Shown one piece after another: positions 1 to 64,000 of a DNA stretch of 64,000 nt. Positions within the stretch are counted from its first letter, which is position 1. Each line of letters begins with the position of its first letter. This stretch comes from Acidobacteriaceae bacterium (GTDB lineage Bacteria > Acidobacteriota > Terriglobia > Terriglobales > Acidobacteriaceae): positions 992,001 through 1,056,000 of the forward strand of contig JAPWKE010000003.1 in assembly GCA_028283655.1 (NCBI GenBank), read 5' to 3'. A program made the translations under genes and the position numbers. Under the pieces are notes generated by a model. It was given only the letters and a program-made list of their open reading frames with translations. It was not told the DNA's origin and did no database searches.

Positions 1-172
1 CGTGGCGCGCGTGCGTGGCAGAGTACGTCCCGATGCCCGCGGCCGTCAGACCGGCAGCGGCCAGAAAGGCACGGCGCGTCATAGGCGCGCGAGGCGTGCG
101 AACGGAGGCCAGGTGAATGCGACGCGTGTCGAAGGGCCCCGAGGAGTTGGGTTGGGTGGAGCTCCTGGGCAT
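1..172 (-). CDS. N-terminus of a Tat-exported protein (partial, possibly a metallophosphoesterase)
   Basis: Only the first 57 codons are present; the gene leaves the window at its left edge. The reading frame contains MTRRAFLAAAGL, a twin-arginine signal (RRxFL followed by an Ala/Gly/Leu-rich core), so folded export through the Tat pathway is expected. Two starts are possible: position 172, which gives about 30 extra residues, or position 81 directly at the Tat motif; neither has a convincing ribosome site. The sequence after the core (TYSATHARH) recalls acidobacterial YkuE-like metallophosphoesterases, but this is a weak guess because no catalytic part is visible. It is divergent from the M24 peptidase gene. 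Confidence 0.5.
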   Translation of the reverse strand, partial: MPRSSTQPNSSGPFDTRRIHLASVRTPRAPMTRRAFLAAAGLTAAGIGTYSATHARH

Positions 173-278
173 GCTTCATGATACCGGGCTTGATGTCATA
201 ACGTCTCGTGCAGTGATCGAAGTTGCTCCGTGAAGGTGCCTCAGAGGGTTCTCACAAGTACCCTTCTTAAGACGTAAA

Positions 279-1382
279 ATGAAGACGATGCAGTTTGGTG
301 AAAGACGCAAAAAAGCTCTGCGCAGCGCACTGGATTCAGGTCTCGACGGGTTGATCGTAACCCATGGCCCGGACGTCCGCTGGTTGAGCGGCTTTACCGG
401 TTCCAGTGGTGCCGTGGCGATCCGGAAGGGTTCGCCAGCGGTTCTGTTTACGGATGGCCGCTACACTACGCAGGCCAAAGCCCAGGCCGCAGGCTTGAGC
501 GTAAAGATCGGCAAAGGCGCTCCCGGCACGCTTGCTGCAGCATGGCTGGCAGCGCGTGGGGCAAAACGTTGCGGCTTTGAACCAGCCGAAACCACCGTCT
601 CCGCCTTCGAAGCCATGCGCAAAGCCATCCCGTCTGCCGTTCGCCGCGGATTCCTTGTCGCAAAGCCCGGCCTCGTCAGCAGCCTCCGCGAGCTGAAGGA
701 CGTTGGCGAAATCGCAAAGATGCGCGCCGCCGCCGCACTTGGCTGCAGGCTTTTCAACGACAATCTGGACACCCTTTTGACCGGCACCGAAACCGAGGCG
801 GAGTTTGCTCTCCGTCTCGAAAGTGGTGCCCGCCGCGCCGGTGCCGACGGCATGAGCTTTGAGACGATCATCGCCGGGGCCACACGCTCCGCGTTGCCGC
901 ACGGCAAGGCCAGCGCCGCAAAGCTGCCGCGAAAAGGCTTCGTCACTGTGGACTTTGGAGTCGTGCTCAACGGCTACTGCTCGGACATGACCCGCACAAT
1001 CTATCGCGGCAAGGCCAGCAAGCGCGAGCGGGACGTGTATCATTCGGTGCTGGAAGCGCAGAACGCGGCAGTGGCCGCAGTGCGCTCCGGAGTGACCTGC
1101 GGCGAGGTGGACGAAGCCGCGCGCAGCGTGCTTCGTCGGGCCCGGTTGGACAAATGGTTTACGCACTCCACCGGCCACGGGGTCGGGTTGGAGATTCATG
1201 AAGGTCCGCGAGTAGCCGCCAAGCAAGCGCAACGGTTGGAAGCGGGCATGGTGATAACGATTGAGCCGGGAGTCTATCTACCCGGCGAGTGGGGAATTCG
1301 CATCGAAGATACGGTAGTGGTCACCGCAGACGGTTGCGAGGTCATCACCGCGGCAAGCCCCAAAGTTTGGATTCAGAAGTAA
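279..1382 (+). CDS. M24 family aminopeptidase P / Xaa-Pro peptidase
   Basis: The 367-residue protein is a cytoplasmic metallopeptidase that should remove N-terminal residues before proline or cleave Xaa-Pro dipeptides. Residues 1-130 form the creatinase-like N-terminal domain and about 145-360 the pita-bread M24 domain. The five expected metal ligands can be read off: D225 (VDFG), D236 (CSDMTR), H300 (STGHGVG), E329 (TIEPG) and E343 (RIED). The length is typical of short bacterial aminopeptidase P/PepQ proteins. The ATG at 279 lacks a strong ribosome site, and an ATG at 288 is an alternative. The gene lies 22 nt upstream of accB and may be cotranscribed with it, an order common in bacteria. 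Whether it prefers dipeptides or longer peptides cannot be read from the sequence. Confidence 0.88.
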   Translation: MKTMQFGERRKKALRSALDSGLDGLIVTHGPDVRWLSGFTGSSGAVAIRKGSPAVLFTDGRYTTQAKAQAAGLSVKIGKGAPGTLAAAWLAARGAKRCGFEPAETTVSAFEAMRKAIPSAVRRGFLVAKPGLVSSLRELKDVGEIAKMRAAAALGCRLFNDNLDTLLTGTETEAEFALRLESGARRAGADGMSFETIIAGATRSALPHGKASAAKLPRKGFVTVDFGVVLNGYCSDMTRTIYRGKASKRERDVYHSVLEAQNAAVAAVRSGVTCGEVDEAARSVLRRARLDKWFTHSTGHGVGLEIHEGPRVAAKQAQRLEAGMVITIEPGVYLPGEWGIRIEDTVVVTADGCEVITAASPKVWIQK

Positions 1383-1404
1383 AGAAGGGAAAAGGAAGAC
1401 AAGA

Positions 1405-1899
1405 ATGGCTTCAGGACAGGATTTGAAAGAGCTGCGCGAACTGGTCGAATTTTTGAAGGCCAACGACATCGCCGAGTTTGAGCTCGAGCGCGACGACGTG
1501 AAGGTAGCGCTGAAGTTCTCGAACGCGATCGTTCAGCCTGCTGCACAGATCACCTATGCGGCCCCCGCAGGCGCTCCGGCAGCTTCGGCTCCGGCTGCTG
1601 CACTCGCTGCAGCTCCCGCGACCGCCCCGGCAGCAGCATCTGCTCCCGTGGACGAAACCGCAGGTGCGCATATCGTAAAGTCGCCGATCGTCGGCACTTT
1701 CTACGCCGCTCCTTCGCCGGACGCAGACGCCTTTGTGAAGCTCGGAGACAACGTCTCCAAGGGTAAGGTCATCTGCATCGTCGAAGCGATGAAGCTGATG
1801 AACGAGATCGAATCCGACGCCTCAGGCGAGATCGTAAAGATCTTCGTCGAAACCGGCAGCCCGGTCGAGTACGGCCAGCCGCTGTTCGCAATCAAGTAG
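1405..1899 (+). CDS. accB: Biotin carboxyl carrier protein of acetyl-CoA carboxylase
   Basis: This 164-residue protein carries the biotin that shuttles CO2 from biotin carboxylase to carboxyltransferase in the first step of fatty-acid synthesis. The C-terminal biotinyl domain (about 88-164) contains EAMKLMNEI, with K130 as the biotinylated lysine. Residues 50-82 are an Ala/Pro-rich flexible linker, as in other AccB proteins, and the N-terminal 40 residues are the usual acidic/helical segment. AGGAAGA just upstream of the ATG can serve as ribosome site. accC follows after 76 nt, the standard accBC operon arrangement; accA and accD are not in the window. Confidence 0.97.
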   Translation: MASGQDLKELRELVEFLKANDIAEFELERDDVKVALKFSNAIVQPAAQITYAAPAGAPAASAPAAALAAAPATAPAAASAPVDETAGAHIVKSPIVGTFYAAPSPDADAFVKLGDNVSKGKVICIVEAMKLMNEIESDASGEIVKIFVETGSPVEYGQPLFAIK

Positions 1900-1975
1900 C
1901 GTGTTTCGGAGGGAACTGCGTTTGCTTAAGTCGCAGAGACTTTCCAGCAGTTCTTCCTAACTAAGGACGGATTTG

Positions 1976-3319
<1,344 letters not shown>

Positions 3320-3362
3320 GCTCGCTTGCTAGTTGAAGAACTCTCCGTAAATGACTCAAAGA

Positions 3363-3390
3363 AAAGGTCCGGCGCAAGCCGGGCCTTTCT
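3363..3390 (+). terminator. Rho-independent terminator after accC
   Basis: AAAGGTCCGGC, loop GCAA and GCCGGGCCTTT form a GC-rich hairpin followed by TCTTCTC. It lies 44 nt after the accC stop and separates accBC from thiE. Confidence 0.85.
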
Positions 3391-3508
3391 TCTCGCACAG
3401 GCGGAAACAATTACGAAACGGTTACGCAGAGTACTTGCCGTTCTCCCTCATTCGGGAGCACACTAACCACCTTGCCGGGCTATCCGGTCCCATAGAGGCG
3501 TTCCAGCC

Positions 3509-4138
3509 ATGACGATGCTGCCGAAGTTCTACCCCATCCTCGACAAAGAAACCCTCGACCGCCGCGGCATCCGCGTCAGCTGCTTCGCCGGGGAACTCGC
3601 CCGCGCCGGGGTCAAACTCCTCCAGCTTCGCGACAAGCGCGGCGAACCGCAGGAGGTCCTGCGTTCGGCCAGCGCCATCAAGCACGCCTTCGACGGCACT
3701 CACTGCCAGCTCGTGCTGAACGACCGTGCCGATCTCGCCAGGCTCGCAGGCTGGAGCGGCGTACACGTCGGCCATACCGACATGCCTCCCGCCGAGGTCC
3801 GCGAGCTTCTGCTGACCGACGCCTTTGTCGGCGTCTCCACGCACAACGACCAGCAGGTGCTGGCCGCAGACGCAGGCTGCGCCGACTACGTCGCCATCGG
3901 CCCCATCTTCGCCACCGGGACCAAGCTCGACGCCGACCCGGTCGTCGGCCTCGAAGGTCTCCGCCGCGCCCGCGCTCTCACCCGCAAGCCCATCGTGGCC
4001 ATCGGCGGCATCACGCGCCAGAACGCGCAGAGCGTCCTCGACGCAGGTGCGGACTGCGTCGCCGTCATCGGCGGCCTCTTCATCCCCGGAGAGCGTCCCG
4101 GCAAGGTCGCCTCCGACTTCCTTGAACTGCTCGGCTAA
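3509..4138 (+). CDS. thiE: Thiamine-phosphate synthase
   Basis: The 209-residue TIM-barrel enzyme joins HMP pyrophosphate and thiazole phosphate to make thiamine phosphate. Family signatures in order are LQLRDK near residue 34 (pyrophosphate binding), LNDRADLA near residue 70, GVHVGHTDMP, IGPIFATGTK near 130 and the phosphate-binding glycines of VAIGGI and VAVIGGL. The length matches ThiE (about 210). No other thiamine gene lies nearby, and I saw no convincing TPP riboswitch in the roughly 120 bases between the accC terminator and the start. It stands alone or shares transcription with the permease 64 nt downstream. Confidence 0.93.
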   Translation: MTMLPKFYPILDKETLDRRGIRVSCFAGELARAGVKLLQLRDKRGEPQEVLRSASAIKHAFDGTHCQLVLNDRADLARLAGWSGVHVGHTDMPPAEVRELLLTDAFVGVSTHNDQQVLAADAGCADYVAIGPIFATGTKLDADPVVGLEGLRRARALTRKPIVAIGGITRQNAQSVLDAGADCVAVIGGLFIPGERPGKVASDFLELLG

Positions 4139-4202
4139 GAACGCCACAAGCCAGCCAAGCTTTTCGCTTCGCGCATCGCCGCCGCAATGCTAGGGTGAGG
4201 CT

Positions 4203-5648
4203 GTGACTTCTGAACAGCAGAGTGGCGACACTCACCTCGTCAAAAGCCTTGGCCTCTTTTCGGCCACGGCCATCGTGATGGGCTCTATGATCGGCTCGGG
4301 CATCTTCATCGTTCCCGCCGAGATGAGCCGTACTCTGGCCTCGCCCGCCTTGCTCATCGCAGCCTGGCTGGTCACCGCGTTCATGACCATCGTCGGCGCG
4401 CTCAGCTATGGGGAGCTCGCCGCCATGATGCCCAGGGCTGGCGGCCAGTATGTCTACCTCCGCGAAGGCCTAGGCCCGGTCTGGGGCTTCCTCTACGGCT
4501 GGACGCTCTTTCTCGTCATCCAGACAGGAACCATAGCTGCTGTAGCGGTGGCGTTTGCCAAATTCCTCGGCGTCTTCTTCCCCTCGGTCAGCCAGTCGCG
4601 CTGGATCTGGCACATGGGGCAGGGCAACGTCGGCCTCAACACCGCCAACCTCTCCGCCATGGTCGTGCTGGTTCTGCTCACCTGGCTGAACACGCGCGGC
4701 GTCAAGCTCGGTGCGGCCGTACAGAACATCTTCACCAGCGCCAAGGTGCTGGCTCTGCTCGGTGTCATCGCCGTCGGGCTCATCGCGCGCAACGCCGGGG
4801 CCATCGCCTCCAACTTCGGCAAAAACTTCTGGGTCAACTCCAACTGGCACAGCCAGCAGTTGCTGGACGTCGGAGCAAACGGCCACTTCGCTCTGGTCGG
4901 CGTCTTCACCCTCGTCGCGGTCGTGCAGGTCGGCTCGCTCTTCAGCTCAGACGCCTGGAACAACGTCACCTTCACCGCCGGGGAGATCACCAATCCCAAG
5001 CGCAACCTGCCGCTCTCGCTGGTTCTGGGCACAGGCATCGTTCTCGCGCTCTATATCGCCTGCAATTTCGTTTATCTAAGTGTTTTGCCGATGGTTGGCA
5101 TCGCCATGGCCCCGCAGGACCGTGTCGCCACAGCCGTCATGCAGGTCGCATTTGGCGCAGTCGGCGCCAAGCTGATGTCCGCAGCCATTCTGGTCAGCAC
5201 CTTCGGCTGCGCCAATGGAATGGTGCTCGCCGGGGCCCGCGTCTACTACGCCATGAGCGGCGACCGGCTCTTCTTCGCGGCAACTGGAAAGCTTGATCCG
5301 AAGACGGGCGTACCGCGCAACGCCCTTTGGTTGCAATGTGTTTGGGCCTGCCTGCTCTGCCTCAGCGGACAGTACGGAAACCTGCTCGATTACGTCATTT
5401 TCGCGGTCTTGCTCTTCTACATCCTGACGATTGTGGCCCTCTTCCGCCTTCGTCAGACCCGTCCCGAAGCGCCTCGACCGTACAAAGCGTTCGGTTATCC
5501 GCTTCTGCCAGGTTGCTACATTGTGATTGCCACGTTCATTTGTGGTGTACTTTTACGGTATAAGCCGCAATACACTTGGCCGGGGTTAGGGATCGTGCTG
5601 CTTGGTCTGCCGGTCTACTTTCTGTGGCAACGTAAATCGGCAGCCTAA
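4203..5648 (+). CDS. APC-family amino-acid permease
   Basis: The 481-residue inner-membrane protein has about 12 hydrophobic segments and the APC signature GSMIGSGIFIVPAEMS in its first helix, which forms part of the substrate and proton site. It should import or exchange amino acids, but the substrate is not evident; the LAT/basic-amino-acid branch is possible. Translation starts at GTG 4203. The C-terminal half contains the usual RPYKAFGYP loop before the last two helices. A second, clearly different APC permease follows 35 nt downstream on the same strand, so the two are probably cotranscribed. Confidence 0.88.
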   Translation: MTSEQQSGDTHLVKSLGLFSATAIVMGSMIGSGIFIVPAEMSRTLASPALLIAAWLVTAFMTIVGALSYGELAAMMPRAGGQYVYLREGLGPVWGFLYGWTLFLVIQTGTIAAVAVAFAKFLGVFFPSVSQSRWIWHMGQGNVGLNTANLSAMVVLVLLTWLNTRGVKLGAAVQNIFTSAKVLALLGVIAVGLIARNAGAIASNFGKNFWVNSNWHSQQLLDVGANGHFALVGVFTLVAVVQVGSLFSSDAWNNVTFTAGEITNPKRNLPLSLVLGTGIVLALYIACNFVYLSVLPMVGIAMAPQDRVATAVMQVAFGAVGAKLMSAAILVSTFGCANGMVLAGARVYYAMSGDRLFFAATGKLDPKTGVPRNALWLQCVWACLLCLSGQYGNLLDYVIFAVLLFYILTIVALFRLRQTRPEAPRPYKAFGYPLLPGCYIVIATFICGVLLRYKPQYTWPGLGIVLLGLPVYFLWQRKSAA

Positions 5649-5683
5649 CGCTGCCGGGTACTTCCAGAGACGTAAGGAAACGC

Positions 5684-7234
5684 ATGTCGAATTTGCTGAA
5701 GGTGAAGCCGCTATCCGCCATTATGGGAGAAGCGACAGAGACGGGCGAGCACACGCTGAAACGGTCGCTCGGTTCAGGAAGCCTGATCGCGCTGGGTATC
5801 GGCGCCATTATCGGTACGGGAATCTTCGTGCTGACAGGTACGGTCGCCGCGCAGTACGCTGGCCCGGGTGTGGTCTGGTCGTTCATTGCTGCCGCCATCG
5901 GTTGCGTCTTCGCTGGCCTCTGCTACGCCGAGTTCTCCGCGATGATTCCGGTCGCCGGTTCGGCCTACACCTACGGCTACGCCACGCTCGGTGAGCTCTT
6001 TGCCTGGATCATCGGCTGGGATCTCGTGCTCGAGTACGCCTTCGGCGCAGCCACCGTCTGCTCCGGCTGGTCCGGCTACGTGCTTTCGCTCGGCCAGGAC
6101 TTCGGACTTCGTCTCCCGCCTGAACTCGCCGGAACACCTGGCTCTGTCTTCGTCCTCTATGAGGGCCACTGGGAGTTCCTCGGCCGTGTTCAGCAGAAGC
6201 TGCTCAACAGCGGCGTCGACTGGCACACCCTGCCGCAGCGTCACGGCATCTTCAATCTCGTGGCGTTCGTTGGCATCATGCTCGTCACCACGATCCTAGT
6301 AATCGGCGTCAAGGAGTCGGCGAACTTCAACACCGTCATCGTTGCCGTCAAGCTCTTCGTGCTGGTCGTCTTCCTCATCGTCGGTGGCAACACGCTCTTC
6401 CACCACCCCGAACTGATGAAGGTCAACTGGCATCCGTTCCTTCCGCCCAACACCGGCAAGTTCGGTGACTACGGCTGGTCGGGCGTGCTTCGAGGCGCAG
6501 GCGTCATCTTCTTCGCCTATATCGGCTTTGACGCTGTCTCTACCGCAGCACAGGAAGCCAAGAACCCAAAGAAGGACATGCCCCGCGGCATCCTTGGTTC
6601 GCTGGTCATCTGCACCATCCTGTACATCCTGGTCGCGCTCGTGCTCACCGCGCTGATCAACTACAAGTACCTGAACCTGCCCGACGCGCTCGCAGTCGGC
6701 ATCGACGCTACCGGCGTTCGCTGGGGCGCTCTGCTGGTCAAGATCGGCGCACTCGGCGGTCTCTCTTCGACGATGGTCGTGATGCTGCTCGGTCAGAGCC
6801 GCGTCTTCTTCTCCATGTCGAAGGACGGTCTGCTGCCGAAGTTCTTCTCCACCATCCACCCGAAGTTCCGCACCCCGTGGATCTCGTCGATCACCGTCGG
6901 CCTCGTCGTTGCGACCTTCTCCTCGCTGATTCCGCTGGCAAAGCTCGGTGAGATGTGCTCGATCGGTACGCTGCTCGCGTTCATCATCGTCTGCGCTGGC
7001 GTCTGGGTGCTGCGTAAGCGTTCGCCTGAGCTTCCTCGCCCCTTCCGCGCTCCGTGGATGCCCGTTACTCCGATCCTCGGCATCCTGATCTCGCTCGCCC
7101 TGATGGCAGGCCTTCCGTGGGAAACCTGGCTGCGCCTCTTCGTCTGGCTGGCAATCGGCCTGGTGATCTACTTCTCCTACAGCCGCAAACATAGCCGCGT
7201 ACAGAACTCGCTTCCGCCCGAGCCTCCTCACTAG
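5684..7234 (+). CDS. APC-superfamily amino-acid permease (cationic amino-acid transporter type)
   Basis: The 516-residue membrane protein belongs to the YfnA/CAT-like branch. It has GIGAIIGTGIFVLTG in helix 1, YAEFSAMIPVAGSAYTY in helices 2-3, a conserved FFAYIGFDAVSTAAQE segment near residue 280, and the PFRAPWMP loop before the last helices. About 12-14 membrane spans are expected. Such proteins take up branched-chain, cationic or other amino acids; the exact substrate is not predictable here. It follows another APC gene by 35 nt and is closed by a strong bidirectional hairpin at 7256-7283. Confidence 0.9.
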   Translation: MSNLLKVKPLSAIMGEATETGEHTLKRSLGSGSLIALGIGAIIGTGIFVLTGTVAAQYAGPGVVWSFIAAAIGCVFAGLCYAEFSAMIPVAGSAYTYGYATLGELFAWIIGWDLVLEYAFGAATVCSGWSGYVLSLGQDFGLRLPPELAGTPGSVFVLYEGHWEFLGRVQQKLLNSGVDWHTLPQRHGIFNLVAFVGIMLVTTILVIGVKESANFNTVIVAVKLFVLVVFLIVGGNTLFHHPELMKVNWHPFLPPNTGKFGDYGWSGVLRGAGVIFFAYIGFDAVSTAAQEAKNPKKDMPRGILGSLVICTILYILVALVLTALINYKYLNLPDALAVGIDATGVRWGALLVKIGALGGLSSTMVVMLLGQSRVFFSMSKDGLLPKFFSTIHPKFRTPWISSITVGLVVATFSSLIPLAKLGEMCSIGTLLAFIIVCAGVWVLRKRSPELPRPFRAPWMPVTPILGILISLALMAGLPWETWLRLFVWLAIGLVIYFSYSRKHSRVQNSLPPEPPH

Positions 7235-7255
7235 AGACGGTGGTGCAAGCAAAAG

Positions 7256-7283
7256 AAAAGGCCCGGCAATTGCCGGGCCTTTT
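7256..7283 (+). terminator. Bidirectional Rho-independent terminator
   Basis: AAAAGGCCCGGC, loop AATT and GCCGGGCCTTTT form a perfect 12-bp stem with A- and T-rich flanks. It lies between the converging permease gene and the minus-strand gene ending at 7314 and can terminate both. Confidence 0.88.
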
Positions 7284-7313
7284 CACGTCCGCTGAATACG
7301 AGGCTCACGAGAC

Positions 7314-10046
7314 TCAGGGGGCTGGAGTAGGGATAGGAACACCGCCCGCAGCCGGAACCGCCACCGCAGGCTTGCTGGCGCTTGCGGTGGTCGATGCCTT
7401 GCCTGAGCCTGCGGCCGACGGCTTGCTTGAATGGCTGCTGGAGCTCTTGTGCGTCGGCGCCGGACTGGTCATCGGCACGTTGGCCGAGTCGATCGGCGTC
7501 GGGTTGTCGCGCAGCTTGAAGAAGAGCGTGCTTCCGCTCACAGGATGCGGCACCTGCAGCGTCAGACCCGTGTAGCCATCCGGTACAGGCGTCGGGTTCG
7601 CAAACGCCGGATCGTTGGAGATAGCCTGCACCAGGAAGAACGAGTTCCCGGTAAGCGTGCAGGGCTGGCTCATCTCCGCCGGGCACTGCAGCCCCGTGAA
7701 CGTCGGCAGGCGAACCAGCGTTACCAGCGGAATCCAGTCGCTGGCCGTCGAGCCGTCCTCGTTCGCATCCGTTCCCTTGGCCGGGAAGAGAGCGCGCACG
7801 TGGAGAGCTCCGAAAGCCGACGGGCCGAACGATCGCGACGGGTCGAGTGTGGCGACAATCGTGTGTGGATCCTGTAGCAGAAGTCCGCCGGAGGGGGCCA
7901 GCGAGAGCGTTGCATGCAACGTTCCGTCAATCGTTTCAATTTCGACGAAACCGCTCCGCGGGAAGTTGGTTTTGCTCTTCAACGTGAAGGTCAGGCGCGA
8001 AGTCAGCGGAAGGTCATCGGCGCTGGTCAGCGTGATAATCGGATCGCTGGCCGGGTCAGGGGACTTCGATAGCAGCATGACCGAAGGCCGCGCAACTGTA
8101 ACATTTACCGGCTGGTTAAAGCTGCGGCCATCGCTCAGCGAGATCTGCGCGGAGAGGTGATCGTCGACCTTCGTCGGCGGAACGGACGCGTTCTCGGGCA
8201 GGGAAAGGTGCAGCACGCCACCCTGCGGTTGGCCCTGTGGTTTGAAGACCAGGTCGCCAACATTGATGTGTGAAATCGTTTCAAGACCGGTTCCACGGAC
8301 AGCAATATTCCGGTCCCCGGCATGAAGCTCGATCTCGGTAACCTTGGCGGGAGCCAGATAGGTTCGAGCAGAAAGCGTGTCCGCCTTCGGCTGGCCAAAC
8401 TGTTGAATCTCAACGTTTAAGTCGCCCGGAGTGCTGGCATCGTTCAGCGGCAGAGTCACGGCCAGGGGTGCTGGCGTGCCTGTTGGAACATCCGGTTGCG
8501 GATCAGGCTTGAACTCCAGATGCAGCGGCGAGTTCATTCCCGCAGGTTGCGCCGTAATGTGATGAACGCAAGCCGTTCCCGAAGAAATCAGCAGCATTTT
8601 CGCGGTTGTTCCCGTGATCAGGTTGGAGCTGGCAACGATATGCCACTCACCGCCCGGAAGCTGCTGCAGCGGTACGGTGGGACCATCAAACGGATCAAAT
8701 CCCCAAAAACCCTTAATTGTTCCCGTCAAATACACCGGTGCCGGTTGCGGCTTGGCAGGAGGCTCTGGCTGCGCAGGCTTGCTTCCCGGGGCGCCTGGCG
8801 TGCCCAGCGAGGGCTGCACCAGGCTCTTAGGCATCGGCAACTCGTGGCGCTGGAACGGATGCTCACCCGTCTGCAGGACCAGGCCGCCTTGGTACGGATC
8901 AGCGGTGAGCGGGATGTCTGCTTCCTTCGGCGCGCCGGGAGGCGTATTCAGATGCAGCACGATGTTGTGTGCGAGGTTCGTGGAGAAGACGAGCGGAGCG
9001 CCTTCAATGGGCACAGCCACGTTGGGCTGCAGCAGGCACGTTACGTGGTCGGCCTCAGCCAAACGTAGCGGCGGCGTCACGGACTTCGTCACCGCAGGAA
9101 GACCGATCACCAGTACCGATTTCGGATTGTGGAACGACGGCGGCGTATTGAGTCGCAGATTCAGTGCCGATCCCTGGGGGAAGGCGATCGCTGGAATGTA
9201 CTGGTACTGCGCACTGTGCAGGTTGCTCATCAGGCGCACAAGGTCCACGATGGCACCGACATAGGCGGAGTAAAGACCCGCTCCTGCAGCCTGCGTATAG
9301 CTTGCCTGATTGATAAAGTCCGAGCTTGCGCCGTTCGAGAGTTGCTGCGCGATGGTCTGTCCATGACCGTCGTCGAGCAGCGTCTGTGTGCCGGTTTGCG
9401 TCAGGCAGGTGAACTGCGTGTCGATGGGACGCTTGAAGCAGTCTTCATTCGGCTTGAGGTTCAGGGTTCGCGCCAGCAGGTCGGAGTGCTTCTGCAGGTC
9501 TTTCGCGTCTGAAGGGGGAACTCGGCGAATGCTGGCTAGGTACTTCTCGATGCGTGCCTGTTCAAAGCCTGCCTCGACGAGATCCTGCTGCGCACGGACG
9601 AAGACGCCGGGCCGGCCGCGGACGGCGGACTTTAAGGTGGAGAAGTCGCCACCGGTCTCAGGGGCCATCAGGAGTACGACCTGCTGGGCTTCGTCGGGCA
9701 CGGTGATGAACGCGCCTTCCTGCTGCACCTTCTTGTTCCACGTCTCGATGCGGTTGAACCAGCTCTCGGGAGGGGGGTTGGTGGTGCCGCGCAGGAAGAC
9801 GCAGATCAGCAGGTAATGAACGGACTGAGAGGTGGGCAGGTCTGGATGGATCCAGAGCTTATCGCCCGGCTGCAGGTTTGGAACCTGCGCAATGTCAAGA
9901 GTTTGCGATCCGCGTGTGACGCGGACATCAATACGGGGGCCGACGAGGTCGAAACGACCATCGGCGGCTGCTGACGCCGTGGGGAACAGAGCGGCAACGG
10001 CGAGGACGGCGGGCAAAACGGATTTGCGAAAAGGCAGAAGTGCCAT
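7314..10046 (-). CDS. Large secreted protein of unknown function (910 aa)
   Basis: I do not recognise a family. The N-terminus (MALLPFRKSVLPAVLAVAALF, then TASAAA) is a Sec signal peptide with likely cleavage near residue 28. The middle alternates beta-rich stretches that look like Ig-like or surface-layer modules, with a Pro/Ala/Lys linker around residues 405-440. The last 55 residues are a Ser/Pro/Ala/Thr-rich low-complexity tail. No catalytic motif or transmembrane anchor is visible, and cysteines are few. It is probably a periplasmic or outer-surface structural protein. It is monocistronic, diverges from the acyltransferase gene, and ends at the shared terminator at 7256-7283. Confidence 0.8.
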   Translation of the reverse strand: MALLPFRKSVLPAVLAVAALFPTASAAADGRFDLVGPRIDVRVTRGSQTLDIAQVPNLQPGDKLWIHPDLPTSQSVHYLLICVFLRGTTNPPPESWFNRIETWNKKVQQEGAFITVPDEAQQVVLLMAPETGGDFSTLKSAVRGRPGVFVRAQQDLVEAGFEQARIEKYLASIRRVPPSDAKDLQKHSDLLARTLNLKPNEDCFKRPIDTQFTCLTQTGTQTLLDDGHGQTIAQQLSNGASSDFINQASYTQAAGAGLYSAYVGAIVDLVRLMSNLHSAQYQYIPAIAFPQGSALNLRLNTPPSFHNPKSVLVIGLPAVTKSVTPPLRLAEADHVTCLLQPNVAVPIEGAPLVFSTNLAHNIVLHLNTPPGAPKEADIPLTADPYQGGLVLQTGEHPFQRHELPMPKSLVQPSLGTPGAPGSKPAQPEPPAKPQPAPVYLTGTIKGFWGFDPFDGPTVPLQQLPGGEWHIVASSNLITGTTAKMLLISSGTACVHHITAQPAGMNSPLHLEFKPDPQPDVPTGTPAPLAVTLPLNDASTPGDLNVEIQQFGQPKADTLSARTYLAPAKVTEIELHAGDRNIAVRGTGLETISHINVGDLVFKPQGQPQGGVLHLSLPENASVPPTKVDDHLSAQISLSDGRSFNQPVNVTVARPSVMLLSKSPDPASDPIITLTSADDLPLTSRLTFTLKSKTNFPRSGFVEIETIDGTLHATLSLAPSGGLLLQDPHTIVATLDPSRSFGPSAFGALHVRALFPAKGTDANEDGSTASDWIPLVTLVRLPTFTGLQCPAEMSQPCTLTGNSFFLVQAISNDPAFANPTPVPDGYTGLTLQVPHPVSGSTLFFKLRDNPTPIDSANVPMTSPAPTHKSSSSHSSKPSAAGSGKASTTASASKPAVAVPAAGGVPIPTPAP

Positions 10047-10113
10047 GCTGCGAGTTTAGATGCGGAACGGCCTGCAAGGTTAGTTGTCTTCTCGTGGTAG
10101 TCTCGGCGAAGTT

Positions 10114-11295
10114 ATGGCACACACAGAGCAACAGGTCAGCGCCGAAGGCAGCCCGTATCGACGGCACCTGCCTGGTTTAGACGGTTTGCGCGGGCTGTCT
10201 GTGCTGGGTGTGCTGGTGGCGCATCTGCTTGTTATGCCAGCAGTAACGCGGGCCGGAGGCGTGGCGCAGGCGTTCGTTCGCTTCTGCGGTATGGGGGTCG
10301 TGGTCTTCTTTGTTCTCTCAGGATTTCTGATCACAGGCATCCTGTATGAGTCGCTGGAAGAGGAAGGCTTTTTCCGCAAGTTTTATGTGCGCCGCATTCT
10401 GCGCATCGCGCCGATTTATTACCTTGTGATTCTCGTGCTGGTGGGCACGGTGCTGTTTGCAGGCAAGCAGTATGGACATCAACCACTTTCTCTGGCGTTG
10501 TATCTGCAAAATACGTCGGTCGTGGCTCCACCGATATGGGAGTACAACGGCGTTTCGAAGCTGCCGATGCTGCACTTCTGGACTCTGGCGGTGGAGGAGC
10601 AGTTTTACCTGCTGTGGCCTGTGTTGCTGTTTCTGCTGCGTGACCGGCGAGCTATTGCGTGGGCTGCGGTCGGCGGATCGCTGCTCAGTATTGTGTTGCG
10701 TTACTGGATGGTGATGGGGCGCGGAGCCAGCGATGAGGCGGTGCACTGCATGACGATGTGCCGGTTAGACACGCTGCTGCTGGGTGCGTTGCTGGCGATG
10801 CTGGTGCGTACGCGCTGGCATGATCACACGTTGCGTTCCGCGTGCTGGCTGCTGCCCGGAGGGTTGGGGCTGACGTGGGGCTGCTACGGCGTTTCGCGCT
10901 GGCACGTCGCGCCGATGTGGCTGCAGGGCGCTGTGTTTTCGCTGTCCTACACGGGCTATGCCATTGCGTCGGCAGGCCTTTTACTCTTTGCCCTGCGGCG
11001 TGGTGGTGGGGTGAGCGAGCGCTTCTTCGAGATGAAGTGGCTTCGCTGGCTGGGACGCTACAGCTACGGCATCTACGTGCTGCATTACATCTTCCACGGG
11101 CTTTGGTCGGAGGCCTGGCGCGCATGGCTAGCTGGGCATGGGTTGCGAGGAACGCCGGGAGCTTGTCTTGAGGCTGTGGCGATGGCCGCGTTTTCGATTG
11201 CAGTGGCGGTCGCTTCGTATGAGCTGTACGAAAAGCGCTTCCTGAAGCTGAAGCGCTTTGTACAGTACACCGGAGTTGTGGCGAAGAGCGTTTAG
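10114..11295 (+). CDS. Acyltransferase 3 family membrane protein
   Basis: The 393-residue protein begins with [20 protein letters not shown], the signature of acyltransferase 3 (OafA/NodX-type) proteins, which O-acetylate surface polysaccharides or lipids across the inner membrane. [13 protein letters not shown] and the [17 protein letters not shown]-like segment (here [17 protein letters not shown] near residue 165) are also conserved. About 10 membrane helices are present. I chose ATG 10114; an in-frame TTG at 10084 would add 10 residues. Its stop overlaps the stop of the converging ABC ATPase gene in the tetranucleotide TTAG. The acceptor molecule is unknown. Confidence 0.92.
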
Positions 11296-12065
11296 CCGCG
11301 AGCGCGGGCGCTGGGTTGATCGCTGGCGACGGCACCGTCGCGGATCGAAATGACGCGGTGGGCAAACTCGGCGATGTCGGGCTCATGCGTGACGAGCACG
11401 ATGGTGTTGCCCTTGGCGTGCAGATCGTCGAAGAGCGCCATGATCTCGACCGAGGTCTTGGAGTCCAGGTTGCCCGTGGGTTCGTCGGCGAGGATGATCG
11501 ACGGACGGTTGACGAGCGCGCGGGCGATGGCGACGCGCTGGCGCTGCCCGCCGGAAAGTTCGTTCGGCTTGTGGTCCATACGGGTGCCGAGGCCGACCTG
11601 TGTGAGGACCTCCTTTGCGCGTTCGATGCGTTCGCGGGCGGGGGTGCCGTTGTAGATCAGCGGTAGCTCGACGTTGTGCAGGGAGCTGGCGCGGGCCAGA
11701 AGGTTGAAGGTCTGGAAGACGAAGCCGATCTCCTTGTTGCGGATGCGGGCGAGTTCGTCGTCGTTCAACTCAGAGACGTCATGGCCGTTGAGCCAGTACT
11801 TTCCGTAGCTCGGGGAATCGAGGCAGCCGATGAGGTTCATCAAGGTCGACTTGCCAGAGCCTGAGGGGCCCATGATGGCGACGTACTCGTTGCGACGGAT
11901 GCGGACGTCGACGCCGCGCAGCGCGTTCACCTGCTGGTCGCCCATGACATAGGTCTTCCAGATGTTGTCGGTGACGATGACCTCGCCGGGTTTTGGCCCG
12001 TCGGGGTTGGCGCCGGTTCGATCGGCGGGGTTCAGCGTGGTTTGGGCAGCTGCTTCTAGCGTCAT
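11292..12065 (-). CDS. ABC transporter ATP-binding protein, MacB/LolD type
   Basis: The 257-residue ATPase has Walker [10 protein letters not shown], a Q-loop in VFQTFNLL, the signature [15 protein letters not shown], Walker [10 protein letters not shown] and a switch His in LVTHEP. The sequence around these motifs is closest to MacB/LolD ATPases, which power mechanotransmission-type export or lipoprotein release instead of solute uptake. An N-terminal extension of about 28 residues precedes the domain. It lies 58 nt downstream of the MacA-like adaptor gene and is presumably in the same operon. No matching FtsX/MacB permease gene is adjacent, which is unusual. Confidence 0.9.
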
Positions 12066-12123
12066 CTTGAGTCTTATTCTCCGCTGTCTGGTGGATGCCG
12101 TCGAGAGGGCGGACGATGCGCCT

Positions 12124-13515
12124 TTAGTTGGCGGTGTCGTCCGCCTTGGCCAGTGAGTTGTCGCGTTTGACGATGGTTCCGCTCTTGAGCGTGCGTAGCG
12201 TCTTGTAGCGGCCGGTTACGATCTCGTCGCCAGCCTTCAGGCCGGAGAGGACTTCGATGTCCGTTGTGCCGGTGACGCCGGTGCTGACAGGAACGAAGTG
12301 GGCGCGTAGCTTCTTGCGGTCGTCTACGAGCAGGTAAACACCTTGCACGAGCGTGGGCTTGGCGGTTGTGGTTTCGGCCCCGGCGGTGGCCTTGCCGTGG
12401 CTCTTCCAAAGGAGCTCCTCGGCCTTGGCGTCGCGCTGGACGAGTGCCTGAATGGGGATGACGAGGGTGTCCGGCTTGTTGGCTGTGGTGATCTTGGCGG
12501 TGGTGGAGAGGCCGGGACGAAGCTCAGAGAGGGCAGGAGTGGGGTCGAGCGTGACGACGACCTTGAAATCTTTGGCCTCTTCGGTGCCGGTGGTGGACTG
12601 CGACGTTGCCAGACCGGTGGTGCGGAGCAGAGCCTGATCGCCGACCTCGGTAACGTGGCCCTTGAAGACGCGGCCGGGGAGGGCATCGACGGAGACGTCG
12701 GCGGGTTGGCCGAGCTGTACGTTGACGATGTCGGTCTCGTCGACCTTGACCTCGGCGGTGATGACGCTCATGTCCGCGAGCGTCATGAGCGTGGAGCCTT
12801 CGGCGTTCTGGATGCCGACGACGACGGTTTCGCCTTCGCGGACGGGGACGTTCGTAACGAGGGCGTCAAAGGGAGCGCGCGACTGCGTGAGGCCGAGGGA
12901 GTAGTCGTTGCCGCGCAGCGTGGCGACAGACTGCGTAACCGTAGAACGCGCCGAGGCGGTCTGGGCCACGGCCTGGGCCTCTGCAGCCTGACGCTGCTGC
13001 AGGGTGGCTGCCGAGACGCCGTAGAGGGCTTCCTTGGAGTCGTAATCCTGCTTGGAAATCAGCTTGGCGTTGTAGAGGAGCTTGGCGCGGTCGTAATCGA
13101 GCTTTTTCTGCTGGAGGTCGGCTTTGGCCTCTGCCGTATTGGCTGAAGCGGTCCTTTCCGCCGCGATGTAGCTCTCGACATTGGTCTTGTTGGAGGCGAT
13201 GAGAGCCTTCTGCGAAGCGACGGCGGAGGCGGGCTGGTCGCTTTCGACCGTCGCGACGAGTTGGCCGGCTTTGACGTGATCGCCTTCTTTTACATAGAGA
13301 TGCGTGATGCGGCCAAAGGCCGTTGCGCCGACGTTGACGTAGGTCTTGGGCTTGATTTGTCCTGTGCCGGAGATGGCTGCGACGAGGTCCTGGCGCGTGG
13401 CCTTGCCCGTGGCGACGGCGGTTACGTTGGCCGCGTTGTACTTAATCGTGCCGAAGATGATGGCGACGAGGACAAGCAGTCCGGCAATAAGGGCAATGAT
13501 CTTTTTGGGGCTCAT
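12124..13515 (-). CDS. MacA/HlyD-type periplasmic adaptor of an export system
   Basis: The 463-residue protein has one N-terminal membrane anchor ([21 protein letters not shown]), a lipoyl/barrel-sandwich half-motif ([24 protein letters not shown], split around a helical hairpin) and a long alpha-helical coiled coil from about residue 85 to 190, rich in Ala, Gln and Lys. A beta-barrel and a membrane-proximal domain follow. This order is that of MacA. I chose the ATG at 13515 because GAAAGAG precedes it; longer frames reach 13608. It should link the inner-membrane ABC transporter to an outer-membrane channel. The ATPase gene follows, but no permease or TolC gene is nearby. Confidence 0.88.
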
Positions 13516-13694
13516 AAGCTCTTTCAACGATCGGCAGACGACGCCGGTAGATAGATTTCTCTGTGGTCGTACGCAGTGTGCGGAGAGAAAGTTCCGCGAT
13601 GGGAACAAGATGCAGCGTTGCTAACGAATGCGGAGAATTGGCGTCTCCGATAATAGCAGTGGTGCAGGCTGGTCAGAGGCCTGTCGGTTCGCGA

Positions 13695-13706
13695 CAAAAC
13701 GTTTTG
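13695..13706. promoter_or_regulatory. Perfect 12-bp palindrome in the divergent intergenic region
   Basis: CAAAACGTTTTG is self-complementary and lies between the divergent adaptor and GWxTD genes, just upstream of a possible promoter for the latter. A regulator binding site is inferred only from symmetry and position. Confidence 0.3.
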
Positions 13707-13725
13707 ATGAGCCGGAGATGCTTGC

Positions 13726-13755
13726 TTGTCGCGAATGGTTGCAACCGAGTAAACT
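13726..13755 (+). promoter_or_regulatory. Possible sigma-70 promoter of the GWxTD gene
   Basis: TTGTCG (13726-13731) and TAAACT (13750-13755) are separated by 18 nt, 47 nt before the ATG at 13802. The match is moderate. Confidence 0.35.
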
Positions 13756-13801
13756 TGAAGCGTTTCCCGGGTAGTCCGTGGACCAGGAGTACGGCCCTTC
13801 G

Positions 13802-15562
13802 ATGCATCGTTCCGCACGATTTTTGTTTTCCGGTGTCAGCGCAGTTTTGCTTGGCGGGTTTCTACTCGCGGCAGGCGCGCAGGAACCCGCCTCCGACCAG
13901 ACTCCCACCAAGACTCCGCAGCGTGATAACGGCGGTGTTGTAAAGGTTCAACCGACAGAAGAGCACCCCGATCCGCTGAAGCGTCGCTTGAGCGACCACC
14001 AGGAGTATGAGCGCCGTAAGGCGACCAAGGTCGAACTCAAGGGTGAGTACAAGAAGTGGCTCGATGAGGATGTTCGCTGGATCATTACGGACGAGGAAAC
14101 AAAGGCGTTCAAGTCACTGGCAAACGATGAAGAACGCGATGCGTTCATCGAAGAGTTCTGGCAGCGCCGCAACCCGAACCCCGAGTCTGTAGACAATATC
14201 TATCGTGACGAGCACTACGCTCGTATCGCCTATGCCAACGAGCACTTCGCCGCTGGTAAGCCGGGTTGGATGACTGACCGCGGACACATCTACATTGCGT
14301 TCGGCAAGCCGGATTCGATTGACTCGCACCCGTCGGGTGGTAATTATCAGCGCCCGATTGAAGAAGGCGGCGGCTCGACCTCGACGTTCCCGTTCGAGAC
14401 GTGGCACTACCGCTACCTTGCGGGCGTGGGCGACAACATCGACATCGAATTCGTGGATACCTGCATGTGCGGCGACTACCACGCAACGATCGATCGTTCA
14501 GAGAAGGACGCGCTGCTGCATACGCCGGGCGCTGGCCTGACGATGTTCGAAGAGATGGGACAGGCGAAGAAGGCTGACCGTTTCTCGGGCGGTGGTCTGG
14601 AGAGCCTGGGCGCCGGCCCGATGTCGCAGTCGCAGCAGTCCAAGCAGTTTGATCGCCTGGAGACGTTTGCCAAGCTGATGGCTCCGCCGGAAGTGAAGTT
14701 TGCTGACCTCGACAAGTTTCTTTCGTCGAGCAAGATCCTGACCGGACCGCCGTTCCTCTTCGACGTTCGCACGGATTATGTGAAGCTGACGAATGAGACC
14801 GTGATGGTGCCGCTGACGTTGCAGATTCGCAATGGAGACATCACCTACCAGACAAAGGACGGTATTTCGACCGGCGTCGTCAACATTCTGGGACGTGTTT
14901 CGAACATCAACCACCGCGTGGTGCAGACGTTTGAAGACACCGTGAAGGTGGAAGTGCCGAGCGAACTGCTGGGCCGCACCAAGAACAACCAGTCGGTGTA
15001 CTGGAAGGCCCTTCCGCTCTCGCCGGGTAAGTACAAGGTGGAGATCGCGATCAAGGATGTGAACAATCCTGATCATCTGGGAACGTGGCGCCGTTCGGTG
15101 GATGTTCCTCGCTATGAGGAAGATCGCTTGTCTTCGAGCTCGCTGATTCTGGCTGACCAGATGGAGCGTGTGCCGTCCAAGGATGTCGGAACGGGCAACT
15201 TCGTTATCGGCAACACGAAGATTCGTCCTCGTGTTCCGGCGGCGATTGCAGCCCCGGTCACGTTCAAGCGCTCGCAGAACCTGAACTTCTGGATGCAGGT
15301 GTACAACCTGGGCATCGGGGAGAACAAGCGCAACGATGCGACGATCGAGTACCAGATTATGGACCTGGCAACGAACAAGCAGGTTCTGAACAGTGAGGAG
15401 TCGGCGGCGAAGCTGAATCCGAACGCAGACCAGTTGACGCTGGAAAAGACGATGCCGCTGGCGAGCCTGCAACCGGGCCGCTACCAGGTGACGATCAAGG
15501 TCAACGATGGAGTTTCGAAGCAGCAGATTGCCGAGAGCGCTCCATTTAATGTTCAGGACTGA
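13802..15562 (+). CDS. GWxTD domain-containing secreted protein
   Basis: The 586-residue protein has a Sec signal peptide (hydrophobic core FLFSGVSAVLLGGFLLAAG) and the defining motif GWMTDRGHIYIAFGKPD at about residues 155-171. This domain is found mostly in Bacteroidota and Acidobacteriota and its biochemical role is unknown. Residues 70-135 are helical and charged (VRWIITDEE, FIEEFWQRR), as is usual before the motif. The C-terminal half (about 290-586) appears beta-rich. I chose ATG 13802 so that the signal peptide starts the protein. The next gene on the strand encodes a CnaB/barrel protein, suggesting a shared envelope function, but this is inference. Confidence 0.88.
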   Translation: MHRSARFLFSGVSAVLLGGFLLAAGAQEPASDQTPTKTPQRDNGGVVKVQPTEEHPDPLKRRLSDHQEYERRKATKVELKGEYKKWLDEDVRWIITDEETKAFKSLANDEERDAFIEEFWQRRNPNPESVDNIYRDEHYARIAYANEHFAAGKPGWMTDRGHIYIAFGKPDSIDSHPSGGNYQRPIEEGGGSTSTFPFETWHYRYLAGVGDNIDIEFVDTCMCGDYHATIDRSEKDALLHTPGAGLTMFEEMGQAKKADRFSGGGLESLGAGPMSQSQQSKQFDRLETFAKLMAPPEVKFADLDKFLSSSKILTGPPFLFDVRTDYVKLTNETVMVPLTLQIRNGDITYQTKDGISTGVVNILGRVSNINHRVVQTFEDTVKVEVPSELLGRTKNNQSVYWKALPLSPGKYKVEIAIKDVNNPDHLGTWRRSVDVPRYEEDRLSSSSLILADQMERVPSKDVGTGNFVIGNTKIRPRVPAAIAAPVTFKRSQNLNFWMQVYNLGIGENKRNDATIEYQIMDLATNKQVLNSEESAAKLNPNADQLTLEKTMPLASLQPGRYQVTIKVNDGVSKQQIAESAPFNVQD

Positions 15563-15708
15563 TTGGAACAAAAGTTGTAGAATTTCGGATAACAGGCGGG
15601 CCGGATTGTAAGGGCCCTGCCGGATCCATGGGTGGCTGGTGATGCCAGCCATTCGCTGTACCTTTCAGAGAGCCGTTGGCGCTTTACGCTTAGAGTTGAA
15701 GAGGCGCG

Positions 15709-17403
15709 GTGAAGCGAGTACGACCAAGTCTGATCGTAGTATTCGTCCTTCTAATGTGGGCGACGCAGAGCTATGCTCTGCCGACGTCGGCTGCCGTCTC
15801 CGGTGTAGTGCGTGACATTCACGGAACCCCTCAGATGGGAGCGCTGGTGGAGCTGCTCCGCGTCGATGCGAGTTCTGTTGCAACGGCTTTTACCGACGAC
15901 CACGGGCGTTATCTGCTGCCCAGCGTTCATCCCGGAAAGTATCAACTACGAGCGACGGCGGCGTTCTTTGTGCCGGTGGTTCGTTCAAACCTCAGCCTTC
16001 ATGCGGGGGCGCAGGCGATCGTCAATCTGACGATGAGCACGCTGTTTGAGGCGGGGAACTGGCTTCCGGCGCAGCGTCGTGGGCCGGAAGAGCTGAATGA
16101 CGACTGGAAGTGGACGTTGCGGTCCTCGGCAAATCGTCCGCTGTTGCGTTTGGTCGATCCGGAAACGGGCGAGGCGATTTCGACCTCTGCAGGAGAGTCT
16201 CCCAAGGCGGATACGCAGGGGCGAGTCACTGTGGTGAACGGCGATGGCGCGTTTGGTTATGGTGGTCAGCACCAGGTGCTGATGATGGACCGGGTTGTAG
16301 AAGATGGCTCCGGTACGATCTTTCGCGCGGACCTTGGCGATCCCCAGATACCTTTGACGGTGGCTCCCAGTGTGGATGTTCTGGCCGGCTTCCAGCGGCA
16401 GATGTTCAATGGACGGACGCGGCTGGTCACGAGTTTTGCATCGCATCCTGAGTTGGTCGCGAATGGTGTTCCGGGCTTCCAGACGATGCGAATGGCGAGC
16501 GCGGAGGAGCTGACGCTGGGCGATGCTGTGATGATCGACGCAGGCACGTTGATCGAGGCGGAAAAGCTGGCGGCGACAAGAATTACGACCGAGCCGTTTG
16601 TGCGGGTTGCGTTCCATGTGTCGGACAGCACGGCGATAGAGTACCGCTATGCGACAGGGCGGCAGTTGCAGAGTTCCGCTGATCTCGATCGGCTGAAGCC
16701 TCAGGCGACGGTGCTGACGGATGTCAATGGCCGACCGTTGTCGAACAAGGGAAGCCACCACGAGTTTTCCGTGAACCAGAGGCTGGGCGACGAAGATGTG
16801 GTGACGATTGCGGTCTATCGCGACTCGTTCACCACGGGCGCGCTGATGGGTTCGGGTAACGTAGACGCGGAGATGATGGGCGTTCTGCCGGTGGTGGCGG
16901 ACCCGACGACCCAGACCTTCCGTCTGGCCACGTCGGGCTACACGGGACGTGGAGCCAGCGTGACGTTGACGCATAAGCTATCTCCTTCGATGAAGGCGTT
17001 TGTGGAGTATGAGGTGGGAACGGCGTTGCGCGCGACGTCGCTGGGCAGCCAGACGCAGGGGCTGACGACGCGAGGACATACGTCTTCGGCAGCGGCGGCT
17101 GGTTTGCGGGGCAAGATTGCGCGTACCGGCACAACGGTGAACGCAGAGTATCGCTGGCAGCCGGTGAGCACGCTGACGCAGGTGGATGCCTACAACGCCG
17201 GGCTGACGGAAGCGTACCTGGGTTTCTCGGTGCGGCAGCGCATCTGGGGCGGACGCTTCCTGCCGCACGGTATGGACGCGGTGCTGGAGGCGACAAATCT
17301 TCTGGAGCAGGGCTATCAGCCGGTGATCGCTCCAGACGGCCATACGCTCTTTCTGGCGCAGGTTCCGCGGGCGATTCAGGGTGGAGTCGCTTTCAACTTC
17401 TAG
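15709..17403 (+). CDS. CnaB-type (carboxypeptidase-regulatory-like) outer-membrane protein
   Basis: The 564-residue protein starts at GTG 15709 with a signal peptide (LIVVFVLLMWATQSYA). Residues about 28-108 form a carboxypeptidase-regulatory/CnaB beta-sandwich (SGVVRDIHGTPQMGALVELL, then HGRYLLPSVHPGKYQLRATA). The remainder is beta-rich with alternating hydrophobic residues, and the last residues (GGVAFNF) end in Phe like outer-membrane barrels. Acidobacteria encode many TonB-dependent receptors with this N-terminal sandwich, but they usually exceed 1,000 residues and carry a plug domain. This shorter protein shows neither, so a smaller barrel or adhesin is likelier. It follows the GWxTD gene after 146 nt. 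Confidence 0.75.
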   Translation: MKRVRPSLIVVFVLLMWATQSYALPTSAAVSGVVRDIHGTPQMGALVELLRVDASSVATAFTDDHGRYLLPSVHPGKYQLRATAAFFVPVVRSNLSLHAGAQAIVNLTMSTLFEAGNWLPAQRRGPEELNDDWKWTLRSSANRPLLRLVDPETGEAISTSAGESPKADTQGRVTVVNGDGAFGYGGQHQVLMMDRVVEDGSGTIFRADLGDPQIPLTVAPSVDVLAGFQRQMFNGRTRLVTSFASHPELVANGVPGFQTMRMASAEELTLGDAVMIDAGTLIEAEKLAATRITTEPFVRVAFHVSDSTAIEYRYATGRQLQSSADLDRLKPQATVLTDVNGRPLSNKGSHHEFSVNQRLGDEDVVTIAVYRDSFTTGALMGSGNVDAEMMGVLPVVADPTTQTFRLATSGYTGRGASVTLTHKLSPSMKAFVEYEVGTALRATSLGSQTQGLTTRGHTSSAAAAGLRGKIARTGTTVNAEYRWQPVSTLTQVDAYNAGLTEAYLGFSVRQRIWGGRFLPHGMDAVLEATNLLEQGYQPVIAPDGHTLFLAQVPRAIQGGVAFNF

Positions 17404-17450
17404 CTTTCGGGATGAAAGAGAAGCTGAGGAAATCTTTCGGGATTTAGTGC

Positions 17451-17456
17451 TATACT
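17451..17456 (+). promoter_or_regulatory. Possible -10 element for the tRNA gene
   Basis: TATACT lies 93 nt upstream of the tRNA in an otherwise gene-free stretch. No good -35 match is present at 16-18 nt, so the assignment is weak. Confidence 0.25.
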
Positions 17457-17548
17457 AATCTTCGTGCGGTGAGGTTCTCCCACACAGTCCAAGCGGACTT
17501 CAAGGTTGAAGTTTGCGTCCTTATCAGCCAGATAAGGGGCAAGGAAAT

Positions 17549-17624
17549 GGACGCGTAGCTCAACTGGCAGAGCATTCGACTCTTAATCGACAGGTTGTAG
17601 GTTCGATTCCTACCGCGTCCACCA
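17549..17624 (+). tRNA. tRNA-Lys (anticodon CUU)
   Basis: The 76-nt gene folds as a cloverleaf with acceptor arms GGACGCG and CGCGTCC, D-arm GCTC/GAGC, anticodon loop CTCTTAA (anticodon CTT), T-arm GTAGG/CCTAC with loop TTCGATT, discriminator A and an encoded CCA end. The outermost pair of the anticodon stem is T-C, the only mismatch. A hairpin terminator follows 8 nt downstream. It decodes AAG. Confidence 0.97.
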
Positions 17625-17632
17625 AACGATTG

Positions 17633-17665
17633 AAACGGCTCGCTTCGGCGAGCCGTTTGCTTTTG
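17633..17665 (+). terminator. Rho-independent terminator after tRNA-Lys
   Basis: AAACGGCTCGC, loop TTCG and GCGAGCCGTTT form an 11-bp stem with a stable tetraloop, followed by GCTTTTGCTCT. Confidence 0.88.
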
Positions 17666-17710
17666 CTCTCTGAGTTAACCGGTGGCAGAGCAATCCGTGA
17701 AGGTTAAGAC

Positions 17711-17754
17711 GCAAACAGAACGGCCCAGCGAATTCGCTGGGCCGTTCTGTTTGC
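17711..17754 (-). terminator. Perfect 20-bp inverted repeat, terminator of mqnD
   Basis: The arms 17711-17730 and 17735-17754 are exactly complementary around an AATT loop, with a GC-rich inner part (CGGCCCAGCG) and an A/T-rich outer part. It lies 14 nt beyond the mqnD stop and can act in both directions, although the tRNA already has its own terminator on the other side. Confidence 0.85.
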
Positions 17755-17767
17755 GTGCGAATCAGGT

Positions 17768-18622
17768 TTAGCCGACGAAGTCGACGTTCGCCTTCATCGG
17801 GATGATGCCACGGTCGTAGCCCATGTCGAGGAGCTTGTGGATGGCTTTGCGGCCGTCCTCGCCGTAGTTGATCGTGCGGTCGTTGACGTACATGCCGACG
17901 AAGCGGTTTGCCAGCGTCGTGTCAAGGTCGCGGGCGAACTGCATGGCGTACTCGAGGGCCGCTTCGCGGTTGTCGAGAGCGTGTTGGATGGAGTCGCGCA
18001 CGGCGATGGTCGTGGTGAGCTTGACGTCGTCCGGGAGGGAGCGGCGAATGACGTTGCCACCGAGCGGAAGGACGAGGCCGGTCTGTTCGCGCCACCACAC
18101 GCCGAGGTCGACGATCTTCTTCAGGCCATCGCGGGCGTAGGTGAGCTGGCCTTCGTGGATGATGAGGCCTGCGTCATACTTGCCGGCGAGGACGGCAGGG
18201 ATGATCTGGTCAAAGGGAACGGTCTCGGTTTCGATCTCCGGTCCGAAGATCTTGAGCGCGAGGTATGCGGTGGTGAGGGTTCCCGGGACAGCGATCTTCA
18301 GCTTCTTGACTTCATCCTGGGTGTAAGCCTTCGGGGCCACGATCATGGGGCCGTAGTTATCGCCGACGGAGCCGCCGCAGGCCATCAGGGTGTAGTTGTC
18401 CTGAAGGTAGGGGTAGGCGTGAAAGCTGATGGCGGTGACGTCGTAGAACTGCTCGTCGAGTGCCTTGCGGTTCAGCGTTTCGATGTCGGTGAGGGTGTGG
18501 TTGAAGCGATAGCCGGGGACGCGAACCTTGTTGGTCGCGAGTCCGTAAAACATGAATGCGTCGTCCGAGTCCGGGCTATGGGCGATGGAGATGTCACGAA
18601 TATCAGATGCTGCTTGAGTCAT
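17768..18622 (-). CDS. mqnD: 1,4-dihydroxy-6-naphthoate synthase (futalosine pathway)
   Basis: The 284-residue enzyme makes 1,4-dihydroxy-6-naphthoate from cyclic dehypoxanthine futalosine in the alternative menaquinone pathway. It has the periplasmic-binding-protein-like fold of the MqnA/MqnD family; the N-terminus ISIAHSPDSDDAFMFYGL matches the MqnD signature SPD-DAFMFY, and the GPMIVAP segment and the EGQLTYA region near residue 160 are also conserved. The length fits MqnD. The gene follows bioY by 24 nt and ends at the strong inverted repeat at 17711. No other mqn gene is in the window. MqnA is the main alternative, but the N-terminal motif favours MqnD. Confidence 0.88.
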   Translation of the reverse strand: MTQAASDIRDISIAHSPDSDDAFMFYGLATNKVRVPGYRFNHTLTDIETLNRKALDEQFYDVTAISFHAYPYLQDNYTLMACGGSVGDNYGPMIVAPKAYTQDEVKKLKIAVPGTLTTAYLALKIFGPEIETETVPFDQIIPAVLAGKYDAGLIIHEGQLTYARDGLKKIVDLGVWWREQTGLVLPLGGNVIRRSLPDDVKLTTTIAVRDSIQHALDNREAALEYAMQFARDLDTTLANRFVGMYVNDRTINYGEDGRKAIHKLLDMGYDRGIIPMKANVDFVG

Positions 18623-18646
18623 TGGGGCCTTCTATTGCTGAGTTGC

Positions 18647-19252
18647 TTAGGCGCGCGAGGCGCGGTTGGTGAGGGTGGAGTAGATGCCGGCAGCGGCCAG
18701 CACTTTGACAACTTCGCCGGGGAGGAAGGGCGCGATAGAGCCAATCCAGACGGCATGAGCGGAGATCGAGGGCACGAGGTGTGCGAACCAGAATGCTCCG
18801 GCGGTGAAAAGAACGGCGATCGCTACGGTGCAGGCGATGGCGGCAGCGGCGAAGCGCGGGAGGCGGGTGGAAAGGGCCTTGGCGGCTCCGCCTGCGATGG
18901 CGGCAACAAGCGGGTAGCTGAGGAGGTAGCCGCCGGTGGGTCCGAGGAGCTGCAGGAGTCCTCCCGGGCCGGTGGGGCTGAAGACCGGGAGACCGGCTGC
19001 GCCTTCAAGCAGGTAGGCGACCATGGCGGCGAAGCCTGCCACAGGGCCGAGAGCCAGGCCAACACCGAGAACGGCGAGCGGCGTCATGATGAGCGGCACG
19101 GGGGTGAAGGGCAGGGGCACAGAGACATGTGCTGCGAAGGCTACGACGAGCGTGGCGGCGATGCCCAGGGTAATACGGCCGGGCAGGCTCTGTGAGAAGG
19201 CACGGAGGGATGCGGTGCTGGTAATGGGGGCGGTCGATGCGTTGGTGTGCAT
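18647..19252 (-). CDS. bioY: BioY biotin transporter, ECF substrate-specific component
   Basis: The 201-residue membrane protein has about six hydrophobic segments and BioY features: VPLPFTPVPLIMTPLAVLGVGLALGP near residues 47-72, and GLPVFSPTGPGGLLQLLGPTGGYLLSYP near 88-115, which lines the biotin pocket. It captures biotin at the inner membrane and either acts alone or with the energy-coupling module EcfA/EcfT, which is not in the window. About 30 N-terminal residues precede the first conserved segment. It sits between a small membrane protein gene (23 nt) and mqnD (24 nt), presumably in one operon. Confidence 0.93.
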   Translation of the reverse strand: MHTNASTAPITSTASLRAFSQSLPGRITLGIAATLVVAFAAHVSVPLPFTPVPLIMTPLAVLGVGLALGPVAGFAAMVAYLLEGAAGLPVFSPTGPGGLLQLLGPTGGYLLSYPLVAAIAGGAAKALSTRLPRFAAAAIACTVAIAVLFTAGAFWFAHLVPSISAHAVWIGSIAPFLPGEVVKVLAAAGIYSTLTNRASRA

Positions 19253-19275
19253 GGTTTCGGCTCCTGAAGAGAGGT

Positions 19276-19848
19276 TCAGCGGCGGCTGGCGTCGCGAAAA
19301 CGTTTGGGTTCCGGATCGGAAAGGTCACCCCCGTTGGCTTCATCGAAGCGATTCCAGTCGGCATTTGCGGCGGACGGACGATGAAGTTCGGGGAAGCGTG
19401 AAGGTTCGGGGCGGAAAGGGTCCTGGGAGGCGGTCTCCTGAAGAGGAGCGGACGCTACAGGGATTTGTGTCGAAGACGCGATACGAACGCGCTGCGAGGA
19501 GAGCGGAAAACGGATTTCAGGCTCAGCGGGAGCAGGTTCAACATATGCTTGCGGCGCGGGAGCAGGTGGCGGCGGTACGACGGCAGGCGTCTGGCTACGG
19601 CCGGAGAGTGTGGGCGCGAGGGCCTCGTAGCCAGGGCGTGCGTTCTGTGGAGCGGGAGCTTCGTGTGGCTGCCGTGCAGGAGGCGCTGCGGCGTGGCGTT
19701 GTGAGGAGAGCGGAGAGCGATCGCGTGCGGCCGCGGCATCTGCGAGGCGCTTTCGGCGACGCGTGCGGCGAATATGCTGTGCGGTCGAGATCGACGCCCA
19801 CAGCACGGCCACGAATGCGACCACCGTAATGGCAAACAAGTAGGGCAT
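19276..19848 (-). CDS. Small single-pass membrane protein of unknown function (190 aa)
   Basis: I do not recognise this protein. The first 22 residues (MPYLFAITVVAFVAVLWASI) form one membrane helix, followed immediately by the basic stretch RRTRRRKRL, so the bulk should lie in the cytoplasm. The rest is low in complexity and rich in Ala, Pro, Ser and Arg, with no visible domain. It is the first gene of a likely three-gene operon with bioY and mqnD and is divergent from the FtsB-like gene; a link to cell division or biotin uptake is only suggested by position. Confidence 0.6.
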   Translation of the reverse strand: MPYLFAITVVAFVAVLWASISTAQHIRRTRRRKRLADAAAARDRSPLSSQRHAAAPPARQPHEAPAPQNARPGYEALAPTLSGRSQTPAVVPPPPAPAPQAYVEPAPAEPEIRFPLSSQRVRIASSTQIPVASAPLQETASQDPFRPEPSRFPELHRPSAANADWNRFDEANGGDLSDPEPKRFRDASRR

Positions 19849-20026
19849 ACGCCTGCAGAACAGGATACCAGCAGGGGGTGTGATTCCCGCTAAAGCCAGA
19901 GAGTTCGGGTGGACGAAAGAAATATGTGACGAGCTTGATTCCTGCTTTCTTTGTGATATCGATTCCGCGCATCACAGGTGGAATACTGAATTTGTCGTCG
20001 GGCGCACGGAGAGAGCCGTCAAAGAG

Positions 20027-20422
20027 TTGAAAAAGCTGAGCACAAGTGTGCGAGAGGGGTTACGACTGCCGGCATTAGCCGACGTAGCTCGCGATCGCGT
20101 CTACACCTGGCGTCGCAAGGCAGCAACTTTTGGCGTAGGCGTTCTGGCTGTTGCGATGGCCTATGGCGTGATCTTTGGCCACAATGGCCTGACGGTGTTT
20201 GCTCACAAGCGTGCGGAAGCTCGCTATCTCCAAGGCCAGACAGACCATCTGCAGGAAGAGAATGAACGGCTGCGGGAGCATGTTGATCGCTTGCAGAGCG
20301 ACCCCGGAGCCATTGAGCATCAGGCACGCGAAGAACTGCACTACACTCGCGCGGGCGAGGTGATTTATACGTTGCCGCCGAAGGCTGCGGATACCGCACC
20401 AGTCGCTCCTCCTCCTCCGTAA
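20027..20422 (+). CDS. FtsB/DivIC family septum-formation protein
   Basis: The protein has a basic N-terminus, one membrane helix (AATFGVGVLAVAMAYGVIFG), then a short coiled coil (EARYLQGQTDHLQEENERLR), and a terminal REELHYTRAGEVIY segment, the standard FtsB/DivIC layout with the conserved A-E-x-Y end. Such proteins join FtsL and FtsQ in the divisome. The frame is open back to a GTG at 19880, but the upstream 49 residues look non-native (two Cys, no conservation expected), so I prefer the TTG at 20027, which gives 131 residues and the usual family length. A possible ribosome site, GGAGAGAG, lies 11 nt upstream. The start remains uncertain. Confidence 0.8.
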   Translation: MKKLSTSVREGLRLPALADVARDRVYTWRRKAATFGVGVLAVAMAYGVIFGHNGLTVFAHKRAEARYLQGQTDHLQEENERLREHVDRLQSDPGAIEHQAREELHYTRAGEVIYTLPPKAADTAPVAPPPP

Positions 20423-20502
20423 TCGACATCCTGAATGTGAGAATTTCGCTGGCAGCGACGGGTAAGGCTTGCCAGCGCGGCCGCGTTGCGTAGGATTGGT
20501 GG

Positions 20503-21312
20503 TTGGGGGTCGCAGTGCAGAACGTGTGGTTAGAGGGCGGAATCGCGATAGTTGCCGTGCAGTTGCTGGCAGGCGTGGCGGTGCTTTCCGCTGGACGGCA
20601 GGAGGCACGGCTGCGTCGTTGGCTTCCTTATGTGGTGAGTGCAGCGGTAGGCGTTTTGCTCGCGACAGGGTTGGCGCATCTGCTGCCGGAAGCTCTGGAG
20701 CAGCTTGGACATCGGCGAGCGGTGTGGGTGGTGCTGCTGGCGACGATGGCTGTGTTGTTTGGCTTTGAGCGTGTGGTCCATCTGATCAGCGGTGTGAGCC
20801 CGGAGCCTTCGCCGGACCTGGGCGAGCAGCATTGCGATGAGATTCACCACCATGCTCATGGAGCTTCGCGGCCGGCAACGCTGCTGCTTGGCGCGTTCAC
20901 GCACAGTCTGGTGGATGGAGCGAGCATTGCGGCTGCATTTGCCGTCGACCGTCGGCTGGGTTGGGTGACGGCGATCGCTGTTGGCTTGCATGAGATTCCG
21001 CACCGACTGGGAGATTTTGCCTTGCTGCTGCACATGGATGTGGAGCGGAAGAAGGCTGGCTGGCTGGCGGTGATGGCAGGTGGTTCGGGGTTGCTGGGAT
21101 GGCTTCTGGTGGCAGGGGTTGGTGCTGCTGCTCCTGGAACCGTGGCCTGGCTGCTGCCAGTGAGCGCGGGAAGCTTCCTGTATATCTCGCTGGTCGATCT
21201 GCTTCCGGAGTTACTTGGCGAGCGCAGGCTGAGCGCGGCGTTGTGGCAGGTCTTTTGGATCGTCATAGGGGCTGCTCTCGGGATAGGATTGACGCGACTA
21301 CCAGGAGCGTAA
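20503..21312 (+). CDS. ZIP family metal transporter
   Basis: The 269-residue membrane protein has about eight helices and the two ZIP metal-site motifs: HSLVDGASIAAAF near residue 132 (H, D in helix IV) and GLHEIPHRLGDFALLL near residue 160 (H, E, H in helix V). A His-rich loop (EIHHHAHGAS) lies just before, as in many ZIP proteins. It should import zinc or another divalent metal. TTG 20503 has AGGA seven nt upstream; GTG codons at 20515 and 20524 are alternatives. The ROK kinase gene follows after 9 nt. Confidence 0.88.
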   Translation: MGVAVQNVWLEGGIAIVAVQLLAGVAVLSAGRQEARLRRWLPYVVSAAVGVLLATGLAHLLPEALEQLGHRRAVWVVLLATMAVLFGFERVVHLISGVSPEPSPDLGEQHCDEIHHHAHGASRPATLLLGAFTHSLVDGASIAAAFAVDRRLGWVTAIAVGLHEIPHRLGDFALLLHMDVERKKAGWLAVMAGGSGLLGWLLVAGVGAAAPGTVAWLLPVSAGSFLYISLVDLLPELLGERRLSAALWQVFWIVIGAALGIGLTRLPGA

Positions 21313-21321
21313 AAACGGCGT

Positions 21322-22227
21322 ATGCGTATCGGTGTTGATCTGGGCGGGACAAAGATTGAAGCTCTGGCGATGGATGATGCCGGGCTGGAGTTGCAGCGGA
21401 TTCGGGTGGGGACACCGAAGGGCGATTACCAGGGGACGGTGGATGCGATAGCCGGTCTGGTGCGCCAGATCGAAGCCGCACAGGGCGTACAGGCAACGGT
21501 GGGCGTGGGGATTCCGGGGACCGTGGTGCGGTCAACGGGCCTGGTGAAGAATGCCAACTCGACGTGGCTCATCGGTAAGCCACTGGAGAAGGACCTGAGC
21601 GAGGCTTTGGGCCGCGAGGTGCGTTGCGCCAATGATGCGAACTGCTTTGCCATCAGTGAGGCTACGGACGGGGCTGCGGCCGGATATGACGTTGTATTTG
21701 GCGTGATCATCGGCACAGGATGCGGCGGCGGTGTGGCGATCAACGGAGAAATTGCGGCAGGGCCGAACGGGCTGCGTGGGGAGTGGGGACATGCTCCGCT
21801 GCCGTGGCAGACGGCCGAGGAGTTTCCGGGGCCGGATTGCTACTGCGGCCGAAAGGGCTGCACGGAGAAGTGGATCTCGGGAACGGGATTTGAAGAAGAC
21901 TTCAAGCGTGTAACCGGCAAGGACTGGCGCGGCTCTGAGATTGTTACCGCAGCGCAGGCAGGCGATGCGGAGTCGGTGGCTGCGCTGGATCGGCTGGAAG
22001 ACAGGTTGGCGCGCTCGCTGGCGATGCTGGTGAATATTCTCGACCCGGACGCCATTGTGCTGGGCGGTGGCTTGTCGAAGCTGGATTTTCTGTACACAGG
22101 GAACCTGCAGCAGCGGGTTGGAGAGTATACGTTTGGCAAGGGATGTGAGGCTCCGATTTTGCGGAACCTCCATGGGGATTCGAGTGGCGTGCGCGGCGCG
22201 GCCTGGTTATGGCCGATGGTGAAGTGA
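21322..22227 (+). CDS. ROK family sugar kinase
   Basis: The 301-residue protein begins with MRIGVDLGGTKIEALAM, the ATP phosphate-binding loop of ROK kinases, and has the zinc motif CYCGRKGC near residues 173-180 together with GEWGHAPLP, which supplies the zinc-binding His. Walker-like GTGCGGGVAING is near residue 135. The family includes fructokinase, N-acetylglucosamine kinase and N-acetylmannosamine kinase; the sequence reads closest to the fructokinase/Mak branch, but the sugar is not certain. No helix-turn-helix is present, so it is an enzyme and not a ROK repressor. It lies between the ZIP transporter and DinB genes. Confidence 0.88.
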   Translation: MRIGVDLGGTKIEALAMDDAGLELQRIRVGTPKGDYQGTVDAIAGLVRQIEAAQGVQATVGVGIPGTVVRSTGLVKNANSTWLIGKPLEKDLSEALGREVRCANDANCFAISEATDGAAAGYDVVFGVIIGTGCGGGVAINGEIAAGPNGLRGEWGHAPLPWQTAEEFPGPDCYCGRKGCTEKWISGTGFEEDFKRVTGKDWRGSEIVTAAQAGDAESVAALDRLEDRLARSLAMLVNILDPDAIVLGGGLSKLDFLYTGNLQQRVGEYTFGKGCEAPILRNLHGDSSGVRGAAWLWPMVK

Positions 22228-22273
22228 CCGAAGTGCTGTGTGGCGCATCTGACACGGTGAGCAAGGAGAAAGA

Positions 22274-22843
22274 ATGGCGACGGCAAAGAAGCCCGCAAAG
22301 GCTGCAGTAGCGAAAGAGGCTCTATCGACGGGAAAGCCGTCGCCTGAGCTGAAGTCCCGGATGGGGATTGAGCTGAGGAAGCAGCTGCTGGCGCTGTTAG
22401 ACGGCGGGCAGGCCCATGCGACGTTTGACGATGCGGTAAAAGGCTTTCCGCCAAAGCTTCAGGGCGAAGTGCCGGACGGGTTGCCGTACTCGGGCTGGCA
22501 GTTGCTGGAGCATCTGAGGATTGCGCAGCGCGACATTCTGGACTTCAGCCGCAACCAGGATGGCAGCTACAAGCCGATGAAGTGGCCGGATGATTATTGG
22601 CCGAAGGATCGGGAGCCCGCTTCTGCAGCCGCATGGAACAAGACGGTTGTGCAGATTCGCGAAGACCGAAAAGCGTTCGAACAGTTGTTGCGTGAAGCCA
22701 GCGATGAAGAGTTGATCGCAGCGTTTCCCTGGGGCGATGGGCAGAACCTGTTGCGAGAAGCGTTTCTGATTGCTGACCACAACGCCTATCATGTGGGCGA
22801 GTTGGTGATGCTGCGTCGATTGATGGGGGCCTGGAAGGGCTAA
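22274..22843 (+). CDS. DinB family protein
   Basis: The 189-residue protein fits the DinB/YfiT four-helix bundle superfamily: LPYSGWQLLEHLRIAQRDIL near residue 75 gives the first His metal ligand region and DHNAYHVGELVMLRR near residue 165 gives the second (H-N-x-Y-H). Its N-terminal 30 residues are Lys/Ala-rich and flexible. Family members are metal-dependent transferases or of unknown role; no damage-inducible control can be inferred. GGAGAAAGA precedes the ATG. The gene ends just before a hairpin shared with the converging phosphatase gene. Confidence 0.82.
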   Translation: MATAKKPAKAAVAKEALSTGKPSPELKSRMGIELRKQLLALLDGGQAHATFDDAVKGFPPKLQGEVPDGLPYSGWQLLEHLRIAQRDILDFSRNQDGSYKPMKWPDDYWPKDREPASAAAWNKTVVQIREDRKAFEQLLREASDEELIAAFPWGDGQNLLREAFLIADHNAYHVGELVMLRRLMGAWKG

Positions 22844-22859
22844 CGTGTCTGGTGAAGCA

Positions 22860-22895
22860 AATGCCCCGGCGGATGAGAGTCTGCCGGGGCATTCT
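22860..22895. terminator. Hairpin between converging genes
   Basis: AATGCCCCGGC (22860-22870) pairs exactly with GCCGGGGCATT (22883-22893) around a 12-nt loop. It lies between the ends of the DinB and Gph genes and can serve both. Confidence 0.8.
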
Positions 22896-22913
22896 TCGTT
22901 TACGGGAAGTTAT

Positions 22914-23618
22914 TTACAGCCCGAGAATGAGCGGCCAATCGGTGGCAGAGTCGACGGTGAGGTCGGGTTCCGCAGCGGCAAGCGCGTGGGGTGCGAGTCC
23001 GTAGCTACAGCCAAGGCTGCGAGCGCCGATGTTTCTGGCGGTGAGGACATCGACGTCCGAGTCGCCGACCATGACGAGGTCTGTGGCGGGGATGGGCTGA
23101 CCGGTGAGTTGCGAGGCTTCGTTCAGGATGGCGAGCAGGCCGGTGGGGTCGGGCTTCTTGGTGGGGAAGCTGTCGCCACCGTAGTTCTGAAAGAAGAACG
23201 GAGAAAGACCGAGCGCATCGCAGATGGCGCGTGAGGGGCCTACGGGCTTGTTGGTGAGCACGGCCATCAGGATTTCGGGGTGGTTGGAGCGGATCGCCTG
23301 CAGGGAGTCCAGAACGCCGGGGTAGACGTAGGTGTTGTCGAGCTTGTGCTGGCGGTAGTAGCGGAGAAAGAAGCTGAAGGCGTCGCGGAAGTACTTGTCG
23401 GCTGCGGGGTCGGAGGAGTCGGCGTCGCCGGGATCTCCGAGGGCTCGGCGGACGAGCATGGCTGCGCCGTCGCCGATGTAGCTGGCGATGGTGGCGTTGG
23501 GCAGCGCGGGCTTGCCGACGGACGCGAGCGTGGCATTGATGGAGTTGCAGAGGTCGAGCGAAGAGTCGATGAGCGTGCCGTCGAGGTCGAAAACGAGAAG
23601 GCGAAGGTGTGCAGCCAT
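22914..23618 (-). CDS. gph: HAD-family phosphatase, phosphoglycolate phosphatase type
   Basis: The 234-residue protein shows all HAD motifs: LLVFDLDGTLIDSS near residue 8 (nucleophile Asp), AVLTNKP near residue 118 (motif II Thr), the PTKKPDP Lys and DLVMVGDSDVDV near 182 (motif IV acidic pair). The helical cap domain after motif I is that of the Gph/YfgP-like subfamily, which dephosphorylates 2-phosphoglycolate or similar small phosphates. The specific substrate is inferred. The gene is preceded by the NTF2-like gene on the same strand. Confidence 0.82.
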   Translation of the reverse strand: MAAHLRLLVFDLDGTLIDSSLDLCNSINATLASVGKPALPNATIASYIGDGAAMLVRRALGDPGDADSSDPAADKYFRDAFSFFLRYYRQHKLDNTYVYPGVLDSLQAIRSNHPEILMAVLTNKPVGPSRAICDALGLSPFFFQNYGGDSFPTKKPDPTGLLAILNEASQLTGQPIPATDLVMVGDSDVDVLTARNIGARSLGCSYGLAPHALAAAEPDLTVDSATDWPLILGL

Positions 23619-23646
23619 CTCTCCAGCTTAGCTGGTTTGAGACGGC

Positions 23647-24147
23647 TTAGCGGGAAGCTGCAACCGGGACGGCAGGGCAGGGCCTGGTGGTCCATTCGGC
23701 GCGGGAGATCAGCCAGCCACCTTCGGGGTTTCTCGTGTAGGTGAAGTGGAAGAGGCCGCACTCACGGCTGATGGAGGCTTTGTTCTTTGCCTGAATGGCG
23801 TCGAGGTAGGTGCCGAACTCTTGGAGCGCCGAGGGGGTGTAGGGTTCGCCGTTGAGACGCTGGTTGGTAAGAGTGAGTTGAACGTGCAGGCTCTTGTGCG
23901 CGAAGAGATCTGCGAGCATGGAGCGGATGGCGGGGCCTCCGCTGAAGCTGTGGGCGTTCGAGTCGACCCATGTGGCATCGGTGGTGAAGAGACTCATGAC
24001 GTCGTCAAGCTGTTGGTGTTCGAGATCGGCCACCAACTGTACGCGGAGTTGCGGGGGCACCAGCACGTTCGATTGTTCCTGTGCTGTAAGCGGCGTGGCT
24101 GGGAGAGTGGTCAAGAGAGCGGTAAAGAGAAAAGCAGTGAGGCGCAT
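23647..24147 (-). CDS. Secreted NTF2-like protein (SnoaL/DUF4440 type)
   Basis: The 166-residue protein has a signal peptide (FLFTALLTTLPATPLTA, then QE) followed by one NTF2-like cone domain: LEHQQLDDVMSLFTTDATWVD is the typical first helix and turn, and GGWLISRAEWTTR the last strand. Such domains bind small ligands or act as accessory folds; no catalytic residues are evident. The export signal places it in the periplasm. It is near but not clearly in an operon with the DUF4097-like gene (41 nt). Confidence 0.7.
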   Translation of the reverse strand: MRLTAFLFTALLTTLPATPLTAQEQSNVLVPPQLRVQLVADLEHQQLDDVMSLFTTDATWVDSNAHSFSGGPAIRSMLADLFAHKSLHVQLTLTNQRLNGEPYTPSALQEFGTYLDAIQAKNKASISRECGLFHFTYTRNPEGGWLISRAEWTTRPCPAVPVAASR

Positions 24148-24188
24148 ACGTGAACAGTATGCGCCTCGCTGTGTGGCTACTGGTGGCG

Positions 24189-25043
24189 TTAGCGTGTGAT
24201 TTCTACGTCGCCGGAGCCGGTGCGGATGGCAAGAGGCGCTCCGCCGCCGTTGACCGGCGCGGTGACGTGGTGGCGGTTTTCGTTATCGTGGCCTTCAAAG
24301 CCCGGGAAGTGAACGCGGATGGTTCCTGAACCGGTGGCGGCTTCGAGGTTGAAGTGGGAGGAGTCGCCCGTATGCAGGCGGACAGACCCTGAACCGGTGC
24401 TGGCTTCGGACGGGCCATCGAGGTGCCCGCTAGCTTCAATGTCTCCTGAGCCAGTGCGTGCGTTGAGGCTGCCATTCAGACCGGTGATGCGAATGGAACC
24501 TGAGCCGGAGCGGGCCTTGATGGGGGCGGCGACTGTTTCGTTGATCTCAATATCGCCTGAGCCTGACTGGAGTTCGGCGGGGCCGTGAATCTCGCGGGCG
24601 CGGATGGAGCCGGAACCTGCGCTGGCGGCGACGAAGCGGCCAACGCTGTTGATCTCGATATCTCCTGAGCCGGTATGGAGGTTGAGCGCGGTGTCGTGCG
24701 GTACGCGGATTTCGTAGTCGATGGTGATGTTGTTGAGCAGGCTGCGCTCGGTGACTTCGCCGATACGGATGCTGTTGCCGGACTGCTTGATCGGCGGGTT
24801 GGCTACGATGCGGTGGACGCGGGCTTCGATGTCGCTGAAGCTCTTCCAACCTGCGTGGACGTGGCCGACGACCTCGACGGAGCTGTCGTTGCTCTGCATG
24901 ATGCGGAGGGATCCGGCGCCGTTGGATAGGTAGACGTCGGGCTGTGCCGAGGTGTCGAGTGTGCGACGGAAGGTGTCGTCGGCGTGCGCGGCGGCGACGG
25001 TGCTGAAGGCGGCGAGAGCAAGGGCGACGAGGCGTAGCTTCAT
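24189..25043 (-). CDS. Secreted DUF4097-like beta-helix protein
   Basis: The 284-residue protein has a signal peptide ending near AHA and then repeated short beta units with consensus SGSGDIEI/SGSGSIRI, spaced by about 20 residues over residues 115-280 (for example TGSGDIEIN, AGSGSIRAR, SGSGDIEIN, SGSGSIRIT, TGSGDIEAS, TGSGSVRLH, TGSGTIRVH, TGSGDVEIT). This is the DUF4097/GIN-domain right-handed beta-helix, found on many bacterial surfaces and of unknown precise role. No anchor is visible, so it is periplasmic or released. Confidence 0.8.
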   Translation of the reverse strand: MKLRLVALALAAFSTVAAAHADDTFRRTLDTSAQPDVYLSNGAGSLRIMQSNDSSVEVVGHVHAGWKSFSDIEARVHRIVANPPIKQSGNSIRIGEVTERSLLNNITIDYEIRVPHDTALNLHTGSGDIEINSVGRFVAASAGSGSIRAREIHGPAELQSGSGDIEINETVAAPIKARSGSGSIRITGLNGSLNARTGSGDIEASGHLDGPSEASTGSGSVRLHTGDSSHFNLEAATGSGTIRVHFPGFEGHDNENRHHVTAPVNGGGAPLAIRTGSGDVEITR

Positions 25044-25111
25044 GAGGAGGTCCTTCCGGGGAGCGCGGCCGGGCCGCGGTTCTGGTCGATGAGATGCCGC
25101 ACGAAAAGCAA

Positions 25112-25137
25112 AAGCCTCCGGCGTTCTGGAGGCTTAT
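25112..25137 (-). terminator. Terminator of lexA
   Basis: AAGCCTCC (25112-25119) pairs with GGAGGCTT (25128-25135) around GGCGTTCT. On the minus strand it is followed by TTTTGCTTTTCG, 36 nt beyond the lexA stop. Confidence 0.78.
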
Positions 25138-25170
25138 ACGTTGGCGGGGTGCCGGTGGTTCCGTAAAGGG

Positions 25171-25779
25171 TCAGGCGTATTTGCGCAGAACGCCGAGAAC
25201 CTTGCCCTGAATGCTGACGCTGGCGGCTGGAGCGTAAATTGGCGCCATCTCTGTGTTGGAAGGCTGCAGGCGGATGAGGTTTCCTTCGCGGTAGTAGCGC
25301 TTGAGCGTTGCGTCGGTGTTGTCGACGAGTGCCACGACGATCTCGCCTTCGCGAGCGGTCCGGGTGCGTTCGACGAGGACAAAGTCGCCGGAAACGATAT
25401 GCTCGTCGCGCATGGAGTCGCCGCGAACTTCGAGGGCAAAAACTTCGCGGTTGCCGATGATGTCGCCAAGAGAGATGGACTCTGCGTTCTCGATGGCCTC
25501 TACAGGCTGACCAGCGGCGATGCGCCCGAGCAGCGGCAGACGCTCGAAATTACCCTTCTTTGCGGTTCGCTGCGGAATGACGTCTATGGAGCGCGAGCGA
25601 TTATGCGCGCGCTGCAAAAGGCCCTTATTCTGCAGGTTTGTGACGTGTTTGTGGACCGTCGCGAGGCTGTTAAGTCCAAGCCCTGCAGCGATTTCCTCGT
25701 AGGATGGCGAGTATCCGTGGTTTGTCGTAAATCCCGAGAGGAAGTCAAGAACCTCTTTTTGCCTGCGCGTAATGGCCAT
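25171..25779 (-). CDS. lexA: LexA repressor, SOS regulator
   Basis: The 202-residue protein has the same length as E. coli LexA. A winged-helix DNA-binding domain fills residues 1-70 (RRQKEVLDFL, SYEEIAAGLGLNSLATVHKHV). The self-cleavage site is A89-G90 (RIAAGQP), and the Ser-Lys dyad is S122 (VRGDSMRDEHI) and K160 (TDATLKRYY). RecA filaments trigger autocleavage after DNA damage. I chose ATG 25779, where the domain starts; a longer frame to 25845 runs through a promoter. No canonical SOS box was found upstream. Confidence 0.95.
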   Translation of the reverse strand: MAITRRQKEVLDFLSGFTTNHGYSPSYEEIAAGLGLNSLATVHKHVTNLQNKGLLQRAHNRSRSIDVIPQRTAKKGNFERLPLLGRIAAGQPVEAIENAESISLGDIIGNREVFALEVRGDSMRDEHIVSGDFVLVERTRTAREGEIVVALVDNTDATLKRYYREGNLIRLQPSNTEMAPIYAPAASVSIQGKVLGVLRKYA

Positions 25780-25787
25780 GTCACAGA

Positions 25788-25815
25788 ATTGTAGAGAATA
25801 AAAGGCGAAGTGCAA
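25788..25815 (-). promoter_or_regulatory. Sigma-70 promoter of lexA
   Basis: On the minus strand TTGCAC (25810-25815) and TACAAT (25788-25793) are separated by 16 nt, and the -10 box ends 8 nt before the lexA ATG, so the leader is very short or absent. Both hexamers match the consensus well. Confidence 0.65.
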
Positions 25816-26059
25816 GCGAAATTTTAGCGGAACCAGATTGGTCAAGAGGGCGACGCCAGTTTGGGATTCGTTTCAAGACACTTCCCTAAATGGTTTTACA
25901 AAGCATTTTTTTCTAATCCAGGGCTAGTCCTGACTCGTGTTGGCGGGAGATGGTGGAGTTCAACCTCCTGAATGTTCCTTCGCTGATTCTCCCCTGGGTG
26001 GGTGGGTCGCTATGCGAAGGGAATTCAGATGTCGAGCAATATCTGGAGAGGCGAACTGG

Positions 26060-26803
26060 ATGCGAGTACTGGTAGTGGAAGATGATCGTGCGTTGGGACA
26101 GTTTTTACAAAAGGGCCTGCAGATGGAAGGGCATGTGGTGGAGTGGTGCGGTGATGGAGAGAGCGCACTACAGCATGCTGAGGCTTCGCCCGCGGATTTG
26201 ATGGTGTTGGATCTGAGTCTGCCGCGACGTGATGGGACGGAAGTGCTGGCAGAGGTGGCCGAGCGTTGGCCAGAGACTTCGGTGCTGGTGCTGACTGGTC
26301 GCAGCCAGCTGGACGAACGTGTGCGTTGCCTGAATAGCGGCGCAGATGACTGTTTGTTGAAGCCGTTCAGCTTTCATGAACTGACGGCGCGCTGCCGGGC
26401 GATTCTGCGCCGTCGTGTGCAGAATGCGGATGCTGTGCTGCGGCATGGTTCGGTGGAGATGAACCGTGTGGATCGCACGGTGAAGCGGGACGGCAAGTAT
26501 GTGGAGTTGACGGCCAAGGAGTTCGCGCTGCTGGAGTTTTTGCTGCTGCGGCGTGGACAGTCCTGCAGCCGGGGTGAGCTGCTGCGTGAAGTCTGGCAGA
26601 TGGCGGAAGATTCCTCGACGAATGTCGTGGATGTTTATGTGAACTATCTTCGGCGGAAGCTGGCGATGGTGCATCCGGATAGGCAGTCAAGCGTGACGGT
26701 GATTGAGACGGTACGTGGAGTTGGTTACAAGCTTGCGGAGCCTTTGAAGAAGGACTCTGCTCGCGCGGTTTCGATGGAGCAAGGTTTGGCGAGAGGAGCA
26801 TAG
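26060..26803 (+). CDS. OmpR/PhoB-type response regulator heading the motility locus
   Basis: The 247-residue protein has a receiver domain (1-120) with acidic pair E7-D8-D9, phosphoacceptor D51 (VLDLSLPRRDG), switch Thr in VLVLTGRS and Lys in LLKPFSF, followed by a winged-helix DNA-binding domain (about 130-225) ending in RGVGYKLAEP. I chose ATG 26060 because GGAGAGG lies 9 nt upstream; the frame is open back to 25937. No histidine kinase with an ATPase domain is adjacent. The next gene, 4 nt on, encodes an isolated phosphoacceptor-like domain, and the third gene is a sigma-54 activator, so the three may form one phosphorelay. Confidence 0.88.
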   Translation: MRVLVVEDDRALGQFLQKGLQMEGHVVEWCGDGESALQHAEASPADLMVLDLSLPRRDGTEVLAEVAERWPETSVLVLTGRSQLDERVRCLNSGADDCLLKPFSFHELTARCRAILRRRVQNADAVLRHGSVEMNRVDRTVKRDGKYVELTAKEFALLEFLLLRRGQSCSRGELLREVWQMAEDSSTNVVDVYVNYLRRKLAMVHPDRQSSVTVIETVRGVGYKLAEPLKKDSARAVSMEQGLARGA

Positions 26804-26807
26804 GTCC

Positions 26808-27071
26808 ATGGCTGCTGAAGCAACGTTGCGAGATGGCAAGGGTAGTCCCGAGATCGGGGTTCAGGAGTTGTTGCAGCAGATGGAACGCGAGTTGCACGAC
26901 CTTTGCCAGCCGGTAACGTCGCTGCAGTGCCGTTTGGAGTTGGGAAAGATGATGGGCGGCGAAGCGGCGCTGGCCGAGGCTGCGGAGGGTGCTCTGGAAG
27001 ATGTGGCCCGGATCTTTACGGCTGTTTCCCGGATGCGAGCGCAGTTGATGCTGGTGATGAAGCCAGAGTAA
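26808..27071 (+). CDS. Small protein resembling an isolated histidine-kinase DHp domain (87 aa)
   Basis: The 87-residue protein is mostly alpha-helical. Residues 18-45 read VQELLQQMERELHDLCQPVT, then SLQCRLELG; the H30-D31-L32-x-x-P35 pattern is the H-box of HisKA phosphoacceptor domains, and a second helix (residues 58-82) could form the four-helix dimer. No ATP-binding N/G boxes follow, so it cannot phosphorylate itself. A phosphotransfer protein like Spo0B, a partner of an unlinked kinase, or a decayed kinase are all possible. It lies 4 nt after the response regulator and 14 nt before the sigma-54 activator. Confidence 0.6.
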   Translation: MAAEATLRDGKGSPEIGVQELLQQMERELHDLCQPVTSLQCRLELGKMMGGEAALAEAAEGALEDVARIFTAVSRMRAQLMLVMKPE

Positions 27072-27085
27072 GTGGAGCAGAAACG

Positions 27086-28441
27086 ATGGCGATGAGCGAT
27101 AGTTCGGCGGGGAAGATCGTGGTGCTGGCAAGCGCCGATGCGGCGCTGCGTCAACGACTTCGGCAGAGCCTGGTGGGAATGCGCTGGACAGTGCGAGAGG
27201 CTGTTGGCGGTGCGGATGCGATTGCTCAGATGGAAGATACGCATGCCGAAGCTCTGGTAATGGACCACTGGCTGCCGGACCTGGAGGCTGCGGAGTTTGC
27301 CGGGCAGGTGAGGCTGATGTACCCCGGCGTGGATGTGCTGCGCGTGGATGGCGATCCCGTGGAGGGTTCGCAGCGATCGCCGCGGAGGCATGAGTTATTG
27401 CATGCGTTGCGCGAGGCGCTGGAAGATTTGCCTGTGTCGTTGCCGGCGCAAGCGTTGCCAGAAAAGAGCGACGGAGCTGCCTGGGCTTCGGCCCCTTTGG
27501 TGGCGCCGGGGAAGATTGCCGCCGCGCCGGGAGCTGGGTTCTTCGAGTCTTTGATGGCAGAGCCGGTCACTCCGGAGCCTACGCTGGAGGAGTTGGCGGT
27601 TAGGGCAGGAGCAAGCCTTGTGGATGAGGCCTCGGGTGCTGCTGCGGCGAGGGTGGTCGAGCCTGTCGTGACGTTTCCGGTGGATATTCCCGGAATGGTG
27701 GGTGCAAGTGCCGGGATGCATACGCTTGCGCGATTGATTCGCCTGGTCGCTCCGACGTCTGCCACGGTGTTGATCGAGGGCGAGACCGGAACCGGTAAGG
27801 AAGTGGTTGCGCAGGCCCTTCACGCGTTGAGCCTGAGGGCGAACAAGCCGTTTGCCGTGCTGAACTGCGCGGCGATCCCAGAGTCGTTGCTGGAAGCGGA
27901 GTTGTTTGGACATACGCGTGGCGCTTTTACGGGAGCGGTAACCTCTCGAACCGGGCGTATTGAGGCTGCGCATGGCGGCACGCTGTTCCTGGATGAGATT
28001 GGAGAGATGCCGCTGGCGCTGCAGGCCAAGATGCTGCGATTTCTGGAGTGTGGTGAGTTGCAGCGGGTGGGGGACAACGAAGTGGTGCGGGTGGACGTAC
28101 GCGTGATCGCTGCGACGCACCAGGACATTGAACGCCGAGCGGAGCAGGGAACGTTTCGGCTCGATCTGTATCACCGGCTTGCGGTGTTTCCGCTAGAGGT
28201 TCCTGCGCTGCGGACGCGGAAAGAAGATATTCCCGCGCTTAGCGAGTTCTTCTTGACGAAGCTGGGGGAAGGCGCGCCGAGGAAGAGGTTGTCGCCGGAA
28301 GCCCTGGTGCTGCTGCAAGAGTATGAGTGGCCCGGAAATGTTCGTGAGTTGGGGCATGTGCTGCATCGGGCGACGATTATGGCGGCTGGCCGTATGGAGT
28401 TGCTGGCCGAAGATATTCGCTTGAGGCGTGCCGGACGGTAA
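27086..28441 (+). CDS. Sigma-54-dependent activator lacking a DNA-binding domain
   Basis: The 451-residue protein has a degenerate receiver domain (about 8-115): the phosphoacceptor D60 remains (LVMDHWLPD), but the acidic pair is replaced (VVLASADA). A poorly conserved linker (115-200) leads to a full AAA+ domain with Walker A GETGTGKE (232-239), the sigma-54-contacting loop GAFTGA (279-284), LFLDEIGEM and the R-finger region. The chain ends about 20 residues after WPGNVRELGHVLHRA, so the Fis-type helix-turn-helix of NtrC/FlrC is absent. FlgR of Helicobacter is a known HTH-less flagellar activator. It should switch on the sigma-54 promoters of the locus from solution. The frame is open back to 26903; ATG 27086 gives the natural domain start. 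Confidence 0.88.
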   Translation: MAMSDSSAGKIVVLASADAALRQRLRQSLVGMRWTVREAVGGADAIAQMEDTHAEALVMDHWLPDLEAAEFAGQVRLMYPGVDVLRVDGDPVEGSQRSPRRHELLHALREALEDLPVSLPAQALPEKSDGAAWASAPLVAPGKIAAAPGAGFFESLMAEPVTPEPTLEELAVRAGASLVDEASGAAAARVVEPVVTFPVDIPGMVGASAGMHTLARLIRLVAPTSATVLIEGETGTGKEVVAQALHALSLRANKPFAVLNCAAIPESLLEAELFGHTRGAFTGAVTSRTGRIEAAHGGTLFLDEIGEMPLALQAKMLRFLECGELQRVGDNEVVRVDVRVIAATHQDIERRAEQGTFRLDLYHRLAVFPLEVPALRTRKEDIPALSEFFLTKLGEGAPRKRLSPEALVLLQEYEWPGNVRELGHVLHRATIMAAGRMELLAEDIRLRRAGR

Positions 28442-28481
28442 AAGCATTCTAAGAATTTAAGGTTTGCGGAGATGTTCCGCT

Positions 28482-28513
28482 AAGAAGGCGCTCAGAGGAG
28501 CGCCTTCTTCTTT
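28482..28513 (+). terminator. Terminator between the regulators and flgB
   Basis: AAGAAGGCGCTC, loop AGAG and GAGCGCCTTCTT form a 12-bp stem followed by CTTT, separating the regulatory genes from the structural operon. Confidence 0.85.
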
Positions 28514-28528
28514 GGCCGAAGACATGCA
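28513..28528 (+). promoter_or_regulatory. Predicted sigma-54 promoter of the flgB operon
   Basis: TGGCCGAAGACATGCA carries GG at -24 and GC at -12 with the required 12-nt spacing. A transcription start near 28539 would give a 24-nt leader that includes the ribosome site AAAGGGGA before flgB. The gene just upstream encodes a GAFTGA activator. Confidence 0.6.
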
Positions 28529-28562
28529 TGAAGTGTGTAGCGAAAGGGGACGTTGCCAAGCC

Positions 28563-28928
28563 ATGCAAATTGGATCGCATTTGAGTGAAGCGTTGGGGCG
28601 CTTCCTTGACCTGACGAACGACCAGATGAAGCTGACTGCTTCCAACCTGGCGAATGTCGATACGCCCGGTTATAAGACGCAGGGGATGAACTTTGCCCAG
28701 GCATTTCAGGATGCTATGCACGGCATTGACTCTGGCGCTGCGGCGAACGCTGGTGAGCATGTCTTCAACGTTGACGGGTTGGTGTCGAGGCCGGATGGCA
28801 ACAATGTGTCGATGGATCGGGAGAGTCTTGATCTGGCGAAGGAGCAGTTGCAGTTTCGTACAGGCGTGGAGTTGCTGAAGCGTGAGTACTCGCGAACCAT
28901 GTCGGCAATTCATGCGGATTCGAAGTAA
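28563..28928 (+). CDS. flgB: Flagellar proximal rod protein FlgB
   Basis: The 121-residue protein forms the lowest rod segment with FlgC, F and G. The signature SNLANVDTPGYKTQGMNFA near residue 30 is the conserved rod/hook N-terminal helix, and the C-terminal helix (ELLKREYSRTMSAIHADSK) pairs with it. The length fits FlgB (about 130). I chose ATG 28563, preceded by AAAGGGGA; the frame extends back through the promoter. It begins the first structural operon. Confidence 0.93.
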   Translation: MQIGSHLSEALGRFLDLTNDQMKLTASNLANVDTPGYKTQGMNFAQAFQDAMHGIDSGAAANAGEHVFNVDGLVSRPDGNNVSMDRESLDLAKEQLQFRTGVELLKREYSRTMSAIHADSK

Positions 28929-28940
28929 GGGAGAGAGCGG

Positions 28941-29417
28941 ATGAACCTGTTCGGTGTGATGGATGTGAGTGGCTCGGCGTTGAAGGCAGAACGGGTGCGC
29001 GCGGAAGTTGTTGCCGCGAATATGGCCAATGCCGAGACGACTCGCACGGCGGACGGAACGCCTTATAAACGGCAGCAGGTTGTCTTTGAAAGCTCGGGTG
29101 CAACGACTGCGTTTGGTGATGTGTTGCGCGGGCAGCCAGGAGTGCACTTTGCGTCGATGGGTACACCTTCGGCTGCGGGAGCGATTCCGGGTGGTGTGGC
29201 GGTGAGCGGTGTGGTGGACGATACTTCGGCTCCGCTGATGCGGTATGAGCCGGGGCATCCGGATGCGGACGCGAATGGGTATGTGGCGTATCCGAATATT
29301 AATCCGCTCACCGAGATGGTGGATCTGATGGGAGCGACACGCGCTTACGGAGCGAATGCGAGTGCGTTGCAGGCGGAGAAGAACATGATGAACGCTTCGC
29401 TGGATATTTTGAAGTAA
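28941..29417 (+). CDS. flgC: Flagellar proximal rod protein FlgC
   Basis: The 158-residue protein has the FlgC N-terminus (FGVMDVSGSALKAERVRAEV, then NMANAETTRT) and the C-terminal motif YPNINPLTEMVDLMGATRAY that ends in NMMNASLDILK. It builds the rod with FlgB and sits 12 nt after it, with GGGAGAGAG as ribosome site. The length matches the family, and no insertion is seen. Confidence 0.93.
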   Translation: MNLFGVMDVSGSALKAERVRAEVVAANMANAETTRTADGTPYKRQQVVFESSGATTAFGDVLRGQPGVHFASMGTPSAAGAIPGGVAVSGVVDDTSAPLMRYEPGHPDADANGYVAYPNINPLTEMVDLMGATRAYGANASALQAEKNMMNASLDILK

Positions 29418-29434
29418 GACCTAGGGGATAGACG

Positions 29435-29737
29435 ATGATTCATCCGGTTTCGAGCGCGATTACGAGCGCGATACAACAGGCAGCGACACAAGCGCAGACA
29501 GAGCAGACTGCCGCGGCGACTCCGTTTGCTGGTGTTTTTCATTCGATGGTGCAGGAGACGTCGAGCCTGGAGACGAAGGCGAATGAGGCTGTTACGGGCT
29601 TGATGAATGGCTCGGGTGTTGAAGTGCATGACGCAATGATCGCGACACAGAAGGCGGATATGAGTTTCGAGTTGGCGTTACAGGTAAGGAACAAAGCCGT
29701 TGCGGCGTATCAGCAAATGATGAATATGCAGTTCTAG
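29435..29737 (+). CDS. fliE: Flagellar hook-basal body protein FliE
   Basis: The 100-residue FliE connects the MS ring to the rod and is the first axial substrate of the export apparatus. The C-terminal half carries the family motif GSGVEVHDAMIATQKADMSFELALQVRNK (split here across residues 58-86) and the final YQQMMNMQF. The length fits. It lies 17 nt after flgC and ahead of fliF in the classical order. Confidence 0.92.
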   Translation: MIHPVSSAITSAIQQAATQAQTEQTAAATPFAGVFHSMVQETSSLETKANEAVTGLMNGSGVEVHDAMIATQKADMSFELALQVRNKAVAAYQQMMNMQF

Positions 29738-29783
29738 CAGCAGATCGTATTAGTGACGCATTTCACCAAAGGGATATAGATCA

Positions 29784-31523
29784 GTGGCAGAGCAGCAGGG
29801 ACAACAAAGTGCGGAGTTGATGACGCAGCCGGGAGTAGGCGGTGGTGTGGCTCAGGCTGTTCATCTGATGAACCGTGCGCGTGCCATATGGGCGGGGATG
29901 CCGCAGTCGAAGCGCACGAAGTTGATTCTGGCTGGAGCTGTGATGGTTGCAGCGTGTGCGCTGGTGAGCTGGTGGGGAACTCGCACGGAGTGGAAGACGC
30001 TGTACTCAGGGCTTGAGGTTCGTGACCTGCAGCAGGTTGAGTCTGAGCTGGCAGCGGCGGGCATCACGTATGAGACGACGCAGGATGGAAGCGGCGTTGA
30101 GGTTCCGGTGGCATTGCTTGACAAGGCTCGGATGGAAGTGGCCGCGAAGGGAACACCGCAGTCGGGGCGAATGGGCTTTGAGCTCTTCGATAAACCGAAC
30201 TGGGTTGGTTCAGAGTTCGATGAGAAGGTGAATTATCAGCGCGCTCTTGAGGGCGAGTTGGAGCATACGATTGCGACGATCAGCGCGGTTCGCTCTGCGC
30301 GCGTACATCTTGTGATGCCGAAAGATTCGTTGTTCAGCGATGGACAGAAGCCTGCGAAGGCTTCCGTCGTGCTGAAGCTAAAGAGGTCGACTCTGCAGAA
30401 GGAAGAGATTGAGTCGATACGGAGTTTCGTGGCAAGTGCGGTGGATGGGCTGCAGCCGGATCAGGTTACGCTGATCGACGCGGATGGGCGGGTCAACCTG
30501 AACTCTGTTGCGGCGAATGCGCAGTCGAGTGATGAAGAGCAAGCGCTTTCTGACAAGCTGGTGGCGATGCTCGAGCCATTGGCGGGTAGAGAGAATGTGC
30601 GCGCGACGGTGAATATTGCCTATGACCAGAGCTCGCAGGAGCGCACGGATGAGGTTGTGGACCCGACTCAGGTGGTGGCGGTGCAGACGCAGAAGAGCGT
30701 GCAGCAGGCCGGTGCAGGAGCGGGACATCCGCAAGGTGTTCCGGGGACGGCGAGCAATACACCCATTACTGCGGATAAGGATGGCAAGGCCCAGCTGCCG
30801 GTGTATCCGGCTTCCGCAGCACAGCAGCAGAATGCAAGCGAAGAGAGTTCTACGTTCGCGGTGACGAAGCATACGACGCACGAAGCTGTCGGACCGGGGC
30901 GGGTGGCAAGGGTTACGGCTGCGGTGCTGATCAACGATCGTGCTTTGACGGAAGGTGCGGGCAAGGGCTCGCATAGAGTATGGCGGCCTCGCACGATTGA
31001 TGAGATGAAGCGGTTGGAGGAGTTAGCACGAGCGGCGGTGGGCTTCGAGGAAAAGCGTGGCGATTCTGTGGTGCTGCAAAATATTGCGTTCACTGGAAAT
31101 GCTCCAGAGCCTGTGGTGACGGGTTGGGAGAAGACGAGCGGCGAGTTGAAGGAGGTGCTTCGCTCACAACCTGAGCTGCTGAAGAATGTCGGTGGTGCGT
31201 TGCTGGCTGTGTTGATGATTCTGCTGGTCGTACGTCCAGTGGCAAAGTCAACGATGACGATGCTGAGTGAGGCGAAGGCTTTACCTGGTGCGGTCGGCAC
31301 TCGTGTGGATGCGTCGTCACGAGTGGAGTTGCAGGACGAGTTGCCGGAGCTTGAGGCGTCTCGATCTGCGGCGCATGCTTTGCCGGGAGTGGAGATTCGC
31401 AAATCTCAGGCGGCGATCGATGCCGAAGGCGTACTTGAGTACGTCACGGCGCATGTGAAGCGTGATCCTCAGCAGACGACACGTCTGTTGGAGGCCTGGA
31501 TTGGTGGAAAGGAACGGTCGTAG
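29784..31523 (+). CDS. fliF: Flagellar MS-ring protein FliF
   Basis: The 579-residue protein forms the inner-membrane MS ring. It has two membrane helices, near residues 48-66 (ILAGAVMVAACALVSWW) and about 470-488 (VGGALLAVLMILLVV), flanking a large periplasmic part with the secretin-like ring-building motifs (LYSGLEVRDLQQVESELAAA; GRMGFELFDKPNW). The C-terminal cytoplasmic tail (about 520-579) is the FliG-binding segment. Translation starts at GTG 29784, and fliG begins 3 nt after its stop. The length is typical. Confidence 0.95.
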   Translation: MAEQQGQQSAELMTQPGVGGGVAQAVHLMNRARAIWAGMPQSKRTKLILAGAVMVAACALVSWWGTRTEWKTLYSGLEVRDLQQVESELAAAGITYETTQDGSGVEVPVALLDKARMEVAAKGTPQSGRMGFELFDKPNWVGSEFDEKVNYQRALEGELEHTIATISAVRSARVHLVMPKDSLFSDGQKPAKASVVLKLKRSTLQKEEIESIRSFVASAVDGLQPDQVTLIDADGRVNLNSVAANAQSSDEEQALSDKLVAMLEPLAGRENVRATVNIAYDQSSQERTDEVVDPTQVVAVQTQKSVQQAGAGAGHPQGVPGTASNTPITADKDGKAQLPVYPASAAQQQNASEESSTFAVTKHTTHEAVGPGRVARVTAAVLINDRALTEGAGKGSHRVWRPRTIDEMKRLEELARAAVGFEEKRGDSVVLQNIAFTGNAPEPVVTGWEKTSGELKEVLRSQPELLKNVGGALLAVLMILLVVRPVAKSTMTMLSEAKALPGAVGTRVDASSRVELQDELPELEASRSAAHALPGVEIRKSQAAIDAEGVLEYVTAHVKRDPQQTTRLLEAWIGGKERS

Positions 31524-31526
31524 AAG

Positions 31527-32606
31527 ATGACAGGAACAATGACGCAGTCGCAGCAGGTGTTTCAACCTTTATTGCTGCCAGTGGATGCAGGGTTTACACC
31601 GTCTGATTTGCCGGGAGTAAAGAAGGCCGCAATCTTGCTGTTGGCCGTCGGCAACGATATTGCGAAAGAGATGCTGCAGCAACTAAGCGAGCGTGATGTT
31701 CAGCGTGTGACCGAAGAGATTACTAAGCTGCAGGACGTGCCTGCTCCTTTGCTGACGCAGGTTGTCACTGAGTTCTATGGCTTGTTGGAGACGCAGCAGT
31801 ACATGGTTCGCGGAGGCCGTTTGTATGCTGAGCGAGTGTTGACGGATGCGTTTGGCGAGAAGCGCGCCAAGGACCTGTTGAACGAAGTGCGAGAGTTGCA
31901 GGAACGTTCGACGGGCGATATTGCGGTATTGCGTGAGATGGATCCGCAACAGCTAAGCAAGTTTCTGGAGAATGAACATCCGCAGACGATTGCGCTGGTG
32001 CTTGCTCATCTTGAGCCGCAGAAAGGTTCCATGCTGTTGATGTCACTGAAGCCACAGCTGAGAGTGGATACGGTGCGACGGCTAGCGGAGATGCGACAGT
32101 TTTCTCCGGAGATGGCTTCGAAGGTTGCTTTGATTCTCGCCAAGCGTATGGATGCTCTCGGATCGAGTGGACGCCGCTCGTACTCGGGGTTCAAGTCTGT
32201 TGCTGAGTTGCTGAATCGCATGGACCAGAATGCAAGCCGTTCAATTCTGGAGGGCATCGAGCAGACAGAACCAAAGCTGGCTATCGGAATTCGCGACCTG
32301 ATGTTTACGTTCGATGACCTGTTGACCGTGCCGCAGACGGGGATTCGAGAGATTCTTTCCGCAGTGGATAAGCGGATTCTTGCGACAGCGCTGAAGGGGT
32401 CGAAGGAAAATGTTCGCGTTCATCTTTGCGCGGCGATGAGTTCTCGTGCGGTGGAGATGCTGGAAGAAGATATGGAAGCGATGGGACCGGTAAGGGCAAA
32501 GGACGTTACCGCCGCGCAGCAGGAGTTACTGGCTGTTGCGCGAAACCTGGAGACGGAAGGCAAGATCGTACTCCGCATGGAGAGTGAAAATGACTACGCC
32601 GTTTGA
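31527..32606 (+). CDS. fliG: Flagellar motor switch protein FliG
   Basis: The 359-residue protein sits on the MS ring and converts stator force to torque. It has an N-terminal FliF-binding domain (DLPGVKKAAILLLAVGNDIA), the middle-domain EHPQTIALVLAHLEP motif near residue 155 that contacts FliM, and a C-terminal domain with the charged torque helix near residues 280-300. It overlaps the start of fliH by 17 nt, indicating translational coupling. Confidence 0.95.
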   Translation: MTGTMTQSQQVFQPLLLPVDAGFTPSDLPGVKKAAILLLAVGNDIAKEMLQQLSERDVQRVTEEITKLQDVPAPLLTQVVTEFYGLLETQQYMVRGGRLYAERVLTDAFGEKRAKDLLNEVRELQERSTGDIAVLREMDPQQLSKFLENEHPQTIALVLAHLEPQKGSMLLMSLKPQLRVDTVRRLAEMRQFSPEMASKVALILAKRMDALGSSGRRSYSGFKSVAELLNRMDQNASRSILEGIEQTEPKLAIGIRDLMFTFDDLLTVPQTGIREILSAVDKRILATALKGSKENVRVHLCAAMSSRAVEMLEEDMEAMGPVRAKDVTAAQQELLAVARNLETEGKIVLRMESENDYAV

Positions 32607-33240
32607 TTCGCCTTCTGAGAGCGAAGTGATAGCGCTGCAGTTCGAAGAGTGGAGTGAGAGTGTTGGGCCTTCCTTCGTGGACGCGCAAGAACTTGCGAAC
32701 GCAGCCGCCGAACGTGACGTATTGACGTCTGAGTTCCAGCAGGAGCTTGCTGTGCGAGTGGAAGAAGCTCGCGAAGCTGCAAGGCACGAGGCTCATGAGG
32801 CGGGCGAGCAGCGTATTCACGATGCGATTGAAATTGAGCGAACGGCTGTTGCTATGGCTTGCGCCGGGTTTGCGAAAGCCCGCGAGCGTTACTTCAATGA
32901 GATTGAATTGGAAGTGGTCAAGCTGTCGCTATCTATTGCGGAACGGGTGCTGCACCGTGAGGTGATGATGGATGCGACGCTGCTTGCGGGTGTCGTTCGA
33001 GTCGCGCTGGCGAAGTTGAGTAGTGCGGATGGTGTGGTGCTATTTGTTCCTGCTGATGATGCTGAGGAGTGGCGCAAGGCAATGAAGCTGACTGAACTTC
33101 AGGTTCAGGGTGATGATTTGCTTCGTCGTGGCGATGTTCGCTTGCAGACGACCGCTGGCGTTGCTGAGCTTGGATTGAAGCCGCAGTTGGCGGAGATTGA
33201 ACGCGGGTTTTTCGATCTGCTTTCGAAGAGGCATGCCTAG
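32590..33240 (+). CDS. fliH: Flagellar export ATPase regulator FliH
   Basis: The 216-residue protein has a glutamate-rich helical N-terminal half (EFQQELAVRVEEAREAARHE) and a C-terminal domain (about 115-216) resembling V-type ATPase subunit E, with ERVLHREVMMD and VRVALAKL. It holds FliI inactive until docking at the export gate. I chose ATG 32590 inside the fliG end; longer frames begin within fliG. The position between fliG and fliI is decisive because sequence conservation is low. Confidence 0.85.
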   Translation: MTTPFDSPSESEVIALQFEEWSESVGPSFVDAQELANAAAERDVLTSEFQQELAVRVEEAREAARHEAHEAGEQRIHDAIEIERTAVAMACAGFAKARERYFNEIELEVVKLSLSIAERVLHREVMMDATLLAGVVRVALAKLSSADGVVLFVPADDAEEWRKAMKLTELQVQGDDLLRRGDVRLQTTAGVAELGLKPQLAEIERGFFDLLSKRHA

Positions 33241-33243
33241 GCA

Positions 33244-34557
33244 ATGGCCTTTGAACCACATCTCGGTTTGTTTGAATCACGGTTGAAGAACTCTCCTTCC
33301 TGGTTTTGGCAAGGCAGGATCGTGTCTGCCAGCGCCCAGACGGTAGAGAGTCTTGGGCCGCCGTGTTCGTTGGGGGAGGTGTGTGAACTGGTGGGATCGG
33401 ATGGTATTCGGTACGAAGCTGAGGTGATCGGGTTTCGTGGTGATCGAGTTGTCATGATGCCGCTGATGACATGCAATGGTGTTCGCCATGGCGATGCGGT
33501 TCGTGCGCTAGGACGGGCTGCGGAGATTGGTATGGGCGCGTCCATGCTGGGGCGAGTGATGGACGCTGTCGGACGTCCTATGGATGGGCGTGGGCCGTTG
33601 GCGATAACGAAGTCCGCACTGCTGGATGGGAATGTGCCGGATGCTATGGACCGGGTTCCGATCAGCGAGCCGCTACGTACTGGTGTTCGTGCGATTGACG
33701 CGATGTTGACGGTTGGGCGTGGTCAACGTGTGGGACTCTTCGGTGGGTCGGGTGTAGGAAAAAGCACGTTGATCGGAATGATGACACGCAATACCTCTGC
33801 AGATGTGACCGTGGTGGGATTGGTAGGGGAGCGCGGGCGCGAGGTGAGGGAGTTCCTGGAAGATTCACTTGGTGAAGAGGGTCTTAAACGTTCGGTGGTC
33901 TTCGTTTCGACATCGGACCAGTCAGCACTCTTGCGCATGAGGGCGGCGCAGGCGGCGACGGCGGCGGCGGAGTTCTATGCATCGCAAGGGATGAACGTGT
34001 TGTTGGTGTTGGACTCCCTGACGCGCTATGCGATGGCTGCTCGTGAGGTGGGGTTGGCGGCAGGCGAGCCTCCAACGAGTAAGGGGTATACGCCGAGTGT
34101 GTTTTCGCGTCTGGCGAAGTTGGTGGAGCGTGCTGGCAGGTTTGAGCACGGTAGCATTACGGCTTTCTATACGGTGCTGATGGAAGGAGACGATCAGCAG
34201 GATCCGATCGTCGATAGCGTGCGTTCGTATGTGGATGGCCATGTTGTTCTGTCGCGTGAACTGGCTTCGCAGGGGTGGTATCCGCCGATTCAGGTGCTTG
34301 ATTCGCTGAGCCGCACGATGCCTGCTGTGACGACCAAAGAGCATCGTGCCAAGGTGAGCGAGGTTAGGAGACTGATGGCCGCTCATGAACGATCAGCGGA
34401 CCTTGTTCGAATGGGCGCTTATGCTGCCGGTGCAGACCGAGAGCTTGATCGCGCGATTGCTGCGTTGCCTCTGATCAAAGCGTTTCTATCGCAGGATTTG
34501 GGTGAGTCTCCGCTGGTGGAGGAGACGATGGCACGACTGGAGCGGCTGGCGTTATGA
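33244..34557 (+). CDS. fliI: Flagellum-specific export ATPase FliI
   Basis: The 437-residue ATPase unfolds and feeds substrates into the flagellar export gate. Walker A is GLFGGSGVGKSTLI near residue 174, Walker B is in VLLVLDSLTRYAMAAREVGLA near residue 258, and the C-terminal ring domain follows. The N-terminal beta barrel (LGPPCSLGEVCELV) is present. fliJ starts at the stop with an ATGA overlap. It is full length. Confidence 0.95.
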   Translation: MAFEPHLGLFESRLKNSPSWFWQGRIVSASAQTVESLGPPCSLGEVCELVGSDGIRYEAEVIGFRGDRVVMMPLMTCNGVRHGDAVRALGRAAEIGMGASMLGRVMDAVGRPMDGRGPLAITKSALLDGNVPDAMDRVPISEPLRTGVRAIDAMLTVGRGQRVGLFGGSGVGKSTLIGMMTRNTSADVTVVGLVGERGREVREFLEDSLGEEGLKRSVVFVSTSDQSALLRMRAAQAATAAAEFYASQGMNVLLVLDSLTRYAMAAREVGLAAGEPPTSKGYTPSVFSRLAKLVERAGRFEHGSITAFYTVLMEGDDQQDPIVDSVRSYVDGHVVLSRELASQGWYPPIQVLDSLSRTMPAVTTKEHRAKVSEVRRLMAAHERSADLVRMGAYAAGADRELDRAIAALPLIKAFLSQDLGESPLVEETMARLERLAL

Positions 34558-35018
34558 GCTTTACGTTGCAGCAGATGGAACGGTTGAAGCGTCTGCGGCA
34601 AGCACAGGAACGTATGCAGGAAGCAGCGTTAGCTGTAGCCCGGCGAGAGGTTACTGCAGCCGAAGAGCGGCTGCTTGCTCTGCGTCTGAAGAGAGATTCG
34701 TGGCAACGCGAGGGGCGAAGCGAATTGCAGGAAGGGCGATGCGAGGAGTGGAGAGTCGCCGAAGGATCTAGTGTGCTGACAGAGATGCAGGACGCCGTAC
34801 TGCAGCAAATATTGCAGGACCGAAAGGCGCAAGAAGCAAGCGCGCTTGAGGTGCTGTTGCTGCGTAAAGTTGCTACGGAGCAAGTTGTAATGATTGACGA
34901 AAAAATGCGCGAGGCCCTGAAGAAAGAGGGCGAGCGCAGAGAGCAGAATGTCAGCGATGATCGCTTTGCGGCGAGGACGTTCTGGGCCGATCATCGTGAA
35001 CGGGTAGCAGAGTTGTAG
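34554..35018 (+). CDS. fliJ: Flagellar export chaperone/stalk protein FliJ
   Basis: The 154-residue protein is predicted as one long antiparallel coiled coil (LQQMERLKRLRQAQERMQ ... KMREALKKEGERREQNVSD), like FliJ, the central stalk of the FliI hexamer. Sequence identity across the family is very low, so the call rests on coiled coil, length, and place after fliI with an ATGA overlap. The terminal TFWADHRERVAEL is rich in Arg and Glu. Confidence 0.8.
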   Translation: MSFTLQQMERLKRLRQAQERMQEAALAVARREVTAAEERLLALRLKRDSWQREGRSELQEGRCEEWRVAEGSSVLTEMQDAVLQQILQDRKAQEASALEVLLLRKVATEQVVMIDEKMREALKKEGERREQNVSDDRFAARTFWADHRERVAEL

Positions 35019-35058
35019 AGTTCTGAAGCTGCGTTAATTCTTTACCAGGTGACATGGC

Positions 35059-36603
35059 ATGGAATGTGCATGTGGTCTGTGCGGAGGGATCGAGGTGCAG
35101 ATCACAAGCTCAATGCGGGGTGGAAGCAGTAAGGTGTCCAGCACCATGGATGCAGTGGCAACGGCTGGCTCAACAGCTACAGACGATAGGGGCAACGGAG
35201 CAGGTAAGTCGTTCTCTGATGTTGCGGTCGCAGCGGGTCTTGTCCATGAGAAAGATGCGGCTTCTAACGCTCAGAAAACCTTGCCGGATTCGAAACCTAG
35301 TACGGACAATAAGCAGATAGCTGTTTCTGTGCCCAAGACGGAGCCTGTGGATAAGCTGGCTTCGCCTGAAGTGGATCCTCTTGATCGTGCTGATGTTGAG
35401 CCGAAGGATTTGAAACAAGATGGAGATGTCACCGCAGAGAATGCCACGAAAAACGTAGTGGCGAATGAAGAAGTAGAAGAGATTCCGTTGGATGTATCTG
35501 TAGATGCTTCGCGGGATACAGAAGACGTTTCTGACAGGATTGAAACGGGTTCTCAGGCCGTTCCTCTGCGTAAGAAAGAGGGCGTAAGCGGAAAGAAAGA
35601 CGTTCCCGCAGCGGGCGTAAAGCATCGCCCAGGTGGGCATAACTTGACGCCGGATTCTAAGGCCTCGACGTCTGCGGGAGATGTCTCGATTGCTTCGCCT
35701 GCTACGGATGCGACGCCGGCGTCTGTCGCGACCCCTAACCTTGCCGCGATAGATAACATTGGACCTTTGAAGCTGGAAGGCGCTCCTATTGCTGCTCCCT
35801 CGGTTACTTCTGAGCCATTAGTTGGAGTCAAGAGCTTGGTGTTTGATCCTCCGCAAGTGGTGAAAGGCTTGAAGACAGCTGCGCCGGATGCTCTGCCTTC
35901 GGCTAGTATGCCTGCCGAGCAGAAAACGAGCGTTAGTGCAGGGTCAGATCCAAGCGCTCATCACGAAGATTCGGCTGTCGTATCCAACACTGCGGAGAGA
36001 GGGAGCCACGTTCCTTTTGATGTGGCCCCCTTTGCTGTGAACGGAAGCAGCTTGCGGCTGCAGAGCGGGGCAACTATGGCAAGTGATCGAACGTTTCCTG
36101 TTGCATCAGACATAGATAGCAAGCCGCTTCGGCTGCATGGTTTCGAAAGCTCCACACCGAATCAACTTGAGGTGGGTATCAGTGGTGGCACGCTTGGTTG
36201 GGTGAGCGTTCGAGCGGAACTGAAAGACGGTGATGTTCATGCGGTGTTGCGTAGCTCTGTGGAAGCGACGGCGCAGCTCCATGCACAGAGCTCAGAGCTG
36301 CGGAGCTTTCTGAGCGAACAGCATTCGCCTGTGACTCAACTTCATATTGAAGCGACTCGGGTGGCTGCCGCGACGGCTTCCGGAAACCAGCATGACGCCG
36401 CAACAGGTAGTGGGGCGGGGGGAGAGCAGGCTGATCAAAGGCAGACTCGTCGAGAGCAGGTGCGTCGTGTCTCGGATCTCTCTATGTTCTCCAATGAAAG
36501 TGATGAAGAGTCCACGCAGATTGTTAGCGATGCATTAGGAAATACGGCGCTCACTGGCAGATTAGTTGCAGACACAGGTGGTTGGTTGAGCGTGCGTGTG
36601 TAG
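35059..36603 (+). CDS. fliK: Flagellar hook-length control protein FliK
   Basis: The 514-residue protein is mostly an unstructured, Ser/Asp/Glu/Val-rich ruler region (residues 30-370), followed by a folded C-terminal hook-length domain (about 371-430) with GGTLGWVSVRAELKDGDVHAV, FLSEQHSPVTQLHIEAT and a Gln-rich tail. The ruler measures hook length and switches substrate specificity at FlhB. ATG 35059 has AGGTGA six nt upstream; ATGs at 35054 and 35064 open other frames and are unlikely. Two Cys pairs in the first 10 residues (ECACGLCGG) are odd for a ruler and might reflect a later true start. Confidence 0.82.
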   Translation: MECACGLCGGIEVQITSSMRGGSSKVSSTMDAVATAGSTATDDRGNGAGKSFSDVAVAAGLVHEKDAASNAQKTLPDSKPSTDNKQIAVSVPKTEPVDKLASPEVDPLDRADVEPKDLKQDGDVTAENATKNVVANEEVEEIPLDVSVDASRDTEDVSDRIETGSQAVPLRKKEGVSGKKDVPAAGVKHRPGGHNLTPDSKASTSAGDVSIASPATDATPASVATPNLAAIDNIGPLKLEGAPIAAPSVTSEPLVGVKSLVFDPPQVVKGLKTAAPDALPSASMPAEQKTSVSAGSDPSAHHEDSAVVSNTAERGSHVPFDVAPFAVNGSSLRLQSGATMASDRTFPVASDIDSKPLRLHGFESSTPNQLEVGISGGTLGWVSVRAELKDGDVHAVLRSSVEATAQLHAQSSELRSFLSEQHSPVTQLHIEATRVAAATASGNQHDAATGSGAGGEQADQRQTRREQVRRVSDLSMFSNESDEESTQIVSDALGNTALTGRLVADTGGWLSVRV

Positions 36604-36624
36604 GCAAGCTACGAAAGGGAAACG

Positions 36625-36903
36625 ATGACAGGCATACAGATGTTTGGCAGCAGTGCTCCGGCAACATGGAACGATGCCATGGGGACGACGGCAACGAAGC
36701 AGGTAGGGACGATGGCATCAAGCTCATCGTCGGGAAGCACGGATCTGTCTACGGATATTACGGGGGCGGACTTTCTGACATTGCTTGTGAGCGAGTTGAA
36801 GAACCAAGACCCAACCCAGCCCACGGATCCGGAAACGTACGTTCAGCAGATGGTAGGCGTGAATAGCCTCGAACAGCTGATTGACATTAACGAGAAGCTC
36901 TAA
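36625..36903 (+). CDS. flgD: Minimal flagellar hook-capping protein FlgD
   Basis: The 92-residue protein carries the conserved FlgD N-terminal segment: DFLTLLVSELKNQDPTQPTD near residue 48, then YVQQMVGVNSLEQLIDINEKL. The Tudor-like and fibronectin-III domains that form the cap in other bacteria (total about 220 residues) are absent, because the frame closes just after the core. It is required for hook assembly and precedes flgE, with an ordinary ribosome site. A frame break after residue 92 was considered, but the following 34 nt hold the flgE ribosome site. Confidence 0.85.
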   Translation: MTGIQMFGSSAPATWNDAMGTTATKQVGTMASSSSSGSTDLSTDITGADFLTLLVSELKNQDPTQPTDPETYVQQMVGVNSLEQLIDINEKL

Positions 36904-36937
36904 CGAATGCGCAACTGCGCGGAGAGAAGGAAGCAAG

Positions 36938-38164
36938 ATGGGATCATTTTCGATTGCATTGACGGGCCTGCGTGCGCAGAGTGCAGCGTTGAACACGATT
37001 GGCAATAACCTGGCCAACATGAACACGACGGCGTACAAACATTTGTCGACGACGTTTTCGGACCTCTTCTATCAGCAGGTTGGGAGCTCAGGGGCAGGCA
37101 ATCCTCTGCAGCAGGGGCTTGGTGTGAAGGTGTCCGGGACTGAGAGCGACCTGAGTCAGGGTTCGATCCAGACGACGGGCAACGCTGAAGATCTCGCGAT
37201 CGAAGGTGACGGCTATTTTGTGGTGAACAATAACGGTCAGCAGCTGCTTACGCGCGCTGGTAATTTTCAGTTGAGCTCAAAGGGAGAGTTGGAGACGAGC
37301 GAAGGCTACGGCGTGATGGGCTATGCCCCGGTAGGTGGAAGCACTGGCGCAACAGGCGGTCTCATTCCCTTGACGCTGCCTGTCGGATCGACACAGGTTG
37401 CTTCGTCGTCAAAGAGCATGTCGATGAGCATGAACCTGGATGCCTCTGCGGCTACAGGGACATCCTTTTCTTCGTCGATTACTTTGTATGATTCGCTGGG
37501 GACTTCGCATTCGGCGAGCGTTACGTTTACGAAGACGGGTGCGAATGAATGGAGCTACTCGATGGCATTGCCTGCGGGAGATGCGACGGGTTCTGCGAAC
37601 ACGACAGGGACGCTAACGTTCGATTCGTCTGGCAACCTGACTTCGCCAGCAGGAAGCATCTCAGGAATACAGTTCTCCGGGCTGTCGGATGGAGCGTCAG
37701 ACATGTCGTTGAACTGGAACCTTACGGACTCTCAGAACAAGGGTTTGATCTCGCAGACCGCAGCTAGTTCGTCGGTGTCGGCTACGACGCAGGATGGGTA
37801 TGCGAGCGGTAGTTATACGGGCTTCTCCATCGGTGCAGATGGAAGTATCTCGGCGCAGTACTCCAATGGACAGAGTGCGGCGGTGGGTACGATAGCTCTG
37901 GCTACGGTGTCGAATGAGCAGGGTCTGACTCGTGTAGGCGGTAACGCGTATGTGACGACGGCATCTTCGGGACAGGCGGCGATTGGCGCTGCCGGAACGG
38001 GTGGACGCGGAAGCCTGGAGGACGATGCGTTGGAAGGCTCTAATGTGGATATCTCTACGGAGTTTGCGAACCTGATCGTTGCGCAGCGCGCGTTCGAAGC
38101 GAACTCCAAGACGGTGACGACCTTCGATACGGTGACGCAGGAGACGATCAATCTGATTCGCTAA
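36938..38164 (+). CDS. flgE: Flagellar hook protein FlgE
   Basis: The 408-residue protein makes the universal-joint hook. The N-terminus (FSIALTGLRAQSAALNTIGN, then NLANMNTTAYKHLST) and C-terminus (SNVDISTEFANLIVAQRAFEANSKTVTT, split over residues 366-395) are the paired axial helices. The middle is Ser/Thr/Gly-rich. I chose ATG 36938, with GGAGAGAAGG upstream. It ends the first operon at the hairpin 38181-38214. The length is normal. Confidence 0.95.
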   Translation: MGSFSIALTGLRAQSAALNTIGNNLANMNTTAYKHLSTTFSDLFYQQVGSSGAGNPLQQGLGVKVSGTESDLSQGSIQTTGNAEDLAIEGDGYFVVNNNGQQLLTRAGNFQLSSKGELETSEGYGVMGYAPVGGSTGATGGLIPLTLPVGSTQVASSSKSMSMSMNLDASAATGTSFSSSITLYDSLGTSHSASVTFTKTGANEWSYSMALPAGDATGSANTTGTLTFDSSGNLTSPAGSISGIQFSGLSDGASDMSLNWNLTDSQNKGLISQTAASSSVSATTQDGYASGSYTGFSIGADGSISAQYSNGQSAAVGTIALATVSNEQGLTRVGGNAYVTTASSGQAAIGAAGTGGRGSLEDDALEGSNVDISTEFANLIVAQRAFEANSKTVTTFDTVTQETINLIR

Positions 38165-38180
38165 AACGGTGCGGATAGCA

Positions 38181-38217
38181 AAAGCGCGGACGGCCTTATG
38201 GCTGTCCGCGCTTTGCT
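38181..38217 (+). terminator. Terminator after flgE
   Basis: AAAGCGCGGAC (38181-38191) pairs exactly with GTCCGCGCTTT (38204-38214) around a 12-nt loop, 17 nt beyond flgE, separating it from the fliL operon. Confidence 0.85.
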
Positions 38218-38250
38218 GTTTAGCGATTGCTAAGAAAATGCGGCAGGAGT

Positions 38251-38266
38251 TGGCATATGAGTTGCA
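38251..38266 (+). promoter_or_regulatory. Predicted sigma-54 promoter of the fliL operon
   Basis: TGGCATATGAGTTGCA matches the -24/-12 consensus at TGGCA and TTGCA with exact spacing. The expected start of transcription (12 nt past the -12 C) is 38277, only 2 nt before the fliL ATG. Confidence 0.75.
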
Positions 38267-38278
38267 TTTGAAGAAGGC

Positions 38279-38806
38279 ATGGCAAGTTCAGCGGCAGTAT
38301 CGGATGTTCAACCGTCTTCGGTGGTGAAGGTGCCGCTTGGCTCTTTGCTGGTGGTGTGCGTGGTCGCAGTGGTGCTGGCTGTCGGGGGATCGGCAGGCGT
38401 GCTGTTGTATCTGTCGAAGCATGGCAAGCTCGTGTCGACTGTGCAGCTTCAACCTGCGGTTCCCGAGACAGCGAAAGAAGCTACACCGACACACAACGTG
38501 ATGTTGGAACCGATCCTCGTAAATCTGGCGGATGCTGATGGGCACTCTTATCTGCGTTTAGGAGTGGTGCTGGCAGAAGAGTTGGAGAAGGACGCAAAGC
38601 CGAAGGAAGACAAGCCCGCGCCGGGTGGAGATGCTGCGGTTCGTGACGCCGTGCTTGGAGTGTTGGGGAAGAAGCATGCTGCTGAGCTATTGGAACCGGA
38701 AGGGAAGGACGCCCTGAAAAAAGAGGTGCGTGAGGCGCTTGAAGCACGGGTACCAACGGCAAAGGTTCGAGCGGTGTACTTCACGGATTTTCTGGTGCAG
38801 CGATGA
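38279..38806 (+). CDS. fliL: Flagellar basal body-associated protein FliL
   Basis: The 175-residue protein has one N-terminal membrane helix (LLVVCVVAVVLAVGGSAGVLL, split) and a periplasmic stomatin-like domain with LEPILVNLADADGHSYLRLGVVL near residue 79, the standard FliL motif, and YFTDFLVQR at the end. It stabilises the stator around the motor. It starts 14 nt after the -12 C of a sigma-54 promoter with almost no leader, and overlaps the next gene by ATGA. Confidence 0.9.
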   Translation: MASSAAVSDVQPSSVVKVPLGSLLVVCVVAVVLAVGGSAGVLLYLSKHGKLVSTVQLQPAVPETAKEATPTHNVMLEPILVNLADADGHSYLRLGVVLAEELEKDAKPKEDKPAPGGDAAVRDAVLGVLGKKHAAELLEPEGKDALKKEVREALEARVPTAKVRAVYFTDFLVQR

Positions 38807-39111
38807 AGACGGCACAGAAGCTTGTGGCGGCGGTTGCTGAACTTGGAGTGGAAGAGCTTACCGGCGGGGCGTTTGAAGCGAACGATAAGTGGCCGGTGCT
38901 GCAACGGCTGGCTATTCCCATGGCCGTGCGGATACCCCTGGAGCGCATTACGCTGCGTGAGGTGCGCAAATTAGCTGCTGGTTGTGTGCTGACGAGTGAG
39001 TGGCCCGCTGCAGAAGAGGTGCCGCTCTTTGCTGCAGATGTAGCGCTGAGTTGGTGTGAGTTTGCGGTGATAGACGGTGTGATGGCTGCGCGCCTAACGC
39101 GCCTGGGGTAA
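38803..39111 (+). CDS. fliN: FliN-like C-ring protein (first of two)
   Basis: The 102-residue protein carries the SpoA/FliN beta domain: AIPMAVRIPLERITLREVRK near residue 36, then SEWPAAEEVPLFAADVALSW and FAVIDGVMAARLTRLG. It lacks the charged N-terminal helix of ordinary FliN. It lies between fliL and fliO, where fliN (or fliM-fliN) is expected, while a second copy follows fliM at 46523. It overlaps fliL by ATGA. The C-ring location is inferred from the domain. Confidence 0.8.
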   Translation: MKTAQKLVAAVAELGVEELTGGAFEANDKWPVLQRLAIPMAVRIPLERITLREVRKLAAGCVLTSEWPAAEEVPLFAADVALSWCEFAVIDGVMAARLTRLG

Positions 39112-39115
39112 TGAG

Positions 39116-39388
39116 ATGAAGAGCGTTCAGGTTGGAGGCTTCGCCGGAGTAGCGATGCGCCTTGTGAAGGGGCTGGGCGGCAAGACGCATGTCGACGAGC
39201 GGCGACTGCGCTTGCTGGAGACGCTGTCGCTTGGCGGGCAAAAGAAGCTTGCACTGATCGTTGTTGGTGATCAGCAATTTCTCGTGGGCATGGGAAATGA
39301 TTCGGTGGACTCGATTGCTGTTGTGCCGGAGGTCAATGCTGCAGGCTTTGACATGGTACGGAAGCCTCGGTGGGAGGCTGGGTTTTGA
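39116..39388 (+). CDS. fliO: FliO-like protein lacking a membrane segment
   Basis: The 90-residue protein shows the FliO core LRLLETLSLGGQKKLALIVV followed by GDQQFLVGMG, near residues 31-60, and sits just before fliP as usual. FliO normally has an N-terminal membrane helix and assists FliP ring assembly. Here the first 25 residues contain no hydrophobic stretch long enough to span a membrane, so it should be cytoplasmic or peripheral. The fliP TTG start overlaps its stop. Confidence 0.8.
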   Translation: MKSVQVGGFAGVAMRLVKGLGGKTHVDERRLRLLETLSLGGQKKLALIVVGDQQFLVGMGNDSVDSIAVVPEVNAAGFDMVRKPRWEAGF

Positions 39389-40332
39389 GTTCGCTGCGGG
39401 TAAGAGTTGCCTTGGTCGTTTGTCTGCTGGGGATGATTGGGGTGGGGCGAACAGCTTGCGCTGAGGTGTCTGCAGAGCCGTTACAGCAGGCGTTCTGGGT
39501 GAAGCATGAAGCCGAGGCCAAACGGGCTGTACGTCATACGTCCACCAGCGTCGCGGGAAAGAGTGCAGTATCGCAAAACCGCGTTCAAGTGCGCACGGCA
39601 AATGTTGGAATGGCTGCTGCTACGGAGCCTACGAAGAGTAATTTGCAAACTGGAAAAGGATCAAAGGCGACGACGGACACTCTGCTAGGCGCCATGGGGA
39701 AAGCGAATGAAGCTTCAACCCCATGGGCTATTGTGATTGGCCTTACGCTGTTGACGTTGCTGCCAGCAATTTTGCTGGCGATGACTCCGATGGTGCGGCT
39801 GCTGGTGGTATTTCACTTTCTGCGCCAAGCATTGGGTACACAGACCGCACCTTCCAACCAGGTATTGATGGGGCTGGCGCTGATGATGACCTGGTTCTTG
39901 ATGCAGCCGGTAATGCTGCAGGTTGATCAGCAGGCATTGACTCCGTATCGCGCGAGCCAGATTACAGCGATGGAAGCGATTGACCGCGGCGCGCAGCCAG
40001 TGAAGCAGTACATGCTGCATTATGCGCGAGAGAAGGACCTGGCGTTGTTTGTCTCGGCATCGCACACCCCCAGGCCTGCAAAGCCTGCTGACCTTGGCAT
40101 GCCGGTGGTGGTTCCAGCGTACATGCTGAGCGAGTTGAAGGCTGGTTTTCAGATTGGCGCGGTTCTGTTTCTACCGTTCTTGCTGGTGGACTTTCTTGTG
40201 GCCAGCATTACAACGTCGATTGGTATGTTGCAGCTCTCACCAACAGTGATCTCAACGCCGGTAAAGATTCTGCTTTTTGTGATGGTGGATGGCTGGACGT
40301 TGCTGGCTGACCAATTACTCAAGAGCTTTTAG
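39385..40332 (+). CDS. fliP: Flagellar export gate protein FliP
   Basis: The 315-residue protein has a cleavable signal peptide (LVVCLLGMIGVGRTACA) and four membrane helices, with TLLTLLPAILLAMTPMVRLLVVFHFLRQALG (spread over residues 116-147), and the second signature LFVMVDGWTLLADQLLKSF at the C-terminus. It forms the core of the type III export gate with FliQ and FliR. TTG 39385 overlaps the fliO stop; an upstream GTG at 39370 is a less likely start. It is longer than usual because about 85 variable residues separate the signal peptide from the first helix. Confidence 0.93.
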   Translation: MSSLRVRVALVVCLLGMIGVGRTACAEVSAEPLQQAFWVKHEAEAKRAVRHTSTSVAGKSAVSQNRVQVRTANVGMAAATEPTKSNLQTGKGSKATTDTLLGAMGKANEASTPWAIVIGLTLLTLLPAILLAMTPMVRLLVVFHFLRQALGTQTAPSNQVLMGLALMMTWFLMQPVMLQVDQQALTPYRASQITAMEAIDRGAQPVKQYMLHYAREKDLALFVSASHTPRPAKPADLGMPVVVPAYMLSELKAGFQIGAVLFLPFLLVDFLVASITTSIGMLQLSPTVISTPVKILLFVMVDGWTLLADQLLKSF

Positions 40333-40343
40333 GAGCAAGGACG

Positions 40344-40613
40344 ATGGGAACGGATATGGCTGTGGTGCTGGCGCGGCATCTGTTGATGGAGTCGCTGCTG
40401 CTATGCGCTCCCATGCTGATCGCAGCCTGCGTTGTAAGTCTTGTGATGAGTCTTGTTCAGACGTTGACCGGTGTACAGGAGCAGACGTTGACCGCTGTTC
40501 CAAGGCTTGTTGTTGTGTTCGCTGTTACGCTTGCGCTGCTGCCGTGGTTGGCCCATAGAACCGTGGTGTACACGCAGCAGCTATGGACAGACCTGCACCG
40601 GTATCTCGGATGA
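40344..40613 (+). CDS. fliQ: Flagellar export gate protein FliQ
   Basis: The 89-residue protein has the two helices of FliQ (LMESLLLCAPMLIAACVVSL and LVVVFAVTLALLPWLA) with the conserved QTLTGVQEQTLTAVPRL loop. It sits between fliP and fliR as in nearly all flagellated bacteria and overlaps fliR by ATGA. Four copies surround the gate pore. The length is exact. Confidence 0.95.
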   Translation: MGTDMAVVLARHLLMESLLLCAPMLIAACVVSLVMSLVQTLTGVQEQTLTAVPRLVVVFAVTLALLPWLAHRTVVYTQQLWTDLHRYLG

Positions 40614-41368
40614 GCGAGTGGGAGCACATTCTTAGCGCGGGCGTGCTCGTGCTGTTTCGGTTGAGTGGGCTGTTTGTGTTTGCACCAATCTTTTCTTCGC
40701 CTGCGATCGCTTCGCGCATCAAGGTTGGATTTGCGTTTGCGATGGCGATCCTGGTTGCTCCGGGGATTGCTGTTGCGAGCGGTGCTGTTGCGGAGCTTGG
40801 AGTGAGCAATATACTCGGCGAGCTTGCTGTTGGTCTGCTCTTCGGCGTAAGCCTGATGATGCTGACCGAAGCTGTCATGTTTGCGGGAACACTGCTGGGA
40901 ATGCAGTTTTCCTTCTCACTGGTGAACCTGATTGACCCGGTGAGCAAGGTGGAAACGCCGGTGCTGGGGCAGATGTTGAGTTGGATGACGACACTCATCT
41001 TGCTTGGCGCAGGCTTACACCGCACGTTAATTGCTGCTGTTCTGCGAAGCTTTGACGTTATCCCGGTGGGGACCTTTGCTATGTCTGCCGCGAGTGGTGC
41101 GAAGCTGGCGCACATGGCCTCTGGAACTTTTCTTGCGGGCGTGCAGTTAGCTTCGCCGGTGATGGCGGCGGCCTTGCTGGTAGAGATAACCATCGCGTTG
41201 ATGGGGAGGATCTCACCGCAGTTGCCGACGACGATTCTGAGCGTTCCGGTGAAGACGATCGTATCTTACGGAGTTCTCATGGGATCGCTTGCGATCTGGC
41301 CTGGATTCTTAGAACGCCATTTTGATTCGCTGCTGAGCGCGGCTGCTGGATTGCTCGGACAAGGGTAA
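40610..41368 (+). CDS. fliR: Flagellar export gate protein FliR
   Basis: The 252-residue protein has about six helices and the FliR motifs LFRLSGLFVFAPIFSSPAIASRIKVG near residue 13 and GMQFSFSLVNLIDPVSKVETPVLGQ near 95. One copy caps the FliP/FliQ ring. I chose ATG 40610, which overlaps the fliQ stop. The length is in the normal range. Confidence 0.94.
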   Translation: MSEWEHILSAGVLVLFRLSGLFVFAPIFSSPAIASRIKVGFAFAMAILVAPGIAVASGAVAELGVSNILGELAVGLLFGVSLMMLTEAVMFAGTLLGMQFSFSLVNLIDPVSKVETPVLGQMLSWMTTLILLGAGLHRTLIAAVLRSFDVIPVGTFAMSAASGAKLAHMASGTFLAGVQLASPVMAAALLVEITIALMGRISPQLPTTILSVPVKTIVSYGVLMGSLAIWPGFLERHFDSLLSAAAGLLGQG

Positions 41369-41390
41369 GCAGTGTCCTGAAGCGAGACAG

Positions 41391-42530
41391 ATGAGCGAGC
41401 AACGCACAGAAAAAGCAACGCCACAACGAAAGAAGAAGGCACGCGAGCAAGGTGACGTGGTGCGTAGCCGCGAACTGCTTTCGAGCGCAGGTCTTCTGGT
41501 GGGTTTGCTGGCGTTAGCGGCGGCAAGTTCCGCATTCACGAATGCATGGCGGCAGTGCTACGGACGCTGTGTACGGCTGGCGGTGAGTGGCAGCTTTGGT
41601 CTGCGCGAGTTGATGACGGTAGTTCGCACTGCGTTGCTGCCCGCAGCCGTACCGATTGCGATGGTAATGGGGGCGTCTCTTCTGACGGTTCTGGCTGTGG
41701 GGTTCGCGCAGAGCGGCGGGCTTGCGCTGAACTCCAGTGCGCTTGTGCCAAAGCTGGAGAGGTTGAGCCCGGCCTCGCATATCAAGCAGTTGTTCAGTGT
41801 GCGCGCGCTTGTGCGCCTGGCAAAGTCATTGCTGCCTGCTTTGGTCGTGGCGTGGATGGGGTGGGCCGTGCTTGGACGCATGATGACCACAATGCCGGTG
41901 CTCAGTCTGGCGCGGCTTCCTGAGACGTTTGGTGCGGCGTATGGACTGGGACTGAAGGCCGCTTGGGTGATGGTGGCGTGGGCCGGGGTGGACTACGCGG
42001 TGGAGTGGAGAGCGTGGAACCAGCGGCTGAAGATGTCGAAGCAGGAGATGCGTGAAGAAGTAAAAGACGCGATGGGCAACCCGCAGATAAAGGGGAAGAT
42101 TCGCGCGATGCAACGCACGATGGCCCGCCGGAAAGCCAAAGTTGATATGCGTCTAGCAAGCGTTGTGATCACAAACCCGACGCATTATGCCGTAGCCCTT
42201 GAGTTTTCGTTTGAAGAGATGTCGGCACCGAAGGTGTTGACGAAGGGCCGCGATCTGATTGCGTTGGACATTCGTGCTGAGGCAAAGGCTGCTGGTGTGC
42301 CAATCGTCGAAAACCCTCCACTGGCTCGGTCCTTGTATCGAGCGGTGGAGCCGGGGCAGTCGATCCCATATGACTTGTACTCGGCCGTGGCAGGCATTCT
42401 TGCGTTCCTGTTTCGCGAGCAGCAGGAACAGAAGATGCGAGACGAGAGACATGCGCAGCAGGCCCGTGCAGAACGGCAGCGTGAGCAGCAACTGGGGTCT
42501 TCCCCGATGCGTTTTGAAGGAGGGATGTAG
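41391..42530 (+). CDS. flhB: Flagellar substrate-specificity switch FlhB
   Basis: The 379-residue protein has four membrane helices and the cytoplasmic domain with the autocleavage site N262-P263-T264-H265 (VVITNPTHYAVAL), whose cleavage switches export from hook to filament proteins. The N-terminus EQRTEKATPQRKKKAREQGDV is the family signature. The flhA GTG overlaps its stop (TAGTG). The last 40 residues are Gln/Arg-rich. Confidence 0.96.
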   Translation: MSEQRTEKATPQRKKKAREQGDVVRSRELLSSAGLLVGLLALAAASSAFTNAWRQCYGRCVRLAVSGSFGLRELMTVVRTALLPAAVPIAMVMGASLLTVLAVGFAQSGGLALNSSALVPKLERLSPASHIKQLFSVRALVRLAKSLLPALVVAWMGWAVLGRMMTTMPVLSLARLPETFGAAYGLGLKAAWVMVAWAGVDYAVEWRAWNQRLKMSKQEMREEVKDAMGNPQIKGKIRAMQRTMARRKAKVDMRLASVVITNPTHYAVALEFSFEEMSAPKVLTKGRDLIALDIRAEAKAAGVPIVENPPLARSLYRAVEPGQSIPYDLYSAVAGILAFLFREQQEQKMRDERHAQQARAERQREQQLGSSPMRFEGGM

Positions 42531-44617
42531 TGGCTCAGGGTGGTATAGAGAAGAAGAACTGGAGCGCGTTATTGCTACCAGTCATCACGATCAGCATCGT
42601 GTTTGTGATGCTGATCCCTATTCCAGCGATGGTGCTGGATATGCTGCTGGCTGTTTCGATCTCTGCCTCGGTACTGGTGTTTCTGACAGCGATACGGATT
42701 CGTAAAGCCGTTGATCTTAGCGTGTTTCCTACGTTGTTGTTGCTGCTTACGCTTTTCCGTCTGGCGTTGAACCTGGCTTCGAGCCGAAGAATTTTGCTGC
42801 ACGGCCACGAAGGGACGGGTGCGGCTGGTTCTGTCATTGAAGCCTTCGGACAGTTTGTTGTTGGCGGCAACTACGTCGTTGGCTTTGTTCTCTTTCTGGC
42901 GCTTACGGCGATTCAGTTTCTTGTGATCAGCCATGGCGCTGTGCGTACGGCCGAAGTAACGGCGCGCTTCACGCTCGATGCTTTGCCGGGCAAACAGATG
43001 GCGATTGATGCCGACATGAACGCCGGGCTGATTGATGAGCAGGGCGCAAGAAAGCGGCGTGAAGCCATCGCTCGCGAGGCGGAGTTCTACGGTGCAATGG
43101 ATGGAGCCGCCCGCTTCTCGCAACGTGATGCGATGGCAACCATCCTGATCACGGCGATCAACATCATCGCAGGCTTGCTGATCGGCGTCTTCCAGCAGGG
43201 CGTGGATTTGATGACTGCGGTCAAAACGTACACGATCCTTACGGTTGGCGATGGACTTGTCACGATGGTGCCGAGCCTGCTGGTATCGATTGCCGGTGGG
43301 CTGATCCTGACTCGTGCCGCATCAAGCGGCAAGTTGGACAGCGACCTTGGCGCACAGCTTTTTCGCAGACGTACAACCATTTGGATCGCCTGTGGTGTGA
43401 TGTGCGCCCTGGCGTTAGTTCCTGGACTACCAAAGCTTGCGTTCCTCATCATGGCCGCGGCGTTGGCAATGTTCGCGCGGACGTTACCTGCAGAGTCTGC
43501 CACCGAGGCCGTGGAAGAAGTGACGGTGACGAAAGGCAAGCAGGAAGCAGAGGCCACAGCGAAAGCGGGACCTGATGAGCTGGGTTCACTGTTGCGCATG
43601 GATGAGCTGACGCTGGAGATTGGCTTTCAACTGATTCCGTTGGTTGACGAGAAGATGGGCGGCCAGATGTTGAATCGTGTGCGTGCTCTTCGCCGACATC
43701 TGGCTACGGAACTGGGATTCATTGTGCCCGCTGTGCACATCACAGACAACCTGCGGCTAAAGCCGCGTGAGTATGTGATCTCTCTACGTGGGACAGAGAT
43801 TGCTCGCTGGAGCACGGAGGGAGCCTGTCTGCTCGCCGTGAACGCTAATCCGAACGCTCGTGCGTTGCCTGGGGTCGAGACGGTAGAGCCTGCCTTTGGT
43901 GTGAAAGCTCGATGGATTCAACCGGGGCTGGAGGATCAGGCTTTGGCGTCGGGCTACTCGGTCGTGGACCAGGTGACCGTGATTGCAACGCATCTTGGAG
44001 AGCTGATCAAACGGCATTCGCATGAACTGCTGGGCCGGAATGAAACGAAACGTTTGCTGGACAGCATGAATGATTCGCATCCGAAGCTGGTGGAAGAACT
44101 TGTTCCCAAGCTGATGACGATGGGTGAAGTGCAAAAAGTGCTGCAGCAACTGCTGCGTGAAGGTGTTTCGATCCGCGATCTTGGAACGATTCTCGAGACG
44201 TTGGTGGAAGCCGCGCATGTGTCGAAGAGCGTGGTGCACCTGGTGGAGGGCTGTCGTCAGGCGCTCGGACGTGGGCTTGTTCGCAAGCTGCTGGATGGCG
44301 ATGGTGGACTTCGCGTGATGGTGATGCAACCGCAGTTGGAGCAGGAGATCGTGGGCACGTTTGATCCTGCCGCGGCACAGCGAATGTTAGGCGCACAGAA
44401 CGGTGGCGCGGGGGATGGGTTGAAGCGGCTGGTTGAATCTGTGAAATCACTAACCGCTTCGGGTGAGAGTTCGGCACTTCCCGTGCTCTTGTGTCCATCA
44501 CCGGCACGTTACCACCTGCGTCGGTGGCTGGAGCCTGTCTTGCCGAAGGTGACCGTGCTGTCCTCGCAGGAAATTCCACCAGACATAAAGGTGCGAAGCC
44601 TCGGAGCGTTGGGTTAG
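42530..44617 (+). CDS. flhA: Flagellar export gate protein FlhA
   Basis: The 695-residue protein has eight N-terminal membrane helices with LAVSISASVLVFLTAIRIRK and the FHIPEP-type segment KQMAIDADMNAGLIDEQGARKRR near residue 150, plus a large cytoplasmic domain (about 350-695) that docks export chaperones. The GTG start at 42530 overlaps the flhB stop. It is essential for type III export, and its length and order are normal. Confidence 0.96.
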   Translation: MAQGGIEKKNWSALLLPVITISIVFVMLIPIPAMVLDMLLAVSISASVLVFLTAIRIRKAVDLSVFPTLLLLLTLFRLALNLASSRRILLHGHEGTGAAGSVIEAFGQFVVGGNYVVGFVLFLALTAIQFLVISHGAVRTAEVTARFTLDALPGKQMAIDADMNAGLIDEQGARKRREAIAREAEFYGAMDGAARFSQRDAMATILITAINIIAGLLIGVFQQGVDLMTAVKTYTILTVGDGLVTMVPSLLVSIAGGLILTRAASSGKLDSDLGAQLFRRRTTIWIACGVMCALALVPGLPKLAFLIMAAALAMFARTLPAESATEAVEEVTVTKGKQEAEATAKAGPDELGSLLRMDELTLEIGFQLIPLVDEKMGGQMLNRVRALRRHLATELGFIVPAVHITDNLRLKPREYVISLRGTEIARWSTEGACLLAVNANPNARALPGVETVEPAFGVKARWIQPGLEDQALASGYSVVDQVTVIATHLGELIKRHSHELLGRNETKRLLDSMNDSHPKLVEELVPKLMTMGEVQKVLQQLLREGVSIRDLGTILETLVEAAHVSKSVVHLVEGCRQALGRGLVRKLLDGDGGLRVMVMQPQLEQEIVGTFDPAAAQRMLGAQNGGAGDGLKRLVESVKSLTASGESSALPVLLCPSPARYHLRRWLEPVLPKVTVLSSQEIPPDIKVRSLGALG

Positions 44618-44666
44618 AGGTCGTTAAGAGAAGTGCTTGCCGCAGATGGAGATGAAGGAGATGGGG

Positions 44667-45527
44667 ATGAGAGAGAGCATACGGGATGGCCAGGGGAACG
44701 GGTTCGCAGGTCTGCCGATAGACATTGCCAACTATGGCTATGCGGCGACAGTGCCAGTCGTGCTGAACCAGCAGCCTGCTGCTTCGCTGGAGGCTGAGAG
44801 TGCGGAGCGTGATCGGCTGCTGCTGGAGCATTTGCCTACAGTCCGCTATATCGCGCGCCGTATTCATGAGCGTTTGCCGCAGCATGTGGAGCTCGATGAT
44901 CTGGTGTCTGCAGGGGTCGTCGGGTTGATCGACGCGTTTGGCAAGTTCGATCACACAAAGAAGGTGCAGTTCAAGAGTTACGCTCAGTTTCGTATCCGCG
45001 GGGCCATCCTTGATTCGTTGCGGATGTTGGATTGGAGCCCGCGCGAGTTGCGGCGTAAGGGCCGTGCCGTGGAAGAGGCTATCCGTACAGCGACGCAACG
45101 GCTGGGGCGCGCGCCGAAGGAAGAAGAGGTTGCTGCGCAGATGAGCGTGACGCTTGAGGTCTATCAGCAGCTTCTTGGCGACCTGAAAGGGCTGGAGATC
45201 GGCAGTTTGCATGTTGAGCGAACGGAAGATTCTGGCGATGAAGAGCTGGCTTACATCCCCGGTGATCCGGAAGAGGATCCTCTCTTCCGTTGCATGAAGA
45301 GTGAGATGCGCCAGCGTCTTGCGGACGCGATCGATGACCTGCCGGAGAAGGAGCGCATGGTTCTGACGCTCTATTACTTTGAGGAGCTGACGATGAAGGA
45401 GATTGGCCTGACGCTGGGTGTCGTCGAGTCACGCATCTCGCAGATTCACTCTTCGGCGGTGGTGCGGCTGCGAACCGCTCTGGGAGCTGCGTCTACGAGC
45501 AAGCTGGTCGTTGCAAAGAAGCGATAA
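44667..45527 (+). CDS. fliA: Flagellar sigma factor FliA (sigma-28)
   Basis: The 286-residue sigma factor should transcribe late genes (flagellin, chemotaxis) and be held by FlgM until the hook is complete. It has region 2 (PQHVELDDLVSAGVVGLIDA; VQFKSYAQFRIRGAILDSLR), region 3 (RRKGRAVEEAIR) and region 4 (EKERMVLTLYYFEELTMKEIG). I chose ATG 44667, since AAGGAG is 6 nt upstream; earlier in-frame starts reach TTG 44637. A clear flgM lies downstream at 52253. Confidence 0.92.
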   Translation: MRESIRDGQGNGFAGLPIDIANYGYAATVPVVLNQQPAASLEAESAERDRLLLEHLPTVRYIARRIHERLPQHVELDDLVSAGVVGLIDAFGKFDHTKKVQFKSYAQFRIRGAILDSLRMLDWSPRELRRKGRAVEEAIRTATQRLGRAPKEEEVAAQMSVTLEVYQQLLGDLKGLEIGSLHVERTEDSGDEELAYIPGDPEEDPLFRCMKSEMRQRLADAIDDLPEKERMVLTLYYFEELTMKEIGLTLGVVESRISQIHSSAVVRLRTALGAASTSKLVVAKKR

Positions 45528-45536
45528 GAGGAACGT

Positions 45537-46526
45537 ATGGAGAGTATGGACGGGCGTGCCAGGCCGGAAGAGGTGAGCGCGGAGGTGGTGCAAGCCGCTC
45601 CTTATAACTTTGCGCGTTCCGGGCAGATTTCGAACGATCAGATGCGGGCCATTGCGATGGTCAACGATGGCATTGCGCGCAACCTTACGCATACGCTTGG
45701 AGCCTGGTTGCGATCGCAGGTGCAAGTGGCTCTCGCGGCAACAGAGCAGATGACATATGCGGAGTACCTGGAGTCATTGCCTGAGCCATCGTACATTTGC
45801 TTGCTTCGACTTGAACCGCTGGGTGGCGTTGGGCTGTTGGAGCTGGAGTTGCCGCTGGCGTTGTCGATGATTGATGTCCTGATGGGGGGCAAAGGGTCGA
45901 CGGAGCAAGCGAGAGATGTCACGGATATTGAAGAGGCCATACTTGGCTCGGTACTTTCGGTGGTGATGCGGGAGTTGAACGGTGCCTGGGAAACGGTTGG
46001 ATTACGTTTTGCTTCAGAGAAAAGAGAGTCTGCGGCTCATATCTCGCGCTTGATGCAGGCTAGTGAGCGGATGTTGCTGATCTCCTTTGACGTCCAGTTG
46101 CAGGAGACTACGGCGCGGCTAAAGCTTTGTCTGCCGACCGTGGTGCTGAATACGATTCACCGCCGCTTGATGGCTGTTCGGGAGCAGCCACGCAGAAACT
46201 TTGAGGCAAGCGGAGCTCGCGTCACGGAGTTACTGGGCAAGGCACAGCTTCGAGCTGTGTTGCAGTTGCCTCCAACGAAGATAGCTTCTTCGGAGTTGCG
46301 CAACCTGAAGCCTGGGTATGTGCTGCGCTTCGACCTCCCACGGTTTACGGCGGCAGAGTTTGTGCTTGGAGGATTGAAGCTGTCGAACGCCGTTCCTGTC
46401 GGACGTGGCGAGCATCGTGGGGCGTTTCTACAGACCGCGACAGCGATGACGAAGCAAGAAGCAGAGAGTGAGATCGAAGTGGTGCAGGAACTGCCGGCAA
46501 GTGTGCAAGAAGGGGGCGCAGCATGA
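45537..46526 (+). CDS. fliM: Flagellar motor switch protein FliM
   Basis: The 329-residue C-ring protein has the middle CheC-like domain (LTHTLGAWLRSQVQVAL; SMIDVLMGGKG near 118) and C-terminal SpoA domain (EASGARVTELLGKAQLRAVLQLPP). The N-terminal EIDALL-type peptide that binds phosphorylated CheY is not visible; residues 1-35 read EEVSAEVVQAAPYNFARSGQ. The gene is 9 nt after fliA, outside the usual fliLMN order, and overlaps fliN by ATGA. Confidence 0.92.
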   Translation: MESMDGRARPEEVSAEVVQAAPYNFARSGQISNDQMRAIAMVNDGIARNLTHTLGAWLRSQVQVALAATEQMTYAEYLESLPEPSYICLLRLEPLGGVGLLELELPLALSMIDVLMGGKGSTEQARDVTDIEEAILGSVLSVVMRELNGAWETVGLRFASEKRESAAHISRLMQASERMLLISFDVQLQETTARLKLCLPTVVLNTIHRRLMAVREQPRRNFEASGARVTELLGKAQLRAVLQLPPTKIASSELRNLKPGYVLRFDLPRFTAAEFVLGGLKLSNAVPVGRGEHRGAFLQTATAMTKQEAESEIEVVQELPASVQEGGAA

Positions 46527-46798
46527 AGGATGAATTGGACGAATCGCTAGATGTGATGCTCGACATGGATGTTGAGGCATCGTTGCAGTTTGGGTCTTCA
46601 GAGATGAGTTTGCGTGAGGTGTTGGCCTTGGGCCCGGGAGATGTAGTGGAGCTGGATCGCCATGTTGCTGCGCCGGTGGATCTGGTCATTAGCGAACGTA
46701 TTGTGGCTCGTGGCGAGGTTGTGGTGGTGAAGGGGAACTTTGCCTTGCGTGTCACCGAAGTGCTTGCGCCACAGCTTCGGCTGGAGCGTGCGCAGTGA
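46523..46798 (+). CDS. fliN: Flagellar motor switch protein FliN (second copy)
   Basis: The 91-residue protein has the typical FliN sequence, with an acidic N-terminus (DELDESLDVMLDMDVEASLQ) and SpoA core SLREVLALGPGDVVELDRHV near residue 33, then PVDLVISERIVARGEVVVVK. It matches the motor FliN better than the protein at 38803. Its start overlaps the fliM stop, and its stop overlaps the next gene. Both FliN-like proteins could enter one C-ring. Confidence 0.92.
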   Translation: MKDELDESLDVMLDMDVEASLQFGSSEMSLREVLALGPGDVVELDRHVAAPVDLVISERIVARGEVVVVKGNFALRVTEVLAPQLRLERAQ

Positions 46799-47793
46799 GG
46801 ATGCCGGGGATGCGTTTGGGGGCCGCGAATGCAGAGAAGGCAATGGTTCCTCAGTTTGCGGACGAGTTGTTTGCTGAGGATGTGTGGAAGGCCTCCTGGT
46901 CGCCTTCTTCAGCAGCTCTAACGGTAGAACCTGTGGTGGCAGCTGGATTGCTTGCCGAAAGTGCTCGCGTCGTCTGCGGCCAAGAGGGATGCGCTTCTCG
47001 AAGTTCGTTCTGGAAGAAGAGCGGCAGGCCTGTGTTTGATGGCCGCTGGGTTTGTAGCAGTAGCTGCGCGAAACATCTTGTTGGAGAGATTGTGCGCAGG
47101 CAGAATCGAACTGCCAAGGCTCTTGAGGAGACGGGCACGCACAGGCATCGGATTCCTCTGGGGCTGCTGCTGGTGGATCTACAGCTAGTGACGCCGCTGC
47201 AGTTGCAGTGTGCGTTGGAGGCACAGCGTGCGGCTGGACGCGGTTTGATCGGCGACTGGTTGATGGATATATGCGGGGTCTCGCCGGAGAAGATTACGAA
47301 GGCGGTAGCGGCTCAGTGGAACCGGCCCGTCCTGTCGAACGTTAGCCTCACGGCAGAGAGCATGGCGCTGACTATGCCTGCGGTATTGCGGCAGGAAGCT
47401 CGAATGGCTCCGTTGCGACTGGCTGGTGGAAAGATTCTGTATGCGGCCTTCGCTGGTGCGGTGGACTACGCGGCATCTGTCGCATTGGAGCGCATGAACG
47501 GAGTTCGAGTTGAGTGTGGCTTGCTGTCGCAGATAGAGTTTTCACAGACTGAGGTGAGGCTGGATGCTGCAGATTCTGTGGAGTGCCGAGAGCTGACGTT
47601 TGAAGACTCCACTGATCTGGTCGAGCGAGTTGTAAAGGTTCTATTTCAGACTCAGCCTGTCGCATCGAAGTTGGTTCCAGTGCATGGCAAGTGGTGGCTG
47701 CGGATGTGGCTTGAGCGCCAGGCGTGGGGAGCGCGAGGGCCGATGCCGAAGAGCCCTGAAGATGTGCTGGATGTTGTGTTTCGTTCTACCTAG
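46795..47793 (+). CDS. Cys-motif plus MshEN-like domain protein in the motor operon
   Basis: I do not recognise a named family. The 332-residue protein starts at GTG 46795, overlapping the fliN stop. Four cysteines, C61, C66 (CGQEGC) and C87, C91 (CSSSC), could bind zinc. Residues about 118-175 match the MshEN/GspE N-terminal pattern (RIPLGLLLVDLQLVTPLQLQ), known in other proteins to bind cyclic di-GMP. No ATPase domain follows, and the C-terminal half has no recognised fold. As last gene of a C-ring operon it may couple a signal to the motor or to export; this is inference. Confidence 0.7.
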   Translation: MRMPGMRLGAANAEKAMVPQFADELFAEDVWKASWSPSSAALTVEPVVAAGLLAESARVVCGQEGCASRSSFWKKSGRPVFDGRWVCSSSCAKHLVGEIVRRQNRTAKALEETGTHRHRIPLGLLLVDLQLVTPLQLQCALEAQRAAGRGLIGDWLMDICGVSPEKITKAVAAQWNRPVLSNVSLTAESMALTMPAVLRQEARMAPLRLAGGKILYAAFAGAVDYAASVALERMNGVRVECGLLSQIEFSQTEVRLDAADSVECRELTFEDSTDLVERVVKVLFQTQPVASKLVPVHGKWWLRMWLERQAWGARGPMPKSPEDVLDVVFRST

Positions 47794-47810
47794 CTGAAGA
47801 GGTGCGTGAG

Positions 47811-47851
47811 AGGAGAAGTCATAAGGAAGTTCTTATGGCTTCTCCTTTTTC
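47811..47851 (+). terminator. Terminator after the fliL-to-MshEN operon
   Basis: AGGAGAAGTCATAAG (47811-47825) pairs with CTTATGGCTTCTCCT (47832-47846), 15 pairs including one T-G, around GAAGTT and followed by TTTTT. Confidence 0.88.
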
Positions 47852-47885
47852 CGCTTAAGGCGTTCTTAGCTGAGGCTTTGAGGTT

Positions 47886-47901
47886 TGGCTTGAGTCTTGC
47901 A
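47886..47901 (+). promoter_or_regulatory. Predicted sigma-54 promoter of the flgF operon
   Basis: TGGCTTGAGTCTTGCA has TGGC and TTGCA at the -24/-12 spacing. The expected transcription start is 47912, 2 nt before the flgF ATG, exactly the geometry seen at fliL. Confidence 0.75.
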
Positions 47902-47913
47902 TAAAAACAGGAC

Positions 47914-48666
47914 ATGGATAGCGGACTCTATTCGGCGTATACGGCTTTGAGAACTCGCACGGAAGCGCTGGATCTTGCGGCGAACAATCTGGCGAATACG
48001 AGCACTGCAGGCTTTCATGCCGGGCGTGCGTCGTTTCAAGGTGTGTTGGCGGAAGCCTCAGACGCTATGGGATCGCAGGTCGGTACGGCGGTGAATAGCC
48101 AGACGCTGCTGATGGGGCACCATGTGAGCGAGGTGCAGGGTGTGATTGCTCCAACGGGCAATCCTCTGGATGTGGCGATCAAGGGCACGGGGTACTTCAC
48201 GGTAAAGACGGCGCAGGGAACACGCTACACGCGCGATGGTCAGTTTCAGATCGATGGCAAGGGTGTGCTGACCACCAAGCAGGGTGACGCTGTTCTGAAC
48301 GCACAGGGTTCCGTAATTACTGTGCCGTCGGGAGATGTGCGCATCGCTGCGGATGGGGCTGTATCCGTCGCGACGCAGGATGGCAGTGCGGTTGTGGGCC
48401 AGATCGGAGTGATGGATCTTGGCTCCGGCGGAGCGGTGGAAGCCGAGAGTGCTGGGATGTATCGCGCGGCGGATGGGGTCACTCCCAAAGTTGCCGTGGA
48501 TACCACGTTGCAACAGGGCGCGGTGGAAGGTGCGAACCAGAATGCCGTGCAGGGGACGGTTCAACTGCTCACGATTCAACGGCAGGCAGAGATGATGCAG
48601 CGCTCGTTGAGCGTGTTCTACAACGACTTCGATAAGACGGCCAGTGAAGAGCTGGCACGTGTGTAA
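47914..48666 (+). CDS. flgF: Flagellar rod protein FlgF
   Basis: The 250-residue proximal-rod protein has the N-terminal axial motif DLAANNLANTSTAGFH near residue 21, NPLDVAIKGTGYFTVKTAQG near 84, and the C-terminal AEMMQRSLSVFYNDFDK. It starts 14 nt after the -12 C of a sigma-54 element with no room for a ribosome site. flgG follows after 24 nt with its own GGAGCAGG. The short length fits FlgF. Confidence 0.92.
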   Translation: MDSGLYSAYTALRTRTEALDLAANNLANTSTAGFHAGRASFQGVLAEASDAMGSQVGTAVNSQTLLMGHHVSEVQGVIAPTGNPLDVAIKGTGYFTVKTAQGTRYTRDGQFQIDGKGVLTTKQGDAVLNAQGSVITVPSGDVRIAADGAVSVATQDGSAVVGQIGVMDLGSGGAVEAESAGMYRAADGVTPKVAVDTTLQQGAVEGANQNAVQGTVQLLTIQRQAEMMQRSLSVFYNDFDKTASEELARV

Positions 48667-48690
48667 CGCCACGCGAGACAAGGAGCAGGA

Positions 48691-49479
48691 ATGATCAGGG
48701 CACTTTACACTGCGGCAAGCGGCATGAACGCGCAACAACAGAACCTGGATACCGTTGCCAACAATCTGGCGAACTCTGCGACTGCTGGTTTTCGTAAACG
48801 GCGCATGGAGTTTCAGGACATGATCTACCAGAATCTTGTCACTCCTGGCGCAGCCTCCAGCACGTCTACGGCTTCGGCCGGCTTGCAGATCGGTCTCGGA
48901 ACACGGACGGCTGCTTCCGAGGTGATTCAGACGCAAGGCAGCCTGACGCAGACGGACAATACGCTGGATGTAGCGATCCAGGGCGCTGGTTTTTTTCAAG
49001 TAACGATGCCTGATGGAACGACGGCGTACACGCGTGCAGGCAGCTTTCATTTGAACAACCAGGGCACCATTGTCACGGCGGATGGCAACCCTGTGACGCC
49101 GTCGATCACCGTTCCTTCGAACGCGACGAGCGTGTCGATCTCACAATATGGCATGGTCTCCGCCGTGCTGCCTGGGCAGACGTCGTCGACGCAGCTTGGC
49201 CAGATTACGCTGGCGACCTTTACCAACTCTGGTGGGTTGAGCGCGTTGGGAAGCAATCTGTTTCAGCAGACGTCGGCTTCCGGCAATGCGATTACGGATG
49301 TGCCCGGTGGATCGACTGGGCTTGGAACGTTGCAGCAGGGATATCTGGAGAACTCGAACGTCGATGTGACGGAAGAGTTTGTGCAGATGATTGTGGCGCA
49401 GCGCGCGTATGAGTCGAACAGCAAGGTGATTCATGTCGCGGACGATATGTACCAGCAGATCAACGGTCTGGTGCGCTAA
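48691..49479 (+). CDS. flgG: Flagellar distal rod protein FlgG
   Basis: The 262-residue protein has the FlgG signatures ALYTAASGMNAQQQNLDTVA, NNLANSATAGFRKRRMEFQD, and the C-terminal SNVDVTEEFVQMIVAQRAYE followed by SNSKVIHVADDMYQQINGLVR in pieces. It builds the distal rod that crosses the P and L rings. Its stop overlaps the flgA ATG (TAATG). The length is exact for the family. Confidence 0.96.
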   Translation: MIRALYTAASGMNAQQQNLDTVANNLANSATAGFRKRRMEFQDMIYQNLVTPGAASSTSTASAGLQIGLGTRTAASEVIQTQGSLTQTDNTLDVAIQGAGFFQVTMPDGTTAYTRAGSFHLNNQGTIVTADGNPVTPSITVPSNATSVSISQYGMVSAVLPGQTSSTQLGQITLATFTNSGGLSALGSNLFQQTSASGNAITDVPGGSTGLGTLQQGYLENSNVDVTEEFVQMIVAQRAYESNSKVIHVADDMYQQINGLVR

Positions 49480-49979
49480 TGCGACGCTTCGTATTGCTTG
49501 CTTCCTTTAGTGTTGCGATGCCGATGCTGGCGCTGCCTTTGCCCGGCGTGGGATGCGCGCCGACGGCAGAAGCTGCTGTGGCGCGGTTGCTGGACTCTGG
49601 CGTTGTCACCGATTCTTTACAACGCGAAGGGTTTCGGGTCGAGGCGGTCCGTGTAGACCCTCTTCGTGAGAAGGCGTACGCCATGGTGTCGAGCTGCGCG
49701 GAACGAGCAAAGCCGATGGTGGCGGTGTTACTGCCGGGCAGAACGTTTTCCCGAATGCGCGAGCAGAAGACGCCGCTGGTTCATGCAGGCGATGTAGTTG
49801 AGCTATCCGCTGGTGGAAGCGATTCGCAGGTTCGTTTGCAGGGACGCGCTGAGAGCGCAGGTGTTGCGGGCCAAGAGATTGTTGTGCGACTTAGTGGCTC
49901 ATTGATGGGCGATTCGGGAGTTGGAGCACGGCTGCGTTGCCGGGTTGTGAGCGCAGGTGTAGTAGAGGTGTTGCGATGA
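49479..49979 (+). CDS. flgA: Flagellar P-ring chaperone FlgA (short)
   Basis: The 166-residue protein has a signal peptide (FVLLASFSVAMPMLALPLPG) and a C-terminal SAF domain (VHAGDVVELSAGG, then VRLSGSLMGDSGVGARLRCR and VVEV). FlgA usually has about 220 residues, so part of the N-terminal linker is missing. It assists FlgI assembly in the periplasm. Its stop overlaps the flgH ATG. Confidence 0.87.
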   Translation: MRRFVLLASFSVAMPMLALPLPGVGCAPTAEAAVARLLDSGVVTDSLQREGFRVEAVRVDPLREKAYAMVSSCAERAKPMVAVLLPGRTFSRMREQKTPLVHAGDVVELSAGGSDSQVRLQGRAESAGVAGQEIVVRLSGSLMGDSGVGARLRCRVVSAGVVEVLR

Positions 49980-50701
49980 GTCGTGTGGCCGTGAAGTTCC
50001 ATGCCTGGAGTGCGTTGCTATTGCTCTTGCTGGGTGCGATGGCTTTGCGTGCGGAGGTAAAGAAGTCGCCATCGAAGAGCTCGAACCTTGCCAGCAACAC
50101 GTTGCAGGAGTATCTGCTGCGGGTGCGAGCGGAGAGTGCGAGTGAGCGCCCCGCGTCAGGATCGATTTGGTCGGATAGTGGTCGGTTGACACGCATGAGC
50201 GCGGACCCAAGAGCCAGTCGCCCGCATGACCTGATTTCAGTCGTCGTCAACGAAAATCTATCGGCGACGACGGACGGCACGGTGAAGAACTCACGCTCTT
50301 CGAGTGCAAACTCGGGCATAAGCGGGTTAATAGGCAAGCTTCACGCCGGGAACGCCCTGCAAAACCTCGTGACGCAAAACTCCTCTGCGGCGTTGAACGC
50401 AGCAGGCGACAGTGAGACAAGTTCGAGTTTGAATACGACGCTTGGTGGTGAGGTTGTCGAGGTGTTGCCGAACGGAATGCTGGTGATAGAAGCCGCGCGG
50501 CAGGTCGAGTTCAACCAGCAGACACAGACGATTCTGCTGCGGGGGCTTGTTCGCCCAGAAGATATTTCGCAAAGCAATCAGGTGCTGTCCACGGCGATCT
50601 CGAGCCTGGAGCTTGAGGTGAAGGGCAAGGGCATCATCAACGACTACACGCACAGGCAGAACGCTCTGGTGCGCTTTATTGAAAAGCTGCTGGTGTTTTA
50701 G
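49976..50701 (+). CDS. flgH: Flagellar L-ring protein FlgH without lipobox
   Basis: The 241-residue protein has a signal-like core (ALLLLLLGAMALRA) and the FlgH signature RPHDLISVVVNENLSATTDG near residue 80, then EVLPNGMLVIEA and QTQTILLRGLVRPEDI. The L-ring sits in the outer membrane and FlgH is normally an N-terminally lipidated protein. Here the segment after the core has no cysteine, so lipid attachment is not expected. flgI follows 7 nt on. Confidence 0.93.
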   Translation: MSRVAVKFHAWSALLLLLLGAMALRAEVKKSPSKSSNLASNTLQEYLLRVRAESASERPASGSIWSDSGRLTRMSADPRASRPHDLISVVVNENLSATTDGTVKNSRSSSANSGISGLIGKLHAGNALQNLVTQNSSAALNAAGDSETSSSLNTTLGGEVVEVLPNGMLVIEAARQVEFNQQTQTILLRGLVRPEDISQSNQVLSTAISSLELEVKGKGIINDYTHRQNALVRFIEKLLVF

Positions 50702-50708
50702 GAGAGCC

Positions 50709-51851
50709 ATGAGCAACGTTCGGGTATTCAGAGTCTGGGAGTATGCGGTGCTGCTAGCGCTGGGATTGGGTTGGCTTGCTGTGGCTCATGCGAGCGACGT
50801 TTCCACGCCAAAGCCTACACTGGCACGCGTGAAGGACATCGCCTCTGTTGATGGTGTGCGCGGCAACCAGCTTGTGGGCTACGGCATCGTTGTCGGTCTG
50901 CAGGGAACAGGGGACTCGCAGCAGACGACGTTTCCGGTCCAGACGCTGGCGGCAACATTGTTGCGCATGGGCGTGAGCGTTCCTCCTGCGGCGATCCGCG
51001 TGCAGAATATGGCCGCTGTCTTTATTGCAGCAGAGCTTCCGGAGTTTGCCGATTCGGGCGCAAAGGTAGATGTGACGGTCTCTTCTGCGGGGGATGCCAG
51101 AAGCCTGGAAGGCGGAATGCTGTTGATGACCGCGTTGTATGGCGCTGATGGCAAGATCTATGCCCAGGCACAGGGGCCGCTGGTGTTAGGCGGATACAGC
51201 GTGCAGGCGAACGGCTCGACGAAAACCGTGAATCACGCGACGACAGGCAGAATTCCATTGGGAGCGATGGTGGAACGTGCGGCCCCCACGGCGCTGGGGA
51301 CGCGGAGAGACTTTATTCTTGCGCTGCATGAAGCGGACTTTCGTTCTGCCGAAGCGATGGCTGAAGCGATCAACTCGCAGGTCCCTGGGCTGGGCGCGCA
51401 CGCTGTGGATAGTCGTCGGATTGAGCTTCATATCGCACCCGGAGTCGATGTGCCAGCAGCGCTAGCAAAGGTGGAGTCGGTTGAAGTGCCGTTCTATCCG
51501 AAGGCCCGTGTTGTGGTGAATGAGCGGACTGGCACGGTCGTGATTGGCGGCACGGTTGCGCTGCAGCCTGTGTCGATTCTGCACGGCGGATTGAGCGTGA
51601 ATGTGGTCACCGATTTCCATGTCTCGCAACCGTCTCCGTTCAGCAGTGGTGGAGAGACGAAGGTTGTTCCGCAGTCGACGATTGAAGCTCGCGACAAGCC
51701 TGTCAATCGGATTGAATTGAAGCAGGGCGCGACGGTGGAAGAGTTGGTGCGAAACCTGCAGATGATCGGCGCGACGGCACGCGACGTGATCTCGATCCTG
51801 CAGGCGATGCGGGCTGCGGGTGCTCTGGAAGCCGAGATTCAGGTGCTGTAA
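50709..51851 (+). CDS. flgI: Flagellar P-ring protein FlgI
   Basis: The 380-residue periplasmic protein has a signal peptide (YAVLLALGLGWLAVAHA) and FlgI motifs ARVKDIASVDGVRGNQLVGY near residue 40, GLQGTGDS, and the C-terminal LDSAFKP-like segment replaced by VEELVRNLQMIGATARDVIS and ILQAMRAAGALEAEIQVL, which is normal for FlgI. I chose ATG 50709, with AGGAGA close upstream. Its stop overlaps the FlgJ ATG. Confidence 0.95.
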   Translation: MSNVRVFRVWEYAVLLALGLGWLAVAHASDVSTPKPTLARVKDIASVDGVRGNQLVGYGIVVGLQGTGDSQQTTFPVQTLAATLLRMGVSVPPAAIRVQNMAAVFIAAELPEFADSGAKVDVTVSSAGDARSLEGGMLLMTALYGADGKIYAQAQGPLVLGGYSVQANGSTKTVNHATTGRIPLGAMVERAAPTALGTRRDFILALHEADFRSAEAMAEAINSQVPGLGAHAVDSRRIELHIAPGVDVPAALAKVESVEVPFYPKARVVVNERTGTVVIGGTVALQPVSILHGGLSVNVVTDFHVSQPSPFSSGGETKVVPQSTIEARDKPVNRIELKQGATVEELVRNLQMIGATARDVISILQAMRAAGALEAEIQVL

Positions 51852-52225
51852 TGGATGGTCTTTCGATAGCGGAGCAAGCGTCGACGAATGGTACTGGTGG
51901 GTCGCAAGGCGCAGCACATACCGCTGCTTCGTCGGCTGCTGGCGCTAAGCATCACAAACTGGTGGACGCGGCGCAGCAGTTCGAAGCGGTATTTCTGAAT
52001 GAAATGCTGAAGAGCAGCTTCAATGGCGAAGGTTCGGACAGCGAGGAAAGCTCGGGGCCGAATGGAACGATGAAGAGTCTGGGGACGGAAGCTGTGTCCA
52101 AGGCGATTGCTGCAGCGGGTGGTCTTGGAATTGCACGGCATATCGTGGACTCTGTCGAAGGGGAGCAGTCAAAACATGAGGCTGCGAAAAATCTTCAGAC
52201 GACACTAAAGTTTGTTCAGGATTAG
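51851..52225 (+). CDS. flgJ: FlgJ-like rod-capping domain protein
   Basis: The 124-residue protein matches the N-terminal rod-binding domain of FlgJ (KLVDAAQQFEAVFLNEMLKS near residue 36, then ARHIVDSVEG-like end). The peptidoglycan hydrolase domain of enterobacterial FlgJ is absent, as in many other bacteria, so a separate lysozyme is expected elsewhere. It starts at the stop of flgI. It guides rod polymerisation. Confidence 0.86.
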   Translation: MDGLSIAEQASTNGTGGSQGAAHTAASSAAGAKHHKLVDAAQQFEAVFLNEMLKSSFNGEGSDSEESSGPNGTMKSLGTEAVSKAIAAAGGLGIARHIVDSVEGEQSKHEAAKNLQTTLKFVQD

Positions 52226-52252
52226 GACGATAGAGCTTGTAAGGAGATTCGC

Positions 52253-52579
52253 ATGACGGGAATCAACAACTTGCAGAGCTTGTTTGGCGCGACGCAATCG
52301 TCGTCCACTGCGCTGGTCGATACGACGGCGACGAGAAGCGTGGCGACGGCACAGAGCACAACCGCGGTTGCCGGCAACGCACTGTCGGAGCAGGCTTCGA
52401 CAGACCAGACGGTGGCGTTGAGCAGCGCAGGAAATGCATTGTCGCAAGTGGGCAAGGAGGACGACGTAAATACGGCGAAGGTGGCTCAGCTACAGGCTGC
52501 GATTGCTGCTGGAACCTACAACGTCTCGTCCTCGGATGTAGCCGACAAGATGATGCAGAGCATATTGAACGGAAGGTAA
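52253..52579 (+). CDS. flgM: Anti-sigma-28 factor FlgM
   Basis: The 108-residue protein has the C-terminal sigma-binding helix pattern NTAKVAQLQAAIAAGTYNVS, SSDVADKMMQSIL, near residues 73-104, which is the FlgM motif (I..G.Y....VA..I). The N-terminal half is disordered and Ser/Thr-rich, as needed for export. It should inhibit FliA (44667) until hook completion. GTAAGGAG precedes it. The first 45 residues do not match others. Confidence 0.86.
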   Translation: MTGINNLQSLFGATQSSSTALVDTTATRSVATAQSTTAVAGNALSEQASTDQTVALSSAGNALSQVGKEDDVNTAKVAQLQAAIAAGTYNVSSSDVADKMMQSILNGR

Positions 52580-52585
52580 ACGGAG

Positions 52586-52864
52586 ATGTTGACACCGTTG
52601 TTGCAGTCTTCGATCGACGCGTTAAGCCGCCTGGATGCGGAGAAGCTCGAAGAGCTTTGCTCCGAGGCAGAGACGCTTGTCGCAGAACATCGCGAAGAAA
52701 GTTTGCAGGGCGCTGTCGAGGCCCGAGCGTTGAAACGGACGCTTTTTGAACTGTTGCGCACGACGGACGAAAACCTGCGTCTGTTGCGTGAACTTCGCGG
52801 TATGCGCGTGCAGGGAGTGGCGAGCGATGACGCCCCGAACGGAGGTCCCCAATGGGTTCGCTGA
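52586..52864 (+). CDS. flgN: FlgN-like export chaperone
   Basis: The 92-residue protein is helical and charged (LDAEKLEELCSEAETLVAEH; FELLRTTDENLRLLRELRGM), like the FlgN chaperones of FlgK and FlgL, which are longer (about 140). It lies between flgM and flgK and overlaps flgK by 13 nt, the conserved FlgN position. Sequence evidence alone is weak. Confidence 0.65.
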   Translation: MLTPLLQSSIDALSRLDAEKLEELCSEAETLVAEHREESLQGAVEARALKRTLFELLRTTDENLRLLRELRGMRVQGVASDDAPNGGPQWVR

Positions 52865-54255
52865 TTGGACTGCTCGGGCTCTCACGTAACGCGCTTCAGG
52901 CCGATCAGTCTGCCATCAATGCCACGGCAAACAACATCGCGAACCAGAACACGGCTGGCTACACGAGGCAGGTGGTTAGCTTTACGGCCACCGATACGGT
53001 AAGCCTCAGCGGCGGAAGCGCGACCGGAACTTGGGTGTCGGAGTCGGCTACCTCGCAACGTTCGCGCGTGCTGGAGCAACGATTGCAGCAGGCGACGTCC
53101 ACGTCGTCGGCTGCGACATCGCGTTTGGCCGCGCTGCAGTCGGTCGAAGCCAGCTTTGATATGTCCGCCACGGGCTCCAATGCGAGTTCCACCGAACTGG
53201 GCTCTGCTCTCGATGGCTTCTTCTCCTCGCTAACGGCGCTGTCCGCAAATCCCAGCGATACTGCAACACGCAGCGCGGTGCTTAGCGCCGCCTCCACGCT
53301 GGCAACGGCTTTTAACGATGCCGCGGACTCGATTACCGACGAGACTGCAACGCTGAATAGCGGGATCAAGACTGCAGCCAACCAGATCGACGCCCTGACA
53401 AGCCAAATCGCTACGCTCAATGGTGAGATCACCTCGCAGAACCCTGATAGCGATGCGGGCGCGCTGGAAGATCAGCGACAGCAGGCGCTTCAACAGCTTT
53501 CCCAGTTGGTCGGCGTGAGCACGACGACGACCGAGAGCAACGGACTTACCGTCACGCTTGCGAACGGCACAACGCTGGTCAGCGGCAAGACGTCCTACAG
53601 CGTTTCGACGACGACGGTCGATGGCAACGCGCAACTCGTCGCCGGGCAGCCGCCGACGATACAGAGCAACATCACCGGCGGCTCGATCGGCGGGATGCTG
53701 CAGGCGCGTGACAGCGATCTTCCTGGCATGTTGCAGCAGCTCGACGAGCTCGCGAACGCTGTCGGCACCGCCGTAAACACACAGAACGCAGCGGGTGTGA
53801 CCGCAGGCGGATCCGCCGGGGCCGCGATCTTCTCGTTGCCGTCGTCGGTAAGCGGATCGGCTCGCGGCATCTCCGTGGCGTTGACCACGGTGGATGGCAT
53901 TGCGACTGCGGGTAGTGGCGAAGGCGCACAGGGAACCACGAATGCTCTGGCGCTGGGCAAGCTTGGTTCTGCGGCGATGGTGAGCGGCGGTACGGCCACG
54001 GACTTCTATTCCAGCTTTATCGGCCAGTTGGGCACAGTCGTTTCATCGGCTACGACACAGGAGTCATCATCGAGTGCCGCCTTGACACAAGCGCAGACAC
54101 AGCGCGACAGCTTGTCCGCCGTATCGCTCGATGAGGAAGCGACCGCTCTGACGCAGTATCAGCGTTCGTATGAAGCAGCTGCAAAGTTGTTTTCGATCGT
54201 GAACCAAATGCTGGCTTCGGCGATCAATCTCGGCACGCAAACCAGCGTGAGCTAA
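52852..54255 (+). CDS. flgK: Hook-filament junction protein FlgK
   Basis: The 467-residue protein has the axial N-terminus SLIGLLGLSRNALQADQSAI, then NNIANQNTAGYTRQVV, and the C-terminal SLDEEATALTQYQRSYEAAA with the normal last helix. The variable middle is Ser/Thr/Ala-rich and shorter than in enterobacteria (about 550). It is the first junction protein at the hook tip. flgL follows 11 nt on. Confidence 0.94.
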   Translation: MGSLIGLLGLSRNALQADQSAINATANNIANQNTAGYTRQVVSFTATDTVSLSGGSATGTWVSESATSQRSRVLEQRLQQATSTSSAATSRLAALQSVEASFDMSATGSNASSTELGSALDGFFSSLTALSANPSDTATRSAVLSAASTLATAFNDAADSITDETATLNSGIKTAANQIDALTSQIATLNGEITSQNPDSDAGALEDQRQQALQQLSQLVGVSTTTTESNGLTVTLANGTTLVSGKTSYSVSTTTVDGNAQLVAGQPPTIQSNITGGSIGGMLQARDSDLPGMLQQLDELANAVGTAVNTQNAAGVTAGGSAGAAIFSLPSSVSGSARGISVALTTVDGIATAGSGEGAQGTTNALALGKLGSAAMVSGGTATDFYSSFIGQLGTVVSSATTQESSSSAALTQAQTQRDSLSAVSLDEEATALTQYQRSYEAAAKLFSIVNQMLASAINLGTQTSVS

Positions 54256-54266
54256 AGGAGAAAGCG

Positions 54267-55163
54267 ATGCGTGTTGATCCGCTGTACCACCTGAACACGG
54301 CCAGCCAGCTCGGCCAACTCTCTGGCCAGGAGACGACGCTGACCTCGCAGCTTGCCAGCGGCCTGCGCGTGGCAAAGGCCTCGGACGATCCCACTGCTGC
54401 ATCGACCAGCATTCGGCTCGGCAGCACGATTGCTCGCGATGACGCCTACGTGCAAGCTTCGACAGGAATTCAGAGCAAGCTGCAAGTGGCGGACTCAGCG
54501 TTGAGCTCCGTTGTGACGCAGATTACCTCGGCGGTGGCTCTCGCTGTGCAGGGGACGAACGGGACGCTGAATAGCGCGAATCTGCAGGCCATTTCGCAAC
54601 AGCTTGCGGGGATTCGTGATGAAGTTGTCTCTTTGGCGAACACAAGTTACGCGGGCAACTACCTCTTTTCTGGAACGAGCAATACCCAGCCTTACTCAAC
54701 GGAAACGAGCACCTCACCTGCGGTTTCGACGTACGCCGGTGATGCGAACCAGCAGTACACCATGGCGCCGGGTGGTCAGACGATGGTGACGTCGCTGGCT
54801 GGTTCTGCTGTCTTTTCGGCAAGTGGTGCGGACGTGCTGGGAAGCCTGAACCGCCTGATTGCGGACTTTGCCTCCGGCACAGCATCGTCCACCTCGGTGG
54901 ATGATCTGAATGAACTTCGCAGCAGTTTGGACAACGTGACCTCGCAGCGCAGTGTGCTGGACGCTTCGCTTAACTCTCTGTCTCTGACGACGACCTACAC
55001 CTCCACGGAGCAGACGAACCTGCAGGCTAGCCAGTCGACGTTAGTCGCTGCCGACTCTGCACAGGTTGCGACCAGTCTGAGCAACGTGGAAACGCAGCGG
55101 CAGGCGTTGCTGAGTGCCGCGACGATCGTTGGCAAAACCTCATTATTCGATTACATGCAATAG
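54267..55163 (+). CDS. flgL: Hook-filament junction protein FlgL
   Basis: The 298-residue protein is flagellin-like at both ends: LNTASQLGQLSGQETTLTSQ with GLRVAKASDDPTAAS (residues 35-50), and a C-terminal helix QATSLSNVETQRQALLSAATIV-like region. It is the second junction protein. No flagellin or cap gene follows; a hydrolase gene begins 60 nt later. The length is typical. Confidence 0.93.
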   Translation: MRVDPLYHLNTASQLGQLSGQETTLTSQLASGLRVAKASDDPTAASTSIRLGSTIARDDAYVQASTGIQSKLQVADSALSSVVTQITSAVALAVQGTNGTLNSANLQAISQQLAGIRDEVVSLANTSYAGNYLFSGTSNTQPYSTETSTSPAVSTYAGDANQQYTMAPGGQTMVTSLAGSAVFSASGADVLGSLNRLIADFASGTASSTSVDDLNELRSSLDNVTSQRSVLDASLNSLSLTTTYTSTEQTNLQASQSTLVAADSAQVATSLSNVETQRQALLSAATIVGKTSLFDYMQ

Positions 55164-55223
55164 TTTTTGCAGCTTTCCTCCGCTCCTGGCCGTCTCATGC
55201 GGCATAAGGAGTTTTTGCAAAGC

Positions 55224-55910
55224 ATGGGTGATTGGGTAAAGCTGAAGGCAGTCGACGGGCATGAGCTGGCGGCGTATGTAGCGCGTCCGGAAGGCGAAGT
55301 GCGGGGTGGAGTGGTCGTCGTGCAGGAGATTTTCGGCGTGAATTCGTCGATTCGCGGGGCCGCCGACTGGCTGGCAAGCGAAGGCTACGTGGCGATCGCT
55401 CCGGCAATCTTCGACCGCTACGAGCGCGGACTGGAACTGGGCTACGACGAAGAGAGCATGAAGAAGGCGTTCTCCATCTACCCGCAACTCGACCCGAATG
55501 TGACGTTGAAGGACATTGCGTCTGCGTTTGAGTTCGTTAAGGCGGAAGGCAAGGGAACTGCCGTTCTCGGCTTCTGCTACGGCGGCCTCATTGCCTGGCT
55601 TTCGGCGACGCGCGGCCCGGCCAACGGCTTCACCCCCACCTGCACGGTTGGTTATTACGCCGGCGGCGTCGGCAAAGTGGCTGCGGAAGAGACGCATTGC
55701 CCGGTGCTTCTGCACTTTGGCGCGGACGACGATCACATCGGCAAAGACCAGTTGGATGCCGTTCGCACGGCTCATCCCGATGTCATTCTCTTTGAGTACG
55801 AAGGCGCTGGACATGCGTTTGCCAATCCGAAGCGCCCGAGCTATGTGGCGGCTGCGGCAAAGCTGGCGGACGAGCGTTCGATCGCGTTTTTGCGTGAAAA
55901 AATCGGCTAG
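55224..55910 (+). CDS. Dienelactone hydrolase family protein
   Basis: The 228-residue alpha/beta hydrolase has the DLH nucleophile motif GFCYGG near residue 117, an Asp in FGADDDHIGK and His in GAGHAFAN, so the Cys-Asp-His triad is complete. Members hydrolyse dienelactone or other small esters; the true substrate here is unknown. VVVVQEIFGVN near residue 32 forms the oxyanion side. I chose ATG 55224; the frame extends to 55167, and AAGGAG lies 12 nt before the chosen start. It is unrelated to the flagellar genes upstream. Confidence 0.88.
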   Translation: MGDWVKLKAVDGHELAAYVARPEGEVRGGVVVVQEIFGVNSSIRGAADWLASEGYVAIAPAIFDRYERGLELGYDEESMKKAFSIYPQLDPNVTLKDIASAFEFVKAEGKGTAVLGFCYGGLIAWLSATRGPANGFTPTCTVGYYAGGVGKVAAEETHCPVLLHFGADDDHIGKDQLDAVRTAHPDVILFEYEGAGHAFANPKRPSYVAAAAKLADERSIAFLREKIG

Positions 55911-55920
55911 CACGGAAAGT

Positions 55921-55951
55921 GGCCGGGAAAGGCTTTTCTGCCCTCCCGGCC
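55921..55951 (+). terminator. Weak hairpin after the hydrolase gene
   Basis: GGCCGGGA (55921-55928) pairs with TCCCGGCC (55944-55951) around a 15-nt loop, without a clear T run. It may terminate the hydrolase transcript. Confidence 0.4.
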
Positions 55952-56070
55952 GCATCAAAAGCGGTGCATTTGGTGGGGCTAAACCGCGAAAAAGCACGGG
56001 TTGCGTGGTATCCTAACGTGAGTCACTGAGTGTAGTGGACTTGATATAGACATCTAGGAGTAACACCGCC

Positions 56071-56337
56071 GTGTTGGCAACTTCAAAGAAGAACGACATC
56101 ATCAATAAATTCCGCACGCACGATTCGGACACCGGAAGCCCGGAAGTCCAGATCGCGATCCTTTCGGAGCGCATCGGCGAGCTGAACGAGCACTTCAAGC
56201 AGCACAAGAAGGACCATGGTTCGCGCCGTGGCATGCTCATGCTCGTCCACAAGCGCCGCCGCCTTCTGGATTACCTGAAGACGACGGACTCGGACCGCTA
56301 CCGCGAAGTCATCGGCAAGCTGGGTATCCGCAAGTAA
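56071..56337 (+). CDS. rpsO: 30S ribosomal protein S15
   Basis: The 88-residue protein has the S15 sequence throughout ([20 protein letters not shown], then [20 protein letters not shown], and [20 protein letters not shown]). It binds 16S rRNA in the central domain. Translation starts at GTG 56071, with AGGAG ten nt upstream. rpsO-pnp order is common, and here the two are separated by 291 nt including a terminator-like hairpin. Confidence 0.97.
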
Positions 56338-56515
56338 CTTTCATTCGCCGGCACGGTGCGAAAGCATCGCCCCAGGAGTGCAGGATCGTTTGAATTTCGT
56401 TGCGATGATCGAGCAGCAGGGTTGGTTTCGACTGAGCCTGTTTGCCTCGCGCACGGCGAGCAGCCTACGCGCTCGTCGCAGCGGACTTGTATTCCTTTGT
56501 CAGCCCTAACCTAAC

Positions 56516-56556
56516 AAGACCCCGACCGAATCTTTCGGCGGGGTCTTCGTTTTTAG
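56516..56556 (+). terminator. Hairpin with T run between rpsO and pnp
   Basis: AAGACCCCG (56516-56524) pairs with CGGGGTCTT (56539-56547), with an inner CCGAA/TTCGG stem, followed by CGTTTTTA. It looks like an rpsO terminator. The remaining sequence, 56338-56515, holds no gene I recognise and may contain the pnp promoter. Confidence 0.75.
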
Positions 56557-56628
56557 CTGTTGAAGTTTTCGCAGCTGAAACGTGCAAAGCTTAGAGACAA
56601 CCAAAGAGAAGAACGAAAAGGAAAACGC

Positions 56629-58506
56629 ATGAAGCAGGAAGTGACAGTACAGCTTGCCGGTGGCAAGAGCATTACTTTCGAGACCGGACGCATTGCCAAG
56701 CAGGCAAGCGGTGCCGTGTACACCACGAGCGGCGATAACGCCGTGTTGGCAACAGCTGTAGCTGCAGCCGACCCCAAGGAAGGCATCGACTTCTTCCCGC
56801 TTACGGTCGAATACCGTGAGTTCACCTACGCTGGCGGACGCATCCCCGGTGGTTTCATCAAGCGTGAAGGCCGTCCGAGCGAGAAGGAGATCCTGACCTC
56901 GCGCCAGATCGATCGCCCGATCCGTCCTTTGTTCCCGGCAGGTTTCCGGAACGAGACGCAGGTCGTCGCATTCGTTTACTCGGCTGACAAGGAAAACGAT
57001 CCCGACGTGCTTGGCCTCAACGGTGCAAGCTGCGCTCTCACGCTTTCGGACATCCCTTTCCAGGGCCCGATTGGTGCTGTGCGTATCGGCATCGTGAACG
57101 ATGAGTTCATCGTGAACCCGACCTACGCTGAGCGCCTTGTGTCGACCCTGAACATCATGGTTGCCGGCACCAAGGCTGGCATCACGATGATCGAGTCCGG
57201 TGCGAAGGAAATCTCGGAAGACCGCGTCGTCGACGCGATTGAGTTCGCTCACGAGCAGATCAAGAAGATTGTTGCTGGTATAGAAGAGCTCGCCGCGAAG
57301 GCTGGCAAGACCAAGCGCGCAGTTGTCGCTCCTGAAATGGATGAGGCATACGCGAAGGCACTCGAGGCCAAGATTGGCGATCGTCTCAAGGACGCGCTGA
57401 ACACCAAGAAGCATCCGAAGTTTGAGAGCTACGCCAAGGTCAAGGAGATCAAGGACGAGCTCAAGAAGGACCTCGCAGCAGACGATAAGGACGCAGCGAA
57501 GAAGCTTGGCACGTACTACGAAGGCCTTCGCGAGAAGATCTTCCGCGACCAGGTTCTCGACGAGCGTATCCGCCCGGATCACCGTCAGTTCGACGAGATC
57601 CGTGCGATCTCCATCGAACTCGGCGTGCTGCCCCGCGTTCATGGTTCAGCGATCTTCACCCGTGGCGAAACGCAGGCGCTTGTGTCGGCAACGCTCGGCA
57701 CCAGCGACGACTCGCAGCGCATGGAGTCGTATGAAGGCGAGCAGAAGCGCGCGTTCATGCTGCACTACAACTTCCCGCCGTTCTCGGTTGGCGAAGTCGG
57801 CCGTATGACCGGTGTTGGTCGTCGCGAAATCGGCCACGGTGCGCTGGCATGGCGCGCGATTGAAGCCGTTCTTCCGGCTGAGTCGCCTTATGTTCTCCGC
57901 GTCGTCTCGGACATCCTCGAGTCAAACGGATCGTCGTCGATGGCGACTGTTTGCGGTGCATCGCTCTCGCTCATGCAGGCTGGCATCTCGCTCAAGGGCG
58001 CAGTGGCTGGCGTGGCGATGGGTCTCGTGATGGAAGGCGACAAGTACGCCATCCTGACCGACATCGCAGGCGCAGAAGATCACTACGGCGATATGGACTT
58101 CAAGGTCGCTGGTACGCGTAACGGCATCACGGCGCTGCAGATGGACATCAAGATCATGGGCATCACCGCCCAGATCATGCGCGAGGCGCTCGAGCAGGCC
58201 AAGCGTGGTCGCTTCCACATCCTCGACAAGATGGATGCTGCGATCGCTGCACCCAGCGAGCAGACCTCGAAGTACGCTCCTCGCATCCACACCATTCAGA
58301 TCCCGACCGACAAGATCCGGGACCTCATCGGACCTGGCGGCAAGGTCATCCGCGGCATCGTGGAAGCTACGGGCGCCAAGATCGACGTCGAAGATACTGG
58401 CCGCGTAAACATCGCGTCCTCCGATCCCGACGGCCTCGCAAAGGCGATCCAGATGGTCTCCGACATTACGGCAGTGCCCGAAGTCGGCAAGACCTACCCT
58501 GGGTAA
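56629..58506 (+). CDS. pnp: Polynucleotide phosphorylase, catalytic part ending at a frameshift
   Basis: The 625 codons present encode both RNase PH domains, the helical linker and the KH domain ([20 protein letters not shown] near residue 560) of the phosphorolytic 3'-5' exoribonuclease. The frame then stops with KTYPG. One nucleotide back, the frame reads on as [20 protein letters not shown], the S1 domain. An extra C in the CCC run at 58497-58499 fits: TAC-CTG-GGT-AAG would give KTYLGKVV. I chose ATG 56629 to fit PNPase N-termini. If the frame is restored the protein has about 783 residues. Confidence 0.85.
58497..58506 (+). other. Frameshift site in pnp
   Basis: CCCTGGGTAA contains one C too many relative to the open frame downstream. 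A sequence error, a real loss-of-function mutation, or +1 slippage at GGG-TAA (GGG to GGT) would all fit. The last would restore KTYPG followed by KVVRLAEFG. Confidence 0.7.
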
Positions 58507-58981
58507 GGTTGTTCGTCTCGCAGAGTTCGGCGCATTCGTCGAAATCTTCCCGGGCACGGACGGCCTCCTGCACGTCTCCGAAATCGCAGAGCATCGCGTG
58601 AAGGAAGTGAAGGATGAGCTTCGCGAAGGCGATCAGGTCCTGGTAAAGGTCCTCGCCATCGAAGGCAACCGCGTCAAGTTGAGCCGCAAGGCGGTGCTCA
58701 AGGAGCAGCGCGCCAAGCTCGGCCTCTCGGAAGAGGAAGGCACAACCGCAGCACCGCGTCCTCAGCATGAGAACACCGTTGTGGTCGAAGGCGGAGACGA
58801 CTTCGAAGATGACGATGATTTCGAAGGCGATGAGGAAGAGGGCGAGACGACCGAGAACGCTGGCGAGCAGTCGGCAGTCGAAGGTCAGCAGCCTGCAGGT
58901 GACCGTGCACGTCGTCGTCGCCGTCGTCCGGGTGGACGCCGTGGTGGCAACGGTGCTGGTAACGCCGGCGCAGCCAGCTAA
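58505..58981 (+). pseudogene. pnp: Out-of-frame S1 domain and basic tail of pnp
   Basis: The 158 codons after the shift encode an S1 RNA-binding domain ([53 protein letters not shown]), then an acidic stretch ([17 protein letters not shown]) and an Arg/Gly tail. The tail is longer than in proteobacteria. No start codon with ribosome site precedes it before 58598, so it is probably not translated alone. Confidence 0.82.
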
Positions 58982-58997
58982 CTGCCTGAAAAAAAGA

Positions 58998-59036
58998 ACA
59001 CGAAAGGCCGCGCTACTTTGCGCGGCCTTTCGTGTT
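58998..59036 (+). terminator. Terminator after pnp
   Basis: ACACGAAAGGCCGCG (58998-59012) pairs exactly with CGCGGCCTTTCGTGT (59021-59035) around an 8-nt loop, 16 nt beyond the pnp stop. Confidence 0.88.
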
Positions 59037-59057
59037 TCTGCGTCTAACGGGAAATAG

Positions 59058-59939
59058 ATGCCGGAACGTGTACGCAGATCGCCCTGGAGCCGCTGGTGGC
59101 CCTTCGTTTGCCTTTGTGCTGCGGCTGCTTTGCGCTGGACGGCCGCAGACGGCATCCCTGCGTCCGTGCCCACTGCGCTGTCGATGGCAGTAGGGTTGGG
59201 CAGCGCCTGCCTCGTGGCGCTCACGCTGGCCACTTTGCGTGGAGAGCCTATGCTCTCTCGCGATGAGGCCACGGGCTCTGCGCTCGCTGGGGGCATGATG
59301 CTCTGCGGCCCCGCGCTCGGCCTGCTCGCTGGGCCGCATATGCTTGGCGGCGGCGCTCTGACCATATCTCTCGCTCTGGTGCCGGTGGTCATCGCGGTCG
59401 CTCGCCCTGCGTTTCACCGTGGCGAAGGCGCAGAGATGGCTGGACGAATGTGGCCGGGCATCGCTGCGGTGGCGGCTTTGCTGCTCCTGCTGCCGGAACC
59501 TACGCTCGACGGCGGCTACCGGATAGCGCTGCTGGTAGCCGCCCCCATCATTACCGGGGTCGGTGCCGTCTGGCTGCGGACACGTCATGGTTCTGCGACA
59601 TGGCGAGCCGTCATGGCGTTACTTGTCCCCGCTGCCATCGCAGCGGCGCTCGCGCTGGCCCATCATGCTTCCTGGACGCGCACAACATGGCTTGCTGCCG
59701 CGTTTGACGGCGCTCTGGGCGGCCTTTCCGTGCTGACACTCTTCCGCGTCGGCGGCACACGCTGGTCAGCTCATTTTGAGCTGGTACCGTTACTTGTCAT
59801 CCTGGAGAGTCTGCTCGTCATCCGCCCACACCTTGACCCTCGCTCTATGTGCGGAATCGTTCTACTGGGCATCGCCAGCGTCTTTTTGCTGTTGCCTCCG
59901 AGGCTGGAAGAGCCCATCGAGTTGGACGTGCCTCGCTGA
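59058..59939 (+). CDS. Multi-pass membrane protein, EamA/DMT transporter type
   Basis: The 293-residue protein has about 9-10 hydrophobic segments, including LALVPVVIAVARPAFHR and the repeated final pair (LVPLLVILESLLVIRP; MCGIVLLGIASVFLLLPP). The arrangement, with two similar five-helix halves, fits the drug/metabolite transporter superfamily, but conservation is low and the substrate is unknown. It begins 77 nt after the pnp stop. It is followed by a 56-nt gap and a small unknown gene. Confidence 0.65.
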   Translation: MPERVRRSPWSRWWPFVCLCAAAALRWTAADGIPASVPTALSMAVGLGSACLVALTLATLRGEPMLSRDEATGSALAGGMMLCGPALGLLAGPHMLGGGALTISLALVPVVIAVARPAFHRGEGAEMAGRMWPGIAAVAALLLLLPEPTLDGGYRIALLVAAPIITGVGAVWLRTRHGSATWRAVMALLVPAAIAAALALAHHASWTRTTWLAAAFDGALGGLSVLTLFRVGGTRWSAHFELVPLLVILESLLVIRPHLDPRSMCGIVLLGIASVFLLLPPRLEEPIELDVPR

Positions 59940-59995
59940 ATATCCCGGAGAGGAATCTTGCGTTCCTCTTGTCAGGTGGCGTTACACTCTGGGCA

Positions 59996-60406
59996 ATGGC
60001 TGCGTCGATGTACATCGTTGTCGAAGGCGAAGATCCGGGGTTCGATATCTTCGTGAACGGGAGGGCTCTGGCTCGGCATGAGTCGGCTGTCGAGCGACTC
60101 GCGCTGGAGCTTGGCGTCAGACCGTTGCTCGAGTTCTTCTCTGCGGACGAACATTCGATGGCGCTGCTGATTGAAGAGGGGGCCGGGAACCCCGAGCTGC
60201 TCAAACGCCTGCCACCGACACAGTGGTATCGAGGCGAAGATGGACTTGGCACAGTGGACGCCCTGATCGTCTCGCTCGAAGAAGATCCCTACCAACTCGG
60301 CAGCGAGAGCGCGATGGTGCTGGGAGAGCTGCGGGAGTATCAGACGGTACTACGCAAGACCTCCGAGCGCGGATACCGTTGGCACCTCGCCGTAAGCTGG
60401 CGTTAG
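59996..60406 (+). CDS. Small cytoplasmic protein of unknown function (136 aa)
   Basis: I do not recognise this protein. It is acidic, globular, has no signal peptide, and contains EFFSADEHSMALLIEEG and PPTQWYRGEDGLGTVDALIV. The frame opens at 59849, but ATG 59996 gives a natural start; ATG 60008 is an alternative. Its stop (TAG) and the stop of the opposite gene share TTAG at 60403-60406. No operon partner is clear. Confidence 0.6.
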   Translation: MAASMYIVVEGEDPGFDIFVNGRALARHESAVERLALELGVRPLLEFFSADEHSMALLIEEGAGNPELLKRLPPTQWYRGEDGLGTVDALIVSLEEDPYQLGSESAMVLGELREYQTVLRKTSERGYRWHLAVSWR

Positions 60407-60996
60407 TTCACCGAAAGGTCGCCGTCAAAATCCACCACCAGCGCTCCCTGGACCACCTGCATCGAGTGGATCTTCAGGTTGTCCAGCCGAACGTCATAGC
60501 CTGTCGCCTCGGCTGATTTCTTGAGCAGTTGGCGGACGAGGTCTGCGGCGTTGATCTTCATCTGCTGCGGCAGCTTGTGCGTGAGGAATGGAATCAACAG
60601 AAAACTAAGCTCATGCGAGGCGCTGAGGCTGTCCACACGTGCGTCGCGAAAGCCAATGGACTCGCCCTCCGCCTGTGGGATCACGGAGACGTCCGCATCT
60701 GTCGTCAGGCCGACTCCAAGGCATGAGCCGAACATTCCCGTACCGAGTCGCGACTTTGTGCTGATGTGGATGACGATGCGATCATCCTTGAAGCTGACCT
60801 TCGGATCTTTGGCGTAGACGTAGCAGGGCTCACCGTCCTTGCCCTTGATGAAGTACTTGCCGTCCGGGCCGTTGAAGAGTTGCTGGTGGAGCGTGCGTTC
60901 CAGCGCCTGCGCCGAAATCTTGATTTCGATCGCATGGGCGCGGGCAGCGGTAGTGAGCAACAGCAGGAGCGCAAAGAAGACAGGGCGCAGCTTCAT
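60403..60996 (-). CDS. Secreted protein of unknown function (197 aa)
   Basis: The 197-residue protein has a signal peptide (PVFFALLLLLTTAARAHA) and one compact domain of alternating beta strands with a final amphipathic pattern (NLKIHSMQVVQGALVVDFDG). The overall form, small with long sheets, recalls YceB-like or other lipid-binding periplasmic proteins, but there is no lipobox and I cannot assign a family. It is alone on its strand between a small gene and the pectinesterase gene. Confidence 0.6.
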   Translation of the reverse strand: MKLRPVFFALLLLLTTAARAHAIEIKISAQALERTLHQQLFNGPDGKYFIKGKDGEPCYVYAKDPKVSFKDDRIVIHISTKSRLGTGMFGSCLGVGLTTDADVSVIPQAEGESIGFRDARVDSLSASHELSFLLIPFLTHKLPQQMKINAADLVRQLLKKSAEATGYDVRLDNLKIHSMQVVQGALVVDFDGDLSVN

Positions 60997-61061
60997 GAAT
61001 TCAGCATACTGAATCTGCCGATTGGACGACTGTATGCTGATTGCGATATACAGGCTGCGCG

Positions 61062-62069
61062 ATGAATCGGTCAGAGTGGTTGCTCCTTGTGTCAGTCCTG
61101 TTGAGCCCGGCGGCAGCCTGGGCGTCTAAACCTGTGGTGACGGTGGCGTCGGATGGTTCCGCGCAGTACCGCACTGTGCAAGCGGCCGTGGACGCGGCTC
61201 CAGAGGACGGCGGCGAGGTGATCCGTATCCAGCCGGGGACCTATCGAGAGAAGGTCTTCGTCGCAAAAAACGGTATTGAGTTCCGCGGACAGGGCAAAAA
61301 GCCCGAAGACACGCTCATCACCTGGGATGATTCGGCCGGCCGTGCTGGCGGCACAAACAAGAGCTACACGCTCGGTGTTACGGGCAATGATTTCATCGCC
61401 ACCGACCTCACTATTGAGAACAACTTCGAGAAACTTCATGGTCGGACCGAGCAAGGCTCACAGGCCGTCGCTCTGATGGTCAGCGGCGACCGCGAACTCT
61501 TCCGCCATGTCCGCCTGCTTGGCTATCAGGACACGCTTTACGCACAGAGCAAGACTTGCCATAACTCGACAGACCCCACGGATCAGGCTTGCCAGGCCTC
61601 TCGGCAACTCTTTGAAGATTGCTACATCGCCGGGCACGTCGACTTCATCTTTGGCGACTCCAAAGCGGTTTTCAAGGACTGCGAACTCCACGCGATGCAG
61701 CACTTCGAAGTCATGCTGACCGCGCAGAGCAAAGTCTACCCGCTGGAAGACTCCGGCTACCTGTTTCTCAACACCACCGTAACCTCCGATCCCGGCGTCG
61801 GGCATATCTCGCTCGGACGTCCGTGGCGCGCCTATGCTCGGGTCTACTTCGTGAATACGAAGGTTGTGAAGCCAGCGGTCATCACCCCTGAAGGTTGGCG
61901 CGAGTGGAGCGGCAAGCTGGCAACGGCTGACTATGCCGAGTACAACACCGGCCCCGGCGATGATGTATCGAAGCGGCTGGCGCCGTCGCGGCAGTTGACC
62001 AAGGACGAAGTAAAGAAGCTCACAGTAAAAAACTGGCTGCCCGGATGGGACGCTGAGGCGGTGAAGTGA
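61062..62069 (+). CDS. Secreted pectinesterase (carbohydrate esterase 8)
   Basis: The 335-residue enzyme demethylates pectin. It has a signal peptide (WLLLVSVLLSPAAAWA) and the CE8 motifs GQGKKPEDTLITWDD, GSQAVALMV, LLGYQDTLYAQ (catalytic Asp), HVDFIFGDSKAVFKDC (second Asp) and GRPWRAYARVYFVNT (Arg). The beta-helix length fits. I chose ATG 61062; the open frame starts at 61041. The GH28 gene begins at its stop codon, so both act together on pectin. Confidence 0.94.
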   Translation: MNRSEWLLLVSVLLSPAAAWASKPVVTVASDGSAQYRTVQAAVDAAPEDGGEVIRIQPGTYREKVFVAKNGIEFRGQGKKPEDTLITWDDSAGRAGGTNKSYTLGVTGNDFIATDLTIENNFEKLHGRTEQGSQAVALMVSGDRELFRHVRLLGYQDTLYAQSKTCHNSTDPTDQACQASRQLFEDCYIAGHVDFIFGDSKAVFKDCELHAMQHFEVMLTAQSKVYPLEDSGYLFLNTTVTSDPGVGHISLGRPWRAYARVYFVNTKVVKPAVITPEGWREWSGKLATADYAEYNTGPGDDVSKRLAPSRQLTKDEVKKLTVKNWLPGWDAEAVK

Positions 62070-63421
62070 TGCATCGAGCAAGCGCGATAGCTCTGGCAAT
62101 AACTGCGGTGGCCTCAGTGGCCGCTGCACAGGACACACGCACCGTCACCGAGCCGCAAATTCCTGCGGCCTGCGTGACCCTGAAGGCTGCGCACACGTCT
62201 CCGTTGAAGCTGGAGGACGAGGCCAAGCTGGACACCGAGCGCTTGCAGAAGGCGATCGACGGCTGCAAAGGCGGAGCTGTCGAGCTTGCTGCGGAAGGAA
62301 GCAGCAAGGCGTTCGTTAGTGGGCCGATCAGGCTCAAGAGCAGCGTCACGCTTCTGGTGGACAAAGGGGTAACCCTCTTTGCCTCGCGCAACCCGCGTGA
62401 CTACGACATTCAGCCAGGAATGTGTGGCATCAACGCTCCAAAGACGGGCTGTCTTCCGCTGATCTCCCTCAAGGGTGCGAGCAACGCTGGCATTATGGGG
62501 GACGGCATCATCGACGGCCGCGGCGCGGCGAAGATGATCCTCGACGGCAAGGAAGCGGACAAGAGTTGGTGGGACCTCGGCCACCTCGCCAAGACGACAG
62601 CACACCAGCAGGTGCCGCGCCTCATCATCGCCGACCACGCTGACAACTTCACGCTCTACCGCATCACGCTCCGCAACTCTCCCTTCTTCCACGTCACCTA
62701 CTCCAACGGCGACGGCTTCACCGCCTGGGGCGTAAAGATCGACACTCCCTCCGATGCGCCGAATACCGACGGCATCGATCCCGGCGGCTCGAAGAACATC
62801 ACGGTTACGCAGTCGTATATCCGCACCGGCGATGACAACATCGCGATCAAGGGCGGCAGTGAGATCACGAACATGACCGTCTCTCACAACCACTTTTACT
62901 CTGGCCACGGTATGTCGATAGGTTCCGAGACCAACGGTGGTGTCAGCAAGATCCGCGTTACCGACCTCTCGCTCGACGGCACAACGGCAGGCATCCGCAT
63001 CAAGAGCCAGCAGGCTTACGGCGGTCACGTTCACGATGTCGTGTACGAAGATGTCTGCATCCGCAACTCGAAGAACCCGATTCAACTCGACACAAACTAC
63101 TCCGCAAACCCCAAGCCGGGCAAAGGCCTGATTCCTGTCTTCGACGACATCACGCTGCGGAACGTGCGTGTCTACGGCGGCGGCAAGATTCAGTTCAACG
63201 GCTTCGACCACGAGCATCGCATCGGCATCACGCTCGATGGTGTGGTCCTGGATGATCCGGCGAAGTATAAGTTTGACGTTCGCCACGCCGACCTTACCTT
63301 TGGCCCGGGGCCGGTGAACTTCATGCCAGCAGGGGAAGACTCAACCGCTCGTGGCGCCGGTGGCAAAGGCAAGCTTGCCGAGTGCAACGACAAGTTCGTT
63401 CCGTTTCCGGTGATCAAGTAA
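62069..63421 (+). CDS. Secreted polygalacturonase (glycoside hydrolase 28)
   Basis: The 450-residue enzyme hydrolyses demethylated pectin. It has a signal peptide (AIALAITAVASVAAA) and the GH28 catalytic sequence: PNTDGIDPGG, TGDDNIAIKGG (acid/base and nucleophile Asp), SGHGMSIGSE (His) and GIRIKSQ. ATG 62069 overlaps the pectinesterase stop by one base, so translation is coupled. The hairpin at 63439-63477 ends the operon. Confidence 0.94.
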   Translation: MHRASAIALAITAVASVAAAQDTRTVTEPQIPAACVTLKAAHTSPLKLEDEAKLDTERLQKAIDGCKGGAVELAAEGSSKAFVSGPIRLKSSVTLLVDKGVTLFASRNPRDYDIQPGMCGINAPKTGCLPLISLKGASNAGIMGDGIIDGRGAAKMILDGKEADKSWWDLGHLAKTTAHQQVPRLIIADHADNFTLYRITLRNSPFFHVTYSNGDGFTAWGVKIDTPSDAPNTDGIDPGGSKNITVTQSYIRTGDDNIAIKGGSEITNMTVSHNHFYSGHGMSIGSETNGGVSKIRVTDLSLDGTTAGIRIKSQQAYGGHVHDVVYEDVCIRNSKNPIQLDTNYSANPKPGKGLIPVFDDITLRNVRVYGGGKIQFNGFDHEHRIGITLDGVVLDDPAKYKFDVRHADLTFGPGPVNFMPAGEDSTARGAGGKGKLAECNDKFVPFPVIK

Positions 63422-63438
63422 CGCCGAAACGGTGGCAA

Positions 63439-63480
63439 CAACAGAAAGCCCCGGCAAATAGCCGGGGCTTTCTGTTGCTG
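63439..63480 (+). terminator. Terminator after the pectin genes
   Basis: CAACAGAAAGCCCCGGC (63439-63455) pairs exactly with GCCGGGGCTTTCTGTTG (63461-63477) around AAATA. It can also serve the converging gene at 63491. Confidence 0.88.
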
Positions 63481-63490
63481 CGAAATCGAA

Positions 63491-63907
63491 TTAGTTCTGT
63501 GCGGTCTCTTCGGCGCTGGCACTGCCGGCCGAGGGAATGGAGTTGCTGGCCTGGTTTAGGCCGAGTGCGTTCAGCGCACGCGCGTCAGGCGTGTACTTCG
63601 TCTGCCAGCCATTGTCGGACTGCAGCTTCTGCATCGCAGCGATCGAGGTTGCGTCCCACTGTCCGCTAGGGGCGCCTGAGAGGTAGCCCTTCTTGATCAG
63701 CGCGGTCTGGATCTCCGAAGCACGGTCGCCATCCATCGAAGGCGTTGCCACATGGTGCACGCTGGCCGAAGACTTGTGGCTATGCGAGCTGGCATGGCGA
63801 ATGTTCGCGGAGGCTCTGGAGCGGTGCGGATGGAGAGCAGCACTCGCAGGCAGACAGGTAGCTACAAGCAGGGCAGCAGCGGGGACGAAGGCGGACGCAA
63901 AACGCAT
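63491..63907 (-). CDS. Small secreted peptidoglycan-binding-domain protein
   Basis: The 138-residue protein has a signal peptide (ASAFVPAAALLVATCLPASA), a His/Ser-rich linker (about 26-55) and one peptidoglycan-binding type 1 domain (RASEIQTALIKKGYLSGAPS, GQWDATSIAAMQKLQSDNGW). It ends in a Ser/Ala/Glu tail. No catalytic domain is present, so it likely only docks on the wall. Whatever lies beyond 63907 (93 bases) shows no gene. Confidence 0.83.
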   Translation of the reverse strand: MRFASAFVPAAALLVATCLPASAALHPHRSRASANIRHASSHSHKSSASVHHVATPSMDGDRASEIQTALIKKGYLSGAPSGQWDATSIAAMQKLQSDNGWQTKYTPDARALNALGLNQASNSIPSAGSASAEETAQN

Positions 63908-64000
63908 CGTTGGCAGGTTCCTCTCGCGATGTCAGGGAACGGCAAGCTCCCAAGAACTTAATCCTAGTTCGAGGGATGCTATCGAACCAAACCCAGTGGT

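Follow-up and report, generated by a model that had tools for sequence, protein, structure and literature searches.

Flagellar genes in soil Acidobacteriota appear to be turned on from sigma-54 promoters with an additional paired DNA tag, and this tag is probably read by a separate regulator, since the activator encoded next to it lacks a DNA-binding end; the switch also persists in relatives from which the flagellum genes have been lost. The best explanation, to which we give a probability of roughly 0.6, is a four-promoter sigma-54 flagellar regulon with an activator that lacks a helix-turn-helix (HTH) and an OmpR/PhoB-type response regulator that would occupy a CTNA repeat upstream of each promoter.

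Sigma-54 promoters of the flagellar cluster

In the window (the whole stretch of DNA analysed, 64,000 nt), the initial annotation had placed three TGGC-N8-TGCA sequences, one per flagellar block, and all three were confirmed on the forward strand, at 28513..28528, 38251..38266 and 47886..47901. As it had proposed, these blocks open with flgB, fliL and flgF, the last identified by gene order and homology, and a GAFTGA activator gene is present at the locus. The flgB to flgE block (28563..38164, +) begins at the flgB ATG (28563), while the fliL block (38279..47793, +; fliL, fliN, fliO, fliP, fliR, flhB, flhA, fliA, fliM, fliN and an unknown ORF) and the flgF block (47914..55163, +; flgF, flgG, flgA, flgH, flgI, flgM, flgK and flgL-like) begin at ATG codons (38279 and 47914) that each lie 14 nt past the -12 C. 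Strong hairpins stand ahead of all three sites, at 28484..28507 (+; terminator-like, -19.4 kcal/mol, z -3.6, overlapping the 11-bp repeat described below), 38178..38216 (+; -33 kcal/mol, z -8.5) and 47810..47847 (+; -24.7 kcal/mol, z -6.3), though none is in the list produced by a simple terminator scan.

The initial annotation had named a lack of conservation in relatives as one result that would refute it; this was not the case, as the sites recur at the same gene starts in relatives. TGG-N9-TGC occurs 24-72 nt before the start codon at 20/26 flgB, 33/34 fliL and 23/33 flgF loci, compared to 0-15% for the remaining cluster genes, except for flgC (7/26, 27%), where six of the seven sites lie 70-72 nt upstream and thus within flgB. 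The -24/-12 elements are kept at gene starts across diverged genera despite intergenic DNA that otherwise differs. A fourth element, at 35055..35070 (+) inside the flgB to flgE block, precedes the GTG of fliK (35095) and is found in 34/46 type A loci. The suggestion that the structural cluster forms one sigma-54 regulon is therefore well supported by promoter conservation in relatives, while the number of promoters given for it was too low, with the conserved fliK site overlooked and at least four now recognised. All four have GG and GC separated by 10 nt, with a T preceding the GG, at gene starts. The genome encodes rpoN (PF00309, E 9.7e-14), on which these promoters would depend.

The bare motif is weak, and it is position and conservation that raise the sites above chance. 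The window contains nine copies of TGGC-N8-TGCA, against 3.7 on average in shuffles (3/100 shuffles reach 9), and no significant enrichment of the bare motif was detected genome-wide (TGGC-N7-TTGCA, 43 matches versus 36 for the reversed control). Run on the 4.27 Mb of this genome, a profile from which its own sequences had been excluded recovered only the fliL (E 0.22) and flgB (E 0.29) promoters and missed those of flgF and fliK; its E-values are weak, and its pre-filter scored 150 candidates per genome, making misses likely. Searching the genome with a composite pattern returned 10 matches versus 7 in the control, three of the 10 being the promoters, and further targets are not claimed. A match at 36555, before flgD, was rejected as a promoter as only 1/8 flgD loci have a site. 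Separately, most relatives have TGG-N9-TGC together with CTNA ahead of fliA, within the 3' portion of flhA, but this is conserved coding DNA.

A phased CTNA repeat upstream of the promoters

CTNA is present 21-22 nt upstream of the TGG in 67 of the 74 de-duplicated promoters (300 shuffles: mean, 2.8; maximum, 7), including 14/16 for flgB, 33/35 for fliL and 20/23 for flgF. A second half-site occurs exactly 11 bp further upstream in 38 promoters (shuffles: mean, 0.1; maximum, 2), with a second half-site present in only 42/74. The promoter set was reduced from 90 picks to 85 and then 74 by removing type B, G032, low-scoring and ≥70% identical entries, and was not selected for CTNA; the 50-row alignment A1 holds CTNA-bearing promoters only, such that its CTNA invariance is by construction. 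The repeat extends to outer genera (G123, G143, G006, G049 and G207). In the genome studied here, sequence and position statistics identify the repeat on the forward strand as CTAA (28480) and CTCA (28491) for flgB (28480..28494), TTTA (38219) and CTAA (38230) for fliL (38219..38233), and CTTA (47854) and CTTA (47865) for flgF (47854..47868), while a divergent version, CTGA (35023) and GTTA (35033), was assigned from sequence upstream of fliK (35023..35036, +).

A role for the repeat as the activator's own enhancer was rejected, as the activator has no HTH. Relatives of OmpR and PhoB bind direct repeats head-to-tail, according to excerpts of PMC8345958, and because the layout of the repeat matches this type of reading and such a gene lies beside the activator, we infer a split activator.

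Components of the regulatory module

The activator (27086..28441, +) consists of a receiver-like domain and an AAA+ domain with GAFTGA (Sigma54_activat, 2.4e-68), and Pfam-type domain searches returned no match to an HTH family in it, including a C-terminal HTH_8. Aligned with 26 relatives, the protein ends ~10 aa past the AAA+ lid, and the HTH is likewise missing from 21/21 readable flgB-adjacent type A activators and from the activators of 15/15 relic loci (see below). Going by its sequence, the GAFTGA protein of the initial annotation differs from an ordinary enhancer-binding activator; it is of type Ic, rather than a member of the classical enhancer-binding proteins. The receiver-like domain falls below the cut-off (Response_reg, E 0.0047), with D60 invariant and the acidic pair absent. 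Structure alignment of the activator model with VIA-align matched the AAA+ domain to FlrC and FleQ (Z ~30), the listed matches being taken up by this domain and barely covering the N-terminal part.

The response regulator (26060..26803, +), with a receiver and a winged helix (Response_reg, 8.8e-27; Trans_reg_C, 1.6e-24; Pfam), adjoins the HTH-less activator in 20/20 testable type A loci, and its phosphorylation (catalytic) residues and recognition helix are conserved. This protein is probably the reader of the CTNA repeats, a link drawn by proximity because its best-matching OmpR subfamily is large and its recognition helix resembles common ones. Between the two genes lies an 87-aa H-box protein (26808..27071, +), two-helix and HisKA-like with no ATPase part, in which H30, Q34 and P35 are invariant in 25 relatives. 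It matches HisKA_3 at only E 0.066, its two-helix model has a pLDDT of 84, and a Foldseek search with the model gave no match at E ≤ 0.001, an uninformative result for a two-helix hairpin. Longer H-box relatives (L197 and L203) match HisKA only, with no HATPase_c. No cognate histidine kinase with DHp and ATPase parts is encoded with the activator, the locus having instead this H-box protein, which is proposed as the phosphotransfer partner.

Relic loci and a second flagellar type

The regulator does not track flagella: a close regulator occurs in 21/28 genomes of the genus and flhA in only 13, a mismatch that led to a set of relic loci in which the regulator, H-box protein, activator, fliA and flgM survive in species without flhA. 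The module is kept with a repeat-bearing fliA promoter in six flhA-less relatives and in six with the other flagellar type, and among the independent loci all 12 fliA promoters have the repeat (11 CTNA, one TTNA).

Type B clusters possess their own response regulator (38-44% identity) and HTH-less activator (165 aa after GAFTG, 6/6), along with a PAS kinase and an HTH_8 activator (HTH_8, 1.7e-12), and the idea that the regulator is exclusive to HTH-less type A flagellar activators and absent from type B was rejected on account of this pair. All seven type B flgF promoters from the same genus lack CTNA, an unclean control due to that pair and the HTH_8 activator. The recognition helix of the type B regulator differs (VYMKY versus VY[IV][NT]Y), which could explain the missing CTNA.

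Start codons and leaders

The starts of fliL and of half of the flgF genes lie 27-31 nt downstream of the TGG. At this distance, an SD is present in 1/46 and ATG is used in 46/46, compared to an SD in 35/37 of the starts further away, where only 3/13 flgF genes use ATG; these counts were not de-duplicated, and the choice of starts slightly favours ATG. With the 5' end predicted from the promoter, the fliL and short-leader flgF mRNAs are probably near-leaderless.

Proposed mechanism and alternatives

Under the preferred explanation, the flagellar cluster would be transcribed from four or more -24/-12 promoters (those of flgB, fliK, fliL and flgF), where the HTH-less AAA+ activator would open the closed complex of RNA polymerase and sigma-54. 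Promoter choice would come from the OmpR/PhoB-type regulator, as the activator is unable to bind DNA through an HTH, with the regulator bound as a head-to-tail dimer to the 11-bp CTNA repeat (about -59/-48), immediately adjoining the polymerase on its upstream side. The H-box protein may pass phosphate to, or between, the regulator and the activator. Transcripts of fliL and flgF would begin 0-3 nt before the ATG in this genome and be translated near-leaderless, while those of flgB and fliK would have leaders with an SD. As fliA (44637-45527) and flgM (52253-52579) are located inside the sigma-54 blocks of fliL and flgF, flagellin expression would follow through sigma-28. A more specific version is tentative, at slightly under even odds: a two-protein activator in which the regulator docks its HTH-less AAA+ partner directly upstream on the -24-phased 11-bp repeat, as opposed to looping from a distant enhancer, with the module kept, and aimed at fliA, after the loss of structural genes and driving near-leaderless sigma-54 mRNAs.

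It is unlikely, though the strongest of the alternatives, that the HTH-less activator works untethered from solution and that CTNA is bound by an unrelated factor or makes an UP-element-like contact with the polymerase alpha C-terminal domain. The repeat occupies the usual contact position of the alpha C-terminal domains, but it is a specific CTNA and not an A-tract, and its absence from 7/7 type B sigma-54 promoters in the same genus argues against a general feature of sigma-54 promoters there. A tether is not required in H. pylori, where FlgR has no DNA-binding domain and activates from solution (PMC3930126, in excerpt). Less probable again is a regulator that acts on the repeat as a gate (a repressor or DNA bender), or that only recruits polymerase, with no contact to the AAA+ activator. 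The known facts, position and gene linkage, would fit this reading, but the repeat lies beyond the upstream edge of the predicted sigma-54 footprint, where an activator site would be expected, and its strict helical phasing with the -24 element suggests contact with the transcription complex. It is highly improbable that these matches arose by chance and that the true promoters lie elsewhere: the bare motif is barely enriched, but the sites keep their places at the same gene starts in genera that have diverged, and a second phased element accompanies them.

The textbook sigma-54 activator is one protein with both a DNA anchor and an ATPase. If the split activator is real, this family-wide two-gene system would show that the HTH can be lost without the loss of promoter choice and would explain how an activator without an HTH could remain specific when the genome has four strong hits to the activator domain. 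It would also provide a defined flagellar cascade for the Acidobacteriota, a group that is abundant in soil and whose regulation is little covered in the literature searched. Further, the survival of the module in flhA-less species would make the role of a flagellar regulatory cascade without a flagellum testable, and sigma-54-driven leaderless translation could readily be tested on the ATG/SD pattern.

Comparison with known systems

Flagellar activators of the FlrC, FleQ and FlbD type carry a C-terminal HTH, which the activator described here lacks despite a similar AAA+ domain (Z ~30 to FlrC and FleQ); the HTH_8 activator of the type B cluster in the same genus is a protein of this kind. The pho box has a period of 11 bp. 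PhoB boxes and OmpR-family repeats are, as here, direct repeats with strict spacing to the core promoter, according to excerpts of PMC10294691 and PMC8345958, but the known repeats act with sigma-70, whereas the repeat here is phased to a sigma-54 promoter. Bacterial leaderless mRNAs have an ATG at or next to the 5' end and no SD, similar to the transcripts predicted here from their putative 5' ends. Those of C. jejuni were mapped to sigma-70 promoters, according to a portion of PMC3847290, and no case of a sigma-54-driven leaderless mRNA was found in the sections consulted of the literature on leaderless transcripts.

The type Ic enhancer-binding proteins (CtcC, FlgR and FleT) are AAA+ activators without a DNA-binding domain, as is the protein here. 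The portions of PMC3162934 consulted assign ~4% of activators to type Ic, with the DNA-binding and/or signal domain missing, and describe no pairing of a type Ic activator with an OmpR-type gene; the text of that paper contains no match for Acidobacteri*. The FlgS/FlgR system of Helicobacter and Campylobacter likewise serves a flagellar sigma-54 regulon, with the DNA-binding domain of the activator either absent (H. pylori) or unneeded (C. jejuni), as stated in part of PMC3930126. In contrast to FlgS/FlgR, the receiver of the activator here has no acidic pair, the kinase is replaced by an H-box protein in which no ATPase domain is recognisable, and the flagellar sigma-54 promoters are accompanied by a phased 11-bp repeat and a paired OmpR-type regulator gene.

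Promoters and a phased repeat in the flagellar cluster

The sigma-54-like elements that the initial annotation had placed 5' of flgB (28513), fliL (38251) and flgF (47886) are present in the window exactly as described, and strong hairpins were found ahead of all three promoters. The motif by itself is unremarkable, occurring nine times in the window where 3.7 would be expected and 43 times in the whole genome against 36 for the control; the genome (4.27 Mb) encodes rpoN, and the sigma-54 activator domain has four strong matches in it. Across 73 Acidobacteriaceae loci (the window, the clusters of 30 genomes and 42 further loci, with nine duplicates of those genomes removed), TGG-N9-TGC occurred 24–72 nt 5' of the estimated gene start in 20/26 loci for flgB, 33/34 for fliL and 23/33 for flgF, and with a looser GG-N10-GC core a site was seen at nearly every locus. 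The remaining cluster genes have the motif at this distance in 0–15% of loci, except for flgC (7/26), where six of the sites lie 70–72 nt upstream and are thus inside flgB.

Aligned on TGG, 74 de-duplicated promoters that had not been chosen for this trait share a CTNA starting 21–22 nt upstream in 67 cases (300 dinucleotide shuffles: mean, 2.8; maximum, 7). A second [CT]TNA is present at 32–33 nt in 42 of the 74 (shuffles: mean, 5.4; maximum, 12), and the half-sites are exactly 11 bp apart in 38 (mean, 0.1; maximum, 2), with no other distance exceeding four. In the window, the pairs are at 28480/28491 (flgB), 38219/38230 (fliL) and 47854/47865 (flgF), or about -59/-48 on the usual sigma-54 numbering; the flgB proximal half-site falls in the hairpin loop, yet its distance to TGG is kept. 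An additional promoter lies 5' of fliK at 35055, with a divergent repeat pair (35023/35033) and, unlike the other three, no hairpin; 34 of 46 loci with the cluster type of the window (type A) have this site, defined as TGG-N9-TGC with [CG]TNA at 21–22 nt and the start of a long ORF 24–75 nt on. The annotated sites are almost certainly sigma-54 promoters and the phased repeat is very probably functional, which supports the proposal of a single sigma-54 regulon for the structural cluster and adds a promoter at fliK. In most relatives CTNA and TGG-N9-TGC also occur upstream of fliA, inside flhA (44450 in the window, in the 3' part of the gene), reflecting either coding constraint or an internal fliA promoter.

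Leaders and start codons

Promoters with a start codon 27–31 nt past TGG (33 fliL and 13 flgF, all of the latter at exactly 28 nt) have a Shine-Dalgarno-like word in 1/46 cases and ATG in 46/46, whereas the longer class (n = 37) has such a word in 35/37 and its flgF genes begin with ATG in only 3/13, counts that are not de-duplicated and include four near-identical Terriglobus-like flgF sequences. Leaders in the short class would measure 1–5 nt if transcription begins 12 nt downstream of the -12 C. This is the pattern that selection under leaderless translation (PMC3616915, PMC3847290) would give, and near-leaderless starts are likely.

A regulator paired with an activator lacking an HTH

The GAFTGA activator reported at the locus is present (27086–28441, + strand), with 451 aa comprising a receiver-like domain (Response_reg at only E = 0.0047), AAA+ and lid, followed directly by the stop. 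Among 25 flgB-adjacent activators, one in a masked stretch, the C-terminus lies 171–188 aa past GAFTG in 21 readable proteins and 241–244 aa past it in three from type B, another kind of flagellar cluster in this genus. Pfam detects HTH_8 (1.7e-12) as well as a complete receiver in the type B protein examined, and no HTH in the type A activators examined. All 26 type A relatives compared keep D60, at the phospho-acceptor position, and lack the acidic pair.

A gene for an OmpR/PhoB-type response regulator (26060–26803, + strand) stands a short way upstream of the activator in 20/20 testable type A loci, one further stretch having begun within the activator, and is likewise present in a diverged genome. 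The receiver residues of the regulator are conserved, and almost all of 56 relatives have TN[VI][VI]DVY[IV][NT]Y[LV]R in the region of the recognition helix. Proteins of this family typically bind direct repeats head-to-tail (PMC8345958; see also PMC10294691 on direct repeats), and the regulator is probably the reader of the CTNA repeat. The whole account, in which the activator is split between this regulator and the HTH-less AAA+ protein, is given a probability of about 0.6.

The gene that separates these two encodes an 87-aa protein (26808–27071, + strand), here the H-box protein, with a predicted two-helix hairpin and H30, Q34 and P35 invariant in 25 relatives. Longer relatives, of about 230–300 aa, were found in other genera and families, and the two tested match HisKA (E about 3e-5) with no HATPase_c found; the H-box protein is predicted to act in phosphotransfer. 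Upstream of the regulator gene, a TCCC-N3/4-GGGA or TTCCCGTTTTG-like stretch (25800–26060 in the window, and in many relatives) is a possible site for a higher-level regulator, and a 217-aa ORF without a Pfam match (25141–25794) is conserved in several genera.

Type B flagella, found in nine species of the genus with FlhA only 57–59% identical, have a visible flgF sigma-54 promoter in seven species, and CTNA at 21–22 nt in 0/7. The possibility that type B has no regulator was ruled out: in six genomes of the genus, 6/6 type B clusters have one (38–44% identical) together with an activator that has no HTH and ends 165 aa past GAFTG, followed by a PAS-HisKA-HATPase kinase and an HTH_8 activator, giving two sigma-54 activators, one with and one without an HTH. 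The pairing is therefore shared by both types and gains support, while type B, having its own pair, is not a clean negative control; confidence shifted little overall. The helix of the type B regulator, VYMKY[LV]R versus VY[IV][NT]YLR in type A, fits with another DNA target.

The module in genomes lacking flhA and the extent of the regulon

Although flhA is absent from 15 of 28 genomes of the genus, 21 have close regulator homologues, and all 18 neighbourhoods fetched contain the regulator, H-box protein and HTH-less activator as in the window, the 15 readable activators ending 173–174 aa past GAFTG. Wherever the stretch reached, fliA follows, with one exception that has flgB instead. The activator–fliA gap has TGG-N9-TGC with [CT]TNA at 21–22 nt (11 CTNA, one TTNA) in all 12 loci with both genes in the stretch, six from genomes lacking flhA (two of these 67–74% complete) and six from genomes with flagella of type B; in three of the genomes examined, flgM comes after fliA. 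Other families share the gene order of regulator, H-box protein, (activator), then fliA or flgB, with the activator missing at some loci. At two loci of an outer family, no sigma-54 activator match was found between the H-box protein gene and fliA. Seven loci retain regulator, H-box protein, activator and fliA, some also flgM, in the absence of type A structural genes; in two, a dienelactone-hydrolase domain comes next, as 3' of flgL in the window.

A profile from which the sites of this genome had been left out found only the fliL and flgB promoters genome-wide at E ≤ 10, and a composite pattern gave 10 hits against seven in the control, three of them the promoters, so that the regulon would seem centred on this cluster, at a low search sensitivity. 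The placement of fliA in the fliL block and flgM in the flgF block, together with a sigma-28-like TAAA-N15-GCCGATA 5' of a fliD-like ORF that neighbours the flagellin gene fliC in another part of the genome (C3, near 2075581), suggests a sigma-54 to sigma-28 cascade. ORFs resembling motA and motB lie close to these genes, on the other strand. A 332-aa ORF without a Pfam match, between fliN and flgF (46795–47793), is found in most relatives' clusters.

Comparison with known systems

No paper that brings together enhancer-binding proteins, sigma-54, OmpR-family response regulators and flagella was found in the literature open without subscription. Type Ic sigma-54 activators have been treated previously (PMC3162934, a text with no match to Acidobacteri*), and FlgR activates from solution (PMC3930126, with no match to Acidobacteri* or OmpR). 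The AAA+ part of the activator model aligns with both FlrC and FleQ, at Z scores of about 30.
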